From Streptomyces sp. V3I7 (GTDB lineage: Bacteria; Actinomycetota; Actinomycetes; Streptomycetales; Streptomycetaceae), in NCBI RefSeq assembly GCF_030817495.1, contig NZ_JAUSZK010000001.1, positions 3,637,001-3,701,000 of the forward strand: 64,000 nucleotides of DNA. Reading direction: 5' to 3'. Positions 1-64,000 of this stretch are shown in pieces. Every line of letters starts with the position of its first letter. Within the stretch, counting starts at the first letter, position 1. The position numbers were made by a program, and so were the translations under genes. The notes beneath the pieces were generated by a model. The model was not told the DNA's origin, did not search any database, and saw nothing but the letters and a program-made list of their open reading frames with translations.

Positions 1-601
1 CGAAGTCGATGCGGTCCGTGAAGAACACGGCGATGATCAGGATCGCGAACAGGTCGTCGACGACGGCGAGGGTCAGCAGGAAGGCGCGCAGGGCGCTCGG
101 CAGCGACGTACCGATGACCGCGAGCACGGCCAGGGCGAAGGCGATGTCGGTGGCGGTCGGCACCGCCCAGCCGCGCGCCGAGCCGCCGCCGGCGACGGCG
201 GTGAGGGTGCAGACGAGCGCCGGTACGGCCATCCCGCACAGCGCCGCGACGACGGGCAGCACGGCGGCCCTGGGGTCGCGCAGATCACCGGCGACGAGCT
301 CGCGCTTGAGCTCGATCCCGGCGACGAAGAAGAACACCGCCAGCAGCCCGTCGGCGGCCCAGTGCGCGACGGACAGGTCCAGGCCGAGGGCCGCGGGGCC
401 GAAGCGGAAGTGGCTGACGCTCTCGTAGGCGCCGTGCAGCGCGGGGATGTTCGCCCAGACCAGGGCGGCGATCGCGGCTATCAGCAGCAGTACACCGCCC
501 ACCGTCTCCGCGCGCAGCGCGTCCGCGAGGAAGGTGCGTTCGGGGAGCGACAGCCGCCCGAAGAACGTGCGGACGGGGGCGGTGGAACGGGGCCGGGTCA
601 C
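1..601 (-). CDS. nhaA: Na+/H+ antiporter NhaA (3' end outside window)
   Basis: N-terminal 200 residues of an NhaA-type Na+/H+ antiporter, an inner-membrane protein that expels Na+ in exchange for H+. The translation begins [17 protein letters not shown] from a GTG at 601 and runs off the window. Family landmarks are visible: the first membrane helix ([17 protein letters not shown]), [39 protein letters not shown], and [19 protein letters not shown] with the paired aspartates that bind the ion. The gene reads leftward and is separated from acsA by a terminator, so it is probably a separate unit. The start was chosen as the only GTG that gives a short cytoplasmic tail; no strong ribosome binding site decides it. 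Confidence 0.9.
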
Positions 602-721
602 GGGGGACACCTCCGGTCGATGGGCAGGCGGAACACATGCCGACCAGACTTCCCGGCGCACCTATGGATCTCGTGGATCTCGGCGTCGCAAGACGCTTTG
701 TTTATTTTACCTAAGCAGACG

Positions 722-757
722 GAAGGGGCACCTCCGCGCTCGTGGAGATGCCCCTCC
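722..757 (-). terminator. Terminator downstream of acsA
   Basis: Inverted repeat AGGGGCACCTCC (724-735) and GGAGATGCCCCT (744-755), 12 bp with one G/T wobble and an 8-nt loop, about 25 bp past the acsA stop codon. It probably ends the leftward acsA transcript. An AT-rich patch (700-715) lies beyond it, in front of nhaA. Confidence 0.7.
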
Positions 758-779
758 CGTCCGTGCGGGTCCGGGGTGC

Positions 780-2735
780 TCAGTCCTCGCTCGGCGCCGC
801 GGGGAGCTTGGCCTGGATGAACTCCATGACCGTGGAGTCGGTCAGCGTCGTGACGTCCCCGAGCTGCCTGTTCTCGGCCACGTCGCGCAGCAGACGGCGC
901 ATGATCTTGCCGGAGCGGGTCTTCGGCAGCTCCGCCACCGGCAGGATCCGCTTCGGCTTGGCGATCGGCCCGAGCGTCGCGCCGACGTGGTCACGCAGAT
1001 CGCCGACGAGGTTCTCGCCCTCGGACGCCGAGCCCCGCAGGATCACGAAGGCGACGATGGCCTGCCCGGTCGTCTCGTCCACCGCGCCCACGACGGCCGC
1101 CTCCGCCACCGACGGATGCGACACCAGCGCCGACTCCACCTCGGTCGTCGAGATGTTGTGCCCTGACACCAGCATCACGTCATCGACGCGGCCGAGCAGC
1201 CAGATGTCCCCGTCCTCGTCCTTCTTCGCCCCGTCACCGGCGAAGTACCGGCCCTCGAACCGCGACCAGTACGTGTCGAGGAACCGCTGGTCGTCGCCCC
1301 AGATGGTGCGCAGCATCGACGGCCACGGCTCGGTCAGGACCAGGTAGCCACCGCCGCCGTTCGGCACCTCGTGCCCCTCGTCGTCGACGACGGTCGCCGC
1401 GATGCCGGGCAGCGGACGCTGGGCCGAACCCGGCTTGGTCTCGGTCACGCCGGGCAGCGGCGAGATCATGATCGCGCCGGTCTCGGTCTGCCACCAGGTG
1501 TCCACGACCGGGGTGCTGTCGGCGCCGATGTGCTTGCGGTACCAGATCCACGCCTCGGGGTTGATGGGCTCACCCACCGACCCCAGCAGACGCAGGCTGC
1601 TGAGATCGAACTTCGCGGGGATGTCGTCGCCCCACTTCATGAACGTACGGATGGCGGTCGGCGCCGTGTACAGGATCGTCACCCCGTACTTCTGCACGAT
1701 CTCCCAGAAGCGGCCCTGGTGCGGAGTGTCCGGCGTGCCCTCGTACATGACCTGGGTGGCGCCGTTCGCCAGCGGCCCGTAGACGATGTACGAGTGCCCG
1801 GTCACCCAGCCGACGTCCGCCGTGCACCAGAACACGTCCGACTCCGGCTTGAGGTCGAAGACGGCGTGGTGGGTGTAGGACGTCTGCGTGAGGTAGCCGC
1901 CGGAGGTGTGCAGGATGCCCTTGGGCTTCCCCGTCGTACCGGACGTGTAGAGGATGAACAGCGGGTGCTCCGCCTCGAACGCCTCCGGCGTGTGCTCCGC
2001 CGGCTGCCGCCCGACGATCTCGTCCCACCACACGTCGCGCTCGTCGTTCCAGGCCACGTCCTGGCCGGTGCGCCGCACGACGAGCACGTGCTCCACGTTG
2101 TCCACGCGCGTGACCGCGTCGTCCACGGCCGGCTTCAGCGCGGACGGCTTGCCGCGCCGGTAGCCGCCGTCGGCCGTGATGACGACCTTGGCGTCGGCGT
2201 CCTGGATACGCGTCGCGAGCGCGTCCGCCGAGAAGCCGCCGAAGACCACCGAGTGCGGGGCGCCGATCCGGGCGCAGGCGAGCATCGCGATCGCCGTCTC
2301 GGGGATCATCGGCATGTAGATCGCGACCCGGTCTCCGGCCTGAACTCCCAGCTCCTGCAGGGCGTTCGCGGCCTTGGAGACCTCGTCCTTCAGCTCGGCG
2401 TAGGTGATCGCACGGCTGTCGCCGGGCTCGCCCTCGAAGTGAATGGCGACCCGGTCGCCGTTCCCGGCCTCCACGTGCCGGTCCACGCAGTTGTACGCGA
2501 CGTTGAGCCGGCCGTCCTTGAACCACTTCGCGAACGGCGGGTTCGACCAGTCCAGCGTCTCGGTCGGCTCCACGGCCCAGGCCAGTCGCCCGGCCTGCTC
2601 GGCCCAGAAGCCGAGCCTGTCAGCCTTGGCCTGCTCATACGCCTCCGCCGTGACGTTGGCGTCCGTGGCCAGCTCGGCGGGTGGCGCGAACCTGCGCTCT
2701 TCCTTCAGCAGGTTGGCCAGGCTTTCGTTGCTCAC
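780..2735 (-). CDS. acsA: Acetyl-CoA synthetase (AMP-forming)
   Basis: 651-residue acetate-CoA ligase that makes acetyl-CoA from acetate, ATP and CoA via acetyl-AMP, in the cytoplasm. The GTG at 2735 ([19 protein letters not shown]) was chosen because GGGAG stands 6-10 bases upstream and homologues start at this level. Visible motifs are the ATP/AMP-binding loop [32 protein letters not shown] in the acetyl pocket region, and near the C-terminus the [12 protein letters not shown] loop. Its lysine (about residue 610) is the catalytic residue of the adenylation step and the usual target of Gcn5-type acetylation. The length is normal for Acs. It is a single gene with a terminator behind it. Confidence 0.97.
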
Positions 2736-2849
2736 GACATCTCCCTTTCGAAGGGTGTCCGTTGTGTCCCAGGCCACAGCTCATCAGACCAGGAGCCTGA
2801 TGACAAGGGTCGACCGAAATTGGTGTAGACCTTTGGTTGCCCCTTCCCC

Positions 2850-5318
2850 TCACGCCGGGCTCGCGACCTCCTCCACGCCCGTCACCTGCTCGAACACCCC
2901 ATCCTCCGCAGCCCCGCCGAGCAGATACGCCTGCGCCTCGCCCACATGGAAGTACATCCCGTGCAGCTTCAGCTCACCCCTCGCCAGCGCGCGCGCCACC
3001 GAGCCATGGGTGCGCAGATGCTCCAACTGCTGGACGACGTTGGTCAGGCAGAGCCGCTCCGCCGCGTCCGTGGCGGGCCGCCCGGCCAGCCGCACCGAGC
3101 GCCGGCCGGCGTCCGTCATCCGGTTCAGGCTCGGCTGTCCGTGCCGCAACCACCGCGTCAGTGGCGTCGCCGCGCCCCCGGGCCCGGAGTCGAGCAGCGC
3201 CTGCATCGCCCCGCACCCGGAGTGCCCGCACACCGTGATGGACCGCACCTTCAGTACGTCCACCGCGTACTCGATCGCGGCCGCGACCGAGTCGTCGCTC
3301 TCCTCGCCCGGCAGTGGCACCAGGTTGCCGACGTTGCGCACCACGAACAGGTCGCCCGGACCACTGGAGGTGATCATCGAGGTGACCAGCCGCGAGTCGG
3401 CGCAGGCGAGGAACAGCTGGGACGGCTGCTGCCCCTCCCGCGCCAACCGCGCCAGCTCCCCGCGCACCAGCGGAGCCGTGTTCCGCTGGAACGCGCTGAT
3501 GCCGTGGGCCAGTTCATAGCGGCCGGAGCCGTCGGCGGAGTTGGTGTCCGATGTTGGTCTGACCTGTGAATCTGTACCGGATGACGCCGAGCGCGAAGGT
3601 GACTGGACGTCACCGGCGTCGCGAGTAACGGCCGATCGACTGATCCGCTCACCGCCGGACGGCGCCTCGCACTGATGGTTGCGCCACGGTGTCCACGGAC
3701 GGCAGCGGCACTCCGTGGAAGCCGTCAGCTCAGCGAGGTCGTGACCGGTGCGGTGGCCGGTCAGTTCGACGGTGCCTCCCTGCGCGGTGTGCGCGTTCTG
3801 CCAGTCCTGCAGTGACTCGTACGCCGCGTGGTCCATGAACGACCCGTCCAACTCCACGACGACGTGGGCGCCTTGGGGTACGAGATGCAGGGTCCGGCTG
3901 AGCCGGGGCACCGCGAGGAATGTCAGCTGTCCTTGTACCTGTACGTGATGCGTTCCTCCCTCCGTTGCGTGCGTGATCCGGGTGCGGGTGAGGCGGTGCA
4001 GGGCGAGGGCGACGGCCATGGCGACCCCGAGCGCCACGCCCTCCAGGACGCCCAGGACCACCACGCCGAGTGCGGTGGCGGCGTACACCAGCAGTTCTCT
4101 GTGGCGGGTCACCGTGCGGATGTGGTGCAGGGACACCATCTGGATGCCGACGGCCATCACCAGAGCGGCGAGTGAGGCGAGCGGGATCAGGTCCAGGATC
4201 GGAGCCATCAGCAGCGCGGCGACTACTACGAGAACGCCGTGCAGCATCGTGGAGTTCCGGCTCATGGCACCGGATCGCACATTTGCCGCGCTGCGGACCG
4301 CGACGCCGGTGACGGGCAGGCCGCCGAGCGCTCCGGACACGATGTTGGCGGCGCCCTGACCTCGGAGTTCGCGGTCCAGATCGGCTCGCGGCACGCGTGG
4401 CCCGCCGCGGGCGGTGGCCAGTTTGTCGACGGCCACGGCGGACAGGAGGGACTCGACACTGGCGACCAGGGTGATGGTGAGCACGGCCCCCGCGATGCCC
4501 GGCACCGGACCCTCGGGGAGCTGCGGAAGTGCGTGGTGGGACCAGGAGGGCAGGTCGACACGGGCCACGTGCAGTCCGCTCAGCGCGGCCAGTGCCGTGG
4601 CGGCCATGACCGCGACCAGCGGTGCCGGAACCTTCCGCACCGCCCGCCCCACGCGCCCCGGAACGCGGGGCCACGCGAGCAGCACCGCCAGGGTCAGGAG
4701 GCTGACCGACACGGCGCCCGGGTGCAGGCGGACCAACTGACCCGGTAGTGCGAGGACGTTGGCGATGACGGAGCTCTGCGGCGTGCCGCCCAGGACGACG
4801 TGCAGCTGGGCGACGGCGATGGTGACACCGATGCCGGCGAGCATCCCGTGCACGATGGCGGGGCTGACGGCGAGCGCGGAGCGGGCCACGCGCAGGCAGC
4901 CCAGCCCCAGTTGCGCGAGCCCGGCGAGCACCGTGATGCCGCAGGTCGTACGCCACCCGTATCGCTGGATCAGATCGGCGGTGACGACCGTGAGTCCGGC
5001 GGCTGGGCCGCTGACCTGGAGGGGAGCACCGCCGAGCCGTCCCGCGACGATCCCGCCGACGGCCGCGGCCACCAGGCCGGCCTGGAGGGGAGCGCCGGTG
5101 GCGAGGGCGATACCGAGGGACAGGGGCAGGGCGATCAGGAAGACCGCGACCGACGCGGAGACGTCGGCGCCCGCGACACGGAAGCGGCGGGGCGGCGTCG
5201 GGGGCGGGCTGTCCGGTGGGTGGGGGCGCTTCGTCCGGGCCGGGACGGCGGTGGGGAGACCGGCGGCTCGGGCGAGGACGGCGAGGCTTCGGAGCCGGAT
5301 AGGAACGCAGGCTGACAT
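2850..5318 (-). CDS. SulP anion transporter fused to STAS and beta-carbonic anhydrase
   Basis: 822-residue three-part protein. The first ~420 residues are a SulP (SLC26-like) permease with about ten hydrophobic segments, starting near VAGADVSASVAVFLIALPLSLGIALATG. A STAS-like stretch follows (HVQVQGQLTFLAVPRLSRTL ... VVVELDGSFMDHAAYESL). After a low-complexity linker rich in Ser and Arg comes a beta-class carbonic anhydrase with Zn-site motifs CADSRL and HSGCGAM. SulP proteins with this tail are thought to couple bicarbonate transport to CO2/bicarbonate interconversion; the substrate is inferred. The ATG at 5318 has GGAGGAG about 11-17 bases upstream, slightly far. The gene diverges from the lipoprotein gene at 5648. 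Confidence 0.9.
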   Translation of the reverse strand: MSACVPIRLRSLAVLARAAGLPTAVPARTKRPHPPDSPPPTPPRRFRVAGADVSASVAVFLIALPLSLGIALATGAPLQAGLVAAAVGGIVAGRLGGAPLQVSGPAAGLTVVTADLIQRYGWRTTCGITVLAGLAQLGLGCLRVARSALAVSPAIVHGMLAGIGVTIAVAQLHVVLGGTPQSSVIANVLALPGQLVRLHPGAVSVSLLTLAVLLAWPRVPGRVGRAVRKVPAPLVAVMAATALAALSGLHVARVDLPSWSHHALPQLPEGPVPGIAGAVLTITLVASVESLLSAVAVDKLATARGGPRVPRADLDRELRGQGAANIVSGALGGLPVTGVAVRSAANVRSGAMSRNSTMLHGVLVVVAALLMAPILDLIPLASLAALVMAVGIQMVSLHHIRTVTRHRELLVYAATALGVVVLGVLEGVALGVAMAVALALHRLTRTRITHATEGGTHHVQVQGQLTFLAVPRLSRTLHLVPQGAHVVVELDGSFMDHAAYESLQDWQNAHTAQGGTVELTGHRTGHDLAELTASTECRCRPWTPWRNHQCEAPSGGERISRSAVTRDAGDVQSPSRSASSGTDSQVRPTSDTNSADGSGRYELAHGISAFQRNTAPLVRGELARLAREGQQPSQLFLACADSRLVTSMITSSGPGDLFVVRNVGNLVPLPGEESDDSVAAAIEYAVDVLKVRSITVCGHSGCGAMQALLDSGPGGAATPLTRWLRHGQPSLNRMTDAGRRSVRLAGRPATDAAERLCLTNVVQQLEHLRTHGSVARALARGELKLHGMYFHVGEAQAYLLGGAAEDGVFEQVTGVEEVASPA

Positions 5319-5647
5319 GGTTTCCCGTCTCTCCTCCGGGGCGGCGCGGTCGGTGGGTGCCGTCGCCGACGGCGCGGGGCGCGGCCGTGAGTTACGGCGG
5401 GCAGTGGCGGGACAAGATCAACGCTCAGTAAACGAATCGTAATCCAGAGTAAAAGTCGCGCATGGGTTTTCGGGGCAAATGGGGCACCTATTGCTCCGTC
5501 GGGGTGATGTGGGCATTTCATCGGCTTGTCGTACTAACTCCTTCTCGGTCCCGTGCGACCTTGGCGGCGCTGTCGGCAGAACCCGACAGAACACCAGAAA
5601 ACGCCCTGTCAGCGTTCGCCTGAGAGAAGGAAGAAGGTGGGCGGAAC
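5319..5647. promoter_or_regulatory. Divergent intergenic region with AT-rich patch and hairpin
   Basis: 329 bp between two divergent genes, with no convincing ORF. An unusually AT-rich patch (about 5410-5460, including AGTAAACGAATCGTAATCC) is the best place for promoters. A short perfect hairpin CTGTCGG/CCGACAG (5570-5576 and 5583-5589) lies in the leader of the rightward lipoprotein gene, about 60 bp before its start. No named riboswitch was recognised. Confidence 0.4.
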
Positions 5648-6913
5648 ATGGCCGCCACCCCAAGGATCGCCGCGGGTGCCATGGTCGCCGCGGCCTGTGC
5701 CGCGTCGCTCGCCGGTTGCGCGACCGGCTCAAGTGGTTCGAAGGAAGGGGCACCCGGAGCGGAGAAGGGAGCGCCGGCGCCCAACAGCGTGGTCCGCCTG
5801 ATCGGCGACGGATCCACCGCGTACACCGGGGCTCAGCCGCACCTCCCCCGTCCTGAGCGCCTCAAGCCCGGTCAGAAGCCCCCGCAGTTCGTCGTGTTCT
5901 CCTGGGACGGCGCGGGCGAGGACAGCCAGAAGCTGTTCTCCCATTTCCGCAAGGTCGCCAAGGCCAACAACGCGACCATGACGTACTTCCTCAGCGGCGT
6001 GTACATGCTGCCCGAGGACAAGCGGGACCTGTACCAGCCGCCTCAGCACACGCCGGGCCGTTCCGAGATCGGCTTCAACGACAAGAAGGGCATCGAGGAC
6101 ACCGTCAAGCAGCTGCGGCTCGCCTGGCTCGAAGGCAACGAGATCGGCACCCACTTCAACGGCCATTTCTGCGGCCCCGAGGGCGGAGTCGGGCAGTGGT
6201 CGGTGGAGGACTGGAAGAACGAGATCTCCCAGGCCAAGCAGTTCGTGAAGACCTGGAAGACCAACACCGGCCTGTCGAAGGACTCTTCGCTCCCCTTCGA
6301 CTACGACAAGGAGCTGATCGGCGGCCGCACCCCCTGCCTGGAGGGGCAGAAGAACTTCGTGAAGGCGGCGAGCCAGCTCGGCTTCCGCTACGACACCAGT
6401 GGCGTCAACAACCAGGTCTGGCCCAAGAAGAAGGAGGGGCTGTGGGACCTGTCGATGCAGCTCGTCCCCTTCCCCGGGCACACCTACGAACAGCTGACCA
6501 TGGACTACAACTTCATGGTCAACCAGTCCGGCACCTCGACCCAGGGTGACCCCGACATGTACGGCCGCTGGGGCGACCAGATGCGCGACGGCCTGCTCAA
6601 GGGCTTCTCCCGGGCGTACGACGGCAACCGCGCACCCCTGGTCATCGGCAACCACTTCGAGTCCTGGAACGGCGGCACCTACATGCGTGCCCTCGACGAG
6701 GTCATCGGGCAGGTGTGCAACAAGCCCGAGGTGCGTTGCGTGTCCTTCCGGCAGCTGGCCGACTGGCTGGACGCCCAGGACCCGCAGACCCTGGAGAAGC
6801 TGCGCACCCTGGAGGTCGGCGAGGCACCCAAGAAGGGGTGGGCGTCCTTCCTGTCGGCGCGCCCCGCCCCCGCCCCGAAGGGCGTTCCCGGGGCGCCGGC
6901 GGCCAAGCGGTAG
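5648..6913 (+). CDS. Lipoprotein with polysaccharide-deacetylase-like fold
   Basis: 421-residue exported lipoprotein. The N-terminus MAATPRIAAGAMVAAACAAS ends in the lipobox LAGC, so the mature protein is expected to be lipid-anchored outside the membrane. The body contains FVVFSWDGAGEDSQKLFSHF and LAWLEGNEIGTHFNGHFCG, which look like the first motif and the H-x3-H metal motif of NodB-type carbohydrate esterases, in a divergent form. This suggests action on a cell-wall or surface polysaccharide, but the substrate is unknown. The start has a purine-rich AGAAGGAAGAAGG upstream. It ends three bases before the convergent ATPase gene. Confidence 0.75.
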   Translation: MAATPRIAAGAMVAAACAASLAGCATGSSGSKEGAPGAEKGAPAPNSVVRLIGDGSTAYTGAQPHLPRPERLKPGQKPPQFVVFSWDGAGEDSQKLFSHFRKVAKANNATMTYFLSGVYMLPEDKRDLYQPPQHTPGRSEIGFNDKKGIEDTVKQLRLAWLEGNEIGTHFNGHFCGPEGGVGQWSVEDWKNEISQAKQFVKTWKTNTGLSKDSSLPFDYDKELIGGRTPCLEGQKNFVKAASQLGFRYDTSGVNNQVWPKKKEGLWDLSMQLVPFPGHTYEQLTMDYNFMVNQSGTSTQGDPDMYGRWGDQMRDGLLKGFSRAYDGNRAPLVIGNHFESWNGGTYMRALDEVIGQVCNKPEVRCVSFRQLADWLDAQDPQTLEKLRTLEVGEAPKKGWASFLSARPAPAPKGVPGAPAAKR

Positions 6914-6916
6914 CCC

Positions 6917-7903
6917 TCAGGCGAGGGCGGTGACGTCCTCGCCGAGCACATAGCCGGGGTCGACCTGCGCCGCCAGGTCGGCCCCAGTGCGCTCGTTGCC
7001 CCAGGCCTCGGCGTTCTTCAGGTGGAACTGCACCATCTGGCGCGTGTAGCGCTCGTGATCGCGCAGCTCGTACGTCGCGTCGGCGGCTTCCTGAAGAGCG
7101 TGCAGGGCAAGGCGGTTGGCGTCCTCCAGGAGGTCGAACCGGGGCGGCCGGCCCTTCTCCATGGCGCGCACCCAGTCCGAGTGCCCGACCGTCACGAGCA
7201 GGTCGTCCCCGACCTCCGCGCGGAGGAAGTCGACGTCGTCCTGCCCCTGCACCTTGTTGCCGACGACCTTCAGGGTGACGCCGAAGTCGCGGGCGTACTC
7301 CTTGTACTGGCGATAGACGGAGACCCCCTTCCGGGTCGGCTCGGCGACGAGGAACGTGATGTCGAAGCGGGTGAACATGCCGGACGCGAACGAGTCCGAG
7401 CCCGCCGTCATGTCGACCACCACGTACTCGTCGCGGCCGTCGACCAGGTGGTTGAGGAACAGCTCCACCGCTCCCGTCTTGGAGTGGTAGCAGGCGACCC
7501 CCAGGTCGGCGTCGGTGAAGGGCCCGGTGACCATCAAACGGACGGCGCCGCCGTCGAGTTCCACGGGACGCGCGCAGGCGTCGTACACCGGATTGGGCTC
7601 GGTCACGCTCACCAGCCGCGAACCCCGGCCGGGCGGGGTCGTCTTGATCATCATCGCGGCGGAGGCGATGCGCGGGTTGGCGCCGCGCAGATAGTCCTTG
7701 ATCAGCGACAGCTGCGCGCCCATGGCGGGCAGTGCGGCCGCCTCCGGCTCGTCGAGGCCGAGCGCGGCCCCCAGGTGCTGGTTGATGTCGGCGTCGACGG
7801 CGACGACGGGCGCGCCGGCGGCCGCGAGCTGACGGATGAAGAGGGAGGAGAGCGTGGTCTTGCCGCTGCCGCCCTTCCCGACGAACGCAATTTTCATGTT
7901 CAC
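6917..7903 (-). CDS. MinD/CooC-type P-loop ATPase
   Basis: 328-residue cytoplasmic ATPase of the SIMIBI (MinD/ParA/CooC) class. The deviant Walker A VGKGGSGKTT begins at about residue 8, followed by VDADINQHLGAALG, the switch I-like aspartate region. YVVVDMTAGSD is the Walker B-like strand. Proteins of this type in Streptomyces are annotated as CooC-like or ArsA/MinD-like; the partner is not evident. Either the GTG at 7903 or the ATG at 7897 could be the start; neither has a clear ribosome binding site, so a leaderless mRNA is possible. It diverges from the Fic-like gene at 7995. Confidence 0.75.
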   Translation of the reverse strand: MNMKIAFVGKGGSGKTTLSSLFIRQLAAAGAPVVAVDADINQHLGAALGLDEPEAAALPAMGAQLSLIKDYLRGANPRIASAAMMIKTTPPGRGSRLVSVTEPNPVYDACARPVELDGGAVRLMVTGPFTDADLGVACYHSKTGAVELFLNHLVDGRDEYVVVDMTAGSDSFASGMFTRFDITFLVAEPTRKGVSVYRQYKEYARDFGVTLKVVGNKVQGQDDVDFLRAEVGDDLLVTVGHSDWVRAMEKGRPPRFDLLEDANRLALHALQEAADATYELRDHERYTRQMVQFHLKNAEAWGNERTGADLAAQVDPGYVLGEDVTALA

Positions 7904-7994
7904 GAAGGGTAGTCACTCGCTCTCCGTGTGTGGTGGCAGGAAGTGAAGAAGACCACTCCTTCGAGGGGTGGGGGCAGTCGGTAGGGTCGTACTC

Positions 7995-8819
7995 ATGAGT
8001 ACGACAGGCGCGACCGCCGATCCGCTCGCGGCCCTGGGCTCGCTGCCTGGTGTGGCCGAGTCCGTGGAGTCCGTGCGCAAGTCCGTGGACCGGGTCTACG
8101 GGCACCGGGTCATGCGGCGCCGCAGCAACGAGATCACCTCCGAGGCCGCGCTGCGCGGCGCCCGCGGTTCCGCGGCGCTCTCCGGTGCGGACTGGGCTCT
8201 GGAGGAGGTGCGCCGGCGCAGTGACTTCGGTGTCGACGGCGAGGCGCGCGTCATGGGAGCGGCCCTGCGGCTGACCGCCGAGGCGGGCCAGCTGCTGTCC
8301 ATCTGGCGTCAGTCGCCCCTGCGGGTGCTGGCCCGGCTGCACATGGTGGCCGCCGCGAGCGACGGGGACGAGGTCGGCCGGCCCCGGCACGCCGGCGAGG
8401 TCGTCGACGAGCCGCTGATCGAGCGGCCGCTGCCGGACGCGGACGAGGTCGCCGGCCGGCTCGAAGGTCTGTCGCGGCTGATCATCGCGGGGAGTGCGGC
8501 GCCCGCCCTGGTGACCGCGGCCGTCGTGCACGGCGAGCTGCTCGCACTGCGCCCCTTCGCCTCCCACAACGGCCTGGTCGCACGCGCGGCCGAGCGGATC
8601 GTCCTGATCGGCAGCGGCCTCGACCCGAAGTCGGTCTGCCCGGCCGAGGTCGGCCACGCCGAACTGGGCCGCGCCGCCTACCTCGCGGCCTTCGACGGCT
8701 ATCTGTCCGGCACCCCGCAGGGCATGGCGGCCTGGATCGCCCACTGCGGCAGGGCGGTCGAGCTGGGGGCGCGCGAGTCGACGGCGGTGTGCGAGGCGCT
8801 CCAGCGCGGCGCCGCCTAG
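7995..8819 (+). CDS. Fic-like helical protein lacking an intact catalytic motif
   Basis: 274-residue protein MSTTGATADPLAALGSLPG... The region GELLALRPFASHNGLVARAAERIVL has the position and shape of the Fic motif HPFxxGNGRxxR, but the catalytic histidine is Arg and the GNGR part is HNGL. AMPylation activity is therefore doubtful. The upstream part (ALSGADWALEEVRRRSDFG) fits the helical Fic core. The ATG at 7995 was preferred over a longer start because GGTAGGG lies just upstream and the extra residues are not conserved-looking. Its stop codon TAG is formed with the first base of a transposon-like repeat that starts at 8819. Confidence 0.65.
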   Translation: MSTTGATADPLAALGSLPGVAESVESVRKSVDRVYGHRVMRRRSNEITSEAALRGARGSAALSGADWALEEVRRRSDFGVDGEARVMGAALRLTAEAGQLLSIWRQSPLRVLARLHMVAAASDGDEVGRPRHAGEVVDEPLIERPLPDADEVAGRLEGLSRLIIAGSAAPALVTAAVVHGELLALRPFASHNGLVARAAERIVLIGSGLDPKSVCPAEVGHAELGRAAYLAAFDGYLSGTPQGMAAWIAHCGRAVELGARESTAVCEALQRGAA

Positions 8820-9038
8820 GGTCTGTCGTTTGGATCAGGCCGGCTGTGAGGTGCGGTACTTCTCGACCGACCCGAGCGGGGTCTGGTGCGTGCAGCTGCA
8901 AGGCGGAGGAGGGCGTCAACGCGATGGGGGTCCCCCCGCGCGAGCGGAGCCGAGCGTGGGGGAGTTGGCAACCGACGACAACGCGGCAGATGTGCGTGCC
9001 AGACCCCGCGACGCCGGGATGATCCAAACGACAGGCCC
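8819..9038. mobile_element. 220-bp MITE-like element with TA target duplication
   Basis: Terminal inverted repeats GGGTCTGTCGTTTGGATCA (8819-8837) and TGATCCAAACGACAGGCCC (9020-9038) match in 18 of 19 positions. The dinucleotide TA flanks both sides (8817-8818 and 9039-9040), as expected for a TA target-site duplication. No ORF inside encodes a transposase. The interior holds a hairpin-forming GC-rich repeat (8931-8964, TCCCCCCGCGCGAGC...GCGTGGGGGAG) of a kind I recall as common between Streptomyces genes. It is best read as a non-autonomous element mobilised by an IS5- or IS630-type transposase elsewhere in the genome. Confidence 0.75.
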
Positions 9039-9044
9039 TAGCAG

Positions 9045-9345
9045 CGAAAAGGCCCCCAGAAGGGGGCCCTGTGAAGGGTTGCGGCGGTACGAGTCCTCGT
9101 ACCGCCGCTGGCATGGTCACCGAGGTACCAAGCGTCCTCGAGAAGATCCATCAGGTCGGAGACTTTGTCCGTCACCTGGTGGGCTGGCCCGTAATCGACG
9201 GGTCGACGTCGCGTGGGTTCCCGATTCACATGCTCGGTCCGTGGGCCAAATGCGTTGATAAAGGTGATCCTCTCGGATGTCCTTTGGTCTCGCGGGCCGT
9301 TGAGTCCTTTGTACTGCACCCTCGGGGTGAACGGTAGTCCTGGCC
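9045..9345 (-). ncRNA. ssrS: Candidate structured small RNA, possibly 6S RNA (ssrS, scr3559)
   Basis: A leftward transcription unit with no convincing protein. A promoter-like pair (9351-9379) stands at its head and a textbook terminator (9051-9068 with a T tract on the minus strand) at its end. In between are several hairpins, including a 13-bp perfect stem (9081-9093/9096-9108) and CCCGT...ACGGG. Base composition is lower in GC than the neighbours and neither strand has Streptomyces codon bias. It sits between the HAD hydrolase gene and the Fic-like gene, which as I recall is the SCO3558/SCO3559 gap where 6S RNA (scr3559) was mapped in S. coelicolor. The reported RNA is nearer 190 nt, so processing or a different 5' end is possible. 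The identity rests on synteny and memory. Confidence 0.5.
9051..9068 (-). terminator. Terminator of the small RNA
   Basis: GGCCCCC (9051-9057) and GGGGGCC (9062-9068) with a 4-nt loop. On the minus strand the stem is followed directly by TTTTCGC, so it terminates the leftward small-RNA transcript. Confidence 0.8.
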
Positions 9346-9350
9346 GTAGA

Positions 9351-9379
9351 TCTTTACTTTTAGGTTCAAACAGAAGCAA
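9351..9379 (-). promoter_or_regulatory. Putative housekeeping-type promoter of the small RNA
   Basis: On the minus strand, TTGCTT (9379-9374) and TAAAGA (9356-9351) are spaced by exactly 17 bp, close to the HrdB consensus TTGaca/TAgaaT. The -35 box lies in the T-rich tail of the preceding HAD-gene terminator, so the two units are packed back to back. Confidence 0.5.
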
Positions 9380-9385
9380 AAGGGG

Positions 9386-9416
9386 CGCCCCCGTGCCGGG
9401 CGGTACGGCGGGGGCG
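9386..9416 (-). terminator. Terminator of the HAD hydrolase gene
   Basis: CGCCCCCG (9386-9393) pairs with CGGGGGCG (9409-9416). On the minus strand the stem is followed by CCCCTTTTGCTTCTGTTTG, giving a U-rich tail. It lies 10 bp past the stop codon of the leftward HAD gene. Confidence 0.75.
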
Positions 9417-9426
9417 AAAGGCCGCT

Positions 9427-10272
9427 TCAGGCCAACGAGTTGCGGCGCCGGTTCGTGTACCAGACCAGGCCCGCGGTGGCCGCGGCCGCTCCTATAGCCG
9501 CCGCCGCGACCAGGACCGGACGCGGCGGTGCCGAGAGGGCGGGCAGTCGCTGCTTGAGCCGCACCGGGCGGTTGAAGTCCAGGACCGGCCACCCGCGCGC
9601 GAGTGCCTCGCGGCGCAGCGCGCGGTCCGGGTTCACGGCGTGCGGGTTCCCGACGGTCCGGAGCATCGGCAGGTCCGTCACCGAGTCGCTGTAGGCGTAG
9701 CAGCGGTCGAGGTCGTACCCCTCGGACTCGGCCAGCTCCTTGACCGCCTCGGCCTTGGTCGGGCCGTACGCGTAGTACTCCACCTCACCGGTGAAGCAGC
9801 CGTCGTCGCCCACGACCATGCGGGTCGCCACGACGCGGTCGGCGCCGAGCAGCTTGCCGATCGGCTCGACCACCTCGGCGCCCGACGTGGACACGATCAC
9901 CACGTCGCGGCCGGCCGTGTGGTGCTGCTCGATGAGGGAGGCGGCCTCGTCGTAAATGATCGGATCGATCAGGTCGTGCAAGGTCTCGGCCACGATTTCT
10001 TTCACCTGCTGGACGTTCCAGCCACGGCACAGCGCGGACAGGTACTCGCGCGTGCGCTCCATCTGGTCATGGTCCATACCGCCGACCAGGAAGACGAACT
10101 GGGCATATGCGGTCCGCAAGGCGGCCCTGCGGTTGATCAGCCCGCCTTGGTAGAACGACTTGCTGAAGGTGAGCGTGCTCGACTTCGCAATGACCGTCTT
10201 GTCCAGGTCGAAGAAGGCTGCCGTGCGGGGCAAGGAGTGGTTTTCCACGCCCCGAGCATAGGCGCCCTCCAT
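9427..10272 (-). CDS. HAD-IB family hydrolase (morphological differentiation-associated type)
   Basis: 281-residue haloacid dehalogenase-like phosphatase of subfamily IB. Motif I is AAFFDLDKTVI (nucleophilic Asp), motif II is VVIVSTSGAEV, and YAYSDSVTDLPML is the motif III/IV aspartate region. A hydrophobic segment near the C-terminus (VLVAAAAIGAAAATAGLVWYT) followed by NRRR suggests a C-terminal membrane anchor. Homologues in Streptomyces are often labelled morphological differentiation-associated protein; the substrate is unknown. The ATG at 10272 (MEGAYARGVENHSL) was used, but a GTG at 10248 (VENHSL) is equally likely. It diverges from the tad operon. Confidence 0.85.
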   Translation of the reverse strand: MEGAYARGVENHSLPRTAAFFDLDKTVIAKSSTLTFSKSFYQGGLINRRAALRTAYAQFVFLVGGMDHDQMERTREYLSALCRGWNVQQVKEIVAETLHDLIDPIIYDEAASLIEQHHTAGRDVVIVSTSGAEVVEPIGKLLGADRVVATRMVVGDDGCFTGEVEYYAYGPTKAEAVKELAESEGYDLDRCYAYSDSVTDLPMLRTVGNPHAVNPDRALRREALARGWPVLDFNRPVRLKQRLPALSAPPRPVLVAAAAIGAAAATAGLVWYTNRRRNSLA

Positions 10273-10848
10273 TCGGCGTAAGGTGGGGCGCGTGGGTTTG
10301 CCTGAGAGGGCTCTCGGGTACACCATGGAAGTCACGGATCGTTCGCGACCGTGCTAACCCGGTCCGACTCCTCCCCCCCGAGTCGGCCGTGGGGACGACC
10401 CCCGCTCTCCCCCCCGGCGGGGGTCGTCGCATGTCCGGGTGGGTTTTTCTCCCTTCCTACTTCAGTTCACGCCGCCGTGAGGCCGTGTCGAGCGCCGCCG
10501 GGCGCGGGTCTGTCATGGCCGCGATTCGTCACGTTGTGTAATCGTAGAGGTGCTCTGCGGAAGTCGCACAGGACCAGCACAGGCGTCACCGGTATGGGTG
10601 ACGGCGATATTCACAACCGCAGAGTTGTCCACAGTTTTCGACCAAGATCCACATGATTTCCCGGTTCGCTGCACCGTGATTCCCACGCACTCCGGCCGCG
10701 CCGAGTTCATGGCCGGTTCCGATTGCCGGTGTGCGTATGGCCGGTTCCTATCGGCCCCCATATGAAGGCCGGTTGCCGGTTCTTCACACCTTTGGGAATC
10801 GCGAGGCCCCACGGGCCGCGCGGCACACGCAGCGAACGGGGAACACAC
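10273..10848. promoter_or_regulatory. Long leader region between HAD gene and tad operon
   Basis: 576 bp with no convincing gene. It contains two consecutive stem-loops on the plus strand: CCGACTC/GAGTCGG (10364-10370/10380-10386) and a 12-bp perfect stem GACGACCCCCGC/GCGGGGGTCGTC (10394-10405/10417-10428), with a T5 run about 15 bases after the second. A ten-codon mini-ORF starting ATGGAAGTCACGGATCG (10324-10356, MEVTDRSRPC) precedes the stem-loops, so an attenuator or small RNA is possible. The rest (10450-10848) holds AT-richer stretches suited to the tad promoter. Confidence 0.35.
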
Positions 10849-11952
10849 GTGACCGGAACTGTCACCCACGATCCACCACCCACCGCCGAAGGGCGATCGG
10901 AACGACCGCTGATCGTCACCGAGGACGCCGGCCTCCTCGACGACCTGCTGCGCCTGTGCGCGGCGGCCGGCGCGCATCCCGAGGTCCACCACGGCGTGCC
11001 CGAGCGCAGAGGCAGCTGGGAGGCCGCGCCCCTCGTCCTGGTCGGCGACGACGCCGCACGTCGCGTGCGCGGCGCCACCCGCAGACGAGGAGTGGTGCTG
11101 GTCGGCCGCGACCAGGACGACTCCGGGGTCTGGAAACGCGCGGTCCAGATCGGCGCCGACCACGTCCTGATGCTTCCCGATGGCGAGCAGTGGCTGGTCG
11201 ACCGCATCGCCGACGTCGCCGAGGGCGTCGGCCGCCCGGCACTCACCGTCGGCGTCATCGGCGGCCGCGGCGGAGCCGGCGCCTCCACCCTCGCCTGCGC
11301 GCTAGCCGTCACCTCCGCGCGCGAGGGACTCCGCACCCTGCTCGTCGACGCGGATCCGCTCGGCGGCGGTATCGACGTCCTCCTCGGCGGCGAGACGGCC
11401 GAGGGGCTGCGCTGGCCCGCCTTCGCCGCCTCGCGCGGCCGGGTCGGCGGCGGCGCCCTGGAGGAGTCGCTGCCCCGGCTCCACTCCCTCAGGGTGCTCA
11501 GCTGGGACCGCGGCGACTGCGTCGCCGTCCCGCCCCAGGCCGTACGGGCCGTGCTGGCCGCCGCCCGACGGCGCGGCGGCACCGTCGTCGTCGACCTGCC
11601 CCGGCGCCTGGACGACGGGGTCGCCGAGGTGCTCGCCCAGCTCGACCTCGCGCTCCTGGTGGTCCCCGCCGAACTGCGCGCCGTCGCCGCCGCCGGACGC
11701 GTGGCCTCCGCCGTCGGCATGGTCCTGCGCGATCTGCGGGTGGTGGTGCGCGGGCCGTACGCGCCCGGTCTCGACGACCGTGAAGTGGCCCGCCTGCTCG
11801 GACTGCCCCTGGCCGGCGAGGTGCCCGTCGAGTCGGGACTGCTGCGCCCCCACGACGGGGGCAAGCCGCCCGGCGCGACCGGCCGCGGCCCACTGGCCCG
11901 CTTCTGCGCGGGCTTCTGGGAGCGGACGCTGGTGGAAGCGGGTGGCGCATGA
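10849..11952 (+). CDS. cpaE: CpaE/TadZ-like ATPase of the tad operon
   Basis: 367-residue protein with an N-terminal receiver-like region lacking clear phosphorylation residues, then a MinD-like ATPase domain beginning VGVIGGRGGAGASTLACALA (deviant Walker A). LLVDADPLGGGIDVLLGG and GTVVVDLPRRLDD follow. CpaE/TadZ proteins place the Tad pilus or secretion machine at its site in the cell. The GTG at 10849 was chosen because AACGGGGA precedes it by 6-7 bases. The stop overlaps the cpaF start (ATGA), so the two are translationally coupled. Actinobacteria carry this gene beside cpaF and a DEAD helicase in the helicase/secretion neighbourhood, as seen here once the prophage is removed. Confidence 0.88.
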   Translation: MTGTVTHDPPPTAEGRSERPLIVTEDAGLLDDLLRLCAAAGAHPEVHHGVPERRGSWEAAPLVLVGDDAARRVRGATRRRGVVLVGRDQDDSGVWKRAVQIGADHVLMLPDGEQWLVDRIADVAEGVGRPALTVGVIGGRGGAGASTLACALAVTSAREGLRTLLVDADPLGGGIDVLLGGETAEGLRWPAFAASRGRVGGGALEESLPRLHSLRVLSWDRGDCVAVPPQAVRAVLAAARRRGGTVVVDLPRRLDDGVAEVLAQLDLALLVVPAELRAVAAAGRVASAVGMVLRDLRVVVRGPYAPGLDDREVARLLGLPLAGEVPVESGLLRPHDGGKPPGATGRGPLARFCAGFWERTLVEAGGA

Positions 11953-12662
11953 GGACGCATCCCGTGACCACGAGGACGGCTCCCGCGATCACGAGGACGT
12001 CGCCCGCCGGGACGCGCACGGCTCCCGCGAGTACGAGATCACTTCCCGGAACCGAGGTGGCGGACGGGCCGGAACTGCTCGACGGGGTACGCCGGTGGCT
12101 GGCCGAGAGCGGGGCGGAACCGACGCCTGCGCGCGTGGCGCAGGCGCTGCGCGAGCAGGGCCGCGTGCTCGGTGACGCCGAAGTCCTTGGCGCGGCCGAC
12201 CGGTTGCGCTCCGAACTGGTGGGCAGCGGACCGCTCGAACCCCTGCTCGCCGACCCCTCGGTCACCGACGTTCTGGTGTCGGCGCCGGACCGGGTGTGGG
12301 TGGACCGGGGCGGCGGACTCGAGCTGACCGCGGTGACCTTCCCCGATACGGCGGCCGTACGACGCCTCGCGCAGCGCCTGGCCGCCGTGGCCGGACGCCG
12401 GCTCGACGACGCGCGGCCCTGGGCCGATGCCCGTCTGCCCGACGGGACCCGGCTGCACGCGGTGCTGCCCCCGGTGGCCGTCGGCTGCACCTGCCTGTCG
12501 CTGCGGGTCGTACGGCCCCGGGCCTTCACGCTCGACGAACTCGTGACGGCGGGCACGGTGCCACCCGGCGGGGACCGCGTCCTGCGGGCGCTGCTGGACG
12601 CGCGGCTCTCCTTCCTCATCAGCGGCGGCACCGGCTGCGGCAACCCCAATATGAAGCCATGA
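11949..12662 (+). pseudogene. cpaF: cpaF (tadA) 5' part, interrupted by prophage in the Walker A lysine codon
   Basis: N-terminal 231 host-encoded residues of the hexameric ATPase that powers Tad pilus assembly/secretion. The frame opens at an ATG overlapping the cpaE stop and ends LLDARLSFLISGGTGCG, the first half of Walker A. It then enters phage DNA and stops after NPNMKP. The rest of the gene lies at 51972-52575. Joining 12643 to 51972 gives 1299 bp, exactly 433 codons, with GGTGCGKTTLLSALL restored and Lys232 spanning the junction. The N-terminus has four tandem 7-residue repeats of the TRTAPAI type (11970-12053), so a later start is possible. As it stands the protein lacks the nucleotide-binding site and must be inactive. 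Confidence 0.92.
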
Positions 12663-12673
12663 CACCTCTAGTC
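12614..12673. other. attL (left prophage end)
   Basis: Host cpaF sequence up to GGCTGCGGC, then the shared dinucleotide AA (12642-12643), then phage sequence ending with the arm GACACCTCTAGTC (12661-12673). The arm is the exact reverse complement of the right-end arm at 51940-51952. It lies 17 bp from AA, as does the right arm, which identifies AA as the crossover centre of the serine integrase. Confidence 0.85.
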
Positions 12674-12737
12674 AGTGATCACAATCCGTAGTCTCAATTC
12701 CTGGTGCTGGAGGTGCACATGGCCACATACTCGGCAG

Positions 12738-12971
12738 ATGACCACACTGAAGATCGCCATAGAGGTGGCCGGGCGGGACGGTCGGCTTCGCGACGACGAC
12801 CCTAACGCGGTCATCCACGCCTACGACACCGACGAGGGTGGCTTCCCGTTCCACGGCGCCTTCGATGTCCAGTACATCGTGAAGCCCGACATCGACTGGG
12901 CGCGCCCGCTGCTGCACGGTCGACGCTGCGACACATGTCGTCGCGGGTCCGATGGGGCCGCGGCGGTCTGA
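12738..12971 (+). CDS. Small phage protein next to attL
   Basis: 77 residues, MTTLKIAIEVAGRDGRL...DPNAVIHAYDTDEGGFPFHGAFDVQYIVKPDIDW..., not recognised. It ends with a Cys pair (CDTC). It lies just inside attL and reads inward, so in the lysogen it could be transcribed by read-through from the tad promoter until the terminator at 12981. The ribosome binding site is weak; a strong GGAGGTG at 12709-12715 instead fits a 28-codon frame from 12719 (MATYSADDHTEDRHRGG), which may be translated too. Moderate confidence that the longer frame is the true gene, because of its mixed, protein-like composition. Confidence 0.5.
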   Translation: MTTLKIAIEVAGRDGRLRDDDPNAVIHAYDTDEGGFPFHGAFDVQYIVKPDIDWARPLLHGRRCDTCRRGSDGAAAV

Positions 12972-12980
12972 GCATGAAGC

Positions 12981-13012
12981 GGCCCCGGCCGGATCGGCGT
13001 CCGGCCGGGGCC
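12981..13012. terminator. Bidirectional terminator
   Basis: Perfect 13-bp stem GGCCCCGGCCGGA (12981-12993) / TCCGGCCGGGGCC (13000-13012) with a 6-nt loop, between converging genes. It would stop host read-through entering from the left and the leftward cargo operon coming from the right. Confidence 0.8.
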
Positions 13013-13028
13013 TTCGAGCGGTGACGGG

Positions 13029-14108
13029 TCAGGCAGGCGCCGCCTCAGGCGGCGCCGTCAGGTAGCCACCGGCCTGGAACATGCCATTGAACGCTCCCGG
13101 CCCGAGTCGGCTGTCGAGCCACCGGCACAGTCGGCTGGTGTCACCGCTGATGATGGCGGCCACGACCAGGTCGTGCAGTTCCTCCGGCTCGCCCGCCCCG
13201 AACTCGGCCAGCCACCTCTCGTAGCGGGCGTTCACGCCGCGCTCGTAGCGGCCGAGCGAAGCCACGTAGGCGCCCGCCTCGCCCGCGATGTCCAGGCCAG
13301 TCGGGGCCTCGGTGGCGAGCTGGCCCGTGACGTCCCGGTACGCCCACCAGCCCGGCGTCTGTGGGGAGTCGGGGCCGGTGATCCCGAACCGGTTGGCGAC
13401 GTACCGGGTGATGCGCCGGGCCTCCCGGTCGCACGCGCCCTCCATGACGATCCCCAGGTTGCGGGTGTGCGCGGCGTCGTGCAGGTCGGCAGCGGAGTAC
13501 GAGCGGCCGTCAGTTCGGCGCCAGTTGATGCCGTACTGCGTGCGCACCACCCGGTCGCCCATGAGGATGTACCGGCGCGCGGACCCGTAGTGCAGGCAGT
13601 CGTGCGCGTAGGCCCGCACCACGTCGAGCATCGCCAGCCCGGCATCGGCCGGCGCCGCCTCGCCCATCGGCCCGTACATGGTGATGACCGCGACCATCTG
13701 CATGTGCCGGTAGCCCTGATCGGGGTGGTGGAAGCCGCCCCAGGCGCCAGGCCGGGCCGATTCCGCGCCGACGAGCACACGGTCCAGGGGCAGCATCTGA
13801 TCGAGGCCGAACTCGGCGTAGCGGATACGGGCCCGGTGCAGGCCGCTGCGCACGGGCGCGGTGTCGATGCCCGCGACCTCCCACGTGTCCAGCCGTTCGG
13901 ACAGGGAGCGGAAGGTGTGGGCGGTGTGGGCGGCGCTGTTGGTCAGCGGCGACGGGTCGGTACGCCACTGGGCGAGGGTGTTGGCGACCGCCGCGCGGTC
14001 GCCGACGAGGACCTCGTTCGGTGCGAGCAGGTTCAGGCCGTCGAACCGGTGATGAGCTGTCGGTGGGAGTCCTGCATCCCGTCCGGCAGATCCGTGGGTG
14101 AGAACCAC
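13029..14108 (-). CDS. Unknown 359-residue cargo protein
   Basis: Not recognised. It starts at a GTG at 14108 preceded by GGAGG with 4-base spacing, inside the 3' end of the Nudix gene (75-bp overlap, different frame), so the two are coupled. Visible stretches include HRARIRYAEFGLDQMLPLDRVLVGAES, VVRAYAHDCLHYGSARRYILMGDRVVRTQYGINWRRTDGR, and ADLHDAAHTRNLGIVMEGACDREARRITRYV. The clustered His (AHDCLH), conserved-looking Arg and Tyr, and the length suggest an enzyme, but no catalytic signature is certain. It is the last gene of the four-gene leftward cargo operon under the GntR operator. Confidence 0.7.
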   Translation of the reverse strand: MVLTHGSAGRDAGLPPTAHHRFDGLNLLAPNEVLVGDRAAVANTLAQWRTDPSPLTNSAAHTAHTFRSLSERLDTWEVAGIDTAPVRSGLHRARIRYAEFGLDQMLPLDRVLVGAESARPGAWGGFHHPDQGYRHMQMVAVITMYGPMGEAAPADAGLAMLDVVRAYAHDCLHYGSARRYILMGDRVVRTQYGINWRRTDGRSYSAADLHDAAHTRNLGIVMEGACDREARRITRYVANRFGITGPDSPQTPGWWAYRDVTGQLATEAPTGLDIAGEAGAYVASLGRYERGVNARYERWLAEFGAGEPEELHDLVVAAIISGDTSRLCRWLDSRLGPGAFNGMFQAGGYLTAPPEAAPA

Positions 14109-14485
14109 TGGGCCTCCAGGATCTCGAAGGAGTCGAGGTTGAGGGAGCCACCGACGAACTGCGCCTCGTAGGCGACCTCGACGCGCAGCTTGTAGCCGCT
14201 CTTGAGGTGCACCAGGCGACCGACCTTCACATCGAGGCCGGTCTCCTCTTTCACCTCCCGGACGATGGTCGTGGGGAACTCCTCGCCCGCGTTGGCGTAG
14301 CCCGTGGGGAGTCCCCACGGCTTCTCGGGCGGCCACATGCGGTGGCGGAGCAGGAGGACCCGGCCGGAGTCGTCGCGGACGACGCCGGTCACGCCGACCA
14401 TGAACTTGGCGTGGGCGAACCAGAGGACACGCCACTGGAGCGGGCCTCGGATCGCGCGCCATACGGGGAGGATGAGTCGCTTCAT
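14033..14485 (-). CDS. Nudix hydrolase
   Basis: 150-residue Nudix pyrophosphohydrolase. The full Nudix box G-x5-E-x7-REVKEETGL is present at residues 62-84, with metal-binding glutamates intact. The substrate (nucleoside diphosphate linked to X) cannot be told from sequence. It begins MKRLILPVWRAIRG from the ATG at 14485. Nudix genes are recurrent cargo of actinobacterial integrative conjugative elements, often beside regulators, which fits the mixed nature of this prophage. It overlaps the downstream unknown gene by 76 bp. Confidence 0.9.
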   Translation of the reverse strand: MKRLILPVWRAIRGPLQWRVLWFAHAKFMVGVTGVVRDDSGRVLLLRHRMWPPEKPWGLPTGYANAGEEFPTTIVREVKEETGLDVKVGRLVHLKSGYKLRVEVAYEAQFVGGSLNLDSFEILEAQWFSPTDLPDGMQDSHRQLITGSTA

Positions 14486-14580
14486 CGGTGGTGGACCTTT
14501 CCGGTGGGAGATCCGCCATGGTGGCGCTTTCTCCCGGTGGTGACCAGTTACCTGCGTGGGAGGGGTGAACGGCTGCCCAA

Positions 14581-14838
14581 CTACGGGGACGAGGTTGGGC
14601 AGCCGCGCCCGTCGGCAGCCGGCGTTCCGAGCTGGCGACGGGAGTTCGTGAGGGCGGGCGCGCAGTCGGGGCAGGCGTAGACCTCGATGTCGAGGACGTG
14701 GGCGCCGAGGCTGCCGCGCGCGATGCCGGCACTGGTGCCGCCGGTTTCGAGCAGGGACTTGCCGCACCAGACGCATGCCCAGCCGGAATGCTGCGGGCGT
14801 GTCAGGTCCAGGGCTGACGGCAGCGGTCGCCTGGTCAC
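14581..14838 (-). CDS. Small Zn-ribbon-like protein
   Basis: 85 residues from a GTG at 14838 that overlaps the previous stop (GTGA). Two CxxC pairs (CVWCGKSL and YACPDCAPAL) about 35 residues apart can bind one zinc ion, as in rubredoxin-like or treble-clef ribbons. The end PTSSP is unstructured. It is part of the cargo operon; function unknown. The intervening GTSAGIARGSLGAHVLDIEVYACPDC is typical of small nucleic-acid or protein-binding ribbons, but this is only a resemblance. Confidence 0.7.
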   Translation of the reverse strand: MTRRPLPSALDLTRPQHSGWACVWCGKSLLETGGTSAGIARGSLGAHVLDIEVYACPDCAPALTNSRRQLGTPAADGRGCPTSSP

Positions 14839-15173
14839 CGGTTCGACTCCAGTTGTCCCCACAGGCCGCACTCGTCGGTGGTGAGGCCGGTGGTCTGGCA
14901 GAGCCCGGAGAGGATGGCCCAGCCGGGGCCGTGGCTGCTGATCAGGGAGAGCGGGTCGGGGCCCTGTGCGGTGATGCGGATGCGCGGCCCGGCGGTGGAC
15001 AGCGTCATCTCGATGACGGGGGCGCCGGAGCTGAGGACGGCAACGAACAACTCGTCGGCGATGAGCGGGGCGTCAGGGTGGTGCACGCGGCCAGCGGTCC
15101 ACAGGCGGACGTGAGCTGCCTCGATGGGCTCGCCCTTGAATGGCTTCTGCCACGAACGTCCTGACTCGGGCAT
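14835..15173 (-). CDS. Degenerate HATPase-like regulatory protein
   Basis: 112 residues, MPESGRSWQKPFKGEPIEAAHVRLWTAGRV... It resembles the short ATP-binding (RsbW-like HATPase) proteins abundant in Streptomyces: IADELFVAVL occupies the place of the N box, and ISSHGPGWAILSGLCQTTG the place of the glycine-rich lid. The N-box asparagine and the DxGxG motif are missing or altered, so ATP binding is doubtful. It is the first gene of the leftward cargo operon, 25 bp from the GntR operator. Its likely partner is the divergent GntR regulator or a host anti-sigma network; both are inference. Confidence 0.55.
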   Translation of the reverse strand: MPESGRSWQKPFKGEPIEAAHVRLWTAGRVHHPDAPLIADELFVAVLSSGAPVIEMTLSTAGPRIRITAQGPDPLSLISSHGPGWAILSGLCQTTGLTTDECGLWGQLESNR

Positions 15174-15197
15174 AGCTGTCCCCCGGGAACGGTGGTT

Positions 15198-15288
15198 ATC
15201 TGAGTACAGGTAGTGCTTATCTGTACTCAGATTGTCGCCGGAGTTGGCGCTGGTCAAGAGGCAGGGGAGAGTATGTGTACTCAGATTG
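15198..15288. promoter_or_regulatory. GntR operator cluster between divergent genes
   Basis: An inverted repeat ATCTGAGTACAG (15198-15209) / CTGTACTCAGAT (15221-15232) sits in the 99-bp divergent region. The right half, GTACTCAGATTG (15223-15234), is repeated exactly at 15277-15288, inside the first codons of the GntR gene. Three half-sites placed over the promoter and start codon suggest repression of both the cargo operon and the regulator itself. Confidence 0.7.
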
Positions 15289-16073
15289 ACGCGATCATCG
15301 ACCGTGGGAGTACGGCAGTGGCCCAGCCCGAGTACCTGCGCATCGCCGGTGAACTGCGACAGCGCATCACCTCCGGCCAACTCGCCCCGGGCGACCAGCT
15401 GCCCACGCTGCCCGCCCTGTGCGCGATGCACGGCGTGTCCGAGACCACCATCCGCAACGCGCTCCGACTGCTCGCCACCGAAGGGCTCATCGAGACCCGG
15501 GCCCGCGCCGGCACCCGGGTGCGCCCGCGGCCGCCGATCCACCGCATGGCCGCCGACCGCTACCGGTCCACGCCAGGCGCCAAGTCCACGCCATACACCC
15601 GGGATCAGGGCATCGGCTGGTCCGAGTACCGGCTCGACAAGCGGTTCGAGCGCGTCCAGGCCGACGCCATGCTGGCCGGCCTGTTCGAGTGCGAGGTCGG
15701 CGAGCGGCTGCTCGCGCGGCACTTCGTGTTCTACGACAACGACCAGCCCACCCAGATGTCGACCAGCTACGTGCGGTGGTCCGATGTCGCCGGGACACCG
15801 GTAGCCGACCCCATCAACGAGCCCTGGCCGGGCGGCACCAGGGCGCAGATGGCCAGCCTCGGCGTCCGCATCAGCCAGATCACGGAGTCGTTCACCGCGG
15901 GCATGCCGACCGAGCTGGAGGCGGCGACGCTCCGCATAGGCAGCGGCGTCCCCGTCCTGCGGTACACCCGCAAGCACCTCGCCGACACAGGCCGCGTCGT
16001 GGAGGTCGCGCACCCGATCGTCCGCCGCGGCGACACCACGATCGTCGACTTCCGTATCGATCTGGACGACTGA
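15273..16073 (+). CDS. GntR/HutC-family transcription regulator
   Basis: 266 residues. The N-terminal winged helix is clear: PEYLRIAGELRQRITSGQLAPGDQLPTLPALCAMHGVSETTIRNALRLLATEGLIETRARAGTRV. The C-terminal ligand-binding UTRA (HutC-type) domain runs to WGETTIVDF-like IVRRGDTTIVDFRIDLDD. The ATG at 15273 follows AGGGGAGA by a few bases; a longer frame to 15213 has no such signal. An operator half-site overlaps the first codons, so it very likely represses itself and the divergent cargo operon. This family includes KorSA-type repressors that control transfer and replication of conjugative elements such as pSAM2. Confidence 0.9.
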   Translation: MCTQIDAIIDRGSTAVAQPEYLRIAGELRQRITSGQLAPGDQLPTLPALCAMHGVSETTIRNALRLLATEGLIETRARAGTRVRPRPPIHRMAADRYRSTPGAKSTPYTRDQGIGWSEYRLDKRFERVQADAMLAGLFECEVGERLLARHFVFYDNDQPTQMSTSYVRWSDVAGTPVADPINEPWPGGTRAQMASLGVRISQITESFTAGMPTELEAATLRIGSGVPVLRYTRKHLADTGRVVEVAHPIVRRGDTTIVDFRIDLDD

Positions 16074-16089
16074 CCTCGGGCATGACGAA

Positions 16090-16130
16090 ACGCCCCCTGC
16101 ACAGCCCAAGGGGGGCCGTGCAGGGGGCGT
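16090..16130. terminator. Bidirectional terminator between GntR gene and lysis cassette
   Basis: Perfect 13-bp stem ACGCCCCCTGCAC (16090-16102) / GTGCAGGGGGCGT (16118-16130) with a 15-nt loop. It ends both the rightward GntR mRNA and the long leftward structural mRNA that passes through the lysis genes. Confidence 0.8.
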
Positions 16131-16132
16131 CG

Positions 16133-16816
16133 TCATTCGTACTCGCGGCGCGGGTCGAGGCCAGCGGACAGCAGCCCGCCGCCGGTGCCGGGCTTGGGAT
16201 CGGGCGCGCCGTCTCGCCTGCAGACGAGTGCGTCCGGATCCCACGACGGGGCTTGGAGGCTGTAGCTGTCCGGGCAGTTCGGCCCGGCGGGTCCGCGCTC
16301 GCCGGTGTCGCCCTTCTCGCCGCGCTCGCCCTGTGGTCCGGCGGGACCGACGGCTCCGGGGTCGCCCTTGGCGCCTGGGGGCCCGGTCGGTCCGACCGCG
16401 CCTGGTGCTCCGCTCGCGCCTGGGCTGCCGTCGGTCCCGCTCCGGCCGGGCGCTCCGGAGGCTCCCGGCGAACCAGACGGGCCTGGAGATCCGGGTACGC
16501 CGCGCGGTCCGGGCGGGCCCGGGATCGGCACTGGCACCTCAGCCCGGTCGGGGAGGTCTGCGACCGCGCGCGTCGGGTCCGGCGCCACCGGGGTCCCGCC
16601 CTTGGCCTTCACCTGCTGCCGCAGTGCGCGGACGTTCCCCGCCAGCGTGCTCACGGCCTGCCCCCGCAGGTCCGCCTCGTGCGCCAGCTGGTTGGCCATG
16701 CGGTCGCGGTCGATGAGGAGGTACGACACGGCGACCGCGCCACCGAGGAACAGCAGGATGGCGGTCGCCCACAGCAAGTGCCGTGCCTGGTGGAAAACCG
16801 TCTCGGCCCGCGTCAT
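16133..16816 (-). CDS. Membrane-anchored collagen-like phage protein
   Basis: 227 residues. A hydrophobic segment ([22 protein letters not shown]) follows a short cytoplasmic end, then a helical stretch, then about 30 Gly-X-Y triplets ([22 protein letters not shown]... to [10 protein letters not shown]), and a non-repetitive Cys-containing tail. Collagen-like repeats trimerise; in phages they usually occur in tail fibres, so a membrane-anchored form at the end of a lysis cassette is unusual. A spanin-like or envelope-bridging role is possible but not shown. The ATG at 16816 overlaps the upstream stop (ATGA) and has a GGGGGA ribosome site. It is the last gene of the leftward late operon. Confidence 0.85.
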
Positions 16817-17079
16817 GGCGTCCCCCCGAGCCGTTCCACCTGCAGCCTGAGCCGCGCGTTTTCGAGTTCGAGCACCTCGACCCGGGCCTCCGCTTTCGCC
16901 TGGTCCGCCTCGGCCTTGTCCCGCTCCGCGGCGAGCCGTTGCGTCAGGCTGTCGTACATCGTCGCCGCGCTGGACTGCTGCGCCGCCCTGGTCGCGCCGC
17001 GGCTGCCGTACATGGCGGCGAACGCGGCCACGGGCCCCGCGATCAGGCTGCCGATCGCTGCGAGCACGGCCGCGTCCAC
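16813..17079 (-). CDS. Small membrane/coiled-coil protein of lysis cassette
   Basis: 88 residues from a GTG at 17079. One hydrophobic segment ([20 protein letters not shown]) is followed by a strongly charged helix with heptad-like leucines ([40 protein letters not shown]). It is thus a membrane-anchored coiled coil, the architecture of many phage holin partners or spanin-like proteins. It overlaps the collagen-like gene by four bases and follows the holin by 40 bp. Exact role unknown. Confidence 0.7.
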
Positions 17080-17119
17080 GCCACCACCATCCCTTCCTCG
17101 GCGAGCTCATGAGGCAGGG

Positions 17120-17347
17120 TCAGGACTCCACGCGCGGGCCACGCGGCGTGTGTGCGGCGGCCCACCCCGACAGGAACGTCAGCCCCGCCGGCGCGAGCGC
17201 GAGCACGAGCGCCTGCACCCATGCGGGCAGCGGCTGCAGCAGGGAGTCGTCGGCGGCGACCGTGTTGAGGACGGCGATGAGGAGCGAGACGACGAAGGTC
17301 GCGGACGTGGCCGCCTTCACCTTCTGCTCGATGGGCGCGTTGGCCAT
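17120..17347 (-). CDS. Holin
   Basis: 75 residues, MANAPIEQKVKAATSATFVV... Two hydrophobic segments (TFVVSLLIAVLNTVAA and ALVLALAPAGLTFLSGWAAAH) are separated by a short polar turn, with a charged N-terminus. This matches class II holins of actinophages, which open the membrane for the endolysin at the end of infection. The position between endolysin and lysis accessory genes supports the call. Confidence 0.8.
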   Translation of the reverse strand: MANAPIEQKVKAATSATFVVSLLIAVLNTVAADDSLLQPLPAWVQALVLALAPAGLTFLSGWAAAHTPRGPRVES

Positions 17348-17371
17348 CAGGGGTTCTCCAATCGTGAGAGG

Positions 17372-17677
17372 TCAGGCGGGGATCCAGGCCCCGTTACGGA
17401 CGAAGCCGTGCGTGCCGCAGCACTGCCACAGCAGGGACGGTTCGAGGTGCAGAGGCTCGCGGGCGACGAGCGTGTGTGCGCTTGTCCCGGCCGCCACCCA
17501 CGGGCGGTGGACCGTGCGCTCTTCGGGCAGGGCGGCCATCTTCGGGCACCAGTGCCAGAACGTCGGGTTGGTCTCGTGGGCGAGCCAGCCGTAGTAGATC
17601 TCGTCGGTGAGACGGGTCATGCCGACCATCTCCAGGCCCGGCCAGTCGGACGGTGGCGTACCGCGCGGCGCGCTCAC
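17372..17677 (-). CDS. Phage protein of unknown function downstream of endolysin
   Basis: 101 residues from a GTG at 17677 overlapping the endolysin stop. Trp, His and Cys are enriched (YYGWLAHETNPTFWHWCPKMAALPEERTVHRPWVAAGTSAHTLVAREPLHLEPSLLWQCCGTHGFVRNGAWIPA), resembling small DUF6527-like or metal-binding proteins of actinophages. It is translationally coupled to the endolysin gene. No function is assigned. Confidence 0.65.
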   Translation of the reverse strand: MSAPRGTPPSDWPGLEMVGMTRLTDEIYYGWLAHETNPTFWHWCPKMAALPEERTVHRPWVAAGTSAHTLVAREPLHLEPSLLWQCCGTHGFVRNGAWIPA

Positions 17678-18582
17678 GTGACGACCTCGAAGCCATGCGC
17701 GCGGCCCAGTTGGGTGAGGCTGGTCATGCCGGGGATGCCGTCTGCGGCCGAGCCGCTGTAGCCGAGGTGGCGCTGCCACTTGGCGTAGGCGTCGACGGTG
17801 GCCGATCCGAAGTGGCCGTCGGAGTACGCCTTCGACAGGTATCCGGCGTTGACGAGCGCGGCCTCGACGATCCGCACGCCGCCGTAGGTGACCGGCGTGC
17901 CGCTCGCCTTGGGGTTGGACCTGGCTGCGGCGACCAGCTTGGACAGGTCGACCACCGGCTTCTTCGGCTTCGGCAGCGGGGCGGGCTTGCTGGTCTTGAG
18001 CCGGTCGGCGATCCGGGCGCGCAGCCAGTCCATGCCGAAGCCGCGCGGGTCGACCTTGCCGGGCTGCCACTCCAGGTGCCCGATCACCGACAGCGGGCCC
18101 CAGCCGTGGTGGCGGCAGATCGCCGCGGCGACCCGCTCGATCGCCTCCAGTTGGACGTCGGGCCACGGGTCCTGGCCGTCGCCAAGGTTCTCGCACTCGA
18201 AGCCGTAGAAGTGCCGGTTGCCGTCGACGCTGGCCTCATCGTCGTGCGGCGCCGGCCGTTCGGCGATGACCGCGGCCAGGACGTCGGGGTCGCCCAGCCC
18301 GGCGTGATTGGCGCGGCCGTAGCCGACGAGGTGCACGCGGCCGTCCTTGGCGATGACACCGTGGCACAGCGGGCCGGGCAGGGCGCTGTGTCCGTCGCGG
18401 CAGAGCGCGACCGTGTTGGCGGTGCCGGACGTGACGGTGTGGTGGATCATCACGCCGTTGACGGGCCCCCACGGGCCCATGTGGTTGCGGTTGTGGCGCT
18501 CCCAGTCGCCGACCTCGACGACGGTGACACCCTCCGCTCTGAGCGCAGCAGCGAACTGGGCAGCGGACATCGGCTTTGCCAT
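17674..18582 (-). CDS. Endolysin: N-acetylmuramoyl-L-alanine amidase
   Basis: 302 residues in two domains. The N-terminal Amidase_2 (PGRP-type) domain has the zinc ligands in VMIHHTVTS (His47/48) and in VIGHLEWQPGKVDPRG near residue 190. The C-terminal peptidoglycan-binding domain reads VNAGYLSKAYSDGHFGSATVDAYAKWQRHLGYSGSAADGIPGMTSLTQLG. It cleaves the bond between muramic acid and the stem peptide during host lysis. There is no signal peptide, so release depends on the holin. The ATG at 18582 overlaps the previous gene's stop. Confidence 0.93.
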   Translation of the reverse strand: MAKPMSAAQFAAALRAEGVTVVEVGDWERHNRNHMGPWGPVNGVMIHHTVTSGTANTVALCRDGHSALPGPLCHGVIAKDGRVHLVGYGRANHAGLGDPDVLAAVIAERPAPHDDEASVDGNRHFYGFECENLGDGQDPWPDVQLEAIERVAAAICRHHGWGPLSVIGHLEWQPGKVDPRGFGMDWLRARIADRLKTSKPAPLPKPKKPVVDLSKLVAAARSNPKASGTPVTYGGVRIVEAALVNAGYLSKAYSDGHFGSATVDAYAKWQRHLGYSGSAADGIPGMTSLTQLGRAHGFEVVT

Positions 18583-18836
18583 CAGACACGCTCCGGCCAG
18601 TGCCAGGTGCCGCCCGCGTGGCGGATGTTCGCCGGGTCCTCGGGCTCGAAGTGTCCGACGGCCTCGTGGAAGGACGCCCCGGTCGGGGTAAGCACCGCCA
18701 GACCGACGATCTCCGGGTCGTCGCTCACGGCGGTGACGATCGCGGCACGGCACTGGGCGGTGTACGCCTGGCTGCCGTCCACGCGGACCGGGGTGCCGTG
18801 GGCGATCTGTCCGACGGACGGGGGTTGCTGTTGCAT
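18582..18836 (-). CDS. Small conserved-type phage protein
   Basis: 84 residues, MQQQPPSVGQIAHGTPVRVDGSQAYTAQCRAAIVTAVSDDPEIVGLAVLTPTGASFHEAVGHFEPEDPANIRHAGGTWHWPERV. Not recognised beyond its type: short proteins with this His/Trp-rich ending often lie between tail fibre and lysin genes of Streptomyces siphoviruses. It overlaps the endolysin start by one base. Confidence 0.7.
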   Translation of the reverse strand: MQQQPPSVGQIAHGTPVRVDGSQAYTAQCRAAIVTAVSDDPEIVGLAVLTPTGASFHEAVGHFEPEDPANIRHAGGTWHWPERV

Positions 18837-18908
18837 GGGCCCTCCCGGGCATGAAGAGCGCCCCGGCCGGACGGCGCGAGGCGAAGAGCGGGGGCGGTCA
18901 GGAGGCGG

Positions 18909-19430
18909 TCAGGCGATGCGTTTGGCCCGCATGTACGAACCGGCCGCGACCCTGGTCATGTTGGCGCCGGATACGTTCTGCGCCCACTGCACGGCGAGCG
19001 TCCCGGCACCGGCGGTGATGATGTTCCCGGTCTCCCAGGCCAGCAGCTGGTTGGTGCCGCTGCGGGTGCCGTAGGCGCGAGCGGTCCCGAACCCGTGGAT
19101 CCCCCACCTGCCATCGCCCTGCGGGCCGTTGGCCGAGGAGTCGTTGACTGTCTGCGCCATGCCCCAGGCGGACCGCAGGCCGCTGGACCCGGCGGGGGCG
19201 TTCCATGCGATCTGGATCTGTTCGGTGGCCGAGGCGCTGTAGTGGATGAACGCCTCGACGCGGTAGGTGGCCTGCGCTTCCAGGATTAGGAACAGGTCGG
19301 GGTCGTCGGCCAGCGTGACGGTGTTGTTGCGGCTGGTGTCGCCTGGCTTGTACGCCTCCAGCGGCAGCATGCTCTGCAACAGGGATACGTTGACGATCCG
19401 CCCGGGCTGGATCAGCGGATATTGGGACAA
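18909..19430 (-). CDS. Putative minor tail protein
   Basis: 173 residues, MSQYPLIQPGRIVNVSLLQSMLPLEAYKPGDTSRNNTVTLADDPDLFLILEAQATYRVEAF... It is rich in Thr, Ala and Gly with beta-strand-like segments and no enzyme motif. It lies directly behind the large tail gene, where host-contact or baseplate proteins are found. The 72 bp before the next gene contain no clear signal. Function inferred from position. Confidence 0.6.
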   Translation of the reverse strand: MSQYPLIQPGRIVNVSLLQSMLPLEAYKPGDTSRNNTVTLADDPDLFLILEAQATYRVEAFIHYSASATEQIQIAWNAPAGSSGLRSAWGMAQTVNDSSANGPQGDGRWGIHGFGTARAYGTRSGTNQLLAWETGNIITAGAGTLAVQWAQNVSGANMTRVAAGSYMRAKRIA

Positions 19431-19440
19431 CGGGAACCTC

Positions 19441-22400
19441 CTACAGTGCGACGATGGCGGGTCGTGCCAGGCGCACCTCGGTGCCCACGTCGTGGCCCTT
19501 GACGATGCCGTTGCGGGAGCGCTGCACGGTCATCAGCTGCGGGGTGACGATCGTGTAATCGTCGTAGCGCAGCTGGGGGTTGGTGTTGGTGTTCCCGGTG
19601 AGCGACGAACCCGCGAGACCGATCTGACCCGTGGCGATGGGCGCGGTGGTGATGGTCTGGTCGGAGTGCCACGTGCCCGGCTCGGCCTGCCCGTCGGGCC
19701 ATGCCCGCACCTGCACGCGGTGCCCGGTGAGGCGGGCCCGTAGCCAGAACCAGGCTCCGGCGGTGTACGTGTACGGCAGCGTGTTGGTGGGTCCGATGAG
19801 GGTGGTGTCCCGGGTGACCGAAGCGAGCATGCCGCCGCCCGGGTTGAAGTGCAGCCGGGCCCGGTAGTAGTTGGCCGCGTCCACGTAGCGGAGCAGGACG
19901 GCTGGGATGAAGCTGGCGCCGGTCGCGATCTGGTCGACGCTCATCCGGACCAGGACCTCACAGTCTGCGATGCCGCCGATGATCCGCTGGAAGCGGACGG
20001 TGTCCTTCGCCGCGGCCAGCGTGATGACGCCCGCCGACCCGTTCACGGACCGGTCTGAGGCGCTGCCGCCGGTCTCCACCCAGGCGAAGCCGCAGTCCGC
20101 CCCGCCCCACGCGCCGGATGCCGTCCGGGTGAAGGTGTCCCATGCCCCCGGCACACACGCGGTGACCCGGGCGGTCTCCCCGCCGAACTTGATGTCGTAG
20201 GGAAACTGCTCCAGGTACGTCGGCGCTGGGCCAGCGGAGGTGATCCACGGGGCGGGCAGCTTGTCGTCGCGCGCGGCCGGGGTGTGGACCACGAGCTGGC
20301 CGGCCGTCGAGGTCGCCGCCACGGCGATGGTGGACGTGCCAGGGTCGGCGTCCACGCGCATCGGCGCCTGCGTCGTGAAAGTGAGATCGTCGATGTGCAC
20401 GGCGTCCTCGCCCCCCGCGGTCGAGGCGTCCTTGGCGTACCGGAACGTCACCGTGCTCGCGCCGGTGACGTCGATGGTGGCGGACGTCCAGGGCGTGGTG
20501 CCCTGCGCGCGGATCACTTGGACGCCGTCGACGAGGACCAGGAGCCGGTCGCCCTCGAAGCCCGTCCCGGACGCCTCGCTGCTGGTCCAGTACCAGAAGG
20601 TCAGCTCGGTGGCGCCGGGCGGGACGGACACGATCGCGTCGCTGGTCTGGTTGTTGGTGATCGTTCCCGAACGCAGGCTCCAGGTGCCGGTGTTGTAGTG
20701 CAGTTGGGACCGTGTCCAGGGCGCGTTGCCGCCGTTGGTGATCGTGACCGCGTAGTCCGTGTCGCTGAAGTCCTCCACGATCCCCACCGCGCCCACCGCC
20801 CACGGCCCGGCCGGCGAGCAGGTGAAGTAGATGTCCCAGCCGTACTGGTCGAACGACTCCGTGTAGCCCTGCACGATCAGGTCGATGTCGCCGGCCGGCA
20901 GCCATCTCGGAGGGTTGGTGATGCGGATCAGGTCGCCTTGGTCGACGCCGAGAACGGAATCGATCAGGTGCGGGGCGGCTGCCAGGTTGACGTGCACCAC
21001 GGGGTAGCGGGGCGCGTCCCATGTGCCCAGGTGCAGCCGCCAGTTGGCGATCGGTTCGGTCTGCGCGTCGTCGGCGAGCGACAGTTGCACGCTGCTCTCG
21101 TAGCGGCCGACTCCGTCAGGCGGGGACTGCACGGACAGGGCGCCGTCCTCGAGGACGGCCCGGCCGGAAGAGCCGTCGATCCGGGTCACGGTGACGTCGT
21201 TGACGGTGTCCGCGTCGTCGTCGACCGGTTCCAGCGGTGGGCCCACCTCCCCGTCGGCCGTGTAGTCGAGCGTCAGGGTCGGCACCTGGCTGTACAGAGT
21301 GGCGCGGTCGCGGTAGTGCAGGCCGGGCCGGGAGCGCTGTTCCATGAAGATGCCGCCGTCGGAGGCAGCGCACTCGGCGAGCAGGTCCAGCAGGGTCTGC
21401 TGGCGCTGGGAGCCCATGAGCTCCTCTTCGGCGATCACGCCGCGCACGGTCAGCGGCACGTCTTCCTCGCGGGCCAGGCGCTGCAGCCGGTGTCCGGCCT
21501 GTTCGCCCTGCCATGCGCTGATGGCGTTCTCGTAGCCGAAGTTGTCGTCGGCCGGCCACGCGGTGATGTGCCCGAGTGCCGTCCCGTCGAGAGCAGGCGA
21601 CCAGCCATCCGGTGGTGAGGCCACTGCGGTCGGGCGTCCGACGGTGCCGCTGATGCTTCCGTTGGTCGCTCCGGAGGCTCCGTCAGGCGGCACCCAGCCG
21701 ATGTGCCAGTCGATGTTGCTGCCGTCCTGGACGACGTTGAACTCGGCCTTCATCCACGTGCCGTAGATGTTGCCGAGGAAGCCCCAACCGGTGGTCTGGC
21801 TGACGAGGGTGCTGCCGTCGCTGTCCTTGGCGAGGATCGTGTAGCCGGTGCTGCTGACCTGGATGTACCACTCGGCAACGGTGCCCGTGCACAGGATCCG
21901 CATCAGGGTGTGCGTGGTGGCGTCCGGCTGGTCGAGCCGGAAGAGCCACTGCACACCCCACTCGGTAAGCGGGGCCGCGGGTCCGGGAATGCGGCCCAGC
22001 ATCTGAGCCAGCGCGCCGCCGCTTGAGGCCAGCACCGGCAGCGGTGCGGAGGAGATCAGGGAGTCGGCCTGGCCCCAGTTCACGTGGGACAGGGTGAGCG
22101 GCTGTACGCCGGGAAGAGGGGAGGATGCCTGGGTGGCCTGGGCGCCTTCCTCCAGGGGCCAGTACGCCAGCGGGCTGTAGGTCGGCAGGCGGCGGCGCAG
22201 CGGGGATTGCAGGGCTGAGGCGCCCTGCCCATAACGGCGCAGTGGTCCGGCCGCGTCCACTGCTGTCCACGCGTCTTTACCCGAGACGTCCCAGCGCGGC
22301 GGCCAGGCGGAGATCTCCCCGCGGAACCGGTCGTCACGCGTGCGCACGGCGGCGGTGCCTTTGACCGTCCACACGCGGCCGACGCTGTCGGTGAAGCTGG

Positions 22401-23262
22401 TGGTGCCGTCGTCGAGGGGGCGGAAGTCGGCGTCGGCGACGAGGGTTCCGTTGATGCCGCTTCGCACCTGGAAGCGGGTGCCGCTGCCGATGAACGGCTG
22501 CCGCGGGGGTGTGGTGGTGGAGTCGGTGGGGCCGATCCGCAGCTCCGTACTGGTGGTCTGAAGTGTCGGGGTTCCGCTGCCGATCAGATCTCCGGAGAAC
22601 AGCGTCCAGGGCCCGTCGATGGAGTCGGCCTGGTAGAAGCGCAGGGTCCAGCCGCCATTCCCGTTGTTGACGTCCAGGGTGAAGCGCAGCGCCCTGCCGC
22701 CGTAGGTGTCGCTCTCGGTGAAGGCGGTGCGCACCGCCTGATCGGATGCCTGCACGAAGTGGAACTGGAGGTAGCCGCCGAACACCCGGAGGATCCAGGA
22801 CCGGTCGCTGGCCGTGTCGCCCCACTTTCCGATGATCGTCTGGTTGAGGGCTCCCCTGGTGAGGTCGGCGTCGAGTTCGACGCGGACGTCGAGGTCGCCG
22901 GTGATGTCCAGCGCGGCCGTGTCCGGGGTGGACACGTAGCCCGAGGCGTCGCCGTTCAGCTCCAGGTGGGCGCTGCCTGCGGGGACGTGGACGCGTACTT
23001 CGGTGTTGCGGCCGATCAGCCCGTACAGGTCGCTGTTCGGGTTGCCGGGGCTGTAGCGCCCGGTGACGGCCGGATTGACCTTGGAGACGCCGTTGTTGAA
23101 GGTGAGCGTGCACTTGCCCGGGTCGGAGCGGGCCCCCTCGTCGGGGCGCCCACGGGTGATGGTCATCAGGTCGCGGGTGTAGACATCCGCGGTGACGTTC
23201 TGCCACACGCCGCCGATCTTCAGGTCCGCCTGGATGTCCAGCGGGGTCTGGGGAAACGCCAC
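19441..23262 (-). CDS. Large minor tail protein with LamG-like domains
   Basis: 1273 residues. The N-terminus (MAFPQTPLDIQADLKIGGVWQNVTADVYTRDLMTITRGRPDEGA) is typical of distal-tail/baseplate proteins of actinophages. Beta-rich modules with AALDITGDLDVRVELDADL and FHFVQASD resemble laminin G/concanavalin-like carbohydrate-binding folds. Another segment (FSDTDYAVTITNGGNAPW ... STVTFRYAKDASTAGGEDAVHIDDLTF) resembles a carbohydrate-binding jelly roll. It probably forms part of the tail tip and binds host surface sugars. It lies directly downstream of the tape measure gene, as expected. Confidence 0.8.
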   Translation of the reverse strand: MAFPQTPLDIQADLKIGGVWQNVTADVYTRDLMTITRGRPDEGARSDPGKCTLTFNNGVSKVNPAVTGRYSPGNPNSDLYGLIGRNTEVRVHVPAGSAHLELNGDASGYVSTPDTAALDITGDLDVRVELDADLTRGALNQTIIGKWGDTASDRSWILRVFGGYLQFHFVQASDQAVRTAFTESDTYGGRALRFTLDVNNGNGGWTLRFYQADSIDGPWTLFSGDLIGSGTPTLQTTSTELRIGPTDSTTTPPRQPFIGSGTRFQVRSGINGTLVADADFRPLDDGTTSFTDSVGRVWTVKGTAAVRTRDDRFRGEISAWPPRWDVSGKDAWTAVDAAGPLRRYGQGASALQSPLRRRLPTYSPLAYWPLEEGAQATQASSPLPGVQPLTLSHVNWGQADSLISSAPLPVLASSGGALAQMLGRIPGPAAPLTEWGVQWLFRLDQPDATTHTLMRILCTGTVAEWYIQVSSTGYTILAKDSDGSTLVSQTTGWGFLGNIYGTWMKAEFNVVQDGSNIDWHIGWVPPDGASGATNGSISGTVGRPTAVASPPDGWSPALDGTALGHITAWPADDNFGYENAISAWQGEQAGHRLQRLAREEDVPLTVRGVIAEEELMGSQRQQTLLDLLAECAASDGGIFMEQRSRPGLHYRDRATLYSQVPTLTLDYTADGEVGPPLEPVDDDADTVNDVTVTRIDGSSGRAVLEDGALSVQSPPDGVGRYESSVQLSLADDAQTEPIANWRLHLGTWDAPRYPVVHVNLAAAPHLIDSVLGVDQGDLIRITNPPRWLPAGDIDLIVQGYTESFDQYGWDIYFTCSPAGPWAVGAVGIVEDFSDTDYAVTITNGGNAPWTRSQLHYNTGTWSLRSGTITNNQTSDAIVSVPPGATELTFWYWTSSEASGTGFEGDRLLVLVDGVQVIRAQGTTPWTSATIDVTGASTVTFRYAKDASTAGGEDAVHIDDLTFTTQAPMRVDADPGTSTIAVAATSTAGQLVVHTPAARDDKLPAPWITSAGPAPTYLEQFPYDIKFGGETARVTACVPGAWDTFTRTASGAWGGADCGFAWVETGGSASDRSVNGSAGVITLAAAKDTVRFQRIIGGIADCEVLVRMSVDQIATGASFIPAVLLRYVDAANYYRARLHFNPGGGMLASVTRDTTLIGPTNTLPYTYTAGAWFWLRARLTGHRVQVRAWPDGQAEPGTWHSDQTITTAPIATGQIGLAGSSLTGNTNTNPQLRYDDYTIVTPQLMTVQRSRNGIVKGHDVGTEVRLARPAIVAL

Positions 23263-23280
23263 CGCTCACTCCTTCCTCGC

Positions 23281-25533
23281 TCACTTACTGAAAGCGGTCT
23301 GAACGCTGCCGCGCCCGTCGATACGGACGATCTTCCGGAACAGCCTCTTCAGGTCCTCATCTGCGCCGCGCACATCGATGACGACGCGGAGGGGGCCGCC
23401 GCTGGCGGTGGCCGCGCCCATGACGGGCGCCATGCCGGTGGTGAGCGGGCCGTGCACCGCGTCGGCGGTGGCCTGCGTGACGCCCGCCATGGCGCCGGCC
23501 GCCACGCCCTGACGTTGGTGGATGCCGTCGGCCCAGCCCTCCACGAGGGACTGGCCGGAGTACAGCGTCCAGCCCTTGCCGGAGAACGGGCCGACCTTGG
23601 CGGGGCTGAAGGGGAAGTAGTCGCGAGCCGCGCTCACCACGCTCGACACCGCGTTGCGCACGGAGCCGATCATGTTCCGGATGCCGCTGATGAAGCCGCG
23701 GATGAGCGCTGCGCCGGAGTTGTAGAGCAGGCCTCCGAGGTTGCCCAGCGCGTTCCTGGCCCGCCCCGGCAGCCCGCGGACCAGAGAGATGGCTGAGGAG
23801 ATTCGGTCTGCGCTGGCACTGCGGAAACGGCTCCAGGCGCCGCTGGCGCTGTTCCACAGCCGTGAGCCGAGCGGCGACACGGCGGAGGTGATCTTTCCGG
23901 GCAGGCCCTTGACCCAGTTCACGGTGGACGTGGCGACCCGCACCGTGCCGGACTTGATGCTGTCCCAGTGCTTGATGATCAGGCCCGGCAGGGTCCAGTT
24001 CAGGAACAGGTTGACGATCCGGCCGGGGATGGATTTCACGAACCCCCACACCGCATTCCAGGCGGCGGCCGTGCCGGACTTGATGCTGTCCCAGTGCTTG
24101 GTGATCAGGAGCACGGCGAGGCCGATGGGGCCCGTGAGGATAGCCAACAGCAGCGGCCAGTTTCCCTTGATCCAGTTCCACACCGCAGAGATCGCGGTCT
24201 GGACCGCGCCCCACACGGTCGACCACAGCGTCTGGAACCAGGTCGTCTTCGTGGCGATCAGCACGATCACGGCGACCAGGGCGACGATGCCGAGGATGAT
24301 CCATGTGATCGGGGACGCCAGCAGGGCTGAGTTCCACAGCCACTGAGCGCCGGTCGCGACGGCCGTGGCCGCGGCCCACGCGGTCTGGGCGGCAGCCCAC
24401 ACCGTCATCCCGGTGCGGACCGCCAGAACGGCGGCCGCGATCCCGCCGAGGGTGTACGCCAGCGGCTCCATCACGCCCTTGTTGTCCGCGGCGAACTGGA
24501 GGAACGACCCGGACACCTCGGCGAGCTTGGTCATGGCCGTCCGCTTGAAGCGCTCCAGCGTCTTGGCCGGCGATTCCGACAGCGCCTTCATCGCCTTGTC
24601 CGCGGCGCCGCCGACCTGCCCGAGGGCGGACGTCGCCTTCGACGGATCGAGGGCGTACAGGGCGTCCCCGAGGTCCTCGGCCTGGGTGCCGAAGAGTCGC
24701 ACGGCGTTGGCAGCCCGGTCGTTCTTGTCGGGCATCTGGCGCAGCTTGTCGAGCGTCAGGTCGAGGGCGTCCGCCGCGGACTTGCCGCCCTTGCTGATCC
24801 GCTTGGCCATCGTGCCGGCGTCCAGGCCTATGGCCTCGAATCCGGCCACGGTGTTCTTCGAGCCGTCGATGGCCCTGATGCTGAATTCCTTGATGGCGTC
24901 GGCGACGATGTCGGCGTCGCGGGCGCCGGCCTGGAGTCCCTGGGAGAGCAGCCCCATGGCGGTCTGACCGTCCAGGCCGAACTTCCTCCACTGAGTGCCG
25001 TACTCGTTGATGGTGTCCAGCAGATCGTCGGCCTTGTTGGCGCCGGACTGGAAGCCGCGGGTGAGGATGTCGAACGCCTCGTCGGCGTTCTTCGCCAGGC
25101 CGGTCTTGAGCATCTGCCCGACGGCCGCGGTGGTCGGGCCCACTTCCTGGTCGAACGCCTCGGCGAGCGCGAGCGCCTTGCTGGTGAGCCCCTCCAGCCC
25201 GCCTTTGGCCTTCGCCGTGCTGCCGATGTTCTGGTAGACGCCCTTGATGGCCTCATTGACGGTCTCGGACGAGTCGCCCCAGGCCTGCGCGTACACGTCC
25301 GCAGACACCTTGGACAGCTTCGCTGCCTCGGCGGGTCCGACGCCCAGCTGCGCGGTCAGCTTCGCGTTCGCCGCCGACATGTCCAGGGACTGCGCTACAC
25401 CCACCCCGAGGGCGCCGGCCACGCCCGCCGCGATGCCGGTGGCGGCCGTGTCGAACTTCTCCCGGACCTTGCCGAGTTCCTCGCTCGCGCGGTCGCGGGC
25501 TACGAGGTTGAACACGAGTGACGTATCGCTCAT
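23281..25533 (-). CDS. Tail tape measure protein
   Basis: 750 residues. The N-terminal half is TP901-type tape measure (MSDTSLVFNLVARDRASEELGKVREKF ... GLSQGLQAGARDADIVADAIKEFS-like). The middle has hydrophobic membrane-active segments (WIILGIVALVAVIVLIATKTTW). Two copies of KHWDSIKSGT about 60 residues apart reveal internal repeats that set tail length. It is long and coiled and sits behind the frameshifted chaperone pair, which is the invariant siphovirus order. The encoded length suggests a tail of very roughly 110 nm if about 0.15 nm per residue applies. Confidence 0.9.
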   Translation of the reverse strand: MSDTSLVFNLVARDRASEELGKVREKFDTAATGIAAGVAGALGVGVAQSLDMSAANAKLTAQLGVGPAEAAKLSKVSADVYAQAWGDSSETVNEAIKGVYQNIGSTAKAKGGLEGLTSKALALAEAFDQEVGPTTAAVGQMLKTGLAKNADEAFDILTRGFQSGANKADDLLDTINEYGTQWRKFGLDGQTAMGLLSQGLQAGARDADIVADAIKEFSIRAIDGSKNTVAGFEAIGLDAGTMAKRISKGGKSAADALDLTLDKLRQMPDKNDRAANAVRLFGTQAEDLGDALYALDPSKATSALGQVGGAADKAMKALSESPAKTLERFKRTAMTKLAEVSGSFLQFAADNKGVMEPLAYTLGGIAAAVLAVRTGMTVWAAAQTAWAAATAVATGAQWLWNSALLASPITWIILGIVALVAVIVLIATKTTWFQTLWSTVWGAVQTAISAVWNWIKGNWPLLLAILTGPIGLAVLLITKHWDSIKSGTAAAWNAVWGFVKSIPGRIVNLFLNWTLPGLIIKHWDSIKSGTVRVATSTVNWVKGLPGKITSAVSPLGSRLWNSASGAWSRFRSASADRISSAISLVRGLPGRARNALGNLGGLLYNSGAALIRGFISGIRNMIGSVRNAVSSVVSAARDYFPFSPAKVGPFSGKGWTLYSGQSLVEGWADGIHQRQGVAAGAMAGVTQATADAVHGPLTTGMAPVMGAATASGGPLRVVIDVRGADEDLKRLFRKIVRIDGRGSVQTAFSK

Positions 25534-25558
25534 CCCGCCCCCTGTGATCAGGGGGCGG

Positions 25559-26121
25559 TCACCGCCCCGATTTCAGCTTGTCGTTGACTTCCTGCTGGGC
25601 CTTCTCGTAGGCGTCGAGCCAGTCCAGCAGCGCGTCCGCCTCCTCGACGGTGCACGCGTCCCAGTCGCGGGGGCGCATGTGGAGCAGGTGGGCGGCGTCG
25701 CCGAGGCGCCTCAGTCGGCGATCGGCAGCTGGGCTTTTCCCTGCTCGTCGGGGTCCTCGTAGGCCTGGGCGATCTCCTCGTCGAGCTTCTCCAGCACGGC
25801 CTGCAACTGGTCGGCAGAGACGGAGTCGATGACGTTCTCGCGCATCAGCAGCAGCTCGCCCTTGGAGTGCTCCAGGGTCAGCTCATCCCAGGCGAAGTCG
25901 ACGTCGTCGAACTTCAGCGTCGGGTGCTCCCGCTTGAGGTACAGGTACAGCAGCGCCCGCCGGCACTTGCTGTTGCCCTTCTGCACGTCCACGGTGAACT
26001 CGGAGAAGTTGCGTCCGGTGTACCGCTCGACCATCTCCCGCTCGGCGCTCATCAGCTTCTTCGGCTGGTACTTCCACCGCTTCGGCTCTTCGCTGCCCTC
26101 AGGGCTGTAAACCAGGTACAC
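25559..26121 (-). CDS. Tail assembly chaperone GT fusion, made by -1 frameshift
   Basis: Long product of the chaperone locus. Ribosomes slip back one base on GGGAAAA (25741-25735, minus strand) and continue past the first stop through RRLRRLGDAAHLLHMRPRDWDACTVEEADALLDWLDAYEKAQQEVNDKLKSGR, ending at 25559. The expected length is about 187 residues. This matches the gpG/gpGT arrangement of lambda and most siphoviruses, in which the small GT fraction recruits the tape measure protein to the tail tube protein. The downstream frame has no good start of its own, which supports the frameshift. Confidence 0.85.
25711..26121 (-). CDS. Tail assembly chaperone G (short form)
   Basis: 136 residues, MYLVYSPEGSEEPKRWKYQPKKLMSAEREMVERYTGRNFSEFTVDVQKGNSKCRRALLYLYLKREHPTLKFDDVDFAW..., an acidic, helical protein ending QGKAQLPIAD. 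This is the unshifted product of the chaperone locus and would be the more abundant form. Located between tail tube genes and tape measure, as in other siphoviruses. Confidence 0.85.
   Translation of the reverse strand: MYLVYSPEGSEEPKRWKYQPKKLMSAEREMVERYTGRNFSEFTVDVQKGNSKCRRALLYLYLKREHPTLKFDDVDFAWDELTLEHSKGELLLMRENVIDSVSADQLQAVLEKLDEEIAQAYEDPDEQGKAQLPIAD
25735..25741 (-). promoter_or_regulatory. Ribosomal -1 slippery site
   Basis: Minus-strand heptamer G GGA AAA in the zero frame (codons CAG GGA AAA GCC), a canonical X XXY YYZ slippery site, near the end of the chaperone G gene. The -1 frame is open from here to 25559. Confidence 0.85.
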
Positions 26122-26134
26122 GGGTGTCCCCCCA

Positions 26135-26650
26135 TCATCGGGCCCGGGACGCGATGCGCCGGGCCATGTCTTCCATCGCTTGTTCCGCGGCCGCCTTGTA
26201 GATGCCTTCGCGGCCCTGGAACGCGCGGTCGAACCACTCCAGCTTTCCGTGCTGCTGGATCCAGACCTCGCGGTTGCCCCACACGGGGTGGCGCCACCCG
26301 GAGGCTCGGTTGGTGCGCTTGGGCGCGTTGGGGAAGCCGCGAACGTTCTTGGTCTTGAAGGCCTTCACGCGGGCACCGGACCAGCGGCCGCCCAGCTTCA
26401 CCTCAGGCCGGATCTTCCGGGCGATCGCCGACCGCAGCGCGGGCGCGGTCGGCATGAGTCCCGAGCTCGGCATCGCCATGATGCCGCTCTTCGCCTGCTG
26501 CGCTCCGGGCTTGAGCGCCTCGCGCATGTTCTTCGCGAGCTCCTTGCGCAGCTGCTTGCCGTCCTCCTCGGCACGGATCGCACGCGCCAGGGCCGCCAGG
26601 GCGTCGTGTGCTTCCACGCCGAGGGAGAACGGCGGCCCGCCGCTGGCCAT
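26135..26650 (-). CDS. HK97 gp10-like head-tail/tail completion protein
   Basis: 171 residues, MASGGPPFSLGVEAHDALAALARAIRAEEDGKQLRKELAKNMREALKPGAQQAKSGIMAMPSSG..., basic and helical at the N-terminus, Trp-rich later (RHPVWGNREVWIQQHGKLEWFDRAFQG), ending in an amphipathic helix. This composition and the place next to tail tube genes fit the HK97-gp10/tail-completion family. One-base overlap with the tail protein stop. Confidence 0.65.
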   Translation of the reverse strand: MASGGPPFSLGVEAHDALAALARAIRAEEDGKQLRKELAKNMREALKPGAQQAKSGIMAMPSSGLMPTAPALRSAIARKIRPEVKLGGRWSGARVKAFKTKNVRGFPNAPKRTNRASGWRHPVWGNREVWIQQHGKLEWFDRAFQGREGIYKAAAEQAMEDMARRIASRAR

Positions 26651-27060
26651 CAGGTGGTTCCGCGGGCCACAGCCCCGGAGGTGGGGAAGCCGAGCGAGAC
26701 GGTGGCCTCGTCACCGACCGACCCAGAGATCGGGTTCCAGCCGTTGATCAGGATGTTCCCCGAGTACTTCGGGTTGCTGACGGACACGGCGCCCTGGTCG
26801 GCGCGGACCTCGAACGGCACAACGGTGCCCAGCAGCGGCCACATGAGAGCGTCGAGCTGGGAGGCGGCGAAGTCCTGAAGGAACTCACAGCCGAGCTCAC
26901 CGGACTTGAGCCCGCCGAGGACTTCCTTCCAGCCCAGCGAGGCGTAGTTGGTGACGTCCTTCTCCTCGACCTCGACGGACAGCTCTGCCTTCTTGGTGAA
27001 GGCGGTCAGGGGCTGGCCGTTGATCGACAGGTACTGGGCGAGCAGAACCATCTTGGGCAT
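26650..27060 (-). CDS. Tail tube-like protein, copy A
   Basis: 136 residues from the ATG at 27060, preceded by GAAGGAGGGCCC. The motif ELSVEVEEKDVTNYASLGWKEVLGGLKSGEL is nearly repeated in the next gene (LSSEVEEKESTNYASQGWKEVLGGLASAEI), so the two are paralogues. It has the SVGDEATVSLGFPTSGAVARGT ending usual for tail tube proteins. It is shorter than the neighbouring copy and without the C-terminal domain. Either could be the main tail tube subunit. Confidence 0.75.
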   Translation of the reverse strand: MPKMVLLAQYLSINGQPLTAFTKKAELSVEVEEKDVTNYASLGWKEVLGGLKSGELGCEFLQDFAASQLDALMWPLLGTVVPFEVRADQGAVSVSNPKYSGNILINGWNPISGSVGDEATVSLGFPTSGAVARGTT

Positions 27061-27118
27061 GGGCCCTCCTTCAGGGCGTGACACGGGGCCCAGAGGCGGG
27101 CCAGGATGATCAGTCGGG

Positions 27119-27856
27119 CTACTGGATGCCGAGAGCGGCCGTGAACAGGAACGACGGAGTGGTGCCGCTGATCGTCCACGCCACCCGCCACCACGGATCG
27201 GTGATGGCAGTTCCTGCCGTCCGTAGGATCTGCCCGCCCACCGCGGTCGCCGCGGTGAACGTCAGCCGCGTGGTCGGGCTGGCGAACGTGTTGTCCACGC
27301 TGGACTCGACGCGCGCGGTGATGGACGGCGTGGTGCCAGCCACGGACAGCACGTGCAGCGCGGCGTGCAGGCGCCTTCCGGCCGCGACCGCACCGAGGTT
27401 CAGGCCGGTTCCCGTACCGGTGGCGGTACGGGCAGTGCCGGGCGAGTGGGCGAACTGGCCGCGCACCAGCGGCCAGTTGCTCTTCGCGGTCGACGACCAG
27501 GGCGCGACCTCGCCGACGGCATCGAACAGCTTGTAGTCGCAGCGCAGGGCCTGGGTGAAGTACGCCAGATCGCCGACGTTCGCAGCGTTGTTCGCGCTGA
27601 TCGACCACGGCCCCACGCCGCCGAACTGCGCCCATGACGCGTCATCGACCTTCGTGGCGTCGGCTGCTTCCCACTGCCCTTCGCCGGAGATCTCTGCCGA
27701 GGCCAGTCCTCCGAGGACTTCCTTCCAGCCCTGCGAGGCGTAGTTCGTGGACTCCTTCTCTTCCACCTCGGAGGACAGCTCGATCTTGTTGGAGCTGCTG
27801 GTCAGGTCGAGCCCGGCGGCGAAGCACCGCACGTTGGTCAGGACCGTCTTACTCAC
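27119..27856 (-). CDS. Tail tube-like protein, copy B with extra C-terminal domain
   Basis: 245 residues. The first ~100 residues are homologous to the 136-residue neighbour, followed by about 120 residues of beta-rich sequence (SVAGTTPSITARVESSVDNTFASPTTRLTFTAATAVGGQ) resembling an Ig-like or carbohydrate-binding surface domain. Such tandem paralogues occur in phages that make a decorated tail tube. It overlaps the preceding small gene by 8 bp. Confidence 0.75.
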   Translation of the reverse strand: MSKTVLTNVRCFAAGLDLTSSSNKIELSSEVEEKESTNYASQGWKEVLGGLASAEISGEGQWEAADATKVDDASWAQFGGVGPWSISANNAANVGDLAYFTQALRCDYKLFDAVGEVAPWSSTAKSNWPLVRGQFAHSPGTARTATGTGTGLNLGAVAAGRRLHAALHVLSVAGTTPSITARVESSVDNTFASPTTRLTFTAATAVGGQILRTAGTAITDPWWRVAWTISGTTPSFLFTAALGIQ

Positions 27857-28040
27857 CGTCCGCCGCCTTCCTGCTCTTGCGGCTGCCGGTCGGCTTGTCG
27901 ACGACCTCCTCAGCGACGCCGGAGGCGACCAGGTGCGCGGCCTGCGCGGTCGGCAGGTCGACCTCGTCGCCTTCGGCGGGCCATGGGTCGCCGTTGAGCT
28001 GAGCGCCCTCCGGCATGCCCTGGGTGATACGGATCTTCAT
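27849..28040 (-). CDS. Small phage structural-region protein
   Basis: 63 residues, MKIRITQGMPEGAQLNGDPWPAEGDEVDLPTAQAAHLVASGVAEEVVDKPTGSRKSRKAADGE. It has an SH3-like short beta start and an acidic helix (EVDLPTAQAAHLVASGVAEEV), seen in small head-tail region proteins of many actinophages. Coupled to both neighbours by overlap. Function unassigned. Confidence 0.7.
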   Translation of the reverse strand: MKIRITQGMPEGAQLNGDPWPAEGDEVDLPTAQAAHLVASGVAEEVVDKPTGSRKSRKAADGE

Positions 28041-28489
28041 CAGGTGCTCCCGTCTCCGATGACCTTGATGGTCAGCTCGGCGCCCACGTAGGTCGTGCCC
28101 GCGTGCTCGTACCAGCGATAGCCCTGCACCCGCACCACGTGCAGGTCATGCGCGAGGCCGCCCAGCGCGTACTCGCCGGGAGCACCGCGGGCCGCCTCGA
28201 TCGCGGCCTTGAGCGAGGCCGGCCCAGAGCCGGAGAGCATCCCGTCCAGGACACGCTGCGAGTAGACGTCGTCGGTGCGTGCGACCAGGACTCGGGTGGT
28301 GAACGTCAGCTCGTCCAGGCCGCGGCCCATGACCCGGTCGAAGTCCTGCTCGTACTCAGCGACGAAGAAGTGCGGCGCGATGACGCTGTCGGGCACGTAC
28401 CCGGAGCAGGTCAGCTTCGCGATGCCGTCCGGCAGGACGACCGCGCGGGCCGCGTCGGCAATGGCCTCGCGCACAGCGGAGATCTGCAC
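28040..28489 (-). CDS. Putative tail terminator/head-tail joining protein
   Basis: 149 residues, MQISAVREAIADAARAVVLPDGIAKLTCSGYVPDSVIAPHFFVAEYEQDFDRVMGRGLDELTFTTRVLVARTDDVYSQRVLDGMLSG... The alternating helix-strand pattern with a conserved-looking DELTFTTRVLV strand resembles gpU-like tail terminators. The position between connector and tail tube genes agrees. Confidence 0.65.
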   Translation of the reverse strand: MQISAVREAIADAARAVVLPDGIAKLTCSGYVPDSVIAPHFFVAEYEQDFDRVMGRGLDELTFTTRVLVARTDDVYSQRVLDGMLSGSGPASLKAAIEAARGAPGEYALGGLAHDLHVVRVQGYRWYEHAGTTYVGAELTIKVIGDGST

Positions 28490-28499
28490 AGCGCGCCCC

Positions 28500-29093
28500 C
28501 TATCCGAAGCCCGGCAGGATGAACGGCTCGATCAGCGCCCACACGTCCGGGTCCCGGCGGGAGAGGTTGCGCACGCCCCACTCGGCCGAGCCGATGATGC
28601 CCTCAGGGCTGTCCTTGCGCTTGTACAGGCGGGTGGCCTGGATCAGGGTCGCCTCGGTGATGTCGTCGGGAACGGCCGGCCAGCCGAAGCGGGCCGTGAT
28701 CCGAACGCGGGCCGTGGCGGCACCCCAGCTGCCCGCCCGGAGCAGGCCGGTGATGGGCCGGCCGTCCGCGAGCGCGTTGTCCGGCTGGGTCTCCCAGTCG
28801 ACGAGGGCCGACCACGGTCCCGTCGTACCGGCCTCGACCGTGAGGCCGGTGTCGTCGCCGATGTCGTCGACCAGGAGCAGGTCGCCGTCCGGCTCGCACA
28901 CCACGCGCCCGGGCAGCCGGAAGACGCGGGACACGGGCGTGTCGTCCAGCCAGAAGCGCCGTCCAGTCGCCCGGTCGATACCGCGGGACGCCGCGGCCAG
29001 CGCTGCCGTCAGCTCGTCGTCGCGGCTCGTGTCCGCGGCCTCGGCACCGAGGCGCTTGCGCAGCGCGGCCAAGGTTCCATACTCGTGCGCCAC
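28500..29093 (-). CDS. Head-tail connector (gp6-like)
   Basis: 197 residues, starting MAHEYGTLAALRKRLGAEAADTSRDDELTAALAAASRGIDRATGRRFWLDDTPVSRVFRL. The short helical N-terminus with ALAAASRGIDRATGRRF is characteristic of phage head-tail connector (gp6/gp15-like) proteins. The end ITEATLIQATRLYKRKDSPEGIIG also matches this family. It joins portal and tail. Confidence 0.75.
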   Translation of the reverse strand: MAHEYGTLAALRKRLGAEAADTSRDDELTAALAAASRGIDRATGRRFWLDDTPVSRVFRLPGRVVCEPDGDLLLVDDIGDDTGLTVEAGTTGPWSALVDWETQPDNALADGRPITGLLRAGSWGAATARVRITARFGWPAVPDDITEATLIQATRLYKRKDSPEGIIGSAEWGVRNLSRRDPDVWALIEPFILPGFG

Positions 29094-29099
29094 CGGGCA

Positions 29100-29357
29100 T
29101 CACTCGGACTGGGGCGCGCTCGGCGCGGCCGCCGCCTTCTTCGCGGCCGGCTTCTTCGGCTCGGGCTTGCCCTGCTGGGCGGTCTGCTGCGGCGTGGCGG
29201 TACGCCCGCGCGGGCCGGTGCTGTCGTCCTCCGGGGCGTAGCCGTGGTGCTTCAGCTGCTCGTCGACCTGGCGCACCCGGTCCTCCAGGCCGCGTCGCTC
29301 GTAGCCTTCGCGCTCCCGCAGCAGGGCGGCGATCATCGTGTCGTTCTTGCTGGCCAT
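29100..29357 (-). CDS. Small charged phage protein
   Basis: 85 residues. A helical start (MASKNDTMIAALLREREGYERRGLEDRVRQVDEQLKHHG) is followed by a disordered tail of Lys-Pro-Ala repeats (KPEPKKPAAKKAAAAPSAPQSE). Proteins of this composition lie just after the capsid gene in related Streptomyces phages. Possibly DNA-binding or capsid-associated; not proven. Confidence 0.7.
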   Translation of the reverse strand: MASKNDTMIAALLREREGYERRGLEDRVRQVDEQLKHHGYAPEDDSTGPRGRTATPQQTAQQGKPEPKKPAAKKAAAAPSAPQSE

Positions 29358-29366
29358 GGGGCCTCC

Positions 29367-29753
29367 TCAGAAGACGGTCACGTCGACGGTGTTCGTGACG
29401 TTGGTGTTCGCCGAGTACGTCAGCCGCAGGTACCGCCACGGCTGATTCGGCCGGAGGATCTTCAGCGTCGTTCCCGACGCGGTGAGCGCGAACGTGGCGA
29501 CGGCCCCGGTGTCCGGGGTGGCCGGGTCGGCGTAGGAGACGGCGAACCAGGCGGTGCCGTCCGCCGACCCCTCGATCGCGTAGGTGCATGTCGGCGTGGC
29601 GCCGGCCGTGGTGGTGATGGCGAGCAGCGCGGGCCGTTCGACGGCCGCCCCGCGGTCGAGGACGTTCGTCGAGACGCCGTTCCCTGTCTGCGCCTGTGAG
29701 AGCCGTGCAGAGTTCGGCAGCCGGTCGCCGCCGAGGGCCTGAAGAGTCGGCAT
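29367..29753 (-). CDS. Putative capsid decoration or head protein
   Basis: 128 residues, MPTLQALGGDRLPNSARLSQAQTGNGVSTNVLDRGAAVERPALLAITTTAGATPTCTYAIEGSADGTAWFAVSYADPATPD... It is a beta-rich protein with the carbohydrate-binding/Ig-like pattern common in head decoration proteins. It follows the capsid gene after a strong terminator, and its own start has GAGGTCC-type spacing only weakly. Function inferred from place and fold style. Confidence 0.55.
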   Translation of the reverse strand: MPTLQALGGDRLPNSARLSQAQTGNGVSTNVLDRGAAVERPALLAITTTAGATPTCTYAIEGSADGTAWFAVSYADPATPDTGAVATFALTASGTTLKILRPNQPWRYLRLTYSANTNVTNTVDVTVF

Positions 29754-29783
29754 GAGGACCTCCCGTCCGTGGTGCCGTGGCGG

Positions 29784-29819
29784 ACCGCGTGGCCCGGGGA
29801 GTCGTCCGGGCCACGCGGT
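29784..29819 (-). terminator. Strong terminator after the capsid gene
   Basis: Perfect 14-bp stem ACCGCGTGGCCCGG (29784-29797) / CCGGGCCACGCGGT (29806-29819), 8-nt loop, directly behind the capsid stop codon. It would reduce read-through and so set a high capsid-to-tail transcript ratio. Confidence 0.75.
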
Positions 29820-29828
29820 AAGGGACGG

Positions 29829-31250
29829 TCAGAAGGCGGGCGTGATCAGGCCCGTGCCGCCGACCTTCTGCATGCCGTTCGCGTAGCGCTGGAAGGTGTA
29901 CGCGAAGTAGCTGTAGGCGACCAGGACGACGCCGAGGGACGCCGCCGCGGCCTGCTCGGCACGGATGAACAGCGGCGCGTTCGGGTCCTCCCACAGGTGG
30001 CACTCCGAGGACGGCACGACGTACACCTCGTCCTCGTTCGTGCCCGCGCCCAGGTTGGTGGCGATGTTGTTGTCGACGATGACCTGGAGGCCGCAGGGCA
30101 GTACGCCGCGCGGGCCGGACGCGTAGGAGCTGTCCGGGTTGGCCTGCGCCGCGGCCTGCACGGGCAGGTTGGTGAAGTTCACCATCGGCCACGTGTTGGA
30201 CATCTGGCTGGACAGCCAGTACCAGCGCCGCGAGTGCATCACCGCGTGGGTGGGCGCCCCCATCGCCAGCATCGCGGCCTCGACGCCCGCAGCCGCGCCG
30301 AGGATCTTCGGGTACAGCTCGGCGCCGGTCGGGGTGGCGTCGGTGTAGGCGACGGCCTGCGCCACGCTGCTCAGGCCCGTGGTCGCCTCGTTGAGCAGGG
30401 TGGCGTCCAGCCGGGTCGCGACCCGGGTGAACAGGTCCTGCATGGTGACGTCCTCGATGCCCGTACCCCGGTCGATCGCCTGACGGGATACGGTCTGCTG
30501 GCCGGCCGCGGTCTTCACCGGGACGGACAGCTGAGTGTCGTCCATGTCCTGGTTGGTGACCGACGTGTTCTGCGAGGCCTGGAGCCCGGCGTCGGACGGG
30601 GTGGTGATGCGGGAGATCTCGATGGACATGCCGGACTCCGGCAGCGGGTGCCGGTTGCAGGCATCCGCGAACGGCCGCAGCGCGGCGGTGGCCGGGGCGT
30701 ACATGTCCGTCAGGTACTGCGGCACCGTCAGGCCCTGGAAGGCCGACGTACCGACCGCGCGCTGGAGGTACTCGGCGCGCTCGACGCGCTCCTCCTGCAT
30801 GTGCCGGGCGAGCCGGGACGCGGCCTCGACGTCCTGGTAGGAGTACTGCCGGCAGATGTCCATCAGGAAGTTCTTGCCGAGCGGGTCCTGGTCCTTGCGG
30901 TAGGTCCGCTCCTCCTGGCCGACGCGGGCGACCTTGTCGTAGGCGGGCTTGCGGGTCTGCGTCTCGCGGACCTCCTTCTGCTTCGCCTCCCGCTCCATCT
31001 CCTCGGTCTTCAGCTTCTGCGTGGTGGCCAGCTTGTTCTCGATGCCGGTGATGTCGGAGCGGGCCTGGTCGCGCGCGGCGAACAGCTCGGCGACCCGCTC
31101 GTCCTCATCCGGGGTGAGATTGGAGCGGCCGTCCTGCTGTGCCTTGTCGAGGATCAGCTGGACCTCGGCGCCGCACTTCTTCAGCCGCTTCTGGGCGGCC
31201 TCCAGCTCGACCTCGATGGAGGCGATCAGGTCGTCGATGGTTCCGGGCAT
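29829..31250 (-). CDS. HK97-fold major capsid protein
   Basis: 473 residues. The first ~120 are a coiled-coil delta domain (MPGTIDDLIASIEVELEAAQKRLKKCGAEVQLILDKAQQDGRSNLTPDEDERVAELFAARDQARSDI) that serves as scaffold and is normally removed by the phage protease. The remainder carries the HK97 core, with GMSIEISRITTPSDAGLQASQNTSVTNQDMDDTQLSVPVKTAAGQQTVSRQAIDRGTG. No separate scaffold gene is present, in keeping with the fused delta domain. The next gene upstream is the prohead protease. Confidence 0.92.
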   Translation of the reverse strand: MPGTIDDLIASIEVELEAAQKRLKKCGAEVQLILDKAQQDGRSNLTPDEDERVAELFAARDQARSDITGIENKLATTQKLKTEEMEREAKQKEVRETQTRKPAYDKVARVGQEERTYRKDQDPLGKNFLMDICRQYSYQDVEAASRLARHMQEERVERAEYLQRAVGTSAFQGLTVPQYLTDMYAPATAALRPFADACNRHPLPESGMSIEISRITTPSDAGLQASQNTSVTNQDMDDTQLSVPVKTAAGQQTVSRQAIDRGTGIEDVTMQDLFTRVATRLDATLLNEATTGLSSVAQAVAYTDATPTGAELYPKILGAAAGVEAAMLAMGAPTHAVMHSRRWYWLSSQMSNTWPMVNFTNLPVQAAAQANPDSSYASGPRGVLPCGLQVIVDNNIATNLGAGTNEDEVYVVPSSECHLWEDPNAPLFIRAEQAAAASLGVVLVAYSYFAYTFQRYANGMQKVGGTGLITPAF

Positions 31251-31391
31251 GGGTGTGTTCCCTCCGTGCAGATGGAGTCGTGGGTGGGTGCAGCTACAGC
31301 GGGGCCACGGCCCACCCGGGACATCTGCCGGGCGGCACAGGGCGGAGGCTGCCGGGGCGTCTGCCCGGCGAGCGCGCTGTGTCTGGGTCGC

Positions 31392-32198
31392 TCAGTCCTC
31401 GTCGCGGTCGACGAGGAGCTGAGTGCGGAGCATGGAGATCGAGCGGCCGGTAGGGGCCGCCGGTGCCGTCCGGGCGTGCGCCGGCGTCTGCGGCGCCCGC
31501 TCGGGGACGGGGTTGAGGTCGGCGCGCTGGGAGAGGCGGGTGAGCGCCTCGCGCGCGGCGAGCACTGGCAGGTTGGGGATCAAGTCCAGGAACTCCCCGG
31601 ACCGGGCGGCCACGGAGGTGTGCGGGTTGGCGCCGTAGGTGACCGGGCCAACGTCGCCGCGTTCCAGGTCGAACTCCTGGATGCGGTACTCGGTGTAGTC
31701 CGGGGACCACTGGCCGGACGTGATCCGGAACATGAACGACTGCTCCCGGACGTCCTGGTCCTCGATGGCCTGGACGAGCAGCTGCACGTCCGACCGCTTG
31801 GGGTTCAGCCACGCGCGCTGTCCGAGCCCTTGGTCGTCGGCCCACAGTTCCAGCCGGGCGTTCCTGGTGCTCGCCATCGGGGTGCCGGCGTGGTTGAACC
31901 GGAACACCACCTCGGGGTCGGCGGCCAGGGTCTTGTCGGCGGCGCCCTTGGACACGATCTCGGTGTACGGGCCGAACATGTCCCACATCTCGTAGCCCTG
32001 CTCGAACGCCGAGGCGTAGCCCTCGACCTGGTACCAGTCCATGCCGTCGTCGCGGGTCACCTTCTTCGCGCGCAGCTGGGAGCTGAAACGGATCTCGGGG
32101 GTCTCGGGGCGGTCGCGTGGTACGGCCATCGCAGTCGAGCCCGCCGCGCCGGCGCGGGCCTGGGCAGCCTGCTGCCGCAGGGTCGCCATGTCGGTCAT
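31392..32198 (-). CDS. Prohead maturation protease (HK97 family)
   Basis: 268 residues. The herpesvirus/HK97-type serine protease fold is shown by FNHAGTPMAS (catalytic His103) and REQSFMFR (catalytic Ser154), in the usual order. It trims the capsid delta domain after shell assembly. The C-terminal third is Ala/Pro-rich and disordered. The ATG overlaps the portal stop (ATGA). The 141 bp before the capsid start hold no gene. Confidence 0.9.
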   Translation of the reverse strand: MTDMATLRQQAAQARAGAAGSTAMAVPRDRPETPEIRFSSQLRAKKVTRDDGMDWYQVEGYASAFEQGYEMWDMFGPYTEIVSKGAADKTLAADPEVVFRFNHAGTPMASTRNARLELWADDQGLGQRAWLNPKRSDVQLLVQAIEDQDVREQSFMFRITSGQWSPDYTEYRIQEFDLERGDVGPVTYGANPHTSVAARSGEFLDLIPNLPVLAAREALTRLSQRADLNPVPERAPQTPAHARTAPAAPTGRSISMLRTQLLVDRDED

Positions 32199-33373
32199 GA
32201 AGGGGTCCCTCCAGGTTGCGGGGTCGCTGTGGTGGGCGTGGGCTGCGTGCCCTTGCCGAAGAGCCGGTCGAACTCGGCCTTCTGGTCCTCGGTCAGCGGG
32301 GGCTGGTCGTAGAAGGCGCGGGCCTCGGACGGCGTCAGCGTCCGGGAGTCGATGCGCGTCTTGAGGACGCTGGCCTGCGTCTGGGGGTCCATCGCCAGCA
32401 GCGCGTTGCGGTTGAGCTTCACGAACCGCGGCCGGGACGACAGGCGGCTCAGCGCCTGCTCGCGCCGGGACACTGCCGGCCCCAGCGACATGACCAGGAA
32501 CTGCAAGTTGCGCTGGGTCATGTTGGCGTAGGTCACCGAGCTGCCCGACACCGACGCGTCGATGAGGTCGGAGGGGCAGTCGAAGAACCGGGCGATGTCG
32601 CCGATCCCGAACTGCTTGGCGGCGATCCAGTCGGCGCCCGCCTGCTCGGCCTGGATCATGTCGTAGTCCCAGTCGTTGCCGGTGACGAACAGATCCCGGT
32701 TCATGACCGCGGCCTTGAACCGCTGCTTGGCCCCGTCGGCCTGCTCGGGCGTCAGCGTCTTGGACGTGTTCTTCAGATGCGCCGAGGGGATGGCCCCGTT
32801 GCGGAACCAGTCCATCGCGAACTGCTGGATGGACAAGTACTCGCTGATGGACCAGGCGGCATAGGCCACGGGCGACAGGCCGACCGGAAGGCCGGCGACG
32901 GTGTACTGCTTCTCGTGCCAGACCTCGCTCGGCTCGTATGTGGTGCCGGCGATCCGGTACTTCTTCTTGCCCTTACGGACCTGCACCGTGCAGTCGCCGA
33001 TCGGCGCCAGCTCGATCCGGGCCGGGAAACCGAGCCCGTCCTTCGCGGTGATCAGACCGATCGTGTTGCCCGCCCGGTCGAGGTCGAACTGGCTGGAGTA
33101 CAGCCACTCCGGCATCTCGACCTCATCCCCGCCCGGAGTGACGAGGACGGCAGGCTTCGGCAACTCGACCTGGATGCCGCCCACCTTGCGGTACAGGTCC
33201 ACCGGCATGGTGCTGATCAGGTTCGCGCGCAGCCGCAGGCAGGCCCACACCGCGCTGTGCCTCAGCGCCGTCTCGTTGGTGACCGTTGCCGCCCCGCCAC
33301 CGGCCCCCGGCCGCGCCGGGATGGCGCTGTCGGCCGGCGGCCCGGAGATCTCACGTCGCCGGAACAGGCTCAC
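32195..33373 (-). CDS. Portal protein
   Basis: 392 residues of the HK97-type phage portal family, forming the dodecameric DNA entry ring. Visible are ETALRHSAVWACLRLRANLISTMPVDLYRK at the N-terminus, WLYSSQFDLDRAGNTIGLITAKDGLGFP, EVWHEKQYTVAGLPVGLSPVAYAAWSI, and the helical stretch TYANMTQRNLQFLVMSLGPAVSRREQALSRLL. GTG start at 33373 overlapping the preceding stop. Confidence 0.92.
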   Translation of the reverse strand: MSLFRRREISGPPADSAIPARPGAGGGAATVTNETALRHSAVWACLRLRANLISTMPVDLYRKVGGIQVELPKPAVLVTPGGDEVEMPEWLYSSQFDLDRAGNTIGLITAKDGLGFPARIELAPIGDCTVQVRKGKKKYRIAGTTYEPSEVWHEKQYTVAGLPVGLSPVAYAAWSISEYLSIQQFAMDWFRNGAIPSAHLKNTSKTLTPEQADGAKQRFKAAVMNRDLFVTGNDWDYDMIQAEQAGADWIAAKQFGIGDIARFFDCPSDLIDASVSGSSVTYANMTQRNLQFLVMSLGPAVSRREQALSRLSSRPRFVKLNRNALLAMDPQTQASVLKTRIDSRTLTPSEARAFYDQPPLTEDQKAEFDRLFGKGTQPTPTTATPQPGGTPS

Positions 33374-33546
33374 GTCCTACCGCCCTTCCGACCGCCGGCT
33401 GCGGCCAGCCAGGACCCGGAGAGGACCACGGCCCCGCTGACGGCGAGCGCCGCCCAGCCGATGAGCTGGTACGCCCCCGCGCCCGCGCCGGCCGCGATGA
33501 GCAGCAGACCCCCGGCGTCCAGGGCGGTCGTCACATGCTCGCGCAC
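33370..33546 (-). CDS. 58-residue two-helix membrane protein between terminase and portal
   Basis: Very short gene, VREHVTTALDAGGLLLIAAG... ending LAAAGGRKGGRT. It has two hydrophobic segments (GGLLLIAAGAGAGAYQLIG and AALAVSGAVVLSGSWLAA). GAAGGAGGGGCC before the GTG at 33546 is an excellent ribosome site, and its stop overlaps the portal start. Small membrane proteins in this slot are frequent in actinophages; role unknown. Confidence 0.75.
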   Translation of the reverse strand: MREHVTTALDAGGLLLIAAGAGAGAYQLIGWAALAVSGAVVLSGSWLAAAGGRKGGRT

Positions 33547-33556
33547 GGCCCCTCCT

Positions 33557-35116
33557 TCAGTAGATCGAATCGAGCGGGTCGTAGTCCTCGAGCACGTGCG
33601 GCCCCCGGATGACCAGCGCCCACCGTGCGAACGTCGCCGCGCACAGCGGGCTGATGTCGACCAGACTGTTCGTCCGGTCCAGCGTCCAGGCGTCGCCCTG
33701 ACGGCGCGTGCGCGCTCCGTTCACCGCGGCGGTGAGTGGCACCTGGTCCAGGTGCCGGACGGTGCCCTGATTCATGGCGTCCGCCAACTGCCCGCACGCC
33801 TCGGTGACGTCGCCCGACCGCATCACGGCCAGGTCGCCGCGCTCCGGGTTGTCCTTGTCCTTCGGCACGTCGATACCGGCGGCCACCAGGTCGTCGATGA
33901 GCGACGCGGCCGGAGACCCGGCGGCCACCGCCACGGCCACCGGCGACCACAGCTGATGCAGACGCTCGACAGTGGGCACCACCCAGTCCGTGCCGGGCCG
34001 GTACGCCACGACCTCGACGTGCACCGTGCCGTCCGGCCGCAGCGACGCCGCGGCGATCGCCGACCGCTTCCGGTCCTGTGACACGTCGAGCGCCAGGGCG
34101 ACGCTCGCGGCGTCCGGCCGACTCGTGGTGTCCGCCAGACCGGGCCACGCGGCCTTCGGCACGTTCGGGTCGGACGGCGGGGTCGGCTTCCTCGTGCGGT
34201 TCAGGTAGGCCCGGTCGAACTCGGCCGGATCCATCTTCTCCAGCTCGGCAGCGATGACCTCCTCGGTCACCGTGTAGCCGAGCGCGGGCAGCGTCGCCCG
34301 CCACGTCGCCGGATCCGCCCGGTCCATGTCCTCCGGAGCGAACCACTCGAAGTAGGCGGCCCGGGGACGGACCGCGGCGGCGTCCTCGGCGAGCGCGGCG
34401 AACAGGGCCTCGATCAACTCCCTGCCCTTCTCCCGCTTCTTGTTCAGCCACACCGACTTCGTGGTTCCACCGGCCGACGCCCACCACAGTTGCGCCATGG
34501 CCCGGGTCAGCATCGCCGGGCTGAATGCCTGCTCCAGGCGGTCGTCCTCGTGCGCGAACGCCTCGTCGATGAACCCGAGGTCGAGCGGCGGTCCGTGACC
34601 GGCCTTCTCCGTGTTCGCGGTGATGCCCATGCGCGAGCGCTTGCCCGGGAAGAGGATCGCCTCGTTGCCGTTGCTCTTCCGGATACGGGCGTACTTGGCG
34701 AGGTCCGAGCTGGAGATCTTCTCCCAGAACTCGTCTTCCCAGCGCTGCCGCGCCATGCCGCGGGTCTGCGCTGCGTAGACGATGTTCTGCCGCGGCCACG
34801 CCATCGCACGGTGGACCTGGGCGCCCAGGGTCAGCTCGGTCTTGCCCTGCTGCCGGGAGACGGACAGGCCCACCTCGCGGTGCGCGAACAGGCCGGTGCC
34901 GGGGTCGATCTCCAGGGCGACGTCGCTGACGTACTTCTGCCAGGGCATCGGCGGGGCGCCGAGCTTGGTCATGACCTTCCACAGCTTCGGCCCGAGCGAG
35001 GGCCGGTCCGGGTGCCGCGGGGTTCCCCAGCGCGGCGGGCAGGTCAGGCCGTACCGCTCGTACAGGTCCTCGGCGAACTCACTCGGGGGTGCCCAGGTCT
35101 CCGAGGTCGTCGTCAT
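33557..35116 (-). CDS. Terminase large subunit
   Basis: 519 residues, from the ATG at 35116. The ATPase motor has a classical-type Walker A SRQQGKT (residues 87-93) and Walker B LDLGFIDEA (Asp184, Glu185). The nuclease domain has VALALDVSQDRKRSAIAAASLRPDG (first acidic residue) and a late acidic region. It packages DNA into proheads and cuts concatemers. It overlaps the small upstream gene by 38 bp. Confidence 0.93.
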   Translation of the reverse strand: MTTTSETWAPPSEFAEDLYERYGLTCPPRWGTPRHPDRPSLGPKLWKVMTKLGAPPMPWQKYVSDVALEIDPGTGLFAHREVGLSVSRQQGKTELTLGAQVHRAMAWPRQNIVYAAQTRGMARQRWEDEFWEKISSSDLAKYARIRKSNGNEAILFPGKRSRMGITANTEKAGHGPPLDLGFIDEAFAHEDDRLEQAFSPAMLTRAMAQLWWASAGGTTKSVWLNKKREKGRELIEALFAALAEDAAAVRPRAAYFEWFAPEDMDRADPATWRATLPALGYTVTEEVIAAELEKMDPAEFDRAYLNRTRKPTPPSDPNVPKAAWPGLADTTSRPDAASVALALDVSQDRKRSAIAAASLRPDGTVHVEVVAYRPGTDWVVPTVERLHQLWSPVAVAVAAGSPAASLIDDLVAAGIDVPKDKDNPERGDLAVMRSGDVTEACGQLADAMNQGTVRHLDQVPLTAAVNGARTRRQGDAWTLDRTNSLVDISPLCAATFARWALVIRGPHVLEDYDPLDSIY

Positions 35117-35354
35117 CGTCCGGCGCCCGTCCCTCCAGGATCTGGGCGAGCGTCTGCCGGAGCTCGCGAGCCAACTGGGGCAACAGCCGGTCGTCCTGGG
35201 CGACGGGCTCGCCGCACGTCTCGCACTCGGCGGTCCGCGCGGCATCGATGCGGCCGGCCAGAGCGTAGGCCAGCTCGGTCAACGACGGCTCGACGCCGAC
35301 CAGGTCCCCGAGCTGCTCGACGTCGCTGCGCACGGCTTCCTCGACGGCCCCCAT
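35079..35354 (-). CDS. Putative terminase small subunit
   Basis: 91 residues from the ATG at 35354, MGAVEEAVRSDVEQLGDLVGVEPSLTELAYALAGRIDAARTAECETCGEPVAQDDRLLPQLARELRQTLAQILEGRAPDDDDDLGDLGTPE. All-helical with a CxxC pair and an acidic tail, immediately before and overlapping the large terminase. The call rests on position and helical build, as small terminases diverge strongly. Confidence 0.6.
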   Translation of the reverse strand: MGAVEEAVRSDVEQLGDLVGVEPSLTELAYALAGRIDAARTAECETCGEPVAQDDRLLPQLARELRQTLAQILEGRAPDDDDDLGDLGTPE

Positions 35355-35387
35355 GCCGACCACCCTTCCATGATCATCCGGGGTCAC

Positions 35388-35475
35388 TGGCCCGGGGGGA
35401 GAAAAATAAAAGCTGGGCGCGGGGTTGAGAAATGTCCGATTTCTAAAAATCTCGGAGCCGCTCGGATCGATCAGA
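35388..35475. other. AT-rich non-coding gap before terminase genes; cos candidate
   Basis: An 88-bp gap containing GGGGGGAGAAAAATAAAAGC and TTTCTAAAAATCTCGG, the most AT-rich stretch in the prophage. It lies between the terminase pair and small genes including an HNH nuclease, the usual location of the packaging (cos) site in HNH-linked phages. No direct proof in the sequence. Confidence 0.35.
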
Positions 35476-35751
35476 TCACTTCGAGCCTCTGACCTGCACG
35501 CTTGCGGGCGGCTCGACTACGAGCGGCGCGGACCGCACCTCGCGTGCCGCATGGCCAGTGCTCGGGTCCTGGTAGCGGCGGCCGGCCTCATCGTGCAGCA
35601 GGGCTGCGTAGCGGATGCGCCCGTGCTCAATGGCGATTGGTCCCTCGATCGGTACGTCACGCGGATCGATGCCGTTGGCGCGCAGCCAGTCGGCCACGGC
35701 CTCCCTCGGTCCGTACGGGGTCTCGATGGGTACAGGCACGGCGTCCCTCAT
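35476..35751 (-). CDS. Small phage protein
   Basis: 91 residues from the ATG at 35751 (overlapping the upstream stop), MRDAVPVPIETPYGPREAVADWLRANGIDPRDVPIEGPIAIEHGRIRYAALLHDEAGRRYQDPST... Mixed alpha/beta, no motif recognised. The RIRYAALLHDEAGRRYQDPSTG style is common in small actinophage proteins near the HNH gene. Confidence 0.65.
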   Translation of the reverse strand: MRDAVPVPIETPYGPREAVADWLRANGIDPRDVPIEGPIAIEHGRIRYAALLHDEAGRRYQDPSTGHAAREVRSAPLVVEPPASVQVRGSK

Positions 35752-36023
35752 ATCGTCGCGTAGGGCTGGCCGTGCTCGGCCCGCAGCTGGTCGAGGCTGG
35801 GCATGTCCTCGCGGGCGATCCATCCTGAGCTGTAGCCGCAGTTACACACCAGGTTGAGCTGTCCGGTGCCGCGGGTCTCCTGCCATCGGGCGCCCGTGAC
35901 GTCGTGTCGCCCTGCTCGCGCCTCGGTCTGTTGGTGGACGTAGAGCCGGTGTCCGCGCACCCATGCGTCCGTGTCAGCGTGAGCCGACGGCATACGGCGG
36001 TTGAGCCACAGTCGCTTGAACAT
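35748..36023 (-). CDS. Small Cys-containing phage protein
   Basis: 91 residues, MFKRLWLNRRMPSAHADTDAWVRGHRLYVHQQTEARAGRHDVTGARWQETRGTGQLNLVCNCGYSSGWIAREDMPSLDQLRAEHG. A CNCGY pair and several His could bind metal. Basic N-terminus. Unrecognised; it belongs to the small-gene cluster between HNH and terminase. Confidence 0.6.
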   Translation of the reverse strand: MFKRLWLNRRMPSAHADTDAWVRGHRLYVHQQTEARAGRHDVTGARWQETRGTGQLNLVCNCGYSSGWIAREDMPSLDQLRAEHGQPYATI

Positions 36024-36034
36024 GGCGCTCCCTT

Positions 36035-36334
36035 CTACGGTCCGGCGAACCAGTCGACGCTAGTCACCAGCTGGACGACGTCGGCGAGCGGACGATCGCC
36101 CTTCTCCGAGTTGCACTTGCGGAGGCAGATGGCGCAGCCGTTGACCCCGTGGATGGGCGCAAGGTTCTCGGGGTCGAGCTTGGCGCCGCCCTTGCTGACG
36201 GGGTGGATGTGGTCGACGGCGTCGGCCAGGCCGTGGCCGCAGACGATGCACACGTCGGACTCGGCGAGGACGCGGGCGCGCATCTGCCGGAACTCGTAGC
36301 TGGTGAGTTCGCTGCGGTCGGTGGCCACGCTCAC
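36035..36334 (-). CDS. HNH endonuclease
   Basis: 99 residues from a GTG at 36334. The zinc-stabilised HNH signature is complete: CIVCGHGLADAVDHIHPVSKGGAKLDPENLAPIHGVNGCAICLRKCNSEKGDR, with paired CxxC and the DHIHP catalytic histidines. HNH proteins beside the terminase assist cleavage at cos in many siphoviruses. The gene lies about 900 bp ahead of the terminase. Confidence 0.9.
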   Translation of the reverse strand: MSVATDRSELTSYEFRQMRARVLAESDVCIVCGHGLADAVDHIHPVSKGGAKLDPENLAPIHGVNGCAICLRKCNSEKGDRPLADVVQLVTSVDWFAGP

Positions 36335-36349
36335 CCCCTGGCACGGCGA

Positions 36350-36379
36350 GGCCCGGCCGCACGTGGGTGCGGCCGGGCC
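36350..36379. terminator. Terminator between lipoprotein and HNH genes
   Basis: Perfect 13-bp stem GGCCCGGCCGCAC (36350-36362) / GTGCGGCCGGGCC (36367-36379) with a 4-nt loop, 21 bp past the lipoprotein stop codon. It separates the lipoprotein unit from the late operon. Confidence 0.75.
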
Positions 36380-36399
36380 AGCGGATGTGTGATGCCGGG

Positions 36400-36813
36400 T
36401 CAGGCCTTGCAGAAGCCAGAGTCCTTCAGGGCCTTGTTGATCTGCTTGCCCTGCGTCTCGGTGGTGGTGACGTCCTTGTACGTGAAGCGCTGCGAGGCGA
36501 GGTAGTCAATGCGCTGGCCGCCGTTGTTGATGGCGCTGCACTGGTTGCGCGCCGCATCGATGGCCTTGTCCTCGTACCGCACGGTACTCGGGTTGGCGGC
36601 GGCGAGGGCGCGAAGGAGCTCGGCGCGCTTGGCGCCGGTGGGCTCGGGCGGGATGTCGGCGGCCTTCTCGGCTGCCTTCCAGTCCGGGCTGGCCTTGCTG
36701 CTCTTGGTGGTCTTGGCCTTGGGCCTGGCGTTGTCGGTGTCGGTGCCACTGCATCCGGCGAGCGCTACGGCGAGCGCGGCGGTGGCGGCCGCGATGACGG
36801 TACGGGTCTGCAT
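36400..36813 (-). CDS. Prophage-encoded lipoprotein
   Basis: 137 residues. A signal peptide MQTRTVIAAATAALAVA ends in lipobox LAGC, giving a lipid-anchored extracellular protein. The mature part is Lys/Thr-rich, then a helical domain (AAEKAADIPPEPTGAKRAELLRALAAANPSTVRYEDKAIDAARNQCSAI ... DSGFCKA) with two Cys that could form a disulphide, resembling DUF732-like proteins. Flanked on both sides by terminators, so it is an independent unit that can be expressed in the lysogen. Phage lipoproteins of this kind often block superinfection, but this is inference. Confidence 0.8.
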   Translation of the reverse strand: MQTRTVIAAATAALAVALAGCSGTDTDNARPKAKTTKSSKASPDWKAAEKAADIPPEPTGAKRAELLRALAAANPSTVRYEDKAIDAARNQCSAINNGGQRIDYLASQRFTYKDVTTTETQGKQINKALKDSGFCKA

Positions 36814-36896
36814 GATCCCCCCTGAGGTGTCAGTGAGAGCCATCATGCGACATGCGAGGACGGTGTGAGGTCGTGGTGACGGTGCTGTGACACGAC

Positions 36897-36931
36897 GAAG
36901 CCCCGACCGGGGGGATCCGAGCCGGGGCTTC
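36897..36931. terminator. Terminator upstream of the lipoprotein gene
   Basis: GAAGCCCC (36897-36904) pairs with GGGGCTTC (36924-36931) around a 19-nt loop. It ends the leftward transcript arriving from the HTH gene at 37202 and insulates the lipoprotein gene. Confidence 0.65.
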
Positions 36932-37001
36932 GCCGTGCGTCTGTGGTGCCTCGTGTGGGCACAGTGGTGCACGGCGATCGTGACACGGCGCTGACCTGCG
37001 G

Positions 37002-37202
37002 TCAAGCGGCGACCCGGGTGCGGCGTTTGGCAGCGAGGGCGGCGACGTCGGCAGCGGCGTACCAGGGCTGCCTCGGGCTGCCGCCGGAGCGGGTGAGCTG
37101 ATCACGCCTCACGAGCTGCCGGACGCCGTCCAGGCTGATACCGAGGACGCGGGCGGTCTGGTGGGCGGTGAGGTGGCCGGGCCGGATGATCTGCGACTCC
37201 AT
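37002..37202 (-). CDS. Small excisionase/AlpA-like HTH protein
   Basis: 66 residues, MESQIIRPGHLTAHQTARVLGISLDGVRQLVRRDQLTRSGGSPRQPWYAAADVAALAAKRRTRVAA. It has the MerR-type winged helix of Xis/AlpA proteins (AHQTARVLGISLDGVRQLVRRDQL followed by the wing PWYAAADV). Candidate recombination directionality factor or transfer regulator; it is far from the integrase, so the role is uncertain. Confidence 0.75.
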   Translation of the reverse strand: MESQIIRPGHLTAHQTARVLGISLDGVRQLVRRDQLTRSGGSPRQPWYAAADVAALAAKRRTRVAA

Positions 37203-37217
37203 GGCCCCATGATGCGG

Positions 37218-37406
37218 CTACGGCCGCCGCTCCTCTTCCCAGACGGCACGGAAGGCCTCGGCCTCAGCGGGCGTGACCTCTTCGTCGTCGAGGAGCCAGA
37301 CGTGGCGGCCGTCGATGGATTCGGGACGCCCCGGATCCCTGCTCACGTCGATCTGGTCGATCTCCTTGACGAGGCGGCCGTCACAGAACTGCTCGCGTCG
37401 AATCAT
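37218..37406 (-). CDS. Small acidic phage protein
   Basis: 62 residues, MIRREQFCDGRLVKEIDQIDVSRDPGRPESIDGRHVWLLDDEEVTPAEAEAFRAVWEEERRP. A short strand pair and acidic helix; unrecognised. It is the first gene downstream of the palindrome cluster at 37491-37587, so that cluster may control it together with the HTH gene. Confidence 0.6.
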   Translation of the reverse strand: MIRREQFCDGRLVKEIDQIDVSRDPGRPESIDGRHVWLLDDEEVTPAEAEAFRAVWEEERRP

Positions 37407-37490
37407 GGGGTCATCCTCTCGCATGTGGTGTCGGCGGCACGGCCTCTTAGCCGATCCAGTTCGGGGGTGATTCCGCCTGATCGTGGGTAC

Positions 37491-37587
37491 CGCCGAAACT
37501 CGAAACTTTGCAGGTGGGGTCCGATATCGGGGGCGAAACCGGTTTCGGACCGAGGTGAAACCACAGCCTTGATCCGAAACCGGTTCG
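37491..37587. repeat. GAAAC repeat and palindrome cluster beside the translocase gene
   Basis: Five GAAAC copies (37495, 37502, 37535, 37557, 37576). The third lies in a perfect 14-bp palindrome CGAAACCGGTTTCG (37534-37547) and the fifth in a near copy CGAAACCGGTTCG (37575-37587). CCGATATCGG (37521-37530) is a second perfect palindrome, and GGTCCGA (37518-37524) / TCGGACC (37545-37551) form an outer pair. It could be an operator or the DNA recognised by the TraB/FtsK-like protein encoded just upstream. Confidence 0.65.
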
Positions 37588-37594
37588 CGGGGGG

Positions 37595-39709
37595 CTACTC
37601 GCCGTCCTCGGCGGCCGGGAGATCGATGTACCGGAGGCCCTTGGCGCCGCCGCAGCACTCGCGGATCGTGAGCTGACGGGTGGCGATCTTGAAGGGCTTC
37701 AGCGCGGCGGACAGCGCCGTGGACGCGGCGGCCGCGTCCATCTCTAGCCACGGGCCATACAGGTCGGGCCGGTACCGGGCGAGGGCGTCGACCAGGCGGT
37801 GGGAGTGCACCGAGTCGATGCCGTCGGGCCAGATCGCGGTGACGTGGTCCACGATCGTTTCGACGTCCAGCTCCTCGACAGCGGCGCCGACGGACTGCCC
37901 GGAGAGGGTGCCGGCGGCGGTGCGCAGGGCGAGGGCGCGCGCCGCGATGTCCTCGGCTTCGGTCTGCTTGATGAACGCGGCGCGGACGGTGGTGCCTTCG
38001 CGGCCGCGGGCGAGGATGCCGGTGCCCTGCTCGTCGATGCTGATGTCGGTGGCGCGCAGGCCGCGGTCGTAGGCGCCGGTGCCGAGGACGTTGTTGTTGG
38101 CCCGCCAGTCCATGACGGCCAGGCACAGCCGGGTGCCGACGCTGCTGGACACCGAGGTGGGGAGGCTCGGGGCGTCGGGGTTCTGGGTGAGCAGGATGAG
38201 GATGATGCCGTAGGCGCGCGCCTTCTTGATCAGGCGGGTGGCCAGCGCGGCGGCTTCTTCCTTGTACTCGGGGTGGGTGAACAGCTCCTGCACCTCGTCG
38301 ATGACGATGACGCGCGGTCCCAGGTCCTGGTCGGGGTACTTCTCGGCGAGCGCACGGGTGACCTTGCGGCCCTCGGGGACCTCAGAGGCGGGCAGGCCGC
38401 GGATGAAGGCGGCGCGGCGCTGGTACTCGGCGATCCCCGAGCGCATGCCCGCCAGAGCGGCCTCCAGGTCCTCGTCCTCGTCGCCCGACACGTAGCGGTG
38501 GCAGACCGGCTTGACCGAGTCGAGGTCGCCAGACCCCTTCAACTCGTAGATCCACAGCTCGGCGGACGGATCGAGCGCGACGCCGAGAACGATGGCGAGC
38601 GCGCAGGACGTCTTGCCGCTGCCCGGGATGCCGCCGACCAGCAGGTTCGAGTACATGAGGGTGATCTCGACCAGGGTGCCGCGCGGGTCGAACCCGAAGG
38701 GCAACGGCTCGTAGACGTCGGCCTGGCCCTCGCGCATGAGCGGCCAGAGCTTGCGGCCGGCCTTGGCCGGGTCACGCTGCGCGACCCACAGCACGAGGCG
38801 GCCGGGGTGGGCGGTGCGGTCGGCCTCGGGCCAGACGGTGCTGATGGGGCGTCGCATGGCGGCGGCGAGCGCGGCGCGCTTCTCCAGGACGGCGGTGGCC
38901 TCGATGCCCGGGGGCAGGTCGACCTCGGCGCGCCAGCCGGGCCCGTCGCGCATGACCTCGGAGGCGAACTCGACTCCCTTGCGGCCCTTCTTGCCCTCGA
39001 TGCCGATGGCGGCGAGTGCGTCGAACACCTCGGTGGAGTCGAGGCGGCGCAGGACGTTGGTGGCGACGTAGCGGGTGATGAGCGGCCTGCCGGCCTTCTT
39101 CCCGGCGAGCCCGACCAGGGCGGCGGCGGTGACCGCGGCTCCGAGCGTCCAGCCGGGCACCAGGAAGCCGCTGACCAGGCTGGTGATGCCGGTTGTGGTG
39201 GCGACGGCGAGGGAGGCGATGCGGCGCGGGCGGACGCGGCGGGAGTGCTCGCGCGAGAGGGCGAGCCAGGCCTCAATGTCCGCGCCCGCGGCGGCCTTGG
39301 CCTCGACCGGGCGGGCCTCGGTGTCGGCAACCCAGCGCCCCCAGCGGACGACCAGTCGGCCAGCGCCGCGCGGGGCGCGCAGCAACAGCCGGGCGAGGTA
39401 GACGGGCGATCGCAGGGCGTGGAAGGACGCGACGTGGGCGTAGTAGGACACGGTCCAGCGGGCGGCGTCCGCGAAGGCGTCCCAGCGGCGGAAGGCAGGC
39501 GGCACGACGGGCGGGGCGTCCGCGAGGTAGGCCTGCGCCTCGGCAATCCACGTGCCGGGCTCGGGGCTGGCGGCGGGCGGGTCAACGGGCCGGGGCTCGG
39601 CGTCCTGGATGACGTCGATGATGGTCTCGGTCAGGACGCGGGTCGCGTCCTCGGCGTCCGAGGTGTCCTCGGGGGCGTCCTTGTGGAGCTCGACGGTGGT
39701 CTCGGTCAT
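37595..39709 (-). CDS. FtsK/SpoIIIE-like (TraB-type) DNA translocase
   Basis: 704 residues. A Pro/Asp-rich N-terminus and soluble region lead to two membrane helices (about 164-203, RRIASLAVATTTGITSLVSGF ... AAVTAAALVGLAG). The motor domain has Walker A GGIPGSGKTS (359-368), Walker B VIVIDEVQELF and the arginine-rich YGIILILLTQNPD region. A winged-helix-like C-terminus closes the protein. It matches the single-protein transfer motors of Streptomyces conjugative plasmids and integrative elements (TraB, TraSA), which move double-stranded DNA between mycelia. Finding it in a phage is notable. Confidence 0.9.
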   Translation of the reverse strand: MTETTVELHKDAPEDTSDAEDATRVLTETIIDVIQDAEPRPVDPPAASPEPGTWIAEAQAYLADAPPVVPPAFRRWDAFADAARWTVSYYAHVASFHALRSPVYLARLLLRAPRGAGRLVVRWGRWVADTEARPVEAKAAAGADIEAWLALSREHSRRVRPRRIASLAVATTTGITSLVSGFLVPGWTLGAAVTAAALVGLAGKKAGRPLITRYVATNVLRRLDSTEVFDALAAIGIEGKKGRKGVEFASEVMRDGPGWRAEVDLPPGIEATAVLEKRAALAAAMRRPISTVWPEADRTAHPGRLVLWVAQRDPAKAGRKLWPLMREGQADVYEPLPFGFDPRGTLVEITLMYSNLLVGGIPGSGKTSCALAIVLGVALDPSAELWIYELKGSGDLDSVKPVCHRYVSGDEDEDLEAALAGMRSGIAEYQRRAAFIRGLPASEVPEGRKVTRALAEKYPDQDLGPRVIVIDEVQELFTHPEYKEEAAALATRLIKKARAYGIILILLTQNPDAPSLPTSVSSSVGTRLCLAVMDWRANNNVLGTGAYDRGLRATDISIDEQGTGILARGREGTTVRAAFIKQTEAEDIAARALALRTAAGTLSGQSVGAAVEELDVETIVDHVTAIWPDGIDSVHSHRLVDALARYRPDLYGPWLEMDAAAASTALSAALKPFKIATRQLTIRECCGGAKGLRYIDLPAAEDGE

Positions 39710-39745
39710 GCTGGTGGCTTCCTCGCTCCTTGCTGGGGCTTGGGG

Positions 39746-39789
39746 CCCGGGGACGGCTCGATGCCGGGCAGCGGATGGCCGTCCCCGGG
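39746..39789 (-). terminator. Terminator-like stem in front of the translocase gene
   Basis: CCCGGGGACGGC (39746-39757) pairs perfectly with GCCGTCCCCGGG (39778-39789), directly downstream of the 56-residue gene and 37 bp before the translocase start. It could attenuate transcription from the membrane-protein genes into the translocase gene. Confidence 0.6.
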
Positions 39790-39795
39790 GCAGTG

Positions 39796-39966
39796 CTACT
39801 TGCGCTTCGCGGCCCGGTTGCGGGCGCGGTCCTTGATGCGCTCGATGCCGCGGTCGATGTCGGGCTGGTGCTGGATGCCGGCGGCCGCGCGGCGGATGCC
39901 GCGGGCCTCCAGGCGGACGATGGCGAGCTTGTCGGCGATGGTCAGCTTGGGCTCGGGCTTGGCCAT
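39796..39966 (-). CDS. 56-residue basic protein
   Basis: MAKPEPKLTIADKLAIVRLEARGIRRAAAGIQHQPDIDRGIERIKDRARNRAAKRK from the ATG at 39966, preceded by CTGGAGGCACCC, a good ribosome site. Strongly basic and helical, plausibly DNA- or RNA-binding. It lies between the translocase and the membrane-protein cluster. Confidence 0.65.
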   Translation of the reverse strand: MAKPEPKLTIADKLAIVRLEARGIRRAAAGIQHQPDIDRGIERIKDRARNRAAKRK

Positions 39967-40048
39967 GGGTGCCTCCAGGTCGTGGGCCGGGTGGTCCGGC
40001 CCCACCGCTCCCCCACCGCGCGGGGCCGTGGGGGACGGAAGGGCAGGT

Positions 40049-40369
40049 TCAGCGGCCCCTGGTGATGTCGCGCCAGATGGTCCGGAGCACGAGCGCGAGG
40101 ATCGCGGTGGAGATCGCGCCGATGGCGATCGCGATGGAGGCGAACGCGAGGCCGATCGAGCCGATGCAGACGGCGCAGCCGATGGCCATCCACTCGCTGG
40201 TGCTGCGGCCGGTTCGGTGCTGGTGGCCGCATGCCGGCTGCTGGGCTGCGGGCTGCTGCGCCTGCTTGGCCAGTTCGACGGCGGCGAGCGCCAGCTGGAC
40301 GACGTCGGTGTTCGTCGCCGCCTCGCTCACGGCAGCCTCGGCCTTGGCGAGCGGAGTTGGCTCGGTCAC
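40049..40369 (-). CDS. Spread-type membrane protein (SpdB-like)
   Basis: 106 residues from a GTG at 40369 with GGAGGTG upstream. The N-terminal part is Ala-rich and helical; the C-terminal part has two close membrane helices (MAIGCAVCIGSIGLAFASIAIAIGAISTAILALVL) and a basic end. Small proteins with this layout next to TraB in Streptomyces plasmids (Spd proteins) help spread the element through the mycelium. Similarity is by layout, not by a proven family match. Confidence 0.6.
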   Translation of the reverse strand: MTEPTPLAKAEAAVSEAATNTDVVQLALAAVELAKQAQQPAAQQPACGHQHRTGRSTSEWMAIGCAVCIGSIGLAFASIAIAIGAISTAILALVLRTIWRDITRGR

Positions 40370-40539
40370 CGGGCCCACCTCCGGAAGGTGCGGGCGAGGA
40401 CCGGGCGCGCGAGGGCGCCGGCGCCGAAGCCGAGGACCGCGGGTTTGGCGACGGCCGTGACCAGGGTGGCGGTGAGCGGCAGCGCGGGCGGCCACAGCAG
40501 GAGAACGCCCAGCAGGGCGCCGAACAGCAACGCCTTCAT
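40366..40539 (-). CDS. 57-residue membrane protein
   Basis: MKALLFGALLGVLLLWPPAL... to RPVLARTFRRWAR, one to two hydrophobic helices and a basic end. Both ends overlap neighbours by four bases (ATGA at the start, GTGA at the end), so it is firmly part of the operon. Another small Spd-like component. Confidence 0.7.
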   Translation of the reverse strand: MKALLFGALLGVLLLWPPALPLTATLVTAVAKPAVLGFGAGALARPVLARTFRRWAR

Positions 40540-41393
40540 GCCGGCACCCCCTGCCAGGGCTCGGTCAGCTGCTCGGGGTGGAACAGGTGGCGTCCGCGGA
40601 CGTCCTGCTTGAACGGGGTGAGGCGTCCGTCGGCGACCCAGTTGCGGACGGTGGACGGGCTGATGCCGTAGTGCCGGGCGACGTCGTTGGACGTCATCAG
40701 GGGCGGCTCGGGCGGGGGCGCGTCCTGGTCGTCCTCGTCGTCCTCACCCGTCCCGGGCGGGAGCTCGGGCGTCCTGCCCGCGTCCGGCTGGTCGTCCCGC
40801 TCCAGGGTCAAAGTGGGCGCCGGGCGGCCGATGACTGGCAGCAGCCGGACTCCGGCGGGGACGACGTCCGGCACGGCCCGGACGCTGGGGACGGGCGAGG
40901 ACGCGGTGACGTCCTGCGCGTCCTGGTGTGCGTCCGGCGGGCTGGCTGCGAGGTGCAGGAGGTGTCCGACGACGGCGGGCGGCACGAGGGAGGTGACCGC
41001 GATCAAGGACGGCTGGTCGGCGACGAGGTGCCCGGTGTCGATCAAGTGGGAGACGACCTGCGCGGCCATCGCGAGTCCGAGAGCGAGGCACGCGCCGATG
41101 ATCGCGGACCAGCGGCCTCGGTCGCCGGTACGGCGGGTGGATGCAACGGCGGCCGCGATGCCCGCGTAGGCGGACAGGACGACCGGCATGCCGTAGGTGA
41201 ACGGGTCGCGCCATCCGGCGTTGCGGGCGAGGTGGTACTCGCCGGGCGCGCACATGAGGAGGGCGACGCCGAGGACGACGGGCCGGCCACCGGCGGTGAG
41301 GCCGCGGACCCACAGCGGGGCGGCCGGACGGCGGCCGGGCACCGGGGTGGGGCGGCGGAACCAGCGGGCGAGGGTGGCGTACAGGCGGTTCAC
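40536..41393 (-). CDS. Membrane protein with C-terminal HTH (DUF2637/Spd-like)
   Basis: 285 residues from a GTG at 41393 overlapping the upstream stop. Four hydrophobic segments occupy the first half (VVLGVALLMCAPGEYHLA, MPVVLSAYAGIAAAVAS, WSAIIGACLALGLAMAAQVV, LIAVTSLVPPAVVGHLLHL), the DUF2637/SpdB pattern. An acidic linker leads to a MerR-like helix-turn-helix (MTSNDVARHYGISPSTVRNWVADGRLTPFKQDVRGRHLFHPEQL). A membrane protein tethered to DNA is apt for partition or transfer of an element. Confidence 0.75.
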   Translation of the reverse strand: MNRLYATLARWFRRPTPVPGRRPAAPLWVRGLTAGGRPVVLGVALLMCAPGEYHLARNAGWRDPFTYGMPVVLSAYAGIAAAVASTRRTGDRGRWSAIIGACLALGLAMAAQVVSHLIDTGHLVADQPSLIAVTSLVPPAVVGHLLHLAASPPDAHQDAQDVTASSPVPSVRAVPDVVPAGVRLLPVIGRPAPTLTLERDDQPDAGRTPELPPGTGEDDEDDQDAPPPEPPLMTSNDVARHYGISPSTVRNWVADGRLTPFKQDVRGRHLFHPEQLTEPWQGVPA

Positions 41394-41761
41394 TGGCCAC
41401 CTCCGTCGAGGATCCGGGCGAGGTGGCGGCCGAGGGCGCGAAGCCGGACGGCGGATTCGGTGAGGGCGTCGGCGAGCTGGTCGACCTCGGCGGGGGTGTA
41501 CGAGCCGGTGAAGTCGCCCGCCTCCACGTACAGGTCGGTGTCCCGGCTGGCGATCTCGGCGAACGGTGACTGGCCGAGCATGGCCCGGAACAGGACGACG
41601 CCGTCGGGGCCGGTGATCGTGTGCTCGGGCCCGTAGTGGGTGATGTCGGGCTTGAACTGGGCGAGGTCGTCGTGGTGTCCGACGCACCAGTCCGGCTCGT
41701 CGATCTCCAGGGACTTGGTGACGAGGAGGTGGACGGTGGCGCTGCGGGGCTCAGTGCTCAC
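41390..41761 (-). CDS. DUF6907-like protein, copy A
   Basis: 123 residues, MSTEPRSATVHLLVTKSLEIDEPDWCVGHHDDLAQFKPDITHYGPEHTITGPDGVVLFRAMLGQSPFAEIASRDTDLYVEAGDFTGSYTPAEVDQLADAL... The DWCVGHHDD and DITHYGPEH stretch followed by a helical AEVDQLADALTESAVRLRAL end matches the DUF6907 type common on actinobacterial elements. A relative occurs at 48261-48581. Confidence 0.7.
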   Translation of the reverse strand: MSTEPRSATVHLLVTKSLEIDEPDWCVGHHDDLAQFKPDITHYGPEHTITGPDGVVLFRAMLGQSPFAEIASRDTDLYVEAGDFTGSYTPAEVDQLADALTESAVRLRALGRHLARILDGGGQ

Positions 41762-41979
41762 TGGGCACCTGCCGTCTGCGCGTCGAGGGCGCGGAGCAGG
41801 ATGCGGAGGGACTCGCGGAGCGCGCCGTGTGCCTGCGCCAGCATGCCGATGTCGCTGTAGTCGACGCCCTCGTAGGCGGTGAGCATCTGCTGGGCGACGC
41901 TGACGGCGACGTCGAGATCGCCGGGCTCGGGCGTAGTGATCAGCGCGCTTGCGGGCGCGCTAGGGTTCTTGTGGTCCAT
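41758..41979 (-). CDS. Small helical protein
   Basis: 73 residues from the ATG at 41979, MDHKNPSAPASALITTPEPGDLDVAVSVAQQMLTAYEGVDYSDIGMLAQAHGALRESLRILLRALDAQTAGAQ. Predominantly helical with no motif. The upstream bases read AACCTCCTC, not a ribosome site, so the start is uncertain. The 124 bp before it hold no gene. Confidence 0.55.
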   Translation of the reverse strand: MDHKNPSAPASALITTPEPGDLDVAVSVAQQMLTAYEGVDYSDIGMLAQAHGALRESLRILLRALDAQTAGAQ

Positions 41980-42103
41980 GAGGAGGTTCCGTCTCTCTCG
42001 TGGGCAAGTGCCGACGCGTTGCTGCGCGCCGGTGCGGTAGGGGTCGGGCGGCGCGCGCGCCTCGGGTGTTCCACCACCCGGGAGCTGCTGTCCGGCCCCG
42101 CTT

Positions 42104-42349
42104 CTATTCGGTTGAGTACTTCTTGATCGCGTCGTTGATGACGGTGTAGCTGCGGCCGAGGTCTTTGGCGACTGCGTAGGAACTGCCGAGTTCAGCCTTT
42201 CCGTCGGCGAGTGCCTGTCCCCGCCGCTTGAGGGCTTCGGCCAGTTGTGATTGGAGCTGTTCCACCAACTCGTCCTCACGTCTGAACCGGGCCCGCCAGG
42301 GGTCTTCGGTCACATATGTGACGCTATCACGGGGGGGCGTTATAGTCAC
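42104..42349 (-). CDS. Small HTH-like protein
   Basis: 81 residues, MTITPPRDSVTYVTEDPWRARFRREDELVEQLQSQLAEALKRRGQALADGKAELGSSYAVAKDLGRSYTVINDAIKKYSTE. The C-terminal SYAVAKDLGRSYTVINDAIKKY has the shape of a DNA-recognition helix-turn-helix. A coiled-coil front suggests a dimer. The gene overlaps the neighbouring stop. Confidence 0.65.
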   Translation of the reverse strand: MTITPPRDSVTYVTEDPWRARFRREDELVEQLQSQLAEALKRRGQALADGKAELGSSYAVAKDLGRSYTVINDAIKKYSTE

Positions 42350-43116
42350 GCTCCCTCACTCGGCTGAAGCTCCCTCAACTCGTGTGCGCCCTCGGGCGCG
42401 TTGGCGGCGTCCTCCACTTCTTTCTGCGCGCGGGCCAAGTCCAGCCAGCGAGACGGCTCCCAACTTGCCCCGCACCAAGAGCAGGACACGGCCGTGTGCC
42501 TAGGACGCAGGAGCAGGACGGCACCGCAACGGACGTCCTTACCGTCCTCGTCGTCGACGACGGTCGGGCACAGGCCGAGACGCTTGGGACGCTCGGCCGG
42601 GTCGCGCGGGTTCACGATCGACGCGACGGCGCCTTCGAGGTCGCGGATCTCCTCGGCGAACGCACCCGCCATCGGCCAGCTGGACGCGATCCACTCCAAG
42701 TTGAGGGACAGGGCGCGCGCGGCGACGACGATGCGCCGCTCGGTGCTGCCCTCGATGACGGGCTGACCCCAGCCGCGGTCCGCCTGCATGGCGCTACGCC
42801 AGTCTTCCAGGACGCTCACGAGGCCGCCGGGCCCGCGGAGGTTGAACACGTGCTCGGAGACGGGCAGGGGCGCCTCAGCGGGCCGTGTGCGGCCGTACTC
42901 GGGGCGGCGGCCGCCGGGCTGCAGAAAGGCGGCCAGCCCGGCGTACAGCTTCGGCATGCGGTCGAGGCGCTCGGCGAGGGCGAGCGTGTCCCCGGGGCAC
43001 AGGTAGCCGCGCTCGATCGGGCGTTCACACAGCCCGCAATCGGTGAGGACGCCGCGCTGCTGGTGGCCGCCTGGGGTTGGGACTAGCTCCACTCCCTTCT
43101 CGTCGTCGGCGGTCAT
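42346..43116 (-). CDS. Zn-finger protein of the replication region
   Basis: 256 residues. An N-terminal CxxC...CxxG pair (CGLCERPIERGYLCPG) and a C-terminal cluster (LGLCPTVVDDEDGKDVRCGA ... HTAVSCSWCGASWEPSRWLDLARAQKEVE) could each bind zinc. The middle is helical (NLRGPGGLVSVLEDWRSAMQ). Proteins with this outline occur in the replication regions of Streptomyces phages; no catalytic motif was found. Confidence 0.7.
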   Translation of the reverse strand: MTADDEKGVELVPTPGGHQQRGVLTDCGLCERPIERGYLCPGDTLALAERLDRMPKLYAGLAAFLQPGGRRPEYGRTRPAEAPLPVSEHVFNLRGPGGLVSVLEDWRSAMQADRGWGQPVIEGSTERRIVVAARALSLNLEWIASSWPMAGAFAEEIRDLEGAVASIVNPRDPAERPKRLGLCPTVVDDEDGKDVRCGAVLLLRPRHTAVSCSWCGASWEPSRWLDLARAQKEVEDAANAPEGAHELRELQPSEGA

Positions 43117-43280
43117 GCCCTGGCCTTCTCTCGCGCGGCCGCGAGCATGGCCTCGTGCGTGCGGCGGATGGTGCGGGCGCGGCGGTCGTCGAGGATCTCG
43201 AAGACGATCTGCAGGAGCAGCATCAGGTTCATGCCCGCGGCGACACCGAGGACGATCAGTTGGATCTCGTGGTCAGTCAC
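43113..43280 (-). CDS. 55-residue single-helix membrane protein
   Basis: VTDHEIQLIVLGVAAGMNLMLLLQIVFEILDDRRARTIRRTHEAMLAAAREKARA from a GTG at 43280 with GGAG five bases before. One hydrophobic helix with a basic, helical tail. Stop overlaps the next gene's start (ATGA). Unknown role, next to ssb. Confidence 0.65.
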   Translation of the reverse strand: MTDHEIQLIVLGVAAGMNLMLLLQIVFEILDDRRARTIRRTHEAMLAAAREKARA

Positions 43281-43293
43281 GTCGACTCCTTGA

Positions 43294-43818
43294 TCAGAAA
43301 GGGGGCTCGTCGGAGTAGCCCGCGCCCTGCACCGCGGGCTGCTGCTGAGCGGGCGGGTTGCCCCAGCCGCCGCCCTGCTGCTGGCCATTGGCGGGCTTGG
43401 CCCCGGCCCACGGGTCATCGGCAGGCGCGGCCGCGGCGCGCGAGCCGCTACCCGCCGGGTTCTTCGTGACCTTGGCGGTAGCGCGGGCGAGGCTGACGCC
43501 CACCTCGTCGACGTCCAACTCGTAGACCGTGCGCTTCACGCCCTCGCGGTCCTCGTAGGACCGCTGCTTCAGTCGGCCCTGCACGATGACGCGCATGCCC
43601 TTGGCGAGGGACTCGGCGACGTTCTCGGCGGCCTGACGCCAGACCGAGCACGTGAGGAACAGGCTCTCGCCGTCCTTCCACTCGTTGGCCTGCTTGTCGT
43701 ACACGCGCGGCGTGGAGGCGACGCGGAACTTGGCCACGGCGGCGCCGGCCGGGGTGAAGCGGAGCTCGGGGTCGTCGACCAGGTTGCCAACGACGGTGAT
43801 CACGGTCTCGCCTGCCAT
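43294..43818 (-). CDS. ssb: Single-stranded DNA-binding protein
   Basis: 174 residues. The OB-fold start [38 protein letters not shown] and [36 protein letters not shown] are standard SSB motifs. A Gln/Gly-rich linker leads to the acidic protein-recruiting tail DEPPF (host SSBs end DDPPF-like). The gene is placed beside the prim-pol protein, as in other self-replicating elements. A terminator follows upstream of the next unit. Confidence 0.95.
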
Positions 43819-43850
43819 GGCGAACTCCTTCTGTGGTGTGCTGGGCGGGA

Positions 43851-43879
43851 GGCCGGGCCTGATAGGGACAGGCCCGGCC
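43851..43879. terminator. Terminator in front of ssb
   Basis: GGCCGGGCCTG (43851-43861) and CAGGCCCGGCC (43869-43879) form a perfect 11-bp stem, between the end of the 143-residue gene and the ssb start. Confidence 0.7.
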
Positions 43880-43881
43880 GG

Positions 43882-44313
43882 TCAGATGGTCCGGCCGCCG
43901 TGGTGGTCAGGACGCAAGACGGGCGGGATCTGCGCTCGCAGCTGCTCTATGGCCGGCGATACCCGGCCTTCTCGGATGGCATGGGCCTGCGCCGCCGAAG
44001 CTCGCCGCATCCGCCCATACGCCTCGGCAAGCGGGATGTTCGTTACGGCGACGAGGTAGCCGGTTTCCGCGTAAGGGCTTCGGTCGGATGCACAGTGCGC
44101 GTAACGGTGCAGGACATCCCCCGGTCGGCTGGTCTCGTCGCCATGGCGATGCCAGTTGGCGCACCAGGGGCACCAGGCAAGGACCTGGGTGAAGTTGATG
44201 CCGCCTGGCTCTCTGCCGATGAAGCCGTAGATCGTTGGCGCGGCCAGACGGGCGCGGGTTCGGCAGGTTCCGCAGAAGCAGGAGCCCGGTTCGTGATCGT
44301 GGGTTTCTGTCAT
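43882..44313 (-). CDS. Cys/His-rich phage protein
   Basis: 143 residues, MTETHDHEPGSCFCGTCRTRARLAAPTIYGFIGREPGGINFTQVLAWCPWCANWHRHGDETSRPGDVLHRYAHCASDRSPY... Two CxxC pairs (CFCGTC and CPWCANWHRH) plus His suggest one or two zinc sites. GC content is lower than the neighbours. It lies 5 bp from the prim-pol stop. Confidence 0.65.
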   Translation of the reverse strand: MTETHDHEPGSCFCGTCRTRARLAAPTIYGFIGREPGGINFTQVLAWCPWCANWHRHGDETSRPGDVLHRYAHCASDRSPYAETGYLVAVTNIPLAEAYGRMRRASAAQAHAIREGRVSPAIEQLRAQIPPVLRPDHHGGRTI

Positions 44314-44318
44314 TTCTG

Positions 44319-46886
44319 TCAGGCACTCCTAAGGCGTGTTTCTGATACTTCTTTCTTCTTCCAGGAGGAATCCCAGACGAGGGGATGGGGAGCGAACCGC
44401 GGACTCGGGGCCCGGCCGCGCTGCCCCTCCGGCCGCTCGGGCGCGGGAAGCGGGGCGACCCAGCCCTTGTCGACCAGCACGTGGATCGCGTCGTACACGG
44501 TCTCGGAGGTCACGCCCTCCGGCCCCCACGAGTTGCCGTCCACACCGCGCTGAGCGTCCCGCACGGTGAAGGGCTCGCGCCGCTTGTCCTCCTTGCGACG
44601 GCGCAGCCACTCCAGGACGTCCCGGGCCGGCATCAGCTTCGCGTCCCGGTTGGCGCCCATCAGGTCGAGGCACAGTCGGGCGTGGGTGACGAAGTACGGG
44701 GCCATGGCGAGCGCCTCCCGCAGCTGCGCCGCCTGCACCTGGGTGGCGTCCGGGTCCTCGTAGAGGGTGATGAGCGCGGCGATGCGCGCGAGCTTGCCAG
44801 GCAGCTTGCTCGCCCAGGACGCCATGGAGTGCAGGTCGCCGCCGCGCCGCAGCCGCTCCTGCATCTGCTCCTGAAAGAGGTACATCTCTTCGCTGGCCTC
44901 GTCGGTGAAAGTCACCGCGCGGACCATGGTGTTCTTCCACAGCCCGTGGACAAGCCGTCCGAGCCGGTACCGCAGGTCATCCATCAGCTCGGCCGGGATG
45001 GGCACGGAGCCGCGCGGGTCCTGGTAGCCGAGCCGGGACGCCGGGAAGCCGTACAGGAAGCGCTGCACGAACCCGTTGTGCAGCATCTCGTCGTCCTTCT
45101 TCCGGCCGAGCTGCTCCAGGATGATCGGCTGCACGAGCAGGCCGATCGTCAGGTGGGCGCTCTCCATCTCGATGGAGTCCCGGCCGATCCGGTCGACGGG
45201 CATGGCCTTGCCGTCGTAGGCGTCGAGGGCGAACCCGGTGTCCGAGGTGCCGCTGTTGTACAGCCCGCCCATCTGCTTGATGAGGGTGCCCTCGGAGTGG
45301 ATGACGCCCATCCGCCCGCCCTGCTGCGCCGCCTTCACGGGCATCGCGGCCGGGGTGATGTCGCCGAACAGCAGACGGGGCAGGGCGGGCACAGGGCCCA
45401 TCTCCCGCAGCTCCTGCTTGGCGAGCTTGGCCTCGTCCATACGGAGGGCGCGCAGGTCGGGCTTGGCCTTGATTGCGGCCTTCTCGGCGTCGTCGAGGCG
45501 GGCCTGCGCAATCTTCAGCATCTGTTCGGCGTCCTCGATCTCGGGGACCGCCTTGGCCTGCAGCTCGCGCTCGATGGCACGCAGCGTGTCGCTGAAGGGC
45601 GCCTCGGCGGCGCTCTTGCGCTCACCCGCCCCGGCGACGGTGGCCGTCCACAGGGCGGGCGCCTCGGACCAGCCGGGCCGTACTCGGACCTGCGCGCGCC
45701 CGCCGACGGCCACGGAGACGGCCGACAGGGCGATCATCGCGGGGATGTCCGGGGCGACCTGGACCTGCGCGGTGACCGCGTTCACGACGGCCGCAAGGTT
45801 CGGCCCGAGCAGGTCGACGGGGAACGGCGCGAGGGTCGGGCGGTCGATCGAGAGCGGCTCTTCCCAGTCGTCTTCCACCCCTACGGACTGCCTGACAGAA
45901 ATGACAGAACCCTCGGCTGAGGGTTGCCCGGGCAGCAGCCGAGGGCGGTCCTCACGACCCGCCGGGGGCCATGGGTGCCGGGGCTGCGCCATGCCGGCGC
46001 GGAGCCCGGAATCGATCGTCGGCAGCGCGCGCCCCTCTGGGTGGTTCCCAGCGCGCGCGGCGGCGAGCAGGTGCTCACGAGCCTCACCCTCGCTCAGCGC
46101 GCCCGAGCCGACCAGCGTGCCGAGGTTGAACGCGGCCGTGTTGATCGTGTTGTTCTGGTCGCCGTCCGGCGCGCCAGTGATCGCGTCGCACTCGTCCTGC
46201 ACCACCTTGCGGGTGTACGAGTCGAGGCGGTCCGCGGGGATGGTGATCCTGCCCACCGGCGCAGCGGGGGCCGTCGGTCGCGTTGTGAGTGCGTCGAGCA
46301 GCCACTCGGGAGCCTGCTCCGGCGGCTGCTCGGGATCCTCCAACGTGTAGATGACGCCGGACTGGTGGAGCGAGCCGGGGCCGATGACGTAGGCGTTCCC
46401 GGCGCGCACATCACCGTCGAACTTGCCCTTCAGCGCGCCGAGCCCGTTGCCGAGCTTCAGCTCGGCGGGCGCCCACAGGTAGTCGTGGTAGCCCTTGGCG
46501 GTACGGACGCGCATGGTGGTGGGCCAGGTCTCGCCATGGGACTTGGCGACGTCCTCGATGGCTCCGGGCCGGTCGCTGTCCACGACGAGCAGCTGCTCGC
46601 CCTCCGGGCCGCGGCAGGCGCCGACGTACACGCCGACGTTCTGCGGGCGATCGCCGAGGAGACGGCGGACCTTCCCCGAGTCCGTGGTGTGCTCGCGGGT
46701 GAACGGCACGGATGGGTGTTTGCCGCGCTGGCCGCAGGTCGCCGGGTCGTGTCCCTTGCCGATGCCCGAGCACTGGATCAGCTCGGGGTGGTCGACGGGG
46801 AACGCGGCGAACCGGTGCTCGGCGAGCCAGACGCCGCCGCCCACCGGGGTGGACAGGTCGGCAGTCGGCTCCGTCTCATCGGTCAC
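44319..46886 (-). CDS. Bifunctional primase-polymerase/DUF3987 replication protein
   Basis: 855 residues from a GTG at 46886. The N-terminal ~250 residues are a prim-pol domain (GVWLAEHRFAAFPV, then VGVYVGACRGPEGEQLLVVDSDRPGAI with the paired acidic residues, and TAKGYHDYLWAP). A linker with Arg and Pro follows. The C-terminal ~500 residues are a DUF3987-type (YfjI-like) helicase/ATPase region with AGAGERKSAAEAPF at the P-loop position and HLTIGLLVQPIILEQLG. Such fusions initiate replication on phages and integrative elements. GTG start overlaps the upstream stop by 11 bp. Confidence 0.88.
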   Translation of the reverse strand: MTDETEPTADLSTPVGGGVWLAEHRFAAFPVDHPELIQCSGIGKGHDPATCGQRGKHPSVPFTREHTTDSGKVRRLLGDRPQNVGVYVGACRGPEGEQLLVVDSDRPGAIEDVAKSHGETWPTTMRVRTAKGYHDYLWAPAELKLGNGLGALKGKFDGDVRAGNAYVIGPGSLHQSGVIYTLEDPEQPPEQAPEWLLDALTTRPTAPAAPVGRITIPADRLDSYTRKVVQDECDAITGAPDGDQNNTINTAAFNLGTLVGSGALSEGEAREHLLAAARAGNHPEGRALPTIDSGLRAGMAQPRHPWPPAGREDRPRLLPGQPSAEGSVISVRQSVGVEDDWEEPLSIDRPTLAPFPVDLLGPNLAAVVNAVTAQVQVAPDIPAMIALSAVSVAVGGRAQVRVRPGWSEAPALWTATVAGAGERKSAAEAPFSDTLRAIERELQAKAVPEIEDAEQMLKIAQARLDDAEKAAIKAKPDLRALRMDEAKLAKQELREMGPVPALPRLLFGDITPAAMPVKAAQQGGRMGVIHSEGTLIKQMGGLYNSGTSDTGFALDAYDGKAMPVDRIGRDSIEMESAHLTIGLLVQPIILEQLGRKKDDEMLHNGFVQRFLYGFPASRLGYQDPRGSVPIPAELMDDLRYRLGRLVHGLWKNTMVRAVTFTDEASEEMYLFQEQMQERLRRGGDLHSMASWASKLPGKLARIAALITLYEDPDATQVQAAQLREALAMAPYFVTHARLCLDLMGANRDAKLMPARDVLEWLRRRKEDKRREPFTVRDAQRGVDGNSWGPEGVTSETVYDAIHVLVDKGWVAPLPAPERPEGQRGRAPSPRFAPHPLVWDSSWKKKEVSETRLRSA

Positions 46887-47184
46887 GCTGCACCGCCGGG
46901 AAGTAGTACGTGCCGGTCGGGCGTCCAACGCAGCGCGACGTGCGGGGGCAGACGGGCGGCGCGGTCGTGAGGCCGGCGGAGTGGATGTGCTGGTGGTCGC
47001 AGAACGGGCAGTCGACGACGAGCAGCGCGCGCGGCTCGCCGTCCTCGTGCTGCGTGTCCCGGTACGGGACGAGATGGGCCGCGGCGGCGGCCATGCCGAG
47101 CCGGACGGGCGGCGCCTGGATCTGCGCCTCGTCCTGCTCCGTGTCCTCCCCGAACATCGGGAGGGCGGTGGTGGTGCTGTTCAC
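46876..47184 (-). CDS. Small Zn-binding protein before the prim-pol gene
   Basis: 102 residues, MNSTTTALPMFGEDTEQDEAQIQAPPVRLGMAAAAAHLVPYRDTQHEDGEPRALLVVDCPFCDHQHIHSAGLTTAPPVCPRTSRCVGRPTGTYYFPAV... A CPFCDHQHIH pair and a later Cys pair could hold zinc. It is translationally coupled to the prim-pol gene. Function unknown. Confidence 0.65.
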   Translation of the reverse strand: MNSTTTALPMFGEDTEQDEAQIQAPPVRLGMAAAAAHLVPYRDTQHEDGEPRALLVVDCPFCDHQHIHSAGLTTAPPVCPRTSRCVGRPTGTYYFPAVQRDR

Positions 47185-47233
47185 GAACGTGCTCTCTTCT
47201 ACGAGCGGGGCCTGTGAGGTTCGTGAGTGCGCG

Positions 47234-47269
47234 TGCGGCCCCCGGGCCTGGGGGATGGCCCGGGGGCCG
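47234..47269. terminator. Perfect hairpin terminator
   Basis: GCGGCCCCCGGGCC (47234-47247) and GGCCCGGGGGCCGC (47256-47269), a perfect 14-bp stem, between the 146-residue gene and the Zn-binding gene. It divides the early operon. Confidence 0.7.
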
Positions 47270-47282
47270 CTGCGCTCCCCGG

Positions 47283-47723
47283 TCAGCCGGGTGTTCGTGT
47301 CTTGCTGAGCATCTGGGCGTGGTCAGCGGCGTAGTGGCGCATGTACTGCTGCGCCTCGGTGGCGACGTAGGCCCACCGCGTTCCTGCCGGGACGTGGATT
47401 TCGACCTCGCGTGCGGCGAGGAAGAACCGGGAGGCGATCGCGCTGCCGAGGCCGCTTGCGACGCGGAGGGCGTCCTCGCCGAGGCGGACGATCGCGGTGT
47501 GGCAGTCGGTGGAGTAGCGGGTCTGTTCGTACAGGTCTCGGGAGACCTCGCTGCCGCTGTCGTACCGGCCGGTGAGGTCGACGGTGACGACGAGGCGGAC
47601 GTCCGGTACGGGTACCTCGACACGCGGCGGGTCCTGCGGCGGATGCCCGTCGCCGCTGACCGGTGCCGGCTTGAGAGGGCGGGTGCTGCCTGCCGGCCAC
47701 TGGCCGGGCTGCTGCTTGGTCAT
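47283..47723 (-). CDS. Unknown early protein
   Basis: 146 residues, MTKQQPGQWPAGSTRPLKPAPVSGDGHPPQDPPRVEVPVPDVRLVVTVDLTGRYDSGSEVSRDLYEQTRYSTDCHTAIVRLGEDALRVASGLGSAIASRFFLAAREVEIHVPAGTRWAYVATEAQQY... After a Pro-rich start, an alpha/beta domain with RLVVTVDLTGRYDSG. It has an ATG at 47723 overlapping the upstream stop. Not recognised. Confidence 0.6.
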   Translation of the reverse strand: MTKQQPGQWPAGSTRPLKPAPVSGDGHPPQDPPRVEVPVPDVRLVVTVDLTGRYDSGSEVSRDLYEQTRYSTDCHTAIVRLGEDALRVASGLGSAIASRFFLAAREVEIHVPAGTRWAYVATEAQQYMRHYAADHAQMLSKTRTPG

Positions 47724-48034
47724 CGCTGGCTCCCGGCGAGTTGGGCGACGGTGGCGACGATGTCGAGGCGGTGCCTTTCGCAGGCCGGGTAGTCGTACCG
47801 CAGGTTCGGGCCGGCGAAGAGCGACACGACGGACTCGGCCTTCTCCGGGCAGCCGTCGCAGCGGTAGTCGCGCTGGTTGTGCGGGGAGTCGGGCCCGTCT
47901 GGGCAGTCGCACCAGGTGCACTGTTCGCCGTTGGCCGCGGTGACGGCGATCGGGAGGGTGCCCGGGTCCATAGCGGCCTCGCGGGCGGCGGCGAGGGTCT
48001 GGTCGGAGAGGAACGTGTCCTGCGGGGTCCTCAT
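47720..48034 (-). CDS. Zn-cluster early protein
   Basis: 104 residues, MRTPQDTFLSDQTLAAAREAAMDPGTLPIAVTAANGEQCTWCDCPDGPDSPHNQRDYRCDGCPEKAESVVSLFAGPNLRYDYPACERHRLDIVATVAQLAGSQR. Six Cys (CTWCDC...CDGC...C) and a CERH end support a zinc knuckle. Overlaps both neighbours by four bases. Confidence 0.6.
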   Translation of the reverse strand: MRTPQDTFLSDQTLAAAREAAMDPGTLPIAVTAANGEQCTWCDCPDGPDSPHNQRDYRCDGCPEKAESVVSLFAGPNLRYDYPACERHRLDIVATVAQLAGSQR

Positions 48035-48171
48035 GCTGCTGCCCTCCGGGCCTCGGGCTGGTGAAAAGCGGCGCGGATCACGCAGCGCTGCTCGTCGGTC
48101 AGCGGGGGAGCGGTGTCGACGATGCGTGCGACGCGCTCCCAGTAGCCCGCCGGGCGAGGCAGATCGGGCAT
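48031..48171 (-). CDS. 46-residue early protein
   Basis: MPDLPRPAGYWERVARIVDTAPPLTDEQRCVIRAAFHQPEARRAAA from the ATG at 48171, with GAAAGGCATCACC before it. The W-E-R-V-x-R-I-x-D-x-APPLTDEQR phrase is typical of small element-borne proteins of Streptomyces. A longer frame to 48264 is open but has no ribosome site. It overlaps the next gene by four bases. Confidence 0.6.
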   Translation of the reverse strand: MPDLPRPAGYWERVARIVDTAPPLTDEQRCVIRAAFHQPEARRAAA

Positions 48172-48260
48172 GGTGATGCCTTTCGAAATCAACGCCCCCG
48201 CGCCCGAGTTCAAGGACAGCACGGATTCCCCGATGCGTTCCCCCCGCTCCCCTGCGGCGG

Positions 48261-48581
48261 TCATGCGCGGGCCTCGGCGGCGAGGACCTGGTCGGCCATC
48301 GCGTCGGCCACGTCCAGGAGCTGCCGGATCTTCGCGGTTACCTGCCGAACCTCGTGCGGGTCGTAGTCCTCGCTGCCCATCCCGGCGATGGAGATCTTCG
48401 CGGGGCTCGCGCCGTGCTCGTCGGTGAACTGGGTGAAGGTGACGTCGAACAGCCGCTCACCGCGCTTGTCGGTGATCTCGTGCTCGCTGTTGTAGTGGTC
48501 GAGGTGGCCGGGCTCGGTGTCGATGCACAGGCCGGGCCACGTCGGGCAGCCGCCCGTGGGCGGGACGGTCTCGTTCGTCAT
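48261..48581 (-). CDS. DUF6907-like protein, copy B
   Basis: 106 residues, MTNETVPPTGGCPTWPGLCIDTEPGHLDHYNSEHEITDKRGERLFDVTFTQFTDEHGASPAKISIAGMGSEDYDPHEVRQVTAKIRQLLDVADAMADQVLAAEARA. The same plan as 41390-41761: Cys-containing start, DHYNSEHEI near the middle, and a helical AEVxxL-type end (PHEVRQVTAKIRQLL). Function unknown; overlaps the upstream gene. Confidence 0.65.
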   Translation of the reverse strand: MTNETVPPTGGCPTWPGLCIDTEPGHLDHYNSEHEITDKRGERLFDVTFTQFTDEHGASPAKISIAGMGSEDYDPHEVRQVTAKIRQLLDVADAMADQVLAAEARA

Positions 48582-48892
48582 GCCGTCGCCCCCACCTTCG
48601 CGAGCAGGACGCGGGCAGCGTGCAGTCGCTCGACCGGGTTCTGGCCGGCGGGGAAGGCGAGGACGCGGTGGCCGTCCTTGCGCTCCAGGTAGTAGCCGAA
48701 GAAGCCGTCCCGCAGGTCCTCGGGGAGAACGGCGGTGTCCAACTCCTCCACCCGGATGCCGACCGTCAGGGCGCTGAGCTCCTCGTGGGCGTCTCGCTCG
48801 CGGACGGCGCTGGCGATGCGGTCCATCGTCCCGGTGATGGGCGAGCTGGTCTTGCAGGCGGATGCCGCCGCCTGTGCGAAGCTGTTACTCAT
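48578..48892 (-). CDS. First gene of the leftward early operon
   Basis: 104 residues, MSNSFAQAAASACKTSSPITGTMDRIASAVRERDAHEELSALTVGIRVEELDTAVLPEDLRDGFFGYYLERKDGHRVLAFPAGQNPVERLHAARVLLAKVGATA. Mixed alpha/beta, unrecognised. It is the first gene after the stem-loop pair behind the repressor gene, so it likely responds to the lysis-lysogeny decision. Confidence 0.65.
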   Translation of the reverse strand: MSNSFAQAAASACKTSSPITGTMDRIASAVRERDAHEELSALTVGIRVEELDTAVLPEDLRDGFFGYYLERKDGHRVLAFPAGQNPVERLHAARVLLAKVGATA

Positions 48893-48941
48893 GAGCTGTC
48901 CTTGATCCTCTTGCGTGAGTGCGGGGACTTGCTCGACAGGA

Positions 48942-49002
48942 GGGGCCGGGTACCAGCCGGCCCCTTCGTCGTTTCGGCGGACGCTCTCGGGTACCAGCCG
49001 AG
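48942..49002 (-). terminator. Two tandem stem-loops with identical 7-nt loops
   Basis: GGGGCCGG-loop-CCGGCCCC (48942-48964) and CTCGG-loop-CCGAG (48986-49002) share the loop GTACCAG. They lie between the 83-residue HTH gene (ending 49028) and the first early gene. They can end the leftward repressor transcript or act as antitermination targets that control entry into the early operon. Confidence 0.6.
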
Positions 49003-49027
49003 GGCGGCGCCGGTCTTTCCCGGCGAG

Positions 49028-49279
49028 TTAGGCGCTCTCTCGGCGGGATGCGTATGGCCGGAGTAGGGCCACCAATTCCGTGAGTTCCAGGACGACCGCG
49101 AGTCTGTAGAGAGACTCGATGGACAGTTGCTTCTGGCCTCGCTCGACCTTGGACAGGTAGCCGGGGTCGATCCCTGAGCGTTGAGCAGCGGTCCGCAGAG
49201 TCATCCCCTTGGCCGTCCGGACCGCGCGCAGCGGCGGATGTCCCGCGAGGTCAGTCCCTTGCTTGACTGAGGTCTGCAT
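49028..49279 (-). CDS. XRE-family HTH regulator (repressor candidate)
   Basis: 83 residues, MQTSVKQGTDLAGHPPLRAVRTAKGMTLRTAAQRSGIDPGYLSKVERGQKQLSIESLYRLAVVLELTELVALLRPYASRRESA. It is little more than one XRE/Cro-type helix-turn-helix. No ribosome site precedes the ATG at 49279, so a leaderless message is likely, as is common in Streptomyces. Divergent from the 341-residue regulator over 91 bp; the two probably form a phage switch. Confidence 0.85.
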   Translation of the reverse strand: MQTSVKQGTDLAGHPPLRAVRTAKGMTLRTAAQRSGIDPGYLSKVERGQKQLSIESLYRLAVVLELTELVALLRPYASRRESA

Positions 49280-49370
49280 GTGAACAGACTTGCATCCTGA
49301 TGCCCATGAGTCAAACGTCTGGCCGACTTGAGTCTGTCGAGGTGTTGACCGGTGGACTACAGTGGGCGTC
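49280..49370. promoter_or_regulatory. Divergent switch region between the two HTH genes
   Basis: 91 bp with lower GC. Related short words occur repeatedly: AGACTTGCA (49286-49294), TGAGTCAAAC, and GACTTGAGTC (49326-49335). These are possible half-sites for the HTH proteins. TTGACC occurs about 20 bp before the rightward start, but no well-spaced -10 partner was found. Confidence 0.45.
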
Positions 49371-50396
49371 ATGGATGTCCCCCAGTCATCAAGCGCCGAA
49401 GAGCGGCAGCCCCTCGGTCGAGACGACCTTCCGCTCCGACGGGTGACCATGAACCAAGTGGTCGCGCACAACATCGCTTACTTCCGGAACGCCCTCTCTC
49501 TCACGCAAGAGGAACTCGGAAGTCGCCTTGAGCGGATCACCGGGAAGCGCTGGTCGAAAGCCACCATGAGTGCCGTCGAGCGCAGTTGGGACGGGAATCG
49601 AATCCGGTCGTTCGACGCCGATGATTTGATGGCGCTAAGCCAGGCGCTAGAAGTTCCGGTGACTGCTCTCTTCCTCCCACCCGAGGAGGACGGAACGGTC
49701 ATCGACTACGTGTTTACGAACGTCGGCTCATCCCCCTACAGGGACCGCCTGGTTAAGGGTGGCGGAACGGGTGCCGAGCTGCTGGCTCAGCTCTTCGCTT
49801 CAGAGTACGACTACATGCGGGGCGGCGATGCCTTCCTGGAGCGACTCCAGGAGGCACTCGACTTCTACTACGGAGCGGTGCCTGAGGATTTCTTCATCAC
49901 TCGCCCTCCGGAGCCTATCGATGAGCATGTTGCGGTGGATGAGCAGGTGAATAAACTCCGTCGACAGATCGCGACGCTCCGGGAAGTCATGGCAACTCTC
50001 GATCGAGCAGCCAACAAGCTGGAGGGGCCAGACTCGCCCGATGGCCCTGAGCGCACAGCGCCAAGCGACGGGCCTGATCCGGAGGACGTGGCTCTCTTTG
50101 ATGAGAGGGCGCCGTCGCGGAAGCAGCCTCGATCGAAGAAGGCGGAATTCAGGGCGCTTGGAGAAATGTTCAATCGTGCGCGCAACCGGTCTGGAGCTTC
50201 GTTTCGCGACATTGAGAAGTCAGGGAAATTCCCCCCGTTTGTCGCCCAAAAGATTGAGATGGGTTATTTCGATCACCTCGGTGGCGACGCGAAAGTACGC
50301 GGGTATCTTCGGAGCTATGCGAGCCTCGTGGGACTCGTGCCCGAAGAAGTTCTGAGCACGTATTTCGCGGCCCTGGAATTGCCTGATGAAGAGTAG
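49371..50396 (+). CDS. Two-domain HTH regulator
   Basis: 341 residues from the ATG at 49371. The N-terminus has an XRE helix-turn-helix (MNQVVAHNIAYFRNALSLTQEELGSRLERITGKRWSKATMSAVERSWDGNRIRSFDADDLMALSQALEV). The middle is helical with a coiled-coil (VDEQVNKLRRQIATLREVMATLDRAANKLE). The C-terminus has a second RodZ/XRE-like helical domain (FRDIEKSGKFPPFVAQKIEMGYFDHLGGDAKVRGYLRSYASLVGLVPEEVLSTYF). Markedly lower GC and different codon use than the neighbours indicate foreign descent. It is one of the few rightward genes; likely the lysogeny regulator. Confidence 0.75.
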   Translation: MDVPQSSSAEERQPLGRDDLPLRRVTMNQVVAHNIAYFRNALSLTQEELGSRLERITGKRWSKATMSAVERSWDGNRIRSFDADDLMALSQALEVPVTALFLPPEEDGTVIDYVFTNVGSSPYRDRLVKGGGTGAELLAQLFASEYDYMRGGDAFLERLQEALDFYYGAVPEDFFITRPPEPIDEHVAVDEQVNKLRRQIATLREVMATLDRAANKLEGPDSPDGPERTAPSDGPDPEDVALFDERAPSRKQPRSKKAEFRALGEMFNRARNRSGASFRDIEKSGKFPPFVAQKIEMGYFDHLGGDAKVRGYLRSYASLVGLVPEEVLSTYFAALELPDEE

Positions 50397-50412
50397 GCAT
50401 GCCGAGGCTTGC

Positions 50413-51924
50413 TCAGCGGCTGTACCGCTTCCAGTCGAACGTCACGGCGTCGTAGTCGAAGTACCCGCCGTCCGGCATTCGGCCGGCCCGCGGCGTCTTC
50501 AGCGTCACCGTGACCAGGGATCGCAGCACGTTCCGCTGCCGGTCCAACGGCAGCGCCTTCCACGCCTTCCGCACATCCGGAGCCCCCACCAGGCCGGCCA
50601 GCGGATCCCGCGTTGCTGCGCGGGCCAGCTGCTGTGTCACCCCGTCCAACTGCGCGCGGGCCGTATCCATGCCCTGAGTGAACGGTGCCAGCTCCAGCTG
50701 CCCGGCGCCGAAAAGCCCCGCCAGGTCTGTCATCCGTTGCCGGATCTGCTCGCCCTCGGCCTGTAGACCAGCCACGTCCACGCCGTCCGGCGCCGGTTCG
50801 AGCAGGTCATGCGCGTCCGGCCGTGACAGCCGCTCGACGATGACGTCCTCGACGTACTGGTCGACGGTCTCGGCGCGTCGGCCGCCGCCGTGCCCGGTCT
50901 GGCAGCGATAGCTCGGATAGCTGCGGCCGCCGGACTGGGTGACGTACACGAACTGGTCGCAGTCGCCGCGGCCGCACAGGTACAGCAGCGACCCGAGCCA
51001 CTTCGGCTGGGCACCCGGAGTTGTCGTCCGGGACGGGTCCTTCAGGATGGCTACGACGGCCCTGTGCTTCGTCTCGTCGATGATGGTGTCCCACTTGCCC
51101 TTGCCGACTTCCTCGCCCCTGTAGACGGCGATACCGGCGTTCCTCGGACGCAACAGCATGTCCCGCATGTCGGTGTGCGTGATCGGGTTTCCGCGCGTGG
51201 TGGTGAAGCCCTTGTCGGCGCACCACTGCACGAGCGACCGGATCGACCCGCCGGACAGGATCTCGTCGACCCAGTAGCGCAGCGCCTCGGCTTCCTCGGG
51301 CACGGCCTTCATCATGTCGAGCTCGGGCACCTCGACTTCTTCGCCGGTCTTCCGGTCGACCTTCTTGCGCATCTCTCCGGTCTCGACACCCCAGCCGAAC
51401 GGGCGGATGCCGCCGGTCCATTCGCCGGCGAGGGCCTTCTGCTGGCGGGCGCGGGCGACGCGGTGCCCCTTGTGCTCGGACTCCTGCCGGGCGACGGCCC
51501 CGAGGATCCGCGCGGTCATCCGGCCGGACGGCGTGGCGAGGTCGATCGTCCCGGCCTGCACTGTGTACGTGGCGATGCCGCGGCGGTCGGACAGCTCGAT
51601 GTACTCCTCCAGCTCGACGATCGACCTGGTGAGTCGGTCGGTGTGCCAGACGATGACGACGGTGGCTTTGCCCTGGTCGAGGTCGGCGAGCATGCGCAGG
51701 TAGTCCTTGCGCTTCTTCCCGGAGAAGGCGCTCACGTCGTTGTCGACGTACACCTCGACGACGTCCCAGCCGTTACGTTCTGCGAGGGCTTCGCAGTCGA
51801 TGCGCTGGCGGTCGACGCCGAGGCCGGCGCCGGTGCGGTCCTGGCTGATGCGGCAGTAGATGACGGCGCGAACCTTGGCGCCACCTGCGGCAACGTCCAC
51901 GGCTGAGCGAAGAGTTGGGGTCAT
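50413..51924 (-). CDS. int: Large serine integrase
   Basis: 503 residues. The N-terminal resolvase domain has AVIYCRISQDRTGAGLGVDRQRIDC with catalytic Ser27, VVEVYVDNDVSAFSGKKRKDYLRML and VIVWHTDRLTRS. The recombinase domain follows (GWGVETGEMRKK ... ILSGGSIRSLVQWCADKGFTTTRGNPI). Then come the zinc-ribbon (YLCGRGDCDQFVY ... YRCQTGHGGGRR) and a coiled-coil-bearing C-terminal part. It recombines attP with attB in cpaF; excision needs a separate directionality factor, not identified. The ATG at 51924 is 16 bp from the attP arm, so its promoter overlaps attP/attR. Confidence 0.95.
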   Translation of the reverse strand: MTPTLRSAVDVAAGGAKVRAVIYCRISQDRTGAGLGVDRQRIDCEALAERNGWDVVEVYVDNDVSAFSGKKRKDYLRMLADLDQGKATVVIVWHTDRLTRSIVELEEYIELSDRRGIATYTVQAGTIDLATPSGRMTARILGAVARQESEHKGHRVARARQQKALAGEWTGGIRPFGWGVETGEMRKKVDRKTGEEVEVPELDMMKAVPEEAEALRYWVDEILSGGSIRSLVQWCADKGFTTTRGNPITHTDMRDMLLRPRNAGIAVYRGEEVGKGKWDTIIDETKHRAVVAILKDPSRTTTPGAQPKWLGSLLYLCGRGDCDQFVYVTQSGGRSYPSYRCQTGHGGGRRAETVDQYVEDVIVERLSRPDAHDLLEPAPDGVDVAGLQAEGEQIRQRMTDLAGLFGAGQLELAPFTQGMDTARAQLDGVTQQLARAATRDPLAGLVGAPDVRKAWKALPLDRQRNVLRSLVTVTLKTPRAGRMPDGGYFDYDAVTFDWKRYSR

Positions 51925-51939
51925 GTCCTGAGTGTGCCG

Positions 51940-51990
51940 GACTAGAGGTGTCTTTGTCTCAGGTTCGGGAAGACGACGCTGCTGAGCGCC
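51940..51990. other. attR (right prophage end)
   Basis: Phage arm GACTAGAGGTGTC (51940-51952), 17-bp spacer, shared dinucleotide AA (51970-51971), then host cpaF sequence GACGACGCTGCTG. The arm is the exact reverse complement of the attL arm at 12661-12673. Rebuilt attP has 17 bp on each side of AA, and GGG-AA-CCC at its centre. Confidence 0.85.
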
Positions 51991-52575
51991 CTGCTCGGCC
52001 TGGTCGGGCCGGACGAGCGGATCGTGCTCGCGGAGGACTCGGCGGAGCTGAGACCCGAACACCCGCACGTCGTACGGCTGGAGACCAGACCGGCCAACCA
52101 GGAGGGCGCGGGCCTGGTGACCCTTGAGGACCTCGTGCGCCAGGCGCTGCGGATGCGGCCCGACCGGCTCGTTGTGGGCGAGGTGCGCGGTCCCGAGGTC
52201 GTGCATCTGCTGGCCGCGCTCAACACCGGCCACGAGGGCGGCTGCGGGACGGTCCACGCCAACGCCGCCGCGGACGTCCCGGCGCGCCTCGAGGCCCTCG
52301 GTACGGCAGCCGGACTCGACCGGGCCGCGCTGCACAGCCAGTTGGCGGCTGCGCTGGCGGTGGTGCTGCATCTCGTCCGGGACCGGAACGGCCAGCGGCG
52401 GATCGCCGAGGTGCATGTGCTGGAGCGGGGCTCTTCCGGGCTCGTACGGACGGTACCGGCGCTGCGCTGGGGTGCGCGGGCCTTCGTGCGGGAGCGGGGC
52501 TGGGAGCGGCTGAAGGGGCTGCTGCGCCAGGAGTCGGACAACGAGAACGGCGTGAGGGGTGAGTGGGATGGGTGA
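51972..52575 (+). pseudogene. cpaF: cpaF (tadA) 3' part
   Basis: Host remainder of the tad ATPase: after restoration the sequence continues KTTLLSALLGLVGPDERIVLAEDSAELRPEHPHVVRLETRPANQEG (Asp box), then VRQALRMRPDRLVVGEVRGPE (Walker B) and NTGHEGGCGTVHANAAADVPARL (His box). In the lysogen there is a stop in frame just upstream (51943-51945). Only an internal start (GTG at 52024, giving 183 residues) could be used, and it lacks Walker A. The last codons overlap tadB. Free of frameshifts, which fits a recent or regularly excised insertion. Confidence 0.92.
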
Positions 52576-53428
52576 GATGTCTGTGGGAGCTGGTGTCGCG
52601 TGCGTCGGGGCTGCCGTCTGGCTGATGGGAAGCCGGCACCACGGGGCACGGCGGGCTCGGCTGCTCCTGGCCGGTGGCGGGGTGGTGGGAACAGGGCCAC
52701 CGCCCTGGGACCGGGCGGTCGGTGAACTGCGGCGGCTGCGGGGGCGGTTGGGCGGCGAGTGGTGGGCGCCCGTCGTCGGGCTGGTGCTCGGGCTGCTGGG
52801 CTCCTCGGTGATTCCGGTCCTCGCGGGAGTGGCCGGGGTGCCGGTGCTGCGCCGGTTGCGGTTGGCCAGGGACGCGCGGCGGGAACGGGAGCGGTGCGGG
52901 GACGCGGTGATCGCCCTGTGCGGGGCGCTCGCCGGGGAGGTGCGGGCCGGGCGGCAGCCGGGCGAGGCGCTGCTGCGGGCCGCTCGGGACTCCGGCGGCC
53001 TGGGGGAGGCACAGGCCTCCGTGCTCGCGGCGGCGCGGTTCGGCGGGGACGTACCAGGCGCGCTCGGTACGGCGGCCCGGCAGCCGGGTGCCGAGGGACT
53101 GCTCGGACTCGCGGCGTGCTGGCGGGTGGCCGTGGACCAGGGCGCGGGGCTGGCGGCCGGTCTCGACCGGCTGGACGCCGCCTTGCGTGCGGAACGGGAT
53201 CAACGTGCGGACCTGAAGGCGCAGTTGGCCGGACCACGCGCCACGACGGTGATGCTCGCGGCGCTGCCCGCCCTGGGGCTCCTCCTCGGTTCGGCCATGG
53301 GCGCCCATCCGTTGCACGTGCTGCTCCACACCGGTGCCGGACTGGGATGCCTGGTGGTCGGCGGGCTGCTCGAAGGGGCCGGCGTGTGGTGGGCGGCGCG
53401 CATCGTGCGGGGAGCGGAGGCGGCGTGA
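52568..53428 (+). CDS. tadB: TadB-like membrane protein
   Basis: 286 residues, a type II secretion F-like inner-membrane platform protein of the Tad system. Hydrophobic segments at the N-terminus (VGLVLGLLGSSVIPVLAGVAGVPVL) and C-terminus (TTVMLAALPALGLLLGSAMGAHPL and AGLGCLVVGGLLEGAGVWWAA) flank a helical cytoplasmic domain (ERERCGDAVIALCGALAGEVRAGRQPGEALLRAARDSGG). The ATG at 52568 follows GAGGGG by 9 bases; GTG 52559 or ATG 52577 are alternatives. It overlaps cpaF and tadC. Confidence 0.85.
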   Translation: MGEMSVGAGVACVGAAVWLMGSRHHGARRARLLLAGGGVVGTGPPPWDRAVGELRRLRGRLGGEWWAPVVGLVLGLLGSSVIPVLAGVAGVPVLRRLRLARDARRERERCGDAVIALCGALAGEVRAGRQPGEALLRAARDSGGLGEAQASVLAAARFGGDVPGALGTAARQPGAEGLLGLAACWRVAVDQGAGLAAGLDRLDAALRAERDQRADLKAQLAGPRATTVMLAALPALGLLLGSAMGAHPLHVLLHTGAGLGCLVVGGLLEGAGVWWAARIVRGAEAA

Positions 53429-54210
53429 ACGTGGAGATCTTCCACAGGCTGGGGGTGGCCGCCGGAGCGGTGCTGGCCCTCGGGTGGCTGGCACAGCGGC
53501 TGACGACGGCTCGGCGCGAACGCCGGATGCGGCGACGGCTGGCCGAGCTGCTGGTGCCGATGCCGCCGGCCGAGAGAGCGGCGTTCGAGGTGCGGGGCGC
53601 GGCACGTCAGTGGCTGCCGCTCGCCGGGGTGGTGTGTGCCGGATGGGTGCTGGTCGGCGGGATCACCGGGGTCGCGGTGGGGGCGGGAGCCGCTGCCGGA
53701 CTGTGGCAGTGGCGGCGCAGACGGCAGGGCGCGGAGCCGGCGGAGGAGTTCGATGCCGCCGAGGCAGCTCGCCAACTGCCGCTCGCCGCCGACCTCCTGG
53801 CGGCCTGTATCGCGGCGGGGGCGGCTCCGGTGATCGCCGCGCAAGCCGTCGGCGAGGCGCTCGCGGGACCCGTCGGCGAGGGGCTGGCACGGGGCGCGGC
53901 GGAGGTGCGGCTCGGGGGCGAACCGGCGGACGCCTGGAGCCGACTGGCCGCGATGCCGGGCGCGGCGGCCCTGGCCCGGCTCCTGCAACGGGCCGACGAG
54001 TCCGGGCTCCCCGCGGCCGTCCCCGTGGCCCGGATCGCCGCCGACGCCCGCGCGGAGTGGGCGCGCACGGCGACCGCGCGGGCCCGCAGGGCGGCCGTCA
54101 TGGTCACCGCACCGGTGGGGCTGTGCTTCCTGCCCGCGTTCATCGCGGTCGGTGTCCTGCCCGTGGTGATCGGTCTGGCGAGCGGGGTGGTGGGAGGGGG
54201 TGGTGGATGA
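53425..54210 (+). CDS. tadC: TadC-like membrane protein
   Basis: 261 residues from a GTG at 53425 that overlaps the tadB stop. It has the second T2SSF-type platform pattern: an early pair of membrane helices (WLPLAGVVCAGWVLVGGITGVAVGAGAAAGLW), the helical FDAAEAARQLPLAADLLAACIAAGAAPVIAAQAVGEALAG domain, and a final helix (VTAPVGLCFLPAFIAVGVLPVVIGLASG). It forms the platform with TadB that is driven by CpaF. Confidence 0.88.
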   Translation: MNVEIFHRLGVAAGAVLALGWLAQRLTTARRERRMRRRLAELLVPMPPAERAAFEVRGAARQWLPLAGVVCAGWVLVGGITGVAVGAGAAAGLWQWRRRRQGAEPAEEFDAAEAARQLPLAADLLAACIAAGAAPVIAAQAVGEALAGPVGEGLARGAAEVRLGGEPADAWSRLAAMPGAAALARLLQRADESGLPAAVPVARIAADARAEWARTATARARRAAVMVTAPVGLCFLPAFIAVGVLPVVIGLASGVVGGGGG

Positions 54211-54271
54211 CGTGCGGCGGTGACAGAGGCGATCAACGAAGTCGACAGACAGCGAGTTCAAGGGAGTTGAG

Positions 54272-54472
54272 ATGTCCGAACGGATCGAGCAGGTGCGGGT
54301 GTGGTTGAGGGGATTGCGGGGGCGGGACGGAGGAATGGTCACGTCCGAGTACGCGATGGGGATCATCGCCGCGGTGGGGTTCGCGTTGCTCCTCTACGAG
54401 GTCGTGACGAGCGGCCAGGTCAAGGCCGAACTCCAGGCCATCGTGAAGCGAGCCCTCAGTGCGCGGATGTGA
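54272..54472 (+). CDS. Flp/Tad pilin (DUF4244)
   Basis: 66 residues, MSERIEQVRVWLRGLRGRDGGMVTSEYAMGIIAAVGFALLLYEVVTSGQVKAELQAIVKRALSARM. A Gly-Gly processing site before MVTSEYA, with Glu at position 5 after the Met, and one hydrophobic helix are the hallmarks of prepilins; Pfam DUF4244 is the Streptomyces form. It should be the major pilin of the tad machine. Confidence 0.88.
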   Translation: MSERIEQVRVWLRGLRGRDGGMVTSEYAMGIIAAVGFALLLYEVVTSGQVKAELQAIVKRALSARM

Positions 54473-54860
54473 GCGAGGGGCGGACCGGGGGTTCGTGACG
54501 GCCGAGGCGGCCGTGGTGCTGCCCGTGCTGGTGGCGTTCACGATGGCGCTGGTCTGGGGCCTGCTCGTGGTCTCGGCTCGGATCCAGTGCCTGGACGCGG
54601 CCCGTACGGGCGCCCGGGCGGCGGCACGCCAGGACCCCGCGGACGCGGTCGTGGCCGTCACCCGGGAGGCGGCACCGAAGAGCGCGAAGGTCACGATCAC
54701 TCGATCGGCCGACCAGGTGCGCGTGACGGTCGTGGCGAAGCCGCCGATGCTGCACGGCCTTCCTTTCGAGGTACGGGAGGAGGCCGTCGCGGCGGCGGAG
54801 GAAGCGGCGGGATCCGGTTCGGGATCGGGGCCAGGGTCGGCGGGGGAGGCGGGGCCATGA
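54459..54860 (+). CDS. tadE: TadE-like minor pilin
   Basis: 133 residues, with FVTAEAAVVLPVLVAFTMALVWGLLVVSARIQCLDAARTGARAAAR, the classical TadE membrane start. It then continues as an extracellular beta domain (SAKVTITRSADQVRVTVVAKPPMLHGLPFEV) with a disordered Gly-Ser tail. The GTG at 54459 overlaps the pilin gene; a GTG at 54495 with GGGGG before it is possible. ATGA overlap with the next gene. Confidence 0.8.
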   Translation: MRGCERGADRGFVTAEAAVVLPVLVAFTMALVWGLLVVSARIQCLDAARTGARAAARQDPADAVVAVTREAAPKSAKVTITRSADQVRVTVVAKPPMLHGLPFEVREEAVAAAEEAAGSGSGSGPGSAGEAGP

Positions 54861-55336
54861 GTCGTCGTATGCGAGGCGGCGCCCCCGTCTGCCACCGGGG
54901 CCAGTACGCGGACCGTGGCTCCGCCACCGTCTGGAGCGTGGGCGCGATCGCCGTGCTGTGCGTGGTGTTCGGGATCGTGCTCGCCCTGGGGCAGGCCGTC
55001 GTGACCCGGCACCGTGCGGCGGCCGGTGCGGATCTCGCGGCGCTGGCGGCGGCGGACCACTGGTCCGAGGGCACCGGTGCGGCCTGCGCCCGGGCCGGCG
55101 GGGCGGCGAGGGCGCAGGGCACGCGGTTGGTGCGGTGCGTGATCGTGGGCGAGGTCTCGGACGTGACGGCGGCCGCGGGCCGGGGACCGTTCGCGGCGGC
55201 GGTCAGGGCACGGGCGGGCCCTGCGGGGCCGGTTCCCCAGGCGCCCCAGCCGGCTCCGCCGGGCTCTCCGGGCCCCCGGAAGCCTCCGCCGCCCCGGGCT
55301 CCGTCGCCGTCGGCGCCCCCCGCAGCAGCACCGTGA
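54857..55336 (+). CDS. Second TadE-like protein of the helicase/secretion neighbourhood
   Basis: 159 residues. A single membrane start (GSATVWSVGAIAVLCVVFGIVLALGQAVVTRHRAAAGADLAALAAAD) matches the Rv3654c-type TadE-like family, followed by a small domain with two Cys (ACARAGGAARAQGTRLVRC) and a Pro-rich tail. The tail overlaps the convergent helicase gene by 134 bp. It probably is a minor pilin-like component. Confidence 0.8.
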   Translation: MSRRMRGGAPVCHRGQYADRGSATVWSVGAIAVLCVVFGIVLALGQAVVTRHRAAAGADLAALAAADHWSEGTGAACARAGGAARAQGTRLVRCVIVGEVSDVTAAAGRGPFAAAVRARAGPAGPVPQAPQPAPPGSPGPRKPPPPRAPSPSAPPAAAP

Positions 55337-57755
55337 GCAGGCGTACCGCGCCTCGCTTGTGCAGGGGTTCGTTGCCGTTGCCACACTTGGGGGACTGGAT
55401 GCAGGACGGGCAGCCGGCGTCGCACTCGCAGGAGGCGATGGCCTGGCGGGTGGCCACGAGCCACTCGCGGGCGGTGTGGAAGGCGCGCTCGGCGAACCCC
55501 GCGCCGCCCGGCTGGCCGTCATACACGAAGACCGTCGGGAGGAGGGTGTCCGGGTGCAGCGGGACGGAGACTCCGCCGATGTCCCAGCGGTCGCAGGTGG
55601 CGAACAGGGGGAGCATGCCGATCGAGGCGTGCTCGGCGGCGTGCAGGGAGCCGCCGAGGATCTCGGGGTCGATCCCGGCCTCGTCCAACTGGTCCTCGGT
55701 GACCGTCCACCAGACCGCGCGCGTGCGCAGCGTACGAGGAGGGAGGTCGAGCTTCGACTCGCCCATGACCTCGCCGGTGATCAGCCGGCGGCGCAGGAAG
55801 GAGACGACCTGGCTGGTGACCTCCACCGAGCCGTAGCAGAGCCGCCCGGCCCCCCAGGGGATCTCGACGTCCGTCTCCAGGACGGAGATCGACGTCGTGT
55901 CGCGGGCGACGGTCGAATACGGCGGGTCGGCCTGCTCGACCAGGGCGACCGAGTGCTCCAGGTCGAGGGAGCGCACCAGGTACGTACGGCCCTGGTGCAG
56001 GTGCACCGCTCCCTCGTGCACCGTCGAGTGCGAGGCGCTCGCGTCGACCGTGCCCAGCAGGCGGCCCGTCCCGGCCTCCACGACCTGCACCGGCGGCCCG
56101 CCGACGCCGCGGATGTCGGCCAGGTCGGCGGCCCGCTCCCGGCGCGTCCAGTGCCAGGCCTTCGTGCGGCGGCGCAGCAGCTTCGCGGCCTCCAGCTGCG
56201 GCAGCAGCTCGGCGCTGGCCGGCCCGAACAGGTCTAGGTCCTGGTCGGTCAGCGGGATCTCCGCGGCGGCGGCGCACAGGTGCGGGGCGAGGACGTAGGG
56301 GTTGTCGGGATCGAGAACGGTGGATTCCACCGGTTGGTCGAACAGGGCCTCGGGATGGTGGACGAGGTAGGTGTCCAGCGGGTCGTCGCGGGCGATCAGC
56401 ACGGCCAGGGCGCCCTGGCCGGAGCGGCCCGCCCGGCCCGCCTGCTGCCACAGGGAGGCGCGGGTGCCCGGGTAGCCGGCGATCAGGACGGCGTCGAGCC
56501 CGGACACGTCGACGCCGAGCTCCAGGGCGGTCGTGGCGGCGAGGCCGAGGAGTTCGCCGGAGTGCAGGGCGCGCTCCAGGGCGCGGCGTTCCTCGGGGAG
56601 ATAGCCCCCGCGGTAGGCGGCGACGCGCCGGGCCAGGGAGCGGTCGACCTCGGTGAGACGTTCCTGGGCGATCACCGAGATCAGCTCGGCGCCGCGCCGG
56701 GAGCGTACGAAGGCGACCGAGCGCACGCCCTGCACGGCGAGGTCGGTGAGCAGGTCTGCCGTCTCGGCGGTGGCGGTACGCCGGACGGGCGCACCCTTCT
56801 CGCCGTGCAGTTCGGTGAGCGGGGGCTCCCAGAGGGCGAAGACCAGCTCCCCGCGCGGGGAGGCGTCGTCGGCGACCTCGACCACCGGCAGGCCGGTGAG
56901 CCGGCGGGCGGACACGGACGGTTCGGCGGTGGTGGCGGAGGCCAGCAGGAACACCGGCGAGGAGCCGTAGCGGGCGCACAGGCGGCGCAGCCGGCGCAGT
57001 ACCTGGGCGACGTGCGAGCCGAAGACGCCCCGGTAGGTGTGGCACTCGTCGACGATCACGTACTTGAGCGACTTCAGGAAGGAGGACCAGCGCGGGTGCG
57101 AGGGCAGGATGCCCAGGTGGAGCATGTCCGGGTTGGTGAGGACGTAGTTCGCGTACTGGCGGATCCACTCGCGTTCCTCGTACGGGGTGTCGCCGTCGTA
57201 GACGGCGGGGCGCACCGCGTTGCCCAGCGGTTGTGAAAGTTCCTTCACCGAGCGGCACTGGTCCGCGCCGAGGGCCTTCGTGGGCGAAAGGTACAGAGCG
57301 GTCGCGCCGCGCCCGTTCGGCGCCTCCGCGCCGTCGAGGAGCGAGGAGAGGACCGGGACGAGATACGCCAGGGATTTGCCCGACGCCGTTCCGGTGGCGA
57401 CGACCACCGACTCGCCGTCCAGGGCGTGCTCGGCGACACGCGCCTGGTGGGCCCACGGATGCTCGATGCCGCAGGCCTGGACCGCCGAGATGACCTCCGG
57501 GCGAATCCGGTCCGGCCAGACGGCATGGCGGCCCGCACGCGGGGGCAAGTGCTCCGTATGAGTGATGCGCGAAGCCCGGCTCGGTCCCGAGGTGAGCCGG
57601 TCCAGGACCGTGCCTGGAGAGAAGCCGGAGGCGGGGTCCGTCCGGGGTCGATCGGATCGGTGATTCTTGGCCATCGGCATCGAGTGTGTCACCGGCGTGA
57701 CGGACAATGGAGCCAAGGCGTCGTGCATGCCTGCCGGTAAGTGATTGAATGCCAT
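55203..57755 (-). CDS. DEAD/DEAH-box helicase with C-terminal Cys-cluster (DUF1998)
   Basis: 850 residues. Motor motifs are VVATGTASGKSLAYLVPVL (I), YLSPTKALGADQ (Ia), VIVDECHTYRG (II), LLASATTAEP (III), and VSGLDAVLIAGYPGTRASLWQQAGRAGRSGQGALAVLI (V/VI). The C-terminus carries a DUF1998-type Zn site (CECDAGCPSCIQSPKCGNGN). It is constant companion of the tad operon in actinobacteria, convergent with it. Putative DNA repair or RNA helicase; the link to secretion is by neighbourhood only. Several in-frame ATGs near 57755 leave the start open. Confidence 0.9.
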   Translation of the reverse strand: MAFNHLPAGMHDALAPLSVTPVTHSMPMAKNHRSDRPRTDPASGFSPGTVLDRLTSGPSRASRITHTEHLPPRAGRHAVWPDRIRPEVISAVQACGIEHPWAHQARVAEHALDGESVVVATGTASGKSLAYLVPVLSSLLDGAEAPNGRGATALYLSPTKALGADQCRSVKELSQPLGNAVRPAVYDGDTPYEEREWIRQYANYVLTNPDMLHLGILPSHPRWSSFLKSLKYVIVDECHTYRGVFGSHVAQVLRRLRRLCARYGSSPVFLLASATTAEPSVSARRLTGLPVVEVADDASPRGELVFALWEPPLTELHGEKGAPVRRTATAETADLLTDLAVQGVRSVAFVRSRRGAELISVIAQERLTEVDRSLARRVAAYRGGYLPEERRALERALHSGELLGLAATTALELGVDVSGLDAVLIAGYPGTRASLWQQAGRAGRSGQGALAVLIARDDPLDTYLVHHPEALFDQPVESTVLDPDNPYVLAPHLCAAAAEIPLTDQDLDLFGPASAELLPQLEAAKLLRRRTKAWHWTRRERAADLADIRGVGGPPVQVVEAGTGRLLGTVDASASHSTVHEGAVHLHQGRTYLVRSLDLEHSVALVEQADPPYSTVARDTTSISVLETDVEIPWGAGRLCYGSVEVTSQVVSFLRRRLITGEVMGESKLDLPPRTLRTRAVWWTVTEDQLDEAGIDPEILGGSLHAAEHASIGMLPLFATCDRWDIGGVSVPLHPDTLLPTVFVYDGQPGGAGFAERAFHTAREWLVATRQAIASCECDAGCPSCIQSPKCGNGNEPLHKRGAVRLLTVLLRGAPTATEPGAAEASGGPESPAEPAGAPGEPAPQGPPVP

Positions 57756-57835
57756 CGCGGCTGGCGTTTCCGCCCCGGGGGCCGCAAGCCGAGTCCCGAG
57801 GGGCGACCGCTCGATAGCAAGGTGCTGGAGGATCC

Positions 57836-58177
57836 GTGGACCTGTCCCTGTCGACCCGTACCGTCGGCGATCGTACGGTCGTCGAGGTCGGTGGCGAAAT
57901 CGACGTATATACCGCGCCCAAGCTGCGCGAGCAGCTGGTCGAGCTGGTGAACGACGGGAGTTTCCACCTCGTCGTCGACATGGAGGGCGTGGACTTCCTC
58001 GACTCCACCGGGCTCGGCGTGCTGGTCGGAGGCCTGAAGCGTGTGCGTGCCCATGAGGGTTCGCTGCGCCTGGTCTGCAACCAGGAGCGCATTCTCAAGA
58101 TCTTCCGTATCACCGGTCTCACCAAGGTGTTCCCGATCCACACCTCGGTCGACGAAGCGGTGGCGGCCACCGACTGA
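57836..58177 (+). CDS. bldG: Anti-sigma factor antagonist BldG
   Basis: 113 residues, [66 protein letters not shown]..., a STAS-domain SpoIIAA-like protein. Ser57 in DSTGLG is the phosphorylation switch. In S. coelicolor BldG is required for aerial hyphae and antibiotics; this sequence is, as I recall, almost identical. GTG start with GGAGG five bases before. An anti-sigma gene follows at 58336. Confidence 0.97.
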
Positions 58178-58335
58178 TCCGGACTGACCGACGGTCCCGG
58201 GCCACCGACCGGCCCGGGCCGTGGGCAGTTCGCGCTCCGAGGCGGGTACGCCGGGAGCGGAAGACGTTTCATCAGGGGGTCAGGGCGGTTGGTGCCTGGC
58301 CCTCGATCGCCCGACCGTAGTTCCGAGGGGGACGC

Positions 58336-58767
58336 ATGGCCACCGTCGAACTCCGTTTCAGCGCGCTGCCCGAGCACGTCAGGACCGCCCGGCTGGTGGC
58401 GGCGGCGGTGGCGCGCAGGGCCGGGGTGGACGAGGCCGTCCTCGACGAGGTCCGGCTCGCCGTCGGCGAGGCCTGTTCACGTGCCGTCGGGCTGCACCAG
58501 GGGGCCGGCATCACGGCCCCGGTGAAGGTGGCGCTGATCGAGGAGGAGAAGCAGTTCTCCATCGAGGTTGGCGACGAGGCGCCGCGTTCGGCCCCGGGTG
58601 ACCGGGTTCCGGGCTCCCCCGCCGACGACGCGGACGCCGAGGAGGACGAGATGGGCCTCGCGGTCATCAGCGGCCTCGTCGACGACGTGGAGGTCGCCGC
58701 CGGGGAGCACGGCGGACTGATCCGTATGACCTGGCCGACCACCCCGCCGACCATGACCCTCGGCTGA
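58336..58767 (+). CDS. Anti-sigma factor (RsbW-like HATPase) paired with BldG
   Basis: 143 residues. An RsbW/SpoIIAB-type kinase fold with N box LDEVRLAVGEACSRAVG and a later EEDEMGLAVISGLVDDVEV (lid/G box region). It is expected to bind and phosphorylate BldG and to hold a sigma factor. The start MATVELRFSALPEHVRTARL follows GAGGGGGAC. An extra acidic insert DADAEEDE lies between the boxes. Same transcription unit as bldG, as in S. coelicolor. Confidence 0.88.
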   Translation: MATVELRFSALPEHVRTARLVAAAVARRAGVDEAVLDEVRLAVGEACSRAVGLHQGAGITAPVKVALIEEEKQFSIEVGDEAPRSAPGDRVPGSPADDADAEEDEMGLAVISGLVDDVEVAAGEHGGLIRMTWPTTPPTMTLG

Positions 58768-58807
58768 CCGGCCGGCTCCGCTCCGCTTCACCTGTCCTCG
58801 GACATCC

Positions 58808-58834
58808 AAAGGGCCCTGCTCAGCGGGGCCCTTT
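58808..58834. terminator. Terminator of the bldG unit
   Basis: Perfect stem AAAGGGCCC (58808-58816) / GGGCCCTTT (58826-58834) followed by TGTTG, about 40 bp past the anti-sigma stop codon. Confidence 0.85.
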
Positions 58835-59084
58835 GTGTTGCTGTCCGATAATCGACACCATGAGTGAAAGAATTCACGACCAGAGGCCTGTCATTTGATC
58901 AAGCGTCAATGTGGGCGTCAATGCCTTTGGGGCATTACCGCTTTCGGGTTGCATGGCGTGACGTCGATCATTTGCTGAAGAGCGACTGAAGACCGATTCC
59001 GTTCACCGCGCTCTGTTTTGATCAGGTTCTGCTACCTAGAATCCGTCCACATCTTGAGCTCAGCCCAAGCGTCAAGGAGGACGA
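58835..59084 (+). promoter_or_regulatory. hppA promoter region
   Basis: 250 bp of lower GC without a gene. TAGAAT (59037-59042) is a good -10 box; CTGTTT (59013-59018) lies 18 bp upstream as a weak -35. AAGGAGGACGA directly before the hppA start is a near-perfect ribosome site. The palindrome-like TTGATCA is present near 58894 and 59017. Confidence 0.5.
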
Positions 59085-61490
59085 ATGGCGGGGCTTTCTA
59101 CCCCTCATCAGTTGGGCCACACCACAACCTTCGCAGCCGCGGTCCTGACCGAGGACAACCGCATCCTGGTCGCGGTCATCGCGGTCGTCGCGCTGGCGGC
59201 ACTCGTGGTCGCCGGGATCCTGGTGCGCCAGGTACTCGCGGCGGGCGAGGGCACCGACAGCATGAAGAAGATCGCGGCAGCGGTCCAGGAAGGTGCGAAC
59301 GCCTATCTGGCCCGGCAGTTGCGCACGCTCGGCGTATTCGCCGTCATCGTGTTCTTCCTGCTCCTGCTGCTGCCCGCGGACGACTGGAATCAGCGCGCCG
59401 GACGATCGGTGTTCTTTCTGATCGGCGCGGTGTTCTCGGCGGCCACCGGTTATATCGGCATGTGGCTCGCCGTACGCAGTAACGTGCGCGTCGCCGCGGC
59501 GGCCCGGGAAGCCACCCCGGGGGCGGGAGAACCGGAAAAGGATCTCACCGCCGTCTCGCACAAAGCCATGAAGATCGCTTTCCGCACGGGCGGCGTCGTC
59601 GGCATGTTCACGGTGGGGCTCGGCCTGCTGGGCGCCTCCTGTGTGGTGCTGGTGTACGCGGCCGACGCGCCGAAGGTGCTCGAGGGCTTCGGCCTCGGGG
59701 CCGCCCTGATCGCGATGTTCATGCGTGTGGGCGGCGGCATCTTCACCAAGGCCGCCGACGTCGGTGCCGACCTGGTCGGCAAGGTCGAGCAGGGCATTCC
59801 GGAGGACGATCCGCGCAATGCCGCGACCATCGCCGACAACGTGGGCGACAACGTCGGCGACTGCGCCGGTATGGCGGCCGACCTGTTCGAGTCGTACGCC
59901 GTGACCCTGGTCGCCGCGCTGATCCTCGGCAAGGCGGCCTTCGGCGACTCCGGACTCGCCTTCCCGCTGCTGGTGCCGGCGATCGGGGTGCTCACCGCCA
60001 TGATCGGCATCTTCGCGGTGGCGCCGCGCCGGTCCGACCGCAGCGGCATGAGCGCGATCAACCGCGGCTTCTTCATCTCCGCGGTGATCTCGCTCGTGCT
60101 CGTGGCGGTCGCGGTCTACCTCTACCTGCCCGCGAAGTACGCGGACCTCGCGGGCGTCACCGACGCGGCGATCAAGGCCAAGGACGGCGACCCGCGGATC
60201 CTCGCGCTCGTCGCGGTGGCCATCGGCATCCTGCTCGCCGCGGTCATCCAGCAGCTGACCGGCTACTTCACCGAGACCAACCGCCGCCCGGTACGGGACA
60301 TCGGCAAGACCTCCCTCACGGGTCCGGCCACCGTCATCCTGTCCGGCATCTCGTTGGGCCTCGAATCTGCCGTCTACACCGCGCTGCTGATCGGCCTCGG
60401 CGTGTACGGCGCGTTCCTGCTCGGCGGTACGTCGATCATGCTCGCGCTCTTCGCGGTGGCGCTGGCCGGCACCGGCCTGCTCACCACGGTCGGTGTGATC
60501 GTCGCCATGGACACCTTCGGTCCCGTCGCCGACAACGCGCAGGGCATCGCCGAGATGTCCGGCGACGTCCAGGGCGCGGGCGCGCAGGTGCTCACCAACC
60601 TGGACGCGGTCGGCAACACCACCAAGGCCATCACCAAGGGCATCGCCATCGCCACGGCCGTCCTCGCGGCGTCGGCGCTCTTCGGGTCGTACCGCGACGC
60701 GATCACCACCGGAGCGCACGAGGTCGGCGAGAAACTCTCCGGGCAGGGCGCGCCGATGAGCCTGATGATGGACATCTCGCAGCCCAACAACCTCGTCGGT
60801 CTGATCGCGGGCGCGGCGGTCGTCTTCCTCTTCTCCGGACTCGCCATCAACGCCGTGTCCCGGTCGGCGGGTTCCGTGGTGTTCGAGGTGCGGCGGCAGT
60901 TCCGCGAGCACCCCGGGATCATGGACTACACCGAGAAGCCCGAGTACGGCAGGGTCGTCGACATCTGCACCAAGGACGCCCTGCGGGAGCTGGCCACGCC
61001 GGGTCTGCTCGCCGTGATGGCGCCGATCTTCATCGGCTTCACGCTCGGCGTCGGCGCGCTCGGCGCGTACCTCGCGGGCGCGATCGGTGCGGGCACGCTG
61101 ATGGCCGTGTTCCTCGCGAACTCCGGTGGTGCCTGGGACAACGCCAAGAAGCTCGTCGAGGACGGCCACCACGGCGGCAAGGGAAGCGAGGCGCACGCGG
61201 CCACGGTGATCGGCGACACGGTCGGCGACCCCTTCAAGGACACCGCCGGTCCGGCGATCAACCCGCTGCTGAAGGTCATGAACCTGGTGTCGCTGCTCAT
61301 CGCGCCCGCGGTCATCAAGTTCTCCTACGGCGACGACAAGAGCATCGGCGTACGCATCCTGATCGCGGTCGTCGCACTGCTCGTCATCGTCACGTCGGTG
61401 TACGTCTCCAAGCGCCGCGGCATCGCCATGGGCGACGACGAGAACGCCGAGCGGTCGTCCAAGTCGGCCGATCCCGCGGTGGTTTCGTAG
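59085..61490 (+). CDS. hppA: H+-translocating membrane pyrophosphatase, K+-independent type
   Basis: 801 residues with about 16 hydrophobic segments. The pyrophosphate-binding signature DVGADLVGKVEQGIPEDDPRNAATIADNVGDNVGDCAGMAADLFE is present, as are the second acidic motif (DNAQGIAEMSGD) and DTVGDPFKDTAGPAINPLLKVMNLVSLL. The residue in GNTTKAITKG is Lys rather than Ala, the mark of the K+-independent subfamily. It pumps protons using pyrophosphate hydrolysis. Optimal RBS, so probably highly translated. Confidence 0.95.
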   Translation: MAGLSTPHQLGHTTTFAAAVLTEDNRILVAVIAVVALAALVVAGILVRQVLAAGEGTDSMKKIAAAVQEGANAYLARQLRTLGVFAVIVFFLLLLLPADDWNQRAGRSVFFLIGAVFSAATGYIGMWLAVRSNVRVAAAAREATPGAGEPEKDLTAVSHKAMKIAFRTGGVVGMFTVGLGLLGASCVVLVYAADAPKVLEGFGLGAALIAMFMRVGGGIFTKAADVGADLVGKVEQGIPEDDPRNAATIADNVGDNVGDCAGMAADLFESYAVTLVAALILGKAAFGDSGLAFPLLVPAIGVLTAMIGIFAVAPRRSDRSGMSAINRGFFISAVISLVLVAVAVYLYLPAKYADLAGVTDAAIKAKDGDPRILALVAVAIGILLAAVIQQLTGYFTETNRRPVRDIGKTSLTGPATVILSGISLGLESAVYTALLIGLGVYGAFLLGGTSIMLALFAVALAGTGLLTTVGVIVAMDTFGPVADNAQGIAEMSGDVQGAGAQVLTNLDAVGNTTKAITKGIAIATAVLAASALFGSYRDAITTGAHEVGEKLSGQGAPMSLMMDISQPNNLVGLIAGAAVVFLFSGLAINAVSRSAGSVVFEVRRQFREHPGIMDYTEKPEYGRVVDICTKDALRELATPGLLAVMAPIFIGFTLGVGALGAYLAGAIGAGTLMAVFLANSGGAWDNAKKLVEDGHHGGKGSEAHAATVIGDTVGDPFKDTAGPAINPLLKVMNLVSLLIAPAVIKFSYGDDKSIGVRILIAVVALLVIVTSVYVSKRRGIAMGDDENAERSSKSADPAVVS

Positions 61491-61512
61491 GCCGTCTTAT
61501 GACGGTCCGTTC

Positions 61513-61556
61513 AACGGGCGGGCGGGTGGCGCGGGTTGACGCGCCGTCCGCCCGTT
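61513..61556 (+). terminator. Terminator after hppA
   Basis: AACGGGCGG (61513-61521) pairs with CCGCCCGTT (61548-61556), with extra pairing GGCGCG/GACGCGCC inside, 23 bp after the hppA stop. Confidence 0.75.
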
Positions 61557-61702
61557 CGTCTGTGCGCACCTCTGCACCGTGAGCCTTCTCTCTCTTGGTG
61601 CAAATGGCGCCAAAAGCTGAATTAAAGGATGTTCCTCATGCAGGTGTCCCCCATACGGCGTGTAGATTCCGTGGGCCGAGAGCCACGGAAGGGACCGATC
61701 CG

Positions 61703-62272
61703 GTGAACAAGAACCTCGCGGCCGCGCTGTCCGGCGGTGCGGTACTGGTGCTGGCGCTGACGGGTTGCAGCAGCGACAGTGACAACAACGCCAAGCTCGA
61801 CGCCTGGGCCAAGAAGGTCTGCAACGCGGTACAGCCGCAGGCGAAGAAGATCGCGGCCGCCAACGCCGCGATCCAGAAGCAGACCTCGGACAACAGCGCG
61901 CCCGCGGATGTGAAGAAGACCGACGCGAAGGCCTTCCAGGACATGTCGGACGCCTACAAGGCGATCGGCGCCGCGGTGAAGTCGGCCGGCGCGCCCGAGG
62001 TCGACAAGGGCCGGACGAAGCAGCAGGACGCCGTCAAGGAGCTCGACGGCATCTCGACGCAGTACGCCGCGCTGAAGAAGCAGGTCGACAAGCTCGACAC
62101 CAAGGACCAGGCGAAGTTCGCCGCCGGCCTCAAGGACATCGCGACCCGGCTGGACAAGCTGAGCCAGACGGGCAACAACGCGCTGAAGAGCCTGGAGGAG
62201 GGCGAGGTCGGCCAGGCGATGGCCAAGCAGGCGAGCTGCAAGTCGGCGAGCTCGGCGACGTCGTCCTCGTGA
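61703..62272 (+). CDS. Small secreted lipoprotein
   Basis: 189 residues from a GTG at 61703. Signal peptide VNKNLAAALSGGAVLVLA with lipobox LTGC, then a helical extracellular domain (KLDAWAKKVCNAVQPQAKKIAAANAAIQKQ ... KQVDKLDTKDQAKFAAGLKDIATRLDKLSQTGNNALKSLEEGEVGQAMAKQASCKS) with two Cys that may bond. Heptad-like spacing suggests a coiled-coil bundle. Streptomyces genomes place it between hppA and the methyltransferase; function unknown. Confidence 0.85.
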   Translation: MNKNLAAALSGGAVLVLALTGCSSDSDNNAKLDAWAKKVCNAVQPQAKKIAAANAAIQKQTSDNSAPADVKKTDAKAFQDMSDAYKAIGAAVKSAGAPEVDKGRTKQQDAVKELDGISTQYAALKKQVDKLDTKDQAKFAAGLKDIATRLDKLSQTGNNALKSLEEGEVGQAMAKQASCKSASSATSSS

Positions 62273-62301
62273 CCCGGCCCGACCGCACGCGGTCATGACC
62301 G

Positions 62302-62350
62302 ACGCGGCACGCGCGCGGGAGAGTCACGCTCTCCCGCGCGCGTGCCGCGT
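62302..62350. terminator. Very long perfect hairpin
   Basis: A 22-bp perfect stem (62302-62323 with 62329-62350) around a 5-nt loop TCACG, of GCGC-rich sequence such as GCACGCGCGCGGGAGAG. It lies 30 bp after the lipoprotein stop and about 50 bp before the methyltransferase start, and works equally on both strands. Confidence 0.8.
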
Positions 62351-62398
62351 TCGGTACCGCGTGCGGGGGTACGTGCGTTGTCGGTGCGAGCGGACACA

Positions 62399-63928
62399 AT
62401 GGGAGGCGTGAGTAACGCCACCCGGTCCCCCCTGCCGTCCTCCGACCGCCCCGATGTCGCCGCCCGGCTGCGCGAGGCGCTGCTCGGCGCCTCCTTCACC
62501 GCCGACGGGCTGCTCGAACTGCTCGGCGCCCCCGCCTACGCGGCGCTCGCCCGCAGCGAGACCGTGCCCGCGCTCCGGGCCACCCGCGGGGACACGCCGT
62601 TGGAGGCGCTCGTACGGCTGTTTCTCCTCCAGCAGCCCGTCGCCCACGCGCGCGTGGCGGAGATCCTGCCCGTCGAGGAGTGCCTGGAGGCCGGCTGGCT
62701 GGTGCGCGCCGACGGCGACGAGGTCGCCGCGACGGTGGACGTACGGCCGTACGGCGAGCCCGGCGGCGAGGACTGGTACATCGTGTCGGACCTCGGGTGC
62801 GCGGTCGGCGGCGCGGGCGGCATCGGCCAGGACGACGAGGACGTCGTCCTCGGCGTCGGCGGAGCCTCCACCACTCTCGCGGGCGTCACCGTCCGCACCC
62901 CCGTCGCCTCGGCGCTGGACCTCGGCGCCGGCTCCGGCATCCAGGCGCTGCACGCCACCCAGCACGCCACGCGCGTGACGGCCACCGACCTCAACCCGCG
63001 TGCGCTGCACATCACCGCCCTCACGCTCGCCCTGTCCGGCGCGCCCGCGGCCGAGCTGCGCGAGGGCTCGCTGTTCGAGCCCGTCAAGGACGACGAGACG
63101 TTCGACCTGATCGTGTCGAACCCGCCCTTCGTGATCTCCCCGCGCGCCCGTCTGACGTACCGCGACGGCGGCCTGGGCGGCGACGATCTGTGCCGCTCGC
63201 TCGTCCAGGAGGCGGGAGCCCGGCTGAACGAGGGCGGGTTCGCGCAGTTCCTCGCCAACTGGCAGCACGTGGAGGGCGAGGACTGGCAGGACAGGATCAG
63301 GTCCTGGATCCCCCGCGGGTGCGACGCCTGGGTCGTGCAGCGCGAGGTGCAGGACGTCACGCAGTACGCCGAGCTGTGGCTGCGCGACGCCGGTGACCAC
63401 CGGTCGGGCCGGACCGAGTACCAGGCGCGGTACGACGCGTGGCTCGACGAGTTCGAGGCGCGCAAGGTCAAGGCGGTGGGCTTCGGCTGGATCACGCTGC
63501 GCAGGACCGGCGCCGAGGAGCCGTCGATCACCGTGGAGGAGTGGCCGCATCCGATCGAACAGCCGCTTGGCGACACGGTCCGGGCGCACTTCGCCCGCCT
63601 CGACTACCTGCGTGAGCACGACGACGCGGCGCTGCTCGACGCCCACTTCAAGCTCGCCCCCGAGGTCGTCCAGGAGCAGGTCGGACTGCCCGGCGCCGAG
63701 GACCCGGAGCACGTCGTGCTGCGCCAGAACCGCGGGATGCGCCGCGCCACCCGGGTGGACACGGTCGGCGCCGGTTTCGCGGGTGTGTGCGACGGCACAC
63801 TGAGCGCGGGGCGGATCCTGGACGCCATCGCCCAGCTGGTGGGCGAGGACCCGGTGGTGCTGCGCGACCGTACGCCCGCGCAGATCCGGCTGCTGGTGGA
63901 GCAGGGCTTCCTGGAGCCGGTCGGCTGA
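62399..63928 (+). CDS. SAM-dependent methyltransferase (HemK/PrmC-like core)
   Basis: 509 residues. The SAM site is ALDLGAGSGIQALHA and the substrate loop is DLIVSNPPFVIS (NPPF, as in N5-glutamine and N6-adenine methyltransferases). An N-terminal helical domain (about 160 residues) and a C-terminal domain flank the core, a plan usual for this actinobacterial family. Start uncertain: ATG 62399 or GTG 62408 (MGGVSNATRSP), the latter having a GGGAGG only one base away. Substrate unknown. Confidence 0.82.
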   Translation: MGGVSNATRSPLPSSDRPDVAARLREALLGASFTADGLLELLGAPAYAALARSETVPALRATRGDTPLEALVRLFLLQQPVAHARVAEILPVEECLEAGWLVRADGDEVAATVDVRPYGEPGGEDWYIVSDLGCAVGGAGGIGQDDEDVVLGVGGASTTLAGVTVRTPVASALDLGAGSGIQALHATQHATRVTATDLNPRALHITALTLALSGAPAAELREGSLFEPVKDDETFDLIVSNPPFVISPRARLTYRDGGLGGDDLCRSLVQEAGARLNEGGFAQFLANWQHVEGEDWQDRIRSWIPRGCDAWVVQREVQDVTQYAELWLRDAGDHRSGRTEYQARYDAWLDEFEARKVKAVGFGWITLRRTGAEEPSITVEEWPHPIEQPLGDTVRAHFARLDYLREHDDAALLDAHFKLAPEVVQEQVGLPGAEDPEHVVLRQNRGMRRATRVDTVGAGFAGVCDGTLSAGRILDAIAQLVGEDPVVLRDRTPAQIRLLVEQGFLEPVG

Positions 63929-64000
63929 GCGGAGCCGCGCCCACACTCCGCACGGTCACGGCGGACGCCGGACGCACGGACACGGCGAACGCCGGTCGCA

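Follow-up and report, generated by a model that had tools for sequence, protein, structure and literature searches.

A temperate siphovirus in the Walker A lysine codon of the Streptomyces Tad motor gene tadA, a likely favoured target of mobile DNA

Background

Why does a prophage lie within a single codon of a pilus motor gene, and is its removal a programmed step of the host or part of the life of a phage? The question is raised by a 64,000-nucleotide stretch of Streptomyces sp. V3I7 (the window), in which a prophage interrupts tadA. Streptomyces prophages with large serine integrases, such as phiC31, phiBT1 and phiJoe, have a PF00239/PF07508 integrase, a 2-bp core and a dyad attP. With the Listeria comK prophage and the sigK skin elements of Bacillus and Clostridioides, the tadA prophage has in common a split coding gene that exact removal of the element can restore; regulated, non-lytic excision, a feature of those systems, is hypothetical for the tadA prophage. 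A preliminary description of the locus proposed that excision could gate surface-structure formation during development.

The split gene and its neighbourhood

The two host halves of tadA (Table 1) add up to 695 + 604 = 1299 bp. Joined in sequence, they form a single frame for a TadA/CpaF ATPase of 432 residues plus stop, which reads SGGTGCGKTTLLSALL across the junction. The preliminary description had placed the cut in the Walker A lysine codon of the motor ATPase, and the coordinates, the frame and the sequence bear this out; its length and frame also stand, but its figure of 433 codons includes the stop. In the NCBIfam model TIGR03819 (TadA family ATPase, 340 positions) the left part matches positions 2-190 and the right part 192-340, so the sole position missing is 191, the lysine. 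Scanned apart, the parts score 253.6 and 255.6 bits, where the cut-off of 373.15 is for the whole protein, and with PF00437 they score 81.9 and 132.7, both above the cut-off of 24.9. Note that the genome also encodes another TadA-like ATPase, unsplit and about 0.65 Mb from the split tadA, and for this reason total loss of Tad function cannot be assumed.

Table 1. Features of the tad locus and the prophage, in window coordinates
Feature	Position	Strand	Evidence or remark
tadZ/CpaE-like (actinobacterial Ssd)	10723..11952	+	NCBIfam TIGR03815, 358 bits over cut-off 154; putative start codon
tadA 5' part (codons 1-231 + AA of Lys232)	11949..12643	+	TIGR03819; joined frame
Crossover dinucleotide AA, attL	12642..12643		only bases common to both ends at exchange point
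Prophage, 39,328 bp	12644..51971		
attP dyad arm, prophage left end	12661..12673		GACACCTCTAGTC
Collagen-like minor tail / tail fibre protein	16133..16816	-	phrog_1806
Endolysin	17674..18582	-	phrog_880, E 1.6e-78
Large protein, probably tail associated by position	19441..23262	-	phrog_5313, phrog_24476; phosphodiesterase-annotated match
Tape measure protein	23281..25533	-	many tape-measure PHROGs; top single match annotated endolysin (phrog_971)
Two major tail proteins (26650-27060, 27119-27856)	26650..27856	-	phrog_4574, phrog_9522
Major capsid protein	29829..31250	-	phrog_2263
Head maturation protease	31392..32198	-	phrog_7053, phrog_80
Portal protein	32195..33373	-	phrog_12
Terminase large subunit	33557..35116	-	phrog_9
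FtsK/SpoIIIE-like protein	37595..39709	-	phrog_1358, PF01580
Single-strand DNA-binding protein	43294..43818	-	phrog_44
Helicase/primase	44319..46886	-	phrog_2373, phrog_5852
HTH regulator, candidate repressor	49028..49474	-	PF01381, phrog_5823
Large serine integrase, 503 aa (P0001)	50413..51924	-	PF00239 3e-32, PF07508 4.7e-10
attP dyad arm, prophage right end	51940..51952		GACTAGAGGTGTC
Crossover dinucleotide AA, attR	51970..51971		only bases common to both ends at exchange point
tadA 3' part (last base of Lys232 to stop)	51972..52575	+	TIGR03819
tadB-like, overlapping tadA	52559..53428	+	PF00482 T2SSF
tadC-like	53425..54210	+	assigned from position alone; NCBIfam gave no match for that reading
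DUF4244 small protein, resembling a pilin in size and place	54335..54472	+	PF14029
TadE-like protein	54495..54860	+	PF07811
DEAD/MrfA-type helicase	55203-57407		between tadE and STAS gene
STAS anti-sigma antagonist	57836..58177	+	PF01740

The stop of tadZ overlaps the start of tadA (ATGA), and tadA-tadB and tadB-tadC overlap as well, all depending on the start codons that we picked. The genes downstream of the insertion are therefore likely severed from the upstream promoter, which agrees with the earlier expectation. The integrase was also said to read away from tadB, and its minus-strand gene indeed points inward. The reported adjacency of the tad genes to bldG does not hold, since the helicase gene separates tadE from the STAS gene, which we take to be BldG-like.

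Prophage and attachment sites

Genes for head, tail, lysis and replication are all found in the element, and 27 of the 40 prophage ORFs have a PHROG match. By this content it is a siphovirus prophage that appears complete, and its integrase is of the large serine type. The left junction reads GGC-AA-CCC and the right one GGG-AA-GAC; the shared AA supplies the first two bases of the Lys232 codon, as had been described. The ends likewise share AA only in genome G277. The remaining occupied sites with both ends readable share a longer stretch that includes AA, and the right end in G321 has lost it. Taken together, the element ends give an inferred attP, a dyad around a central AA in which each arm measures 13 bp and 23 of 30 positions pair. 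In 20,000 shuffles the mean was 8.5 paired positions and the maximum 18, and a chance origin was rejected.

The integrase has the Resolvase and Recombinase domains that, together with a short identical core and a dyad attP, mark large serine integrases, and 45 bases separate its start codon from AA. Against phage-collection integrases it is 34-38% identical over 93-96% of the length (best 20 listed). The prophage resembles phiC31, phiBT1 and phiJoe, and also Samy (PMC12924846), in its PF00239/PF07508 integrase, 2-bp core, dyad attP and conserved host gene, and it differs from them in that its attB is the tadA Walker A codon. Reversal would presumably need a phage-coded directionality factor; none was identified among the prophage genes, where the search gave a weak HTH/excisionase-like match at 40536-41393.

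What does the site look like without the prophage? In relatives, all 59 fetched tadA genes, picked from the better-scoring part of the match list, are continuous in frame there. The lysine codon is AAG in 58 and AAA in one, and the DNA on both sides of it is almost invariant. The check proposed earlier, that relatives lacking the insertion have the same sequence at the join, thus came out in favour. Both the joined frame and these empty sites indicate that excision at AA would restore the tadA frame by precise removal.

The integrase clade and its attB

Is this insertion a single event or a habit? We sampled 24 named Streptomyces loci (L144-L167) whose integrases are 62-86% identical to P0001 by best segment, each giving one junction. 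In 22 of them tadA follows from codon 233 directly past attR, and the lysine AAG is kept in 21 of these 22, L158 having lost about 11 bases. L156 shows AAG and 20 further tadA bases at a contig end, behind a different phage arm, and the contig of L154 stops before AA. All nine readable attL sites have the pattern GGN-AA-CC, and both tadA halves are on one contig in seven genomes (G000, G235, G277, G248, G041, G170, G359). Going by these junctions, the tadA lysine codon is the usual attB of one Streptomyces integrase clade. The site is not uniform, because the attR of L158/G321 is damaged and the phage arm of L156/G198 is different. The border of the clade, at about 62% identity, is blurred: the integrase of L168 (the G249 locus), at about 61-62%, is on it and yet inserted in another gene, as is that of L169 at 56%. 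tadA is unsplit in G249, G378, G209 and G167, with integrases at 62, 46, 44 and 38% respectively. Geodermatophilus L175 (integrase 39%) was rejected as the same site, for it splits a TadA-like ATPase at a point some five codons further downstream than the lysine.

Among 46 viral loci, 23 have an unsplit attP, 6 a tadA attR and 1 neither, while 16 have less than 60 bases of flank; unsplit attP thus occurs in 23 of the 30 with enough flank. The script demanded the motif it reports, so the AA in these attP sites is no independent observation. A search of 41 genomes or records for the terminase of the window found it in 27, at 68-91% in 13 of these and at 31-36% in the other 14. Since the terminases differ among carriers, the integration module is shared between different phages. 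Of 392 genomes, 11 carry a tadA-linked copy of the integrase. On the gene tree, occupied and empty tadA genes are intermixed, with 13 or more changes across the 81 sequences.

Is the insertion a regulated switch?

A regulated switch would mean that the prophage leaves at a set point in development, with no lysis, and turns the Tad pilus on, in the manner of comK or skin. Excision rebuilding the frame exactly is consistent with this, and so is the state of the occupied 3' halves, as all 26 compared are free of stops over 180 codons and remain under purifying selection. In addition, a contig of the metagenome-assembled genome G198 ends right at AA, as if split and unsplit forms coexist, though by chance a contig might end there too. 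However, low dN/dS is equally expected from recent insertions. The median is 0.093 in the occupied halves (n=26, two of them probably the same gene) and 0.075 in the empty genes (n=59), with a Mann-Whitney p of 0.049, in a comparison that is confounded by how far away the nearest empty relative is and that leaves out L163, L167, L015, L047, L154 and L156 (unknown bases, a second break or no sequence). For the same reasons relaxed selection makes a weak insertion clock.

Distribution and gene content also argue against a switch. With tadA-linked copies in just 11 of 392 genomes, scattered on the tree, we see no lineage-wide retention as part of a programme such as the skin elements have; a broad lytic gene set is present; and other elements, transposons included, split tadA elsewhere. 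Unlike the sigK skin elements, the tadA prophage is sporadic and has a complete phage set. The Listeria comK prophage is likewise sporadic and complete, so these two properties do not count against active lysogeny of the comK kind. Taken together, a regulated switch is very improbable. The developmental reading was set aside as the leading one, and the earlier suggestion that excision could act as a developmental gate finds no support.

tadA as a target of several kinds of elements

If it is not a switch, why this gene? Among 295 genomes of sampled Streptomyces species, at least 20 (about 7%) have a split tadA, with three insertion sites in all. The elements responsible are prophages of this type, small elements with a serine recombinase, others with a tyrosine recombinase, and TniQ transposons, for which precise exit is not known. 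The paralog, whose Walker A stretch closely resembles that of tadA, is doubtful in at most 6. Five genomes have no tadA apart from the paralog, or no match whatever. Because at least three further kinds of mobile DNA split it in other Streptomyces species, tadA is likely a favoured target and not a developmental switch. None of the top-ranked titles and abstracts listed in full-text searches of open-licence papers presents tadA as a Streptomyces attachment site.

Does the element gain anything? The chance is close to even that it does not, and that tadA is merely conserved and dispensable. The almost invariant surroundings of the codon in the 59 empty genes agree with such a neutral target, and there is nothing unusual in a serine integrase that uses a conserved gene, as with the Samy prophage in a radical SAM gene (PMC12924846). 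On the other hand, the largely intact paralog with its similar Walker A stretch is not what neutrality would lead one to expect, and several kinds of elements in one gene exceed the habit of one integrase.

Alternatively, elements may converge on tadA because the Tad pilus imports DNA and disabling it prevents curing by transformation. Such a conflict has been proposed for comYC, comFA, comK and comM, and the case for elements acting against competence is made in PMC4774983. The several kinds of elements at three sites and the spared paralog fit it. Of the 295 genomes, 279 encode a ComEC-type domain, that of the window among them, and tadA is split, truncated or missing in 6 of the 16 genomes without the domain versus 21 of the 279 with it (Fisher p 0.0014). 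But this domain, PF03772, also occurs in the E. coli control, 4 of the 6 joint losses are in assemblies of at least 740 contigs, where absence is perhaps an artefact, and insertions account for only 2 of the 6 (G041, G198). Here we saw no sign that Streptomyces imports DNA through the Tad pilus; a need for tad genes in transformation is reported for Micrococcus luteus only (PMC4322843). Convergence could also merely follow DNA conservation and dispensability, and the five genomes without tadA apart from the paralog, or without any match, tell against a conflict. We hold it possible but doubtful.

A specific form makes tadA the Streptomyces counterpart of comM and comYC, in which elements evolved independently to kill the motor and so block DNA uptake or pilus-borne infection by which they might be cured or displaced; this is rather doubtful. 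It names phages, phage-satellite-like elements, tyrosine-recombinase elements and TniQ transposons as landing in conserved-motif codons. Elements of differing kinds meet at a conserved ATPase motif in tadA, as do the comM elements, Tn6022-like and Tsy among them (PMC10293859). The comYC and comFA elements (PMC4774983) hit DNA-uptake genes, whereas tadA encodes the Streptomyces Tad pilus motor with a hypothetical role in uptake.

Could the prophage instead exclude other phages? Tad pili act as phage receptors in other bacteria, and loss of the pilus is predicted from the insertion, so the prophage might remove a receptor. A search of open-licence papers found none joining Tad pili, Streptomyces and phage receptors, and the transposons in tadA are left unexplained unless they gain too. 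Superinfection exclusion is therefore improbable.

Conclusions

The best explanation, with a probability of roughly 0.86, is an apparently complete temperate siphovirus in tadA at the usual attB of its integrase clade, whose excision would rejoin the gene; nothing that we see points to developmental control by the host. Its own large serine integrase most likely chose the AA of the Walker A lysine codon as its site. As long as the prophage stays integrated, we predict an inactive Tad motor and a separation of tadB, tadC and the pilin-like genes from their promoter. The two junctions, the frame, the empty sites and the further insertions can be read directly from sequence; that the enzyme is active, that function is lost and comes back, and that the element gains anything are deductions. 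This target is probably used since tadA is near universal and its DNA there very conserved, and since the host tolerates pilus loss or the element profits; several further kinds of elements have converged on it. The elements may gain from disabling a pilus for DNA uptake or a phage receptor, by analogy with comM, comYC and comK.

On the practical side, the clade supplies new serine integrases that have a highly conserved attB in common. The frequent splits of tadA with the paralog largely spared suggest that the Tad pilus matters to mobile DNA, and a near-universal Streptomyces gene that is hit so often gives a testable question, whether DNA uptake or infection goes via this pilus. If tadA is truly the counterpart of comM and comYC, Streptomyces would have, or would recently have had, Tad-dependent natural transformation.

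Attachment site in the Walker A codon

Judging from junction sequences, the Walker A site of tadA is the attB of an integrase clade. The integrase of the prophage was matched in 15 of 392 Streptomyces genomes (E <= 1e-80), and in 11 of the 15, the window's genome included, it is linked to tadA. The two tadA halves share a contig, with about 35-41 kb between them, in the window's genome (G000), G041, G170, G235, G248, G277 and G359, and lie on separate contigs in G221 and G321; in G139 attR alone was seen, and in G198 the 5' half runs to AA at a contig end. L156, whose integrase has the same contig position as that of G198, carries a different phage arm followed by AAG and 20 more tadA bases. 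The remaining four genomes (G249, G378, G209 and G167, with integrases at 62, 46, 44 and 38%) have an intact tadA.

Among 49 integrase loci of named genomes, 24 Streptomyces loci (L144-L167, 62-86%) form the clade subset, and tadA was found just past attR in 22 of them, counting L163, whose junction is readable. The other two are L156, described above, and L154, whose contig stops before AA. In a few loci, e.g. L153, L155 and L163, some 300-400 bases separate attR from the integrase match. Two integrases sit in another gene: that of L168 (61%), which is also the G249 locus, and that of L169 (56%). The attR of L158, in G321, has lost about 11 bases and with them the lysine codon, and this prophage may be locked in. 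Contigs of G198 (L097/L347) and L154 break off at the crossover or within a few bases of it, which fits split and unsplit forms coexisting in the sample, or chance. A Geodermatophilus integrase (39%) stands beside a TadA-like ATPase cut about five codons past the lysine (L175).

The 46 viral loci comprise 23 with an unsplit attP, some of these stretches being mutually identical, six with a tadA attR, one with neither (L026) and 16 with fewer than 60 bases of flank. A protein search scored 7998 integrase candidates, 1261 of them at E <= 1e-60, and the best 120 of the 1261 are at least 80% identical. The terminase of the window's phage was compared with 41 genomes and records (30 of the 46 viral loci, which may be fragments, and 11 genomes): it is 68-91% identical in 13, 31-36% in 14 and without match in 14. 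Since the terminase differs or is absent across carriers, the integration module is common to different phages.

Split gene and predicted repair

The junctions lie where the preliminary description had placed them, and the host parts join into 1299 bp, or 432 residues and a stop, in a frame containing SGGTGCGKTTLLSALL. Against TIGR03819 (340 positions) the left part covers 2-190 and the right part 192-340, so the Walker A lysine is the single position that the cut removes from both. The junctions read GGC-AA-CCCC (attL) and TTCGGG-AA-GACG (attR), AA being the sole bases common to both ends at the exchange point. The attP rebuilt from the element ends (62 bases) is a dyad centred on AA: 23 of its 30 positions pair, whereas shuffles gave a mean of 8.5 and a maximum of 18. 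In the integrated state the left part stops after 237 codons. That tadA is split and would be repaired on excision, as had been proposed, is supported by the joined frame; integration, inactivation and repair are predicted from the sequence together with the known behaviour of large serine integrases.

Coordinates of features in the window and in the compared loci
Feature	Sequence	Position	Strand	Remark
tadA, left part	window	11949-12643		
Stop codon of left part when integrated	window	12660-12662		
Prophage	window	12644-51971		39,328 bp
GntR/UTRA regulator	window	15318-16073	+	
Integrase	window	50413-51924	-	503 aa; PF00239 and PF07508
tadA, right part	window	51972-52575		
G011 element	L213	1079-11062		about 10 kb; serine recombinase 23% to the window's; splits tadA at TGHEGGC
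tadA 3' half, possible second insertion	L047	4387-4623		break at about residue 79
tadA 3' half followed by an inverted partial second copy	L348 (G041)	185-1425		
Integrase beside cut TadA-like ATPase	L175	143-870		Geodermatophilus

In a PHROG scan of 40 prophage ORFs, a subset of those predicted, 13 had no match; the others include head and packaging genes (terminase, portal, protease, capsid, connectors), tail and lysis genes (two major tail proteins, tape measure, fibre, endolysin), and an SSB, a helicase/primase, an FtsK-like protein and an HTH regulator. The GntR/UTRA regulator lies near the left end, opposite in strand to most phage genes. The integrase starts 45 bases from AA and is transcribed into the phage, and integration would exchange any promoter upstream of it for tadA antisense DNA. 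A similar separation of integrase gene and viral promoter is described for Samy, where expression is reported to persist nonetheless (PMC12924846).

The tad genes run in one direction, tadZ/Ssd (TIGR03815), tadA, tadB (PF00482), a tadC-like ORF, DUF4244 and TadE, and the first four overlap; polar loss of the genes downstream of tadA is likely from this arrangement. Elsewhere in the genome lies a second, unsplit TadA-like ATPase, which matches the N part at 36% and the C part at 48.5%.

Other elements in tadA

Is this the only element that enters tadA? We re-inspected 19 of 295 sampled genomes with weak 3'-half matches, and G301 outside the 295. The TGHEGGC codons are the break point in ten of the 295. 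In five of these (G011, G067, G083, G090 and G272) the site holds elements of 8.6-10.1 kb with a different serine recombinase, and G301 has a related element of about 8 kb there; prohead protease and capsid domains occur in one ORF each of the G090 and G272 elements, and a D5-type primase domain in one ORF of that of G301. G092 (L330) and G149 (L333) hold elements of about 5 kb with two tyrosine-recombinase ORFs each, which we take to be RIT-like. TniQ elements occupy the site in G066, G169 and G276 (L331, L332, L334, L335, L345, L346), where TniQ adjoins TGTCGG...CCGACA ends; they measure 27 kb in G066 and 32 kb in G169, and in G276 they are spread over separate contigs. The insertion is flanked by an exact 5-bp duplication in G066 and G276, while the duplication in G169 is ambiguous. 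A third site, near the ANQEG codons, is split in two of the 295, G178 (L336, L337), beside a tyrosine-recombinase ORF, and G227 (L338), where one end was seen and two scanned ORFs gave no match. With eight Walker A cases (G000, G041, G139, G170, G221, G235, G248, G277), tadA is split in 20 of 295 genomes, or 19 of 294 without the window's. This is a lower bound, the weakest matches being checked by best E-value and integrase search only, and it leaves out G198 (a probable Walker A case), G180 (whose 3' half ends at residue 131) and G008, G046, G050, G102 and G152 (where the search gave the paralog alone or nothing at all). In L015 and L167 a break at TGHEGG apparently accompanies a prophage at Walker A. 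The Walker A site encodes a catalytic motif, as is known for the family, and the other two sites presumably do so too. The unexpected result is that several kinds of element converge on one pilus ATPase.

As a control, the paralog was weak or missing in six of 295 genomes (G050, G102, G115, G119, G139, G150), and five of these six assemblies have at least 460 contigs. The Fisher test, comparing one gene with one paralog, each searched differently, gives p = 0.006 if five paralog cases are splits and 3e-6 if none are; the tadA excess should be read as a lead and not as the result of a survey.

Occupancy history and choice of target

All 59 empty tadA genes lack a stop across the site over 190 codons, though they were hand-picked from about 150 better-scoring matches, with a bias toward good ones. 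In empty genes AA is invariant and the flanking GGTG-GKTTLL codons nearly so. A quick tree of 81 tadA 3' halves (22 occupied, 59 empty), built without a shuffled control, has at least 13 changes of occupancy. The suggestion that excision gates development is not supported. Purifying selection is nearly as strong on occupied as on empty genes, as would be expected if the insertions are recent or if excision is frequent.

Then why is tadA the target? One possible though doubtful answer is that the elements gain by disabling the Tad pilus as a putative DNA-uptake machine in Streptomyces. The pattern resembles the mobile elements in comYC, comFA, comK and comM (PMC4774983, PMC10293859), the comM target overlapping the Walker B motif (PMC10293859). 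The connection with tadA comes from another actinobacterium, Micrococcus luteus, whose transformation requires tad genes (PMC4322843). A ComEC-type domain (PF03772) occurs in 279 of 295 genomes, and tadA is split, truncated or missing in 6 of 16 genomes without it versus 21 of 279 with it (p = 0.0014). However, the same domain is also present in E. coli, and the association is only suggestive because four of the six joint cases (G008, G050, G152 and G198) are fragmentary assemblies of at least 740 contigs; tadA is missing in the first three and split in G198, as it is in G041. G180, with a truncated tadA on an assembly of two contigs, is the cleanest case of joint loss. We give a probability of about 0.5 to the neutral reading, that tadA is a conserved and dispensable target.
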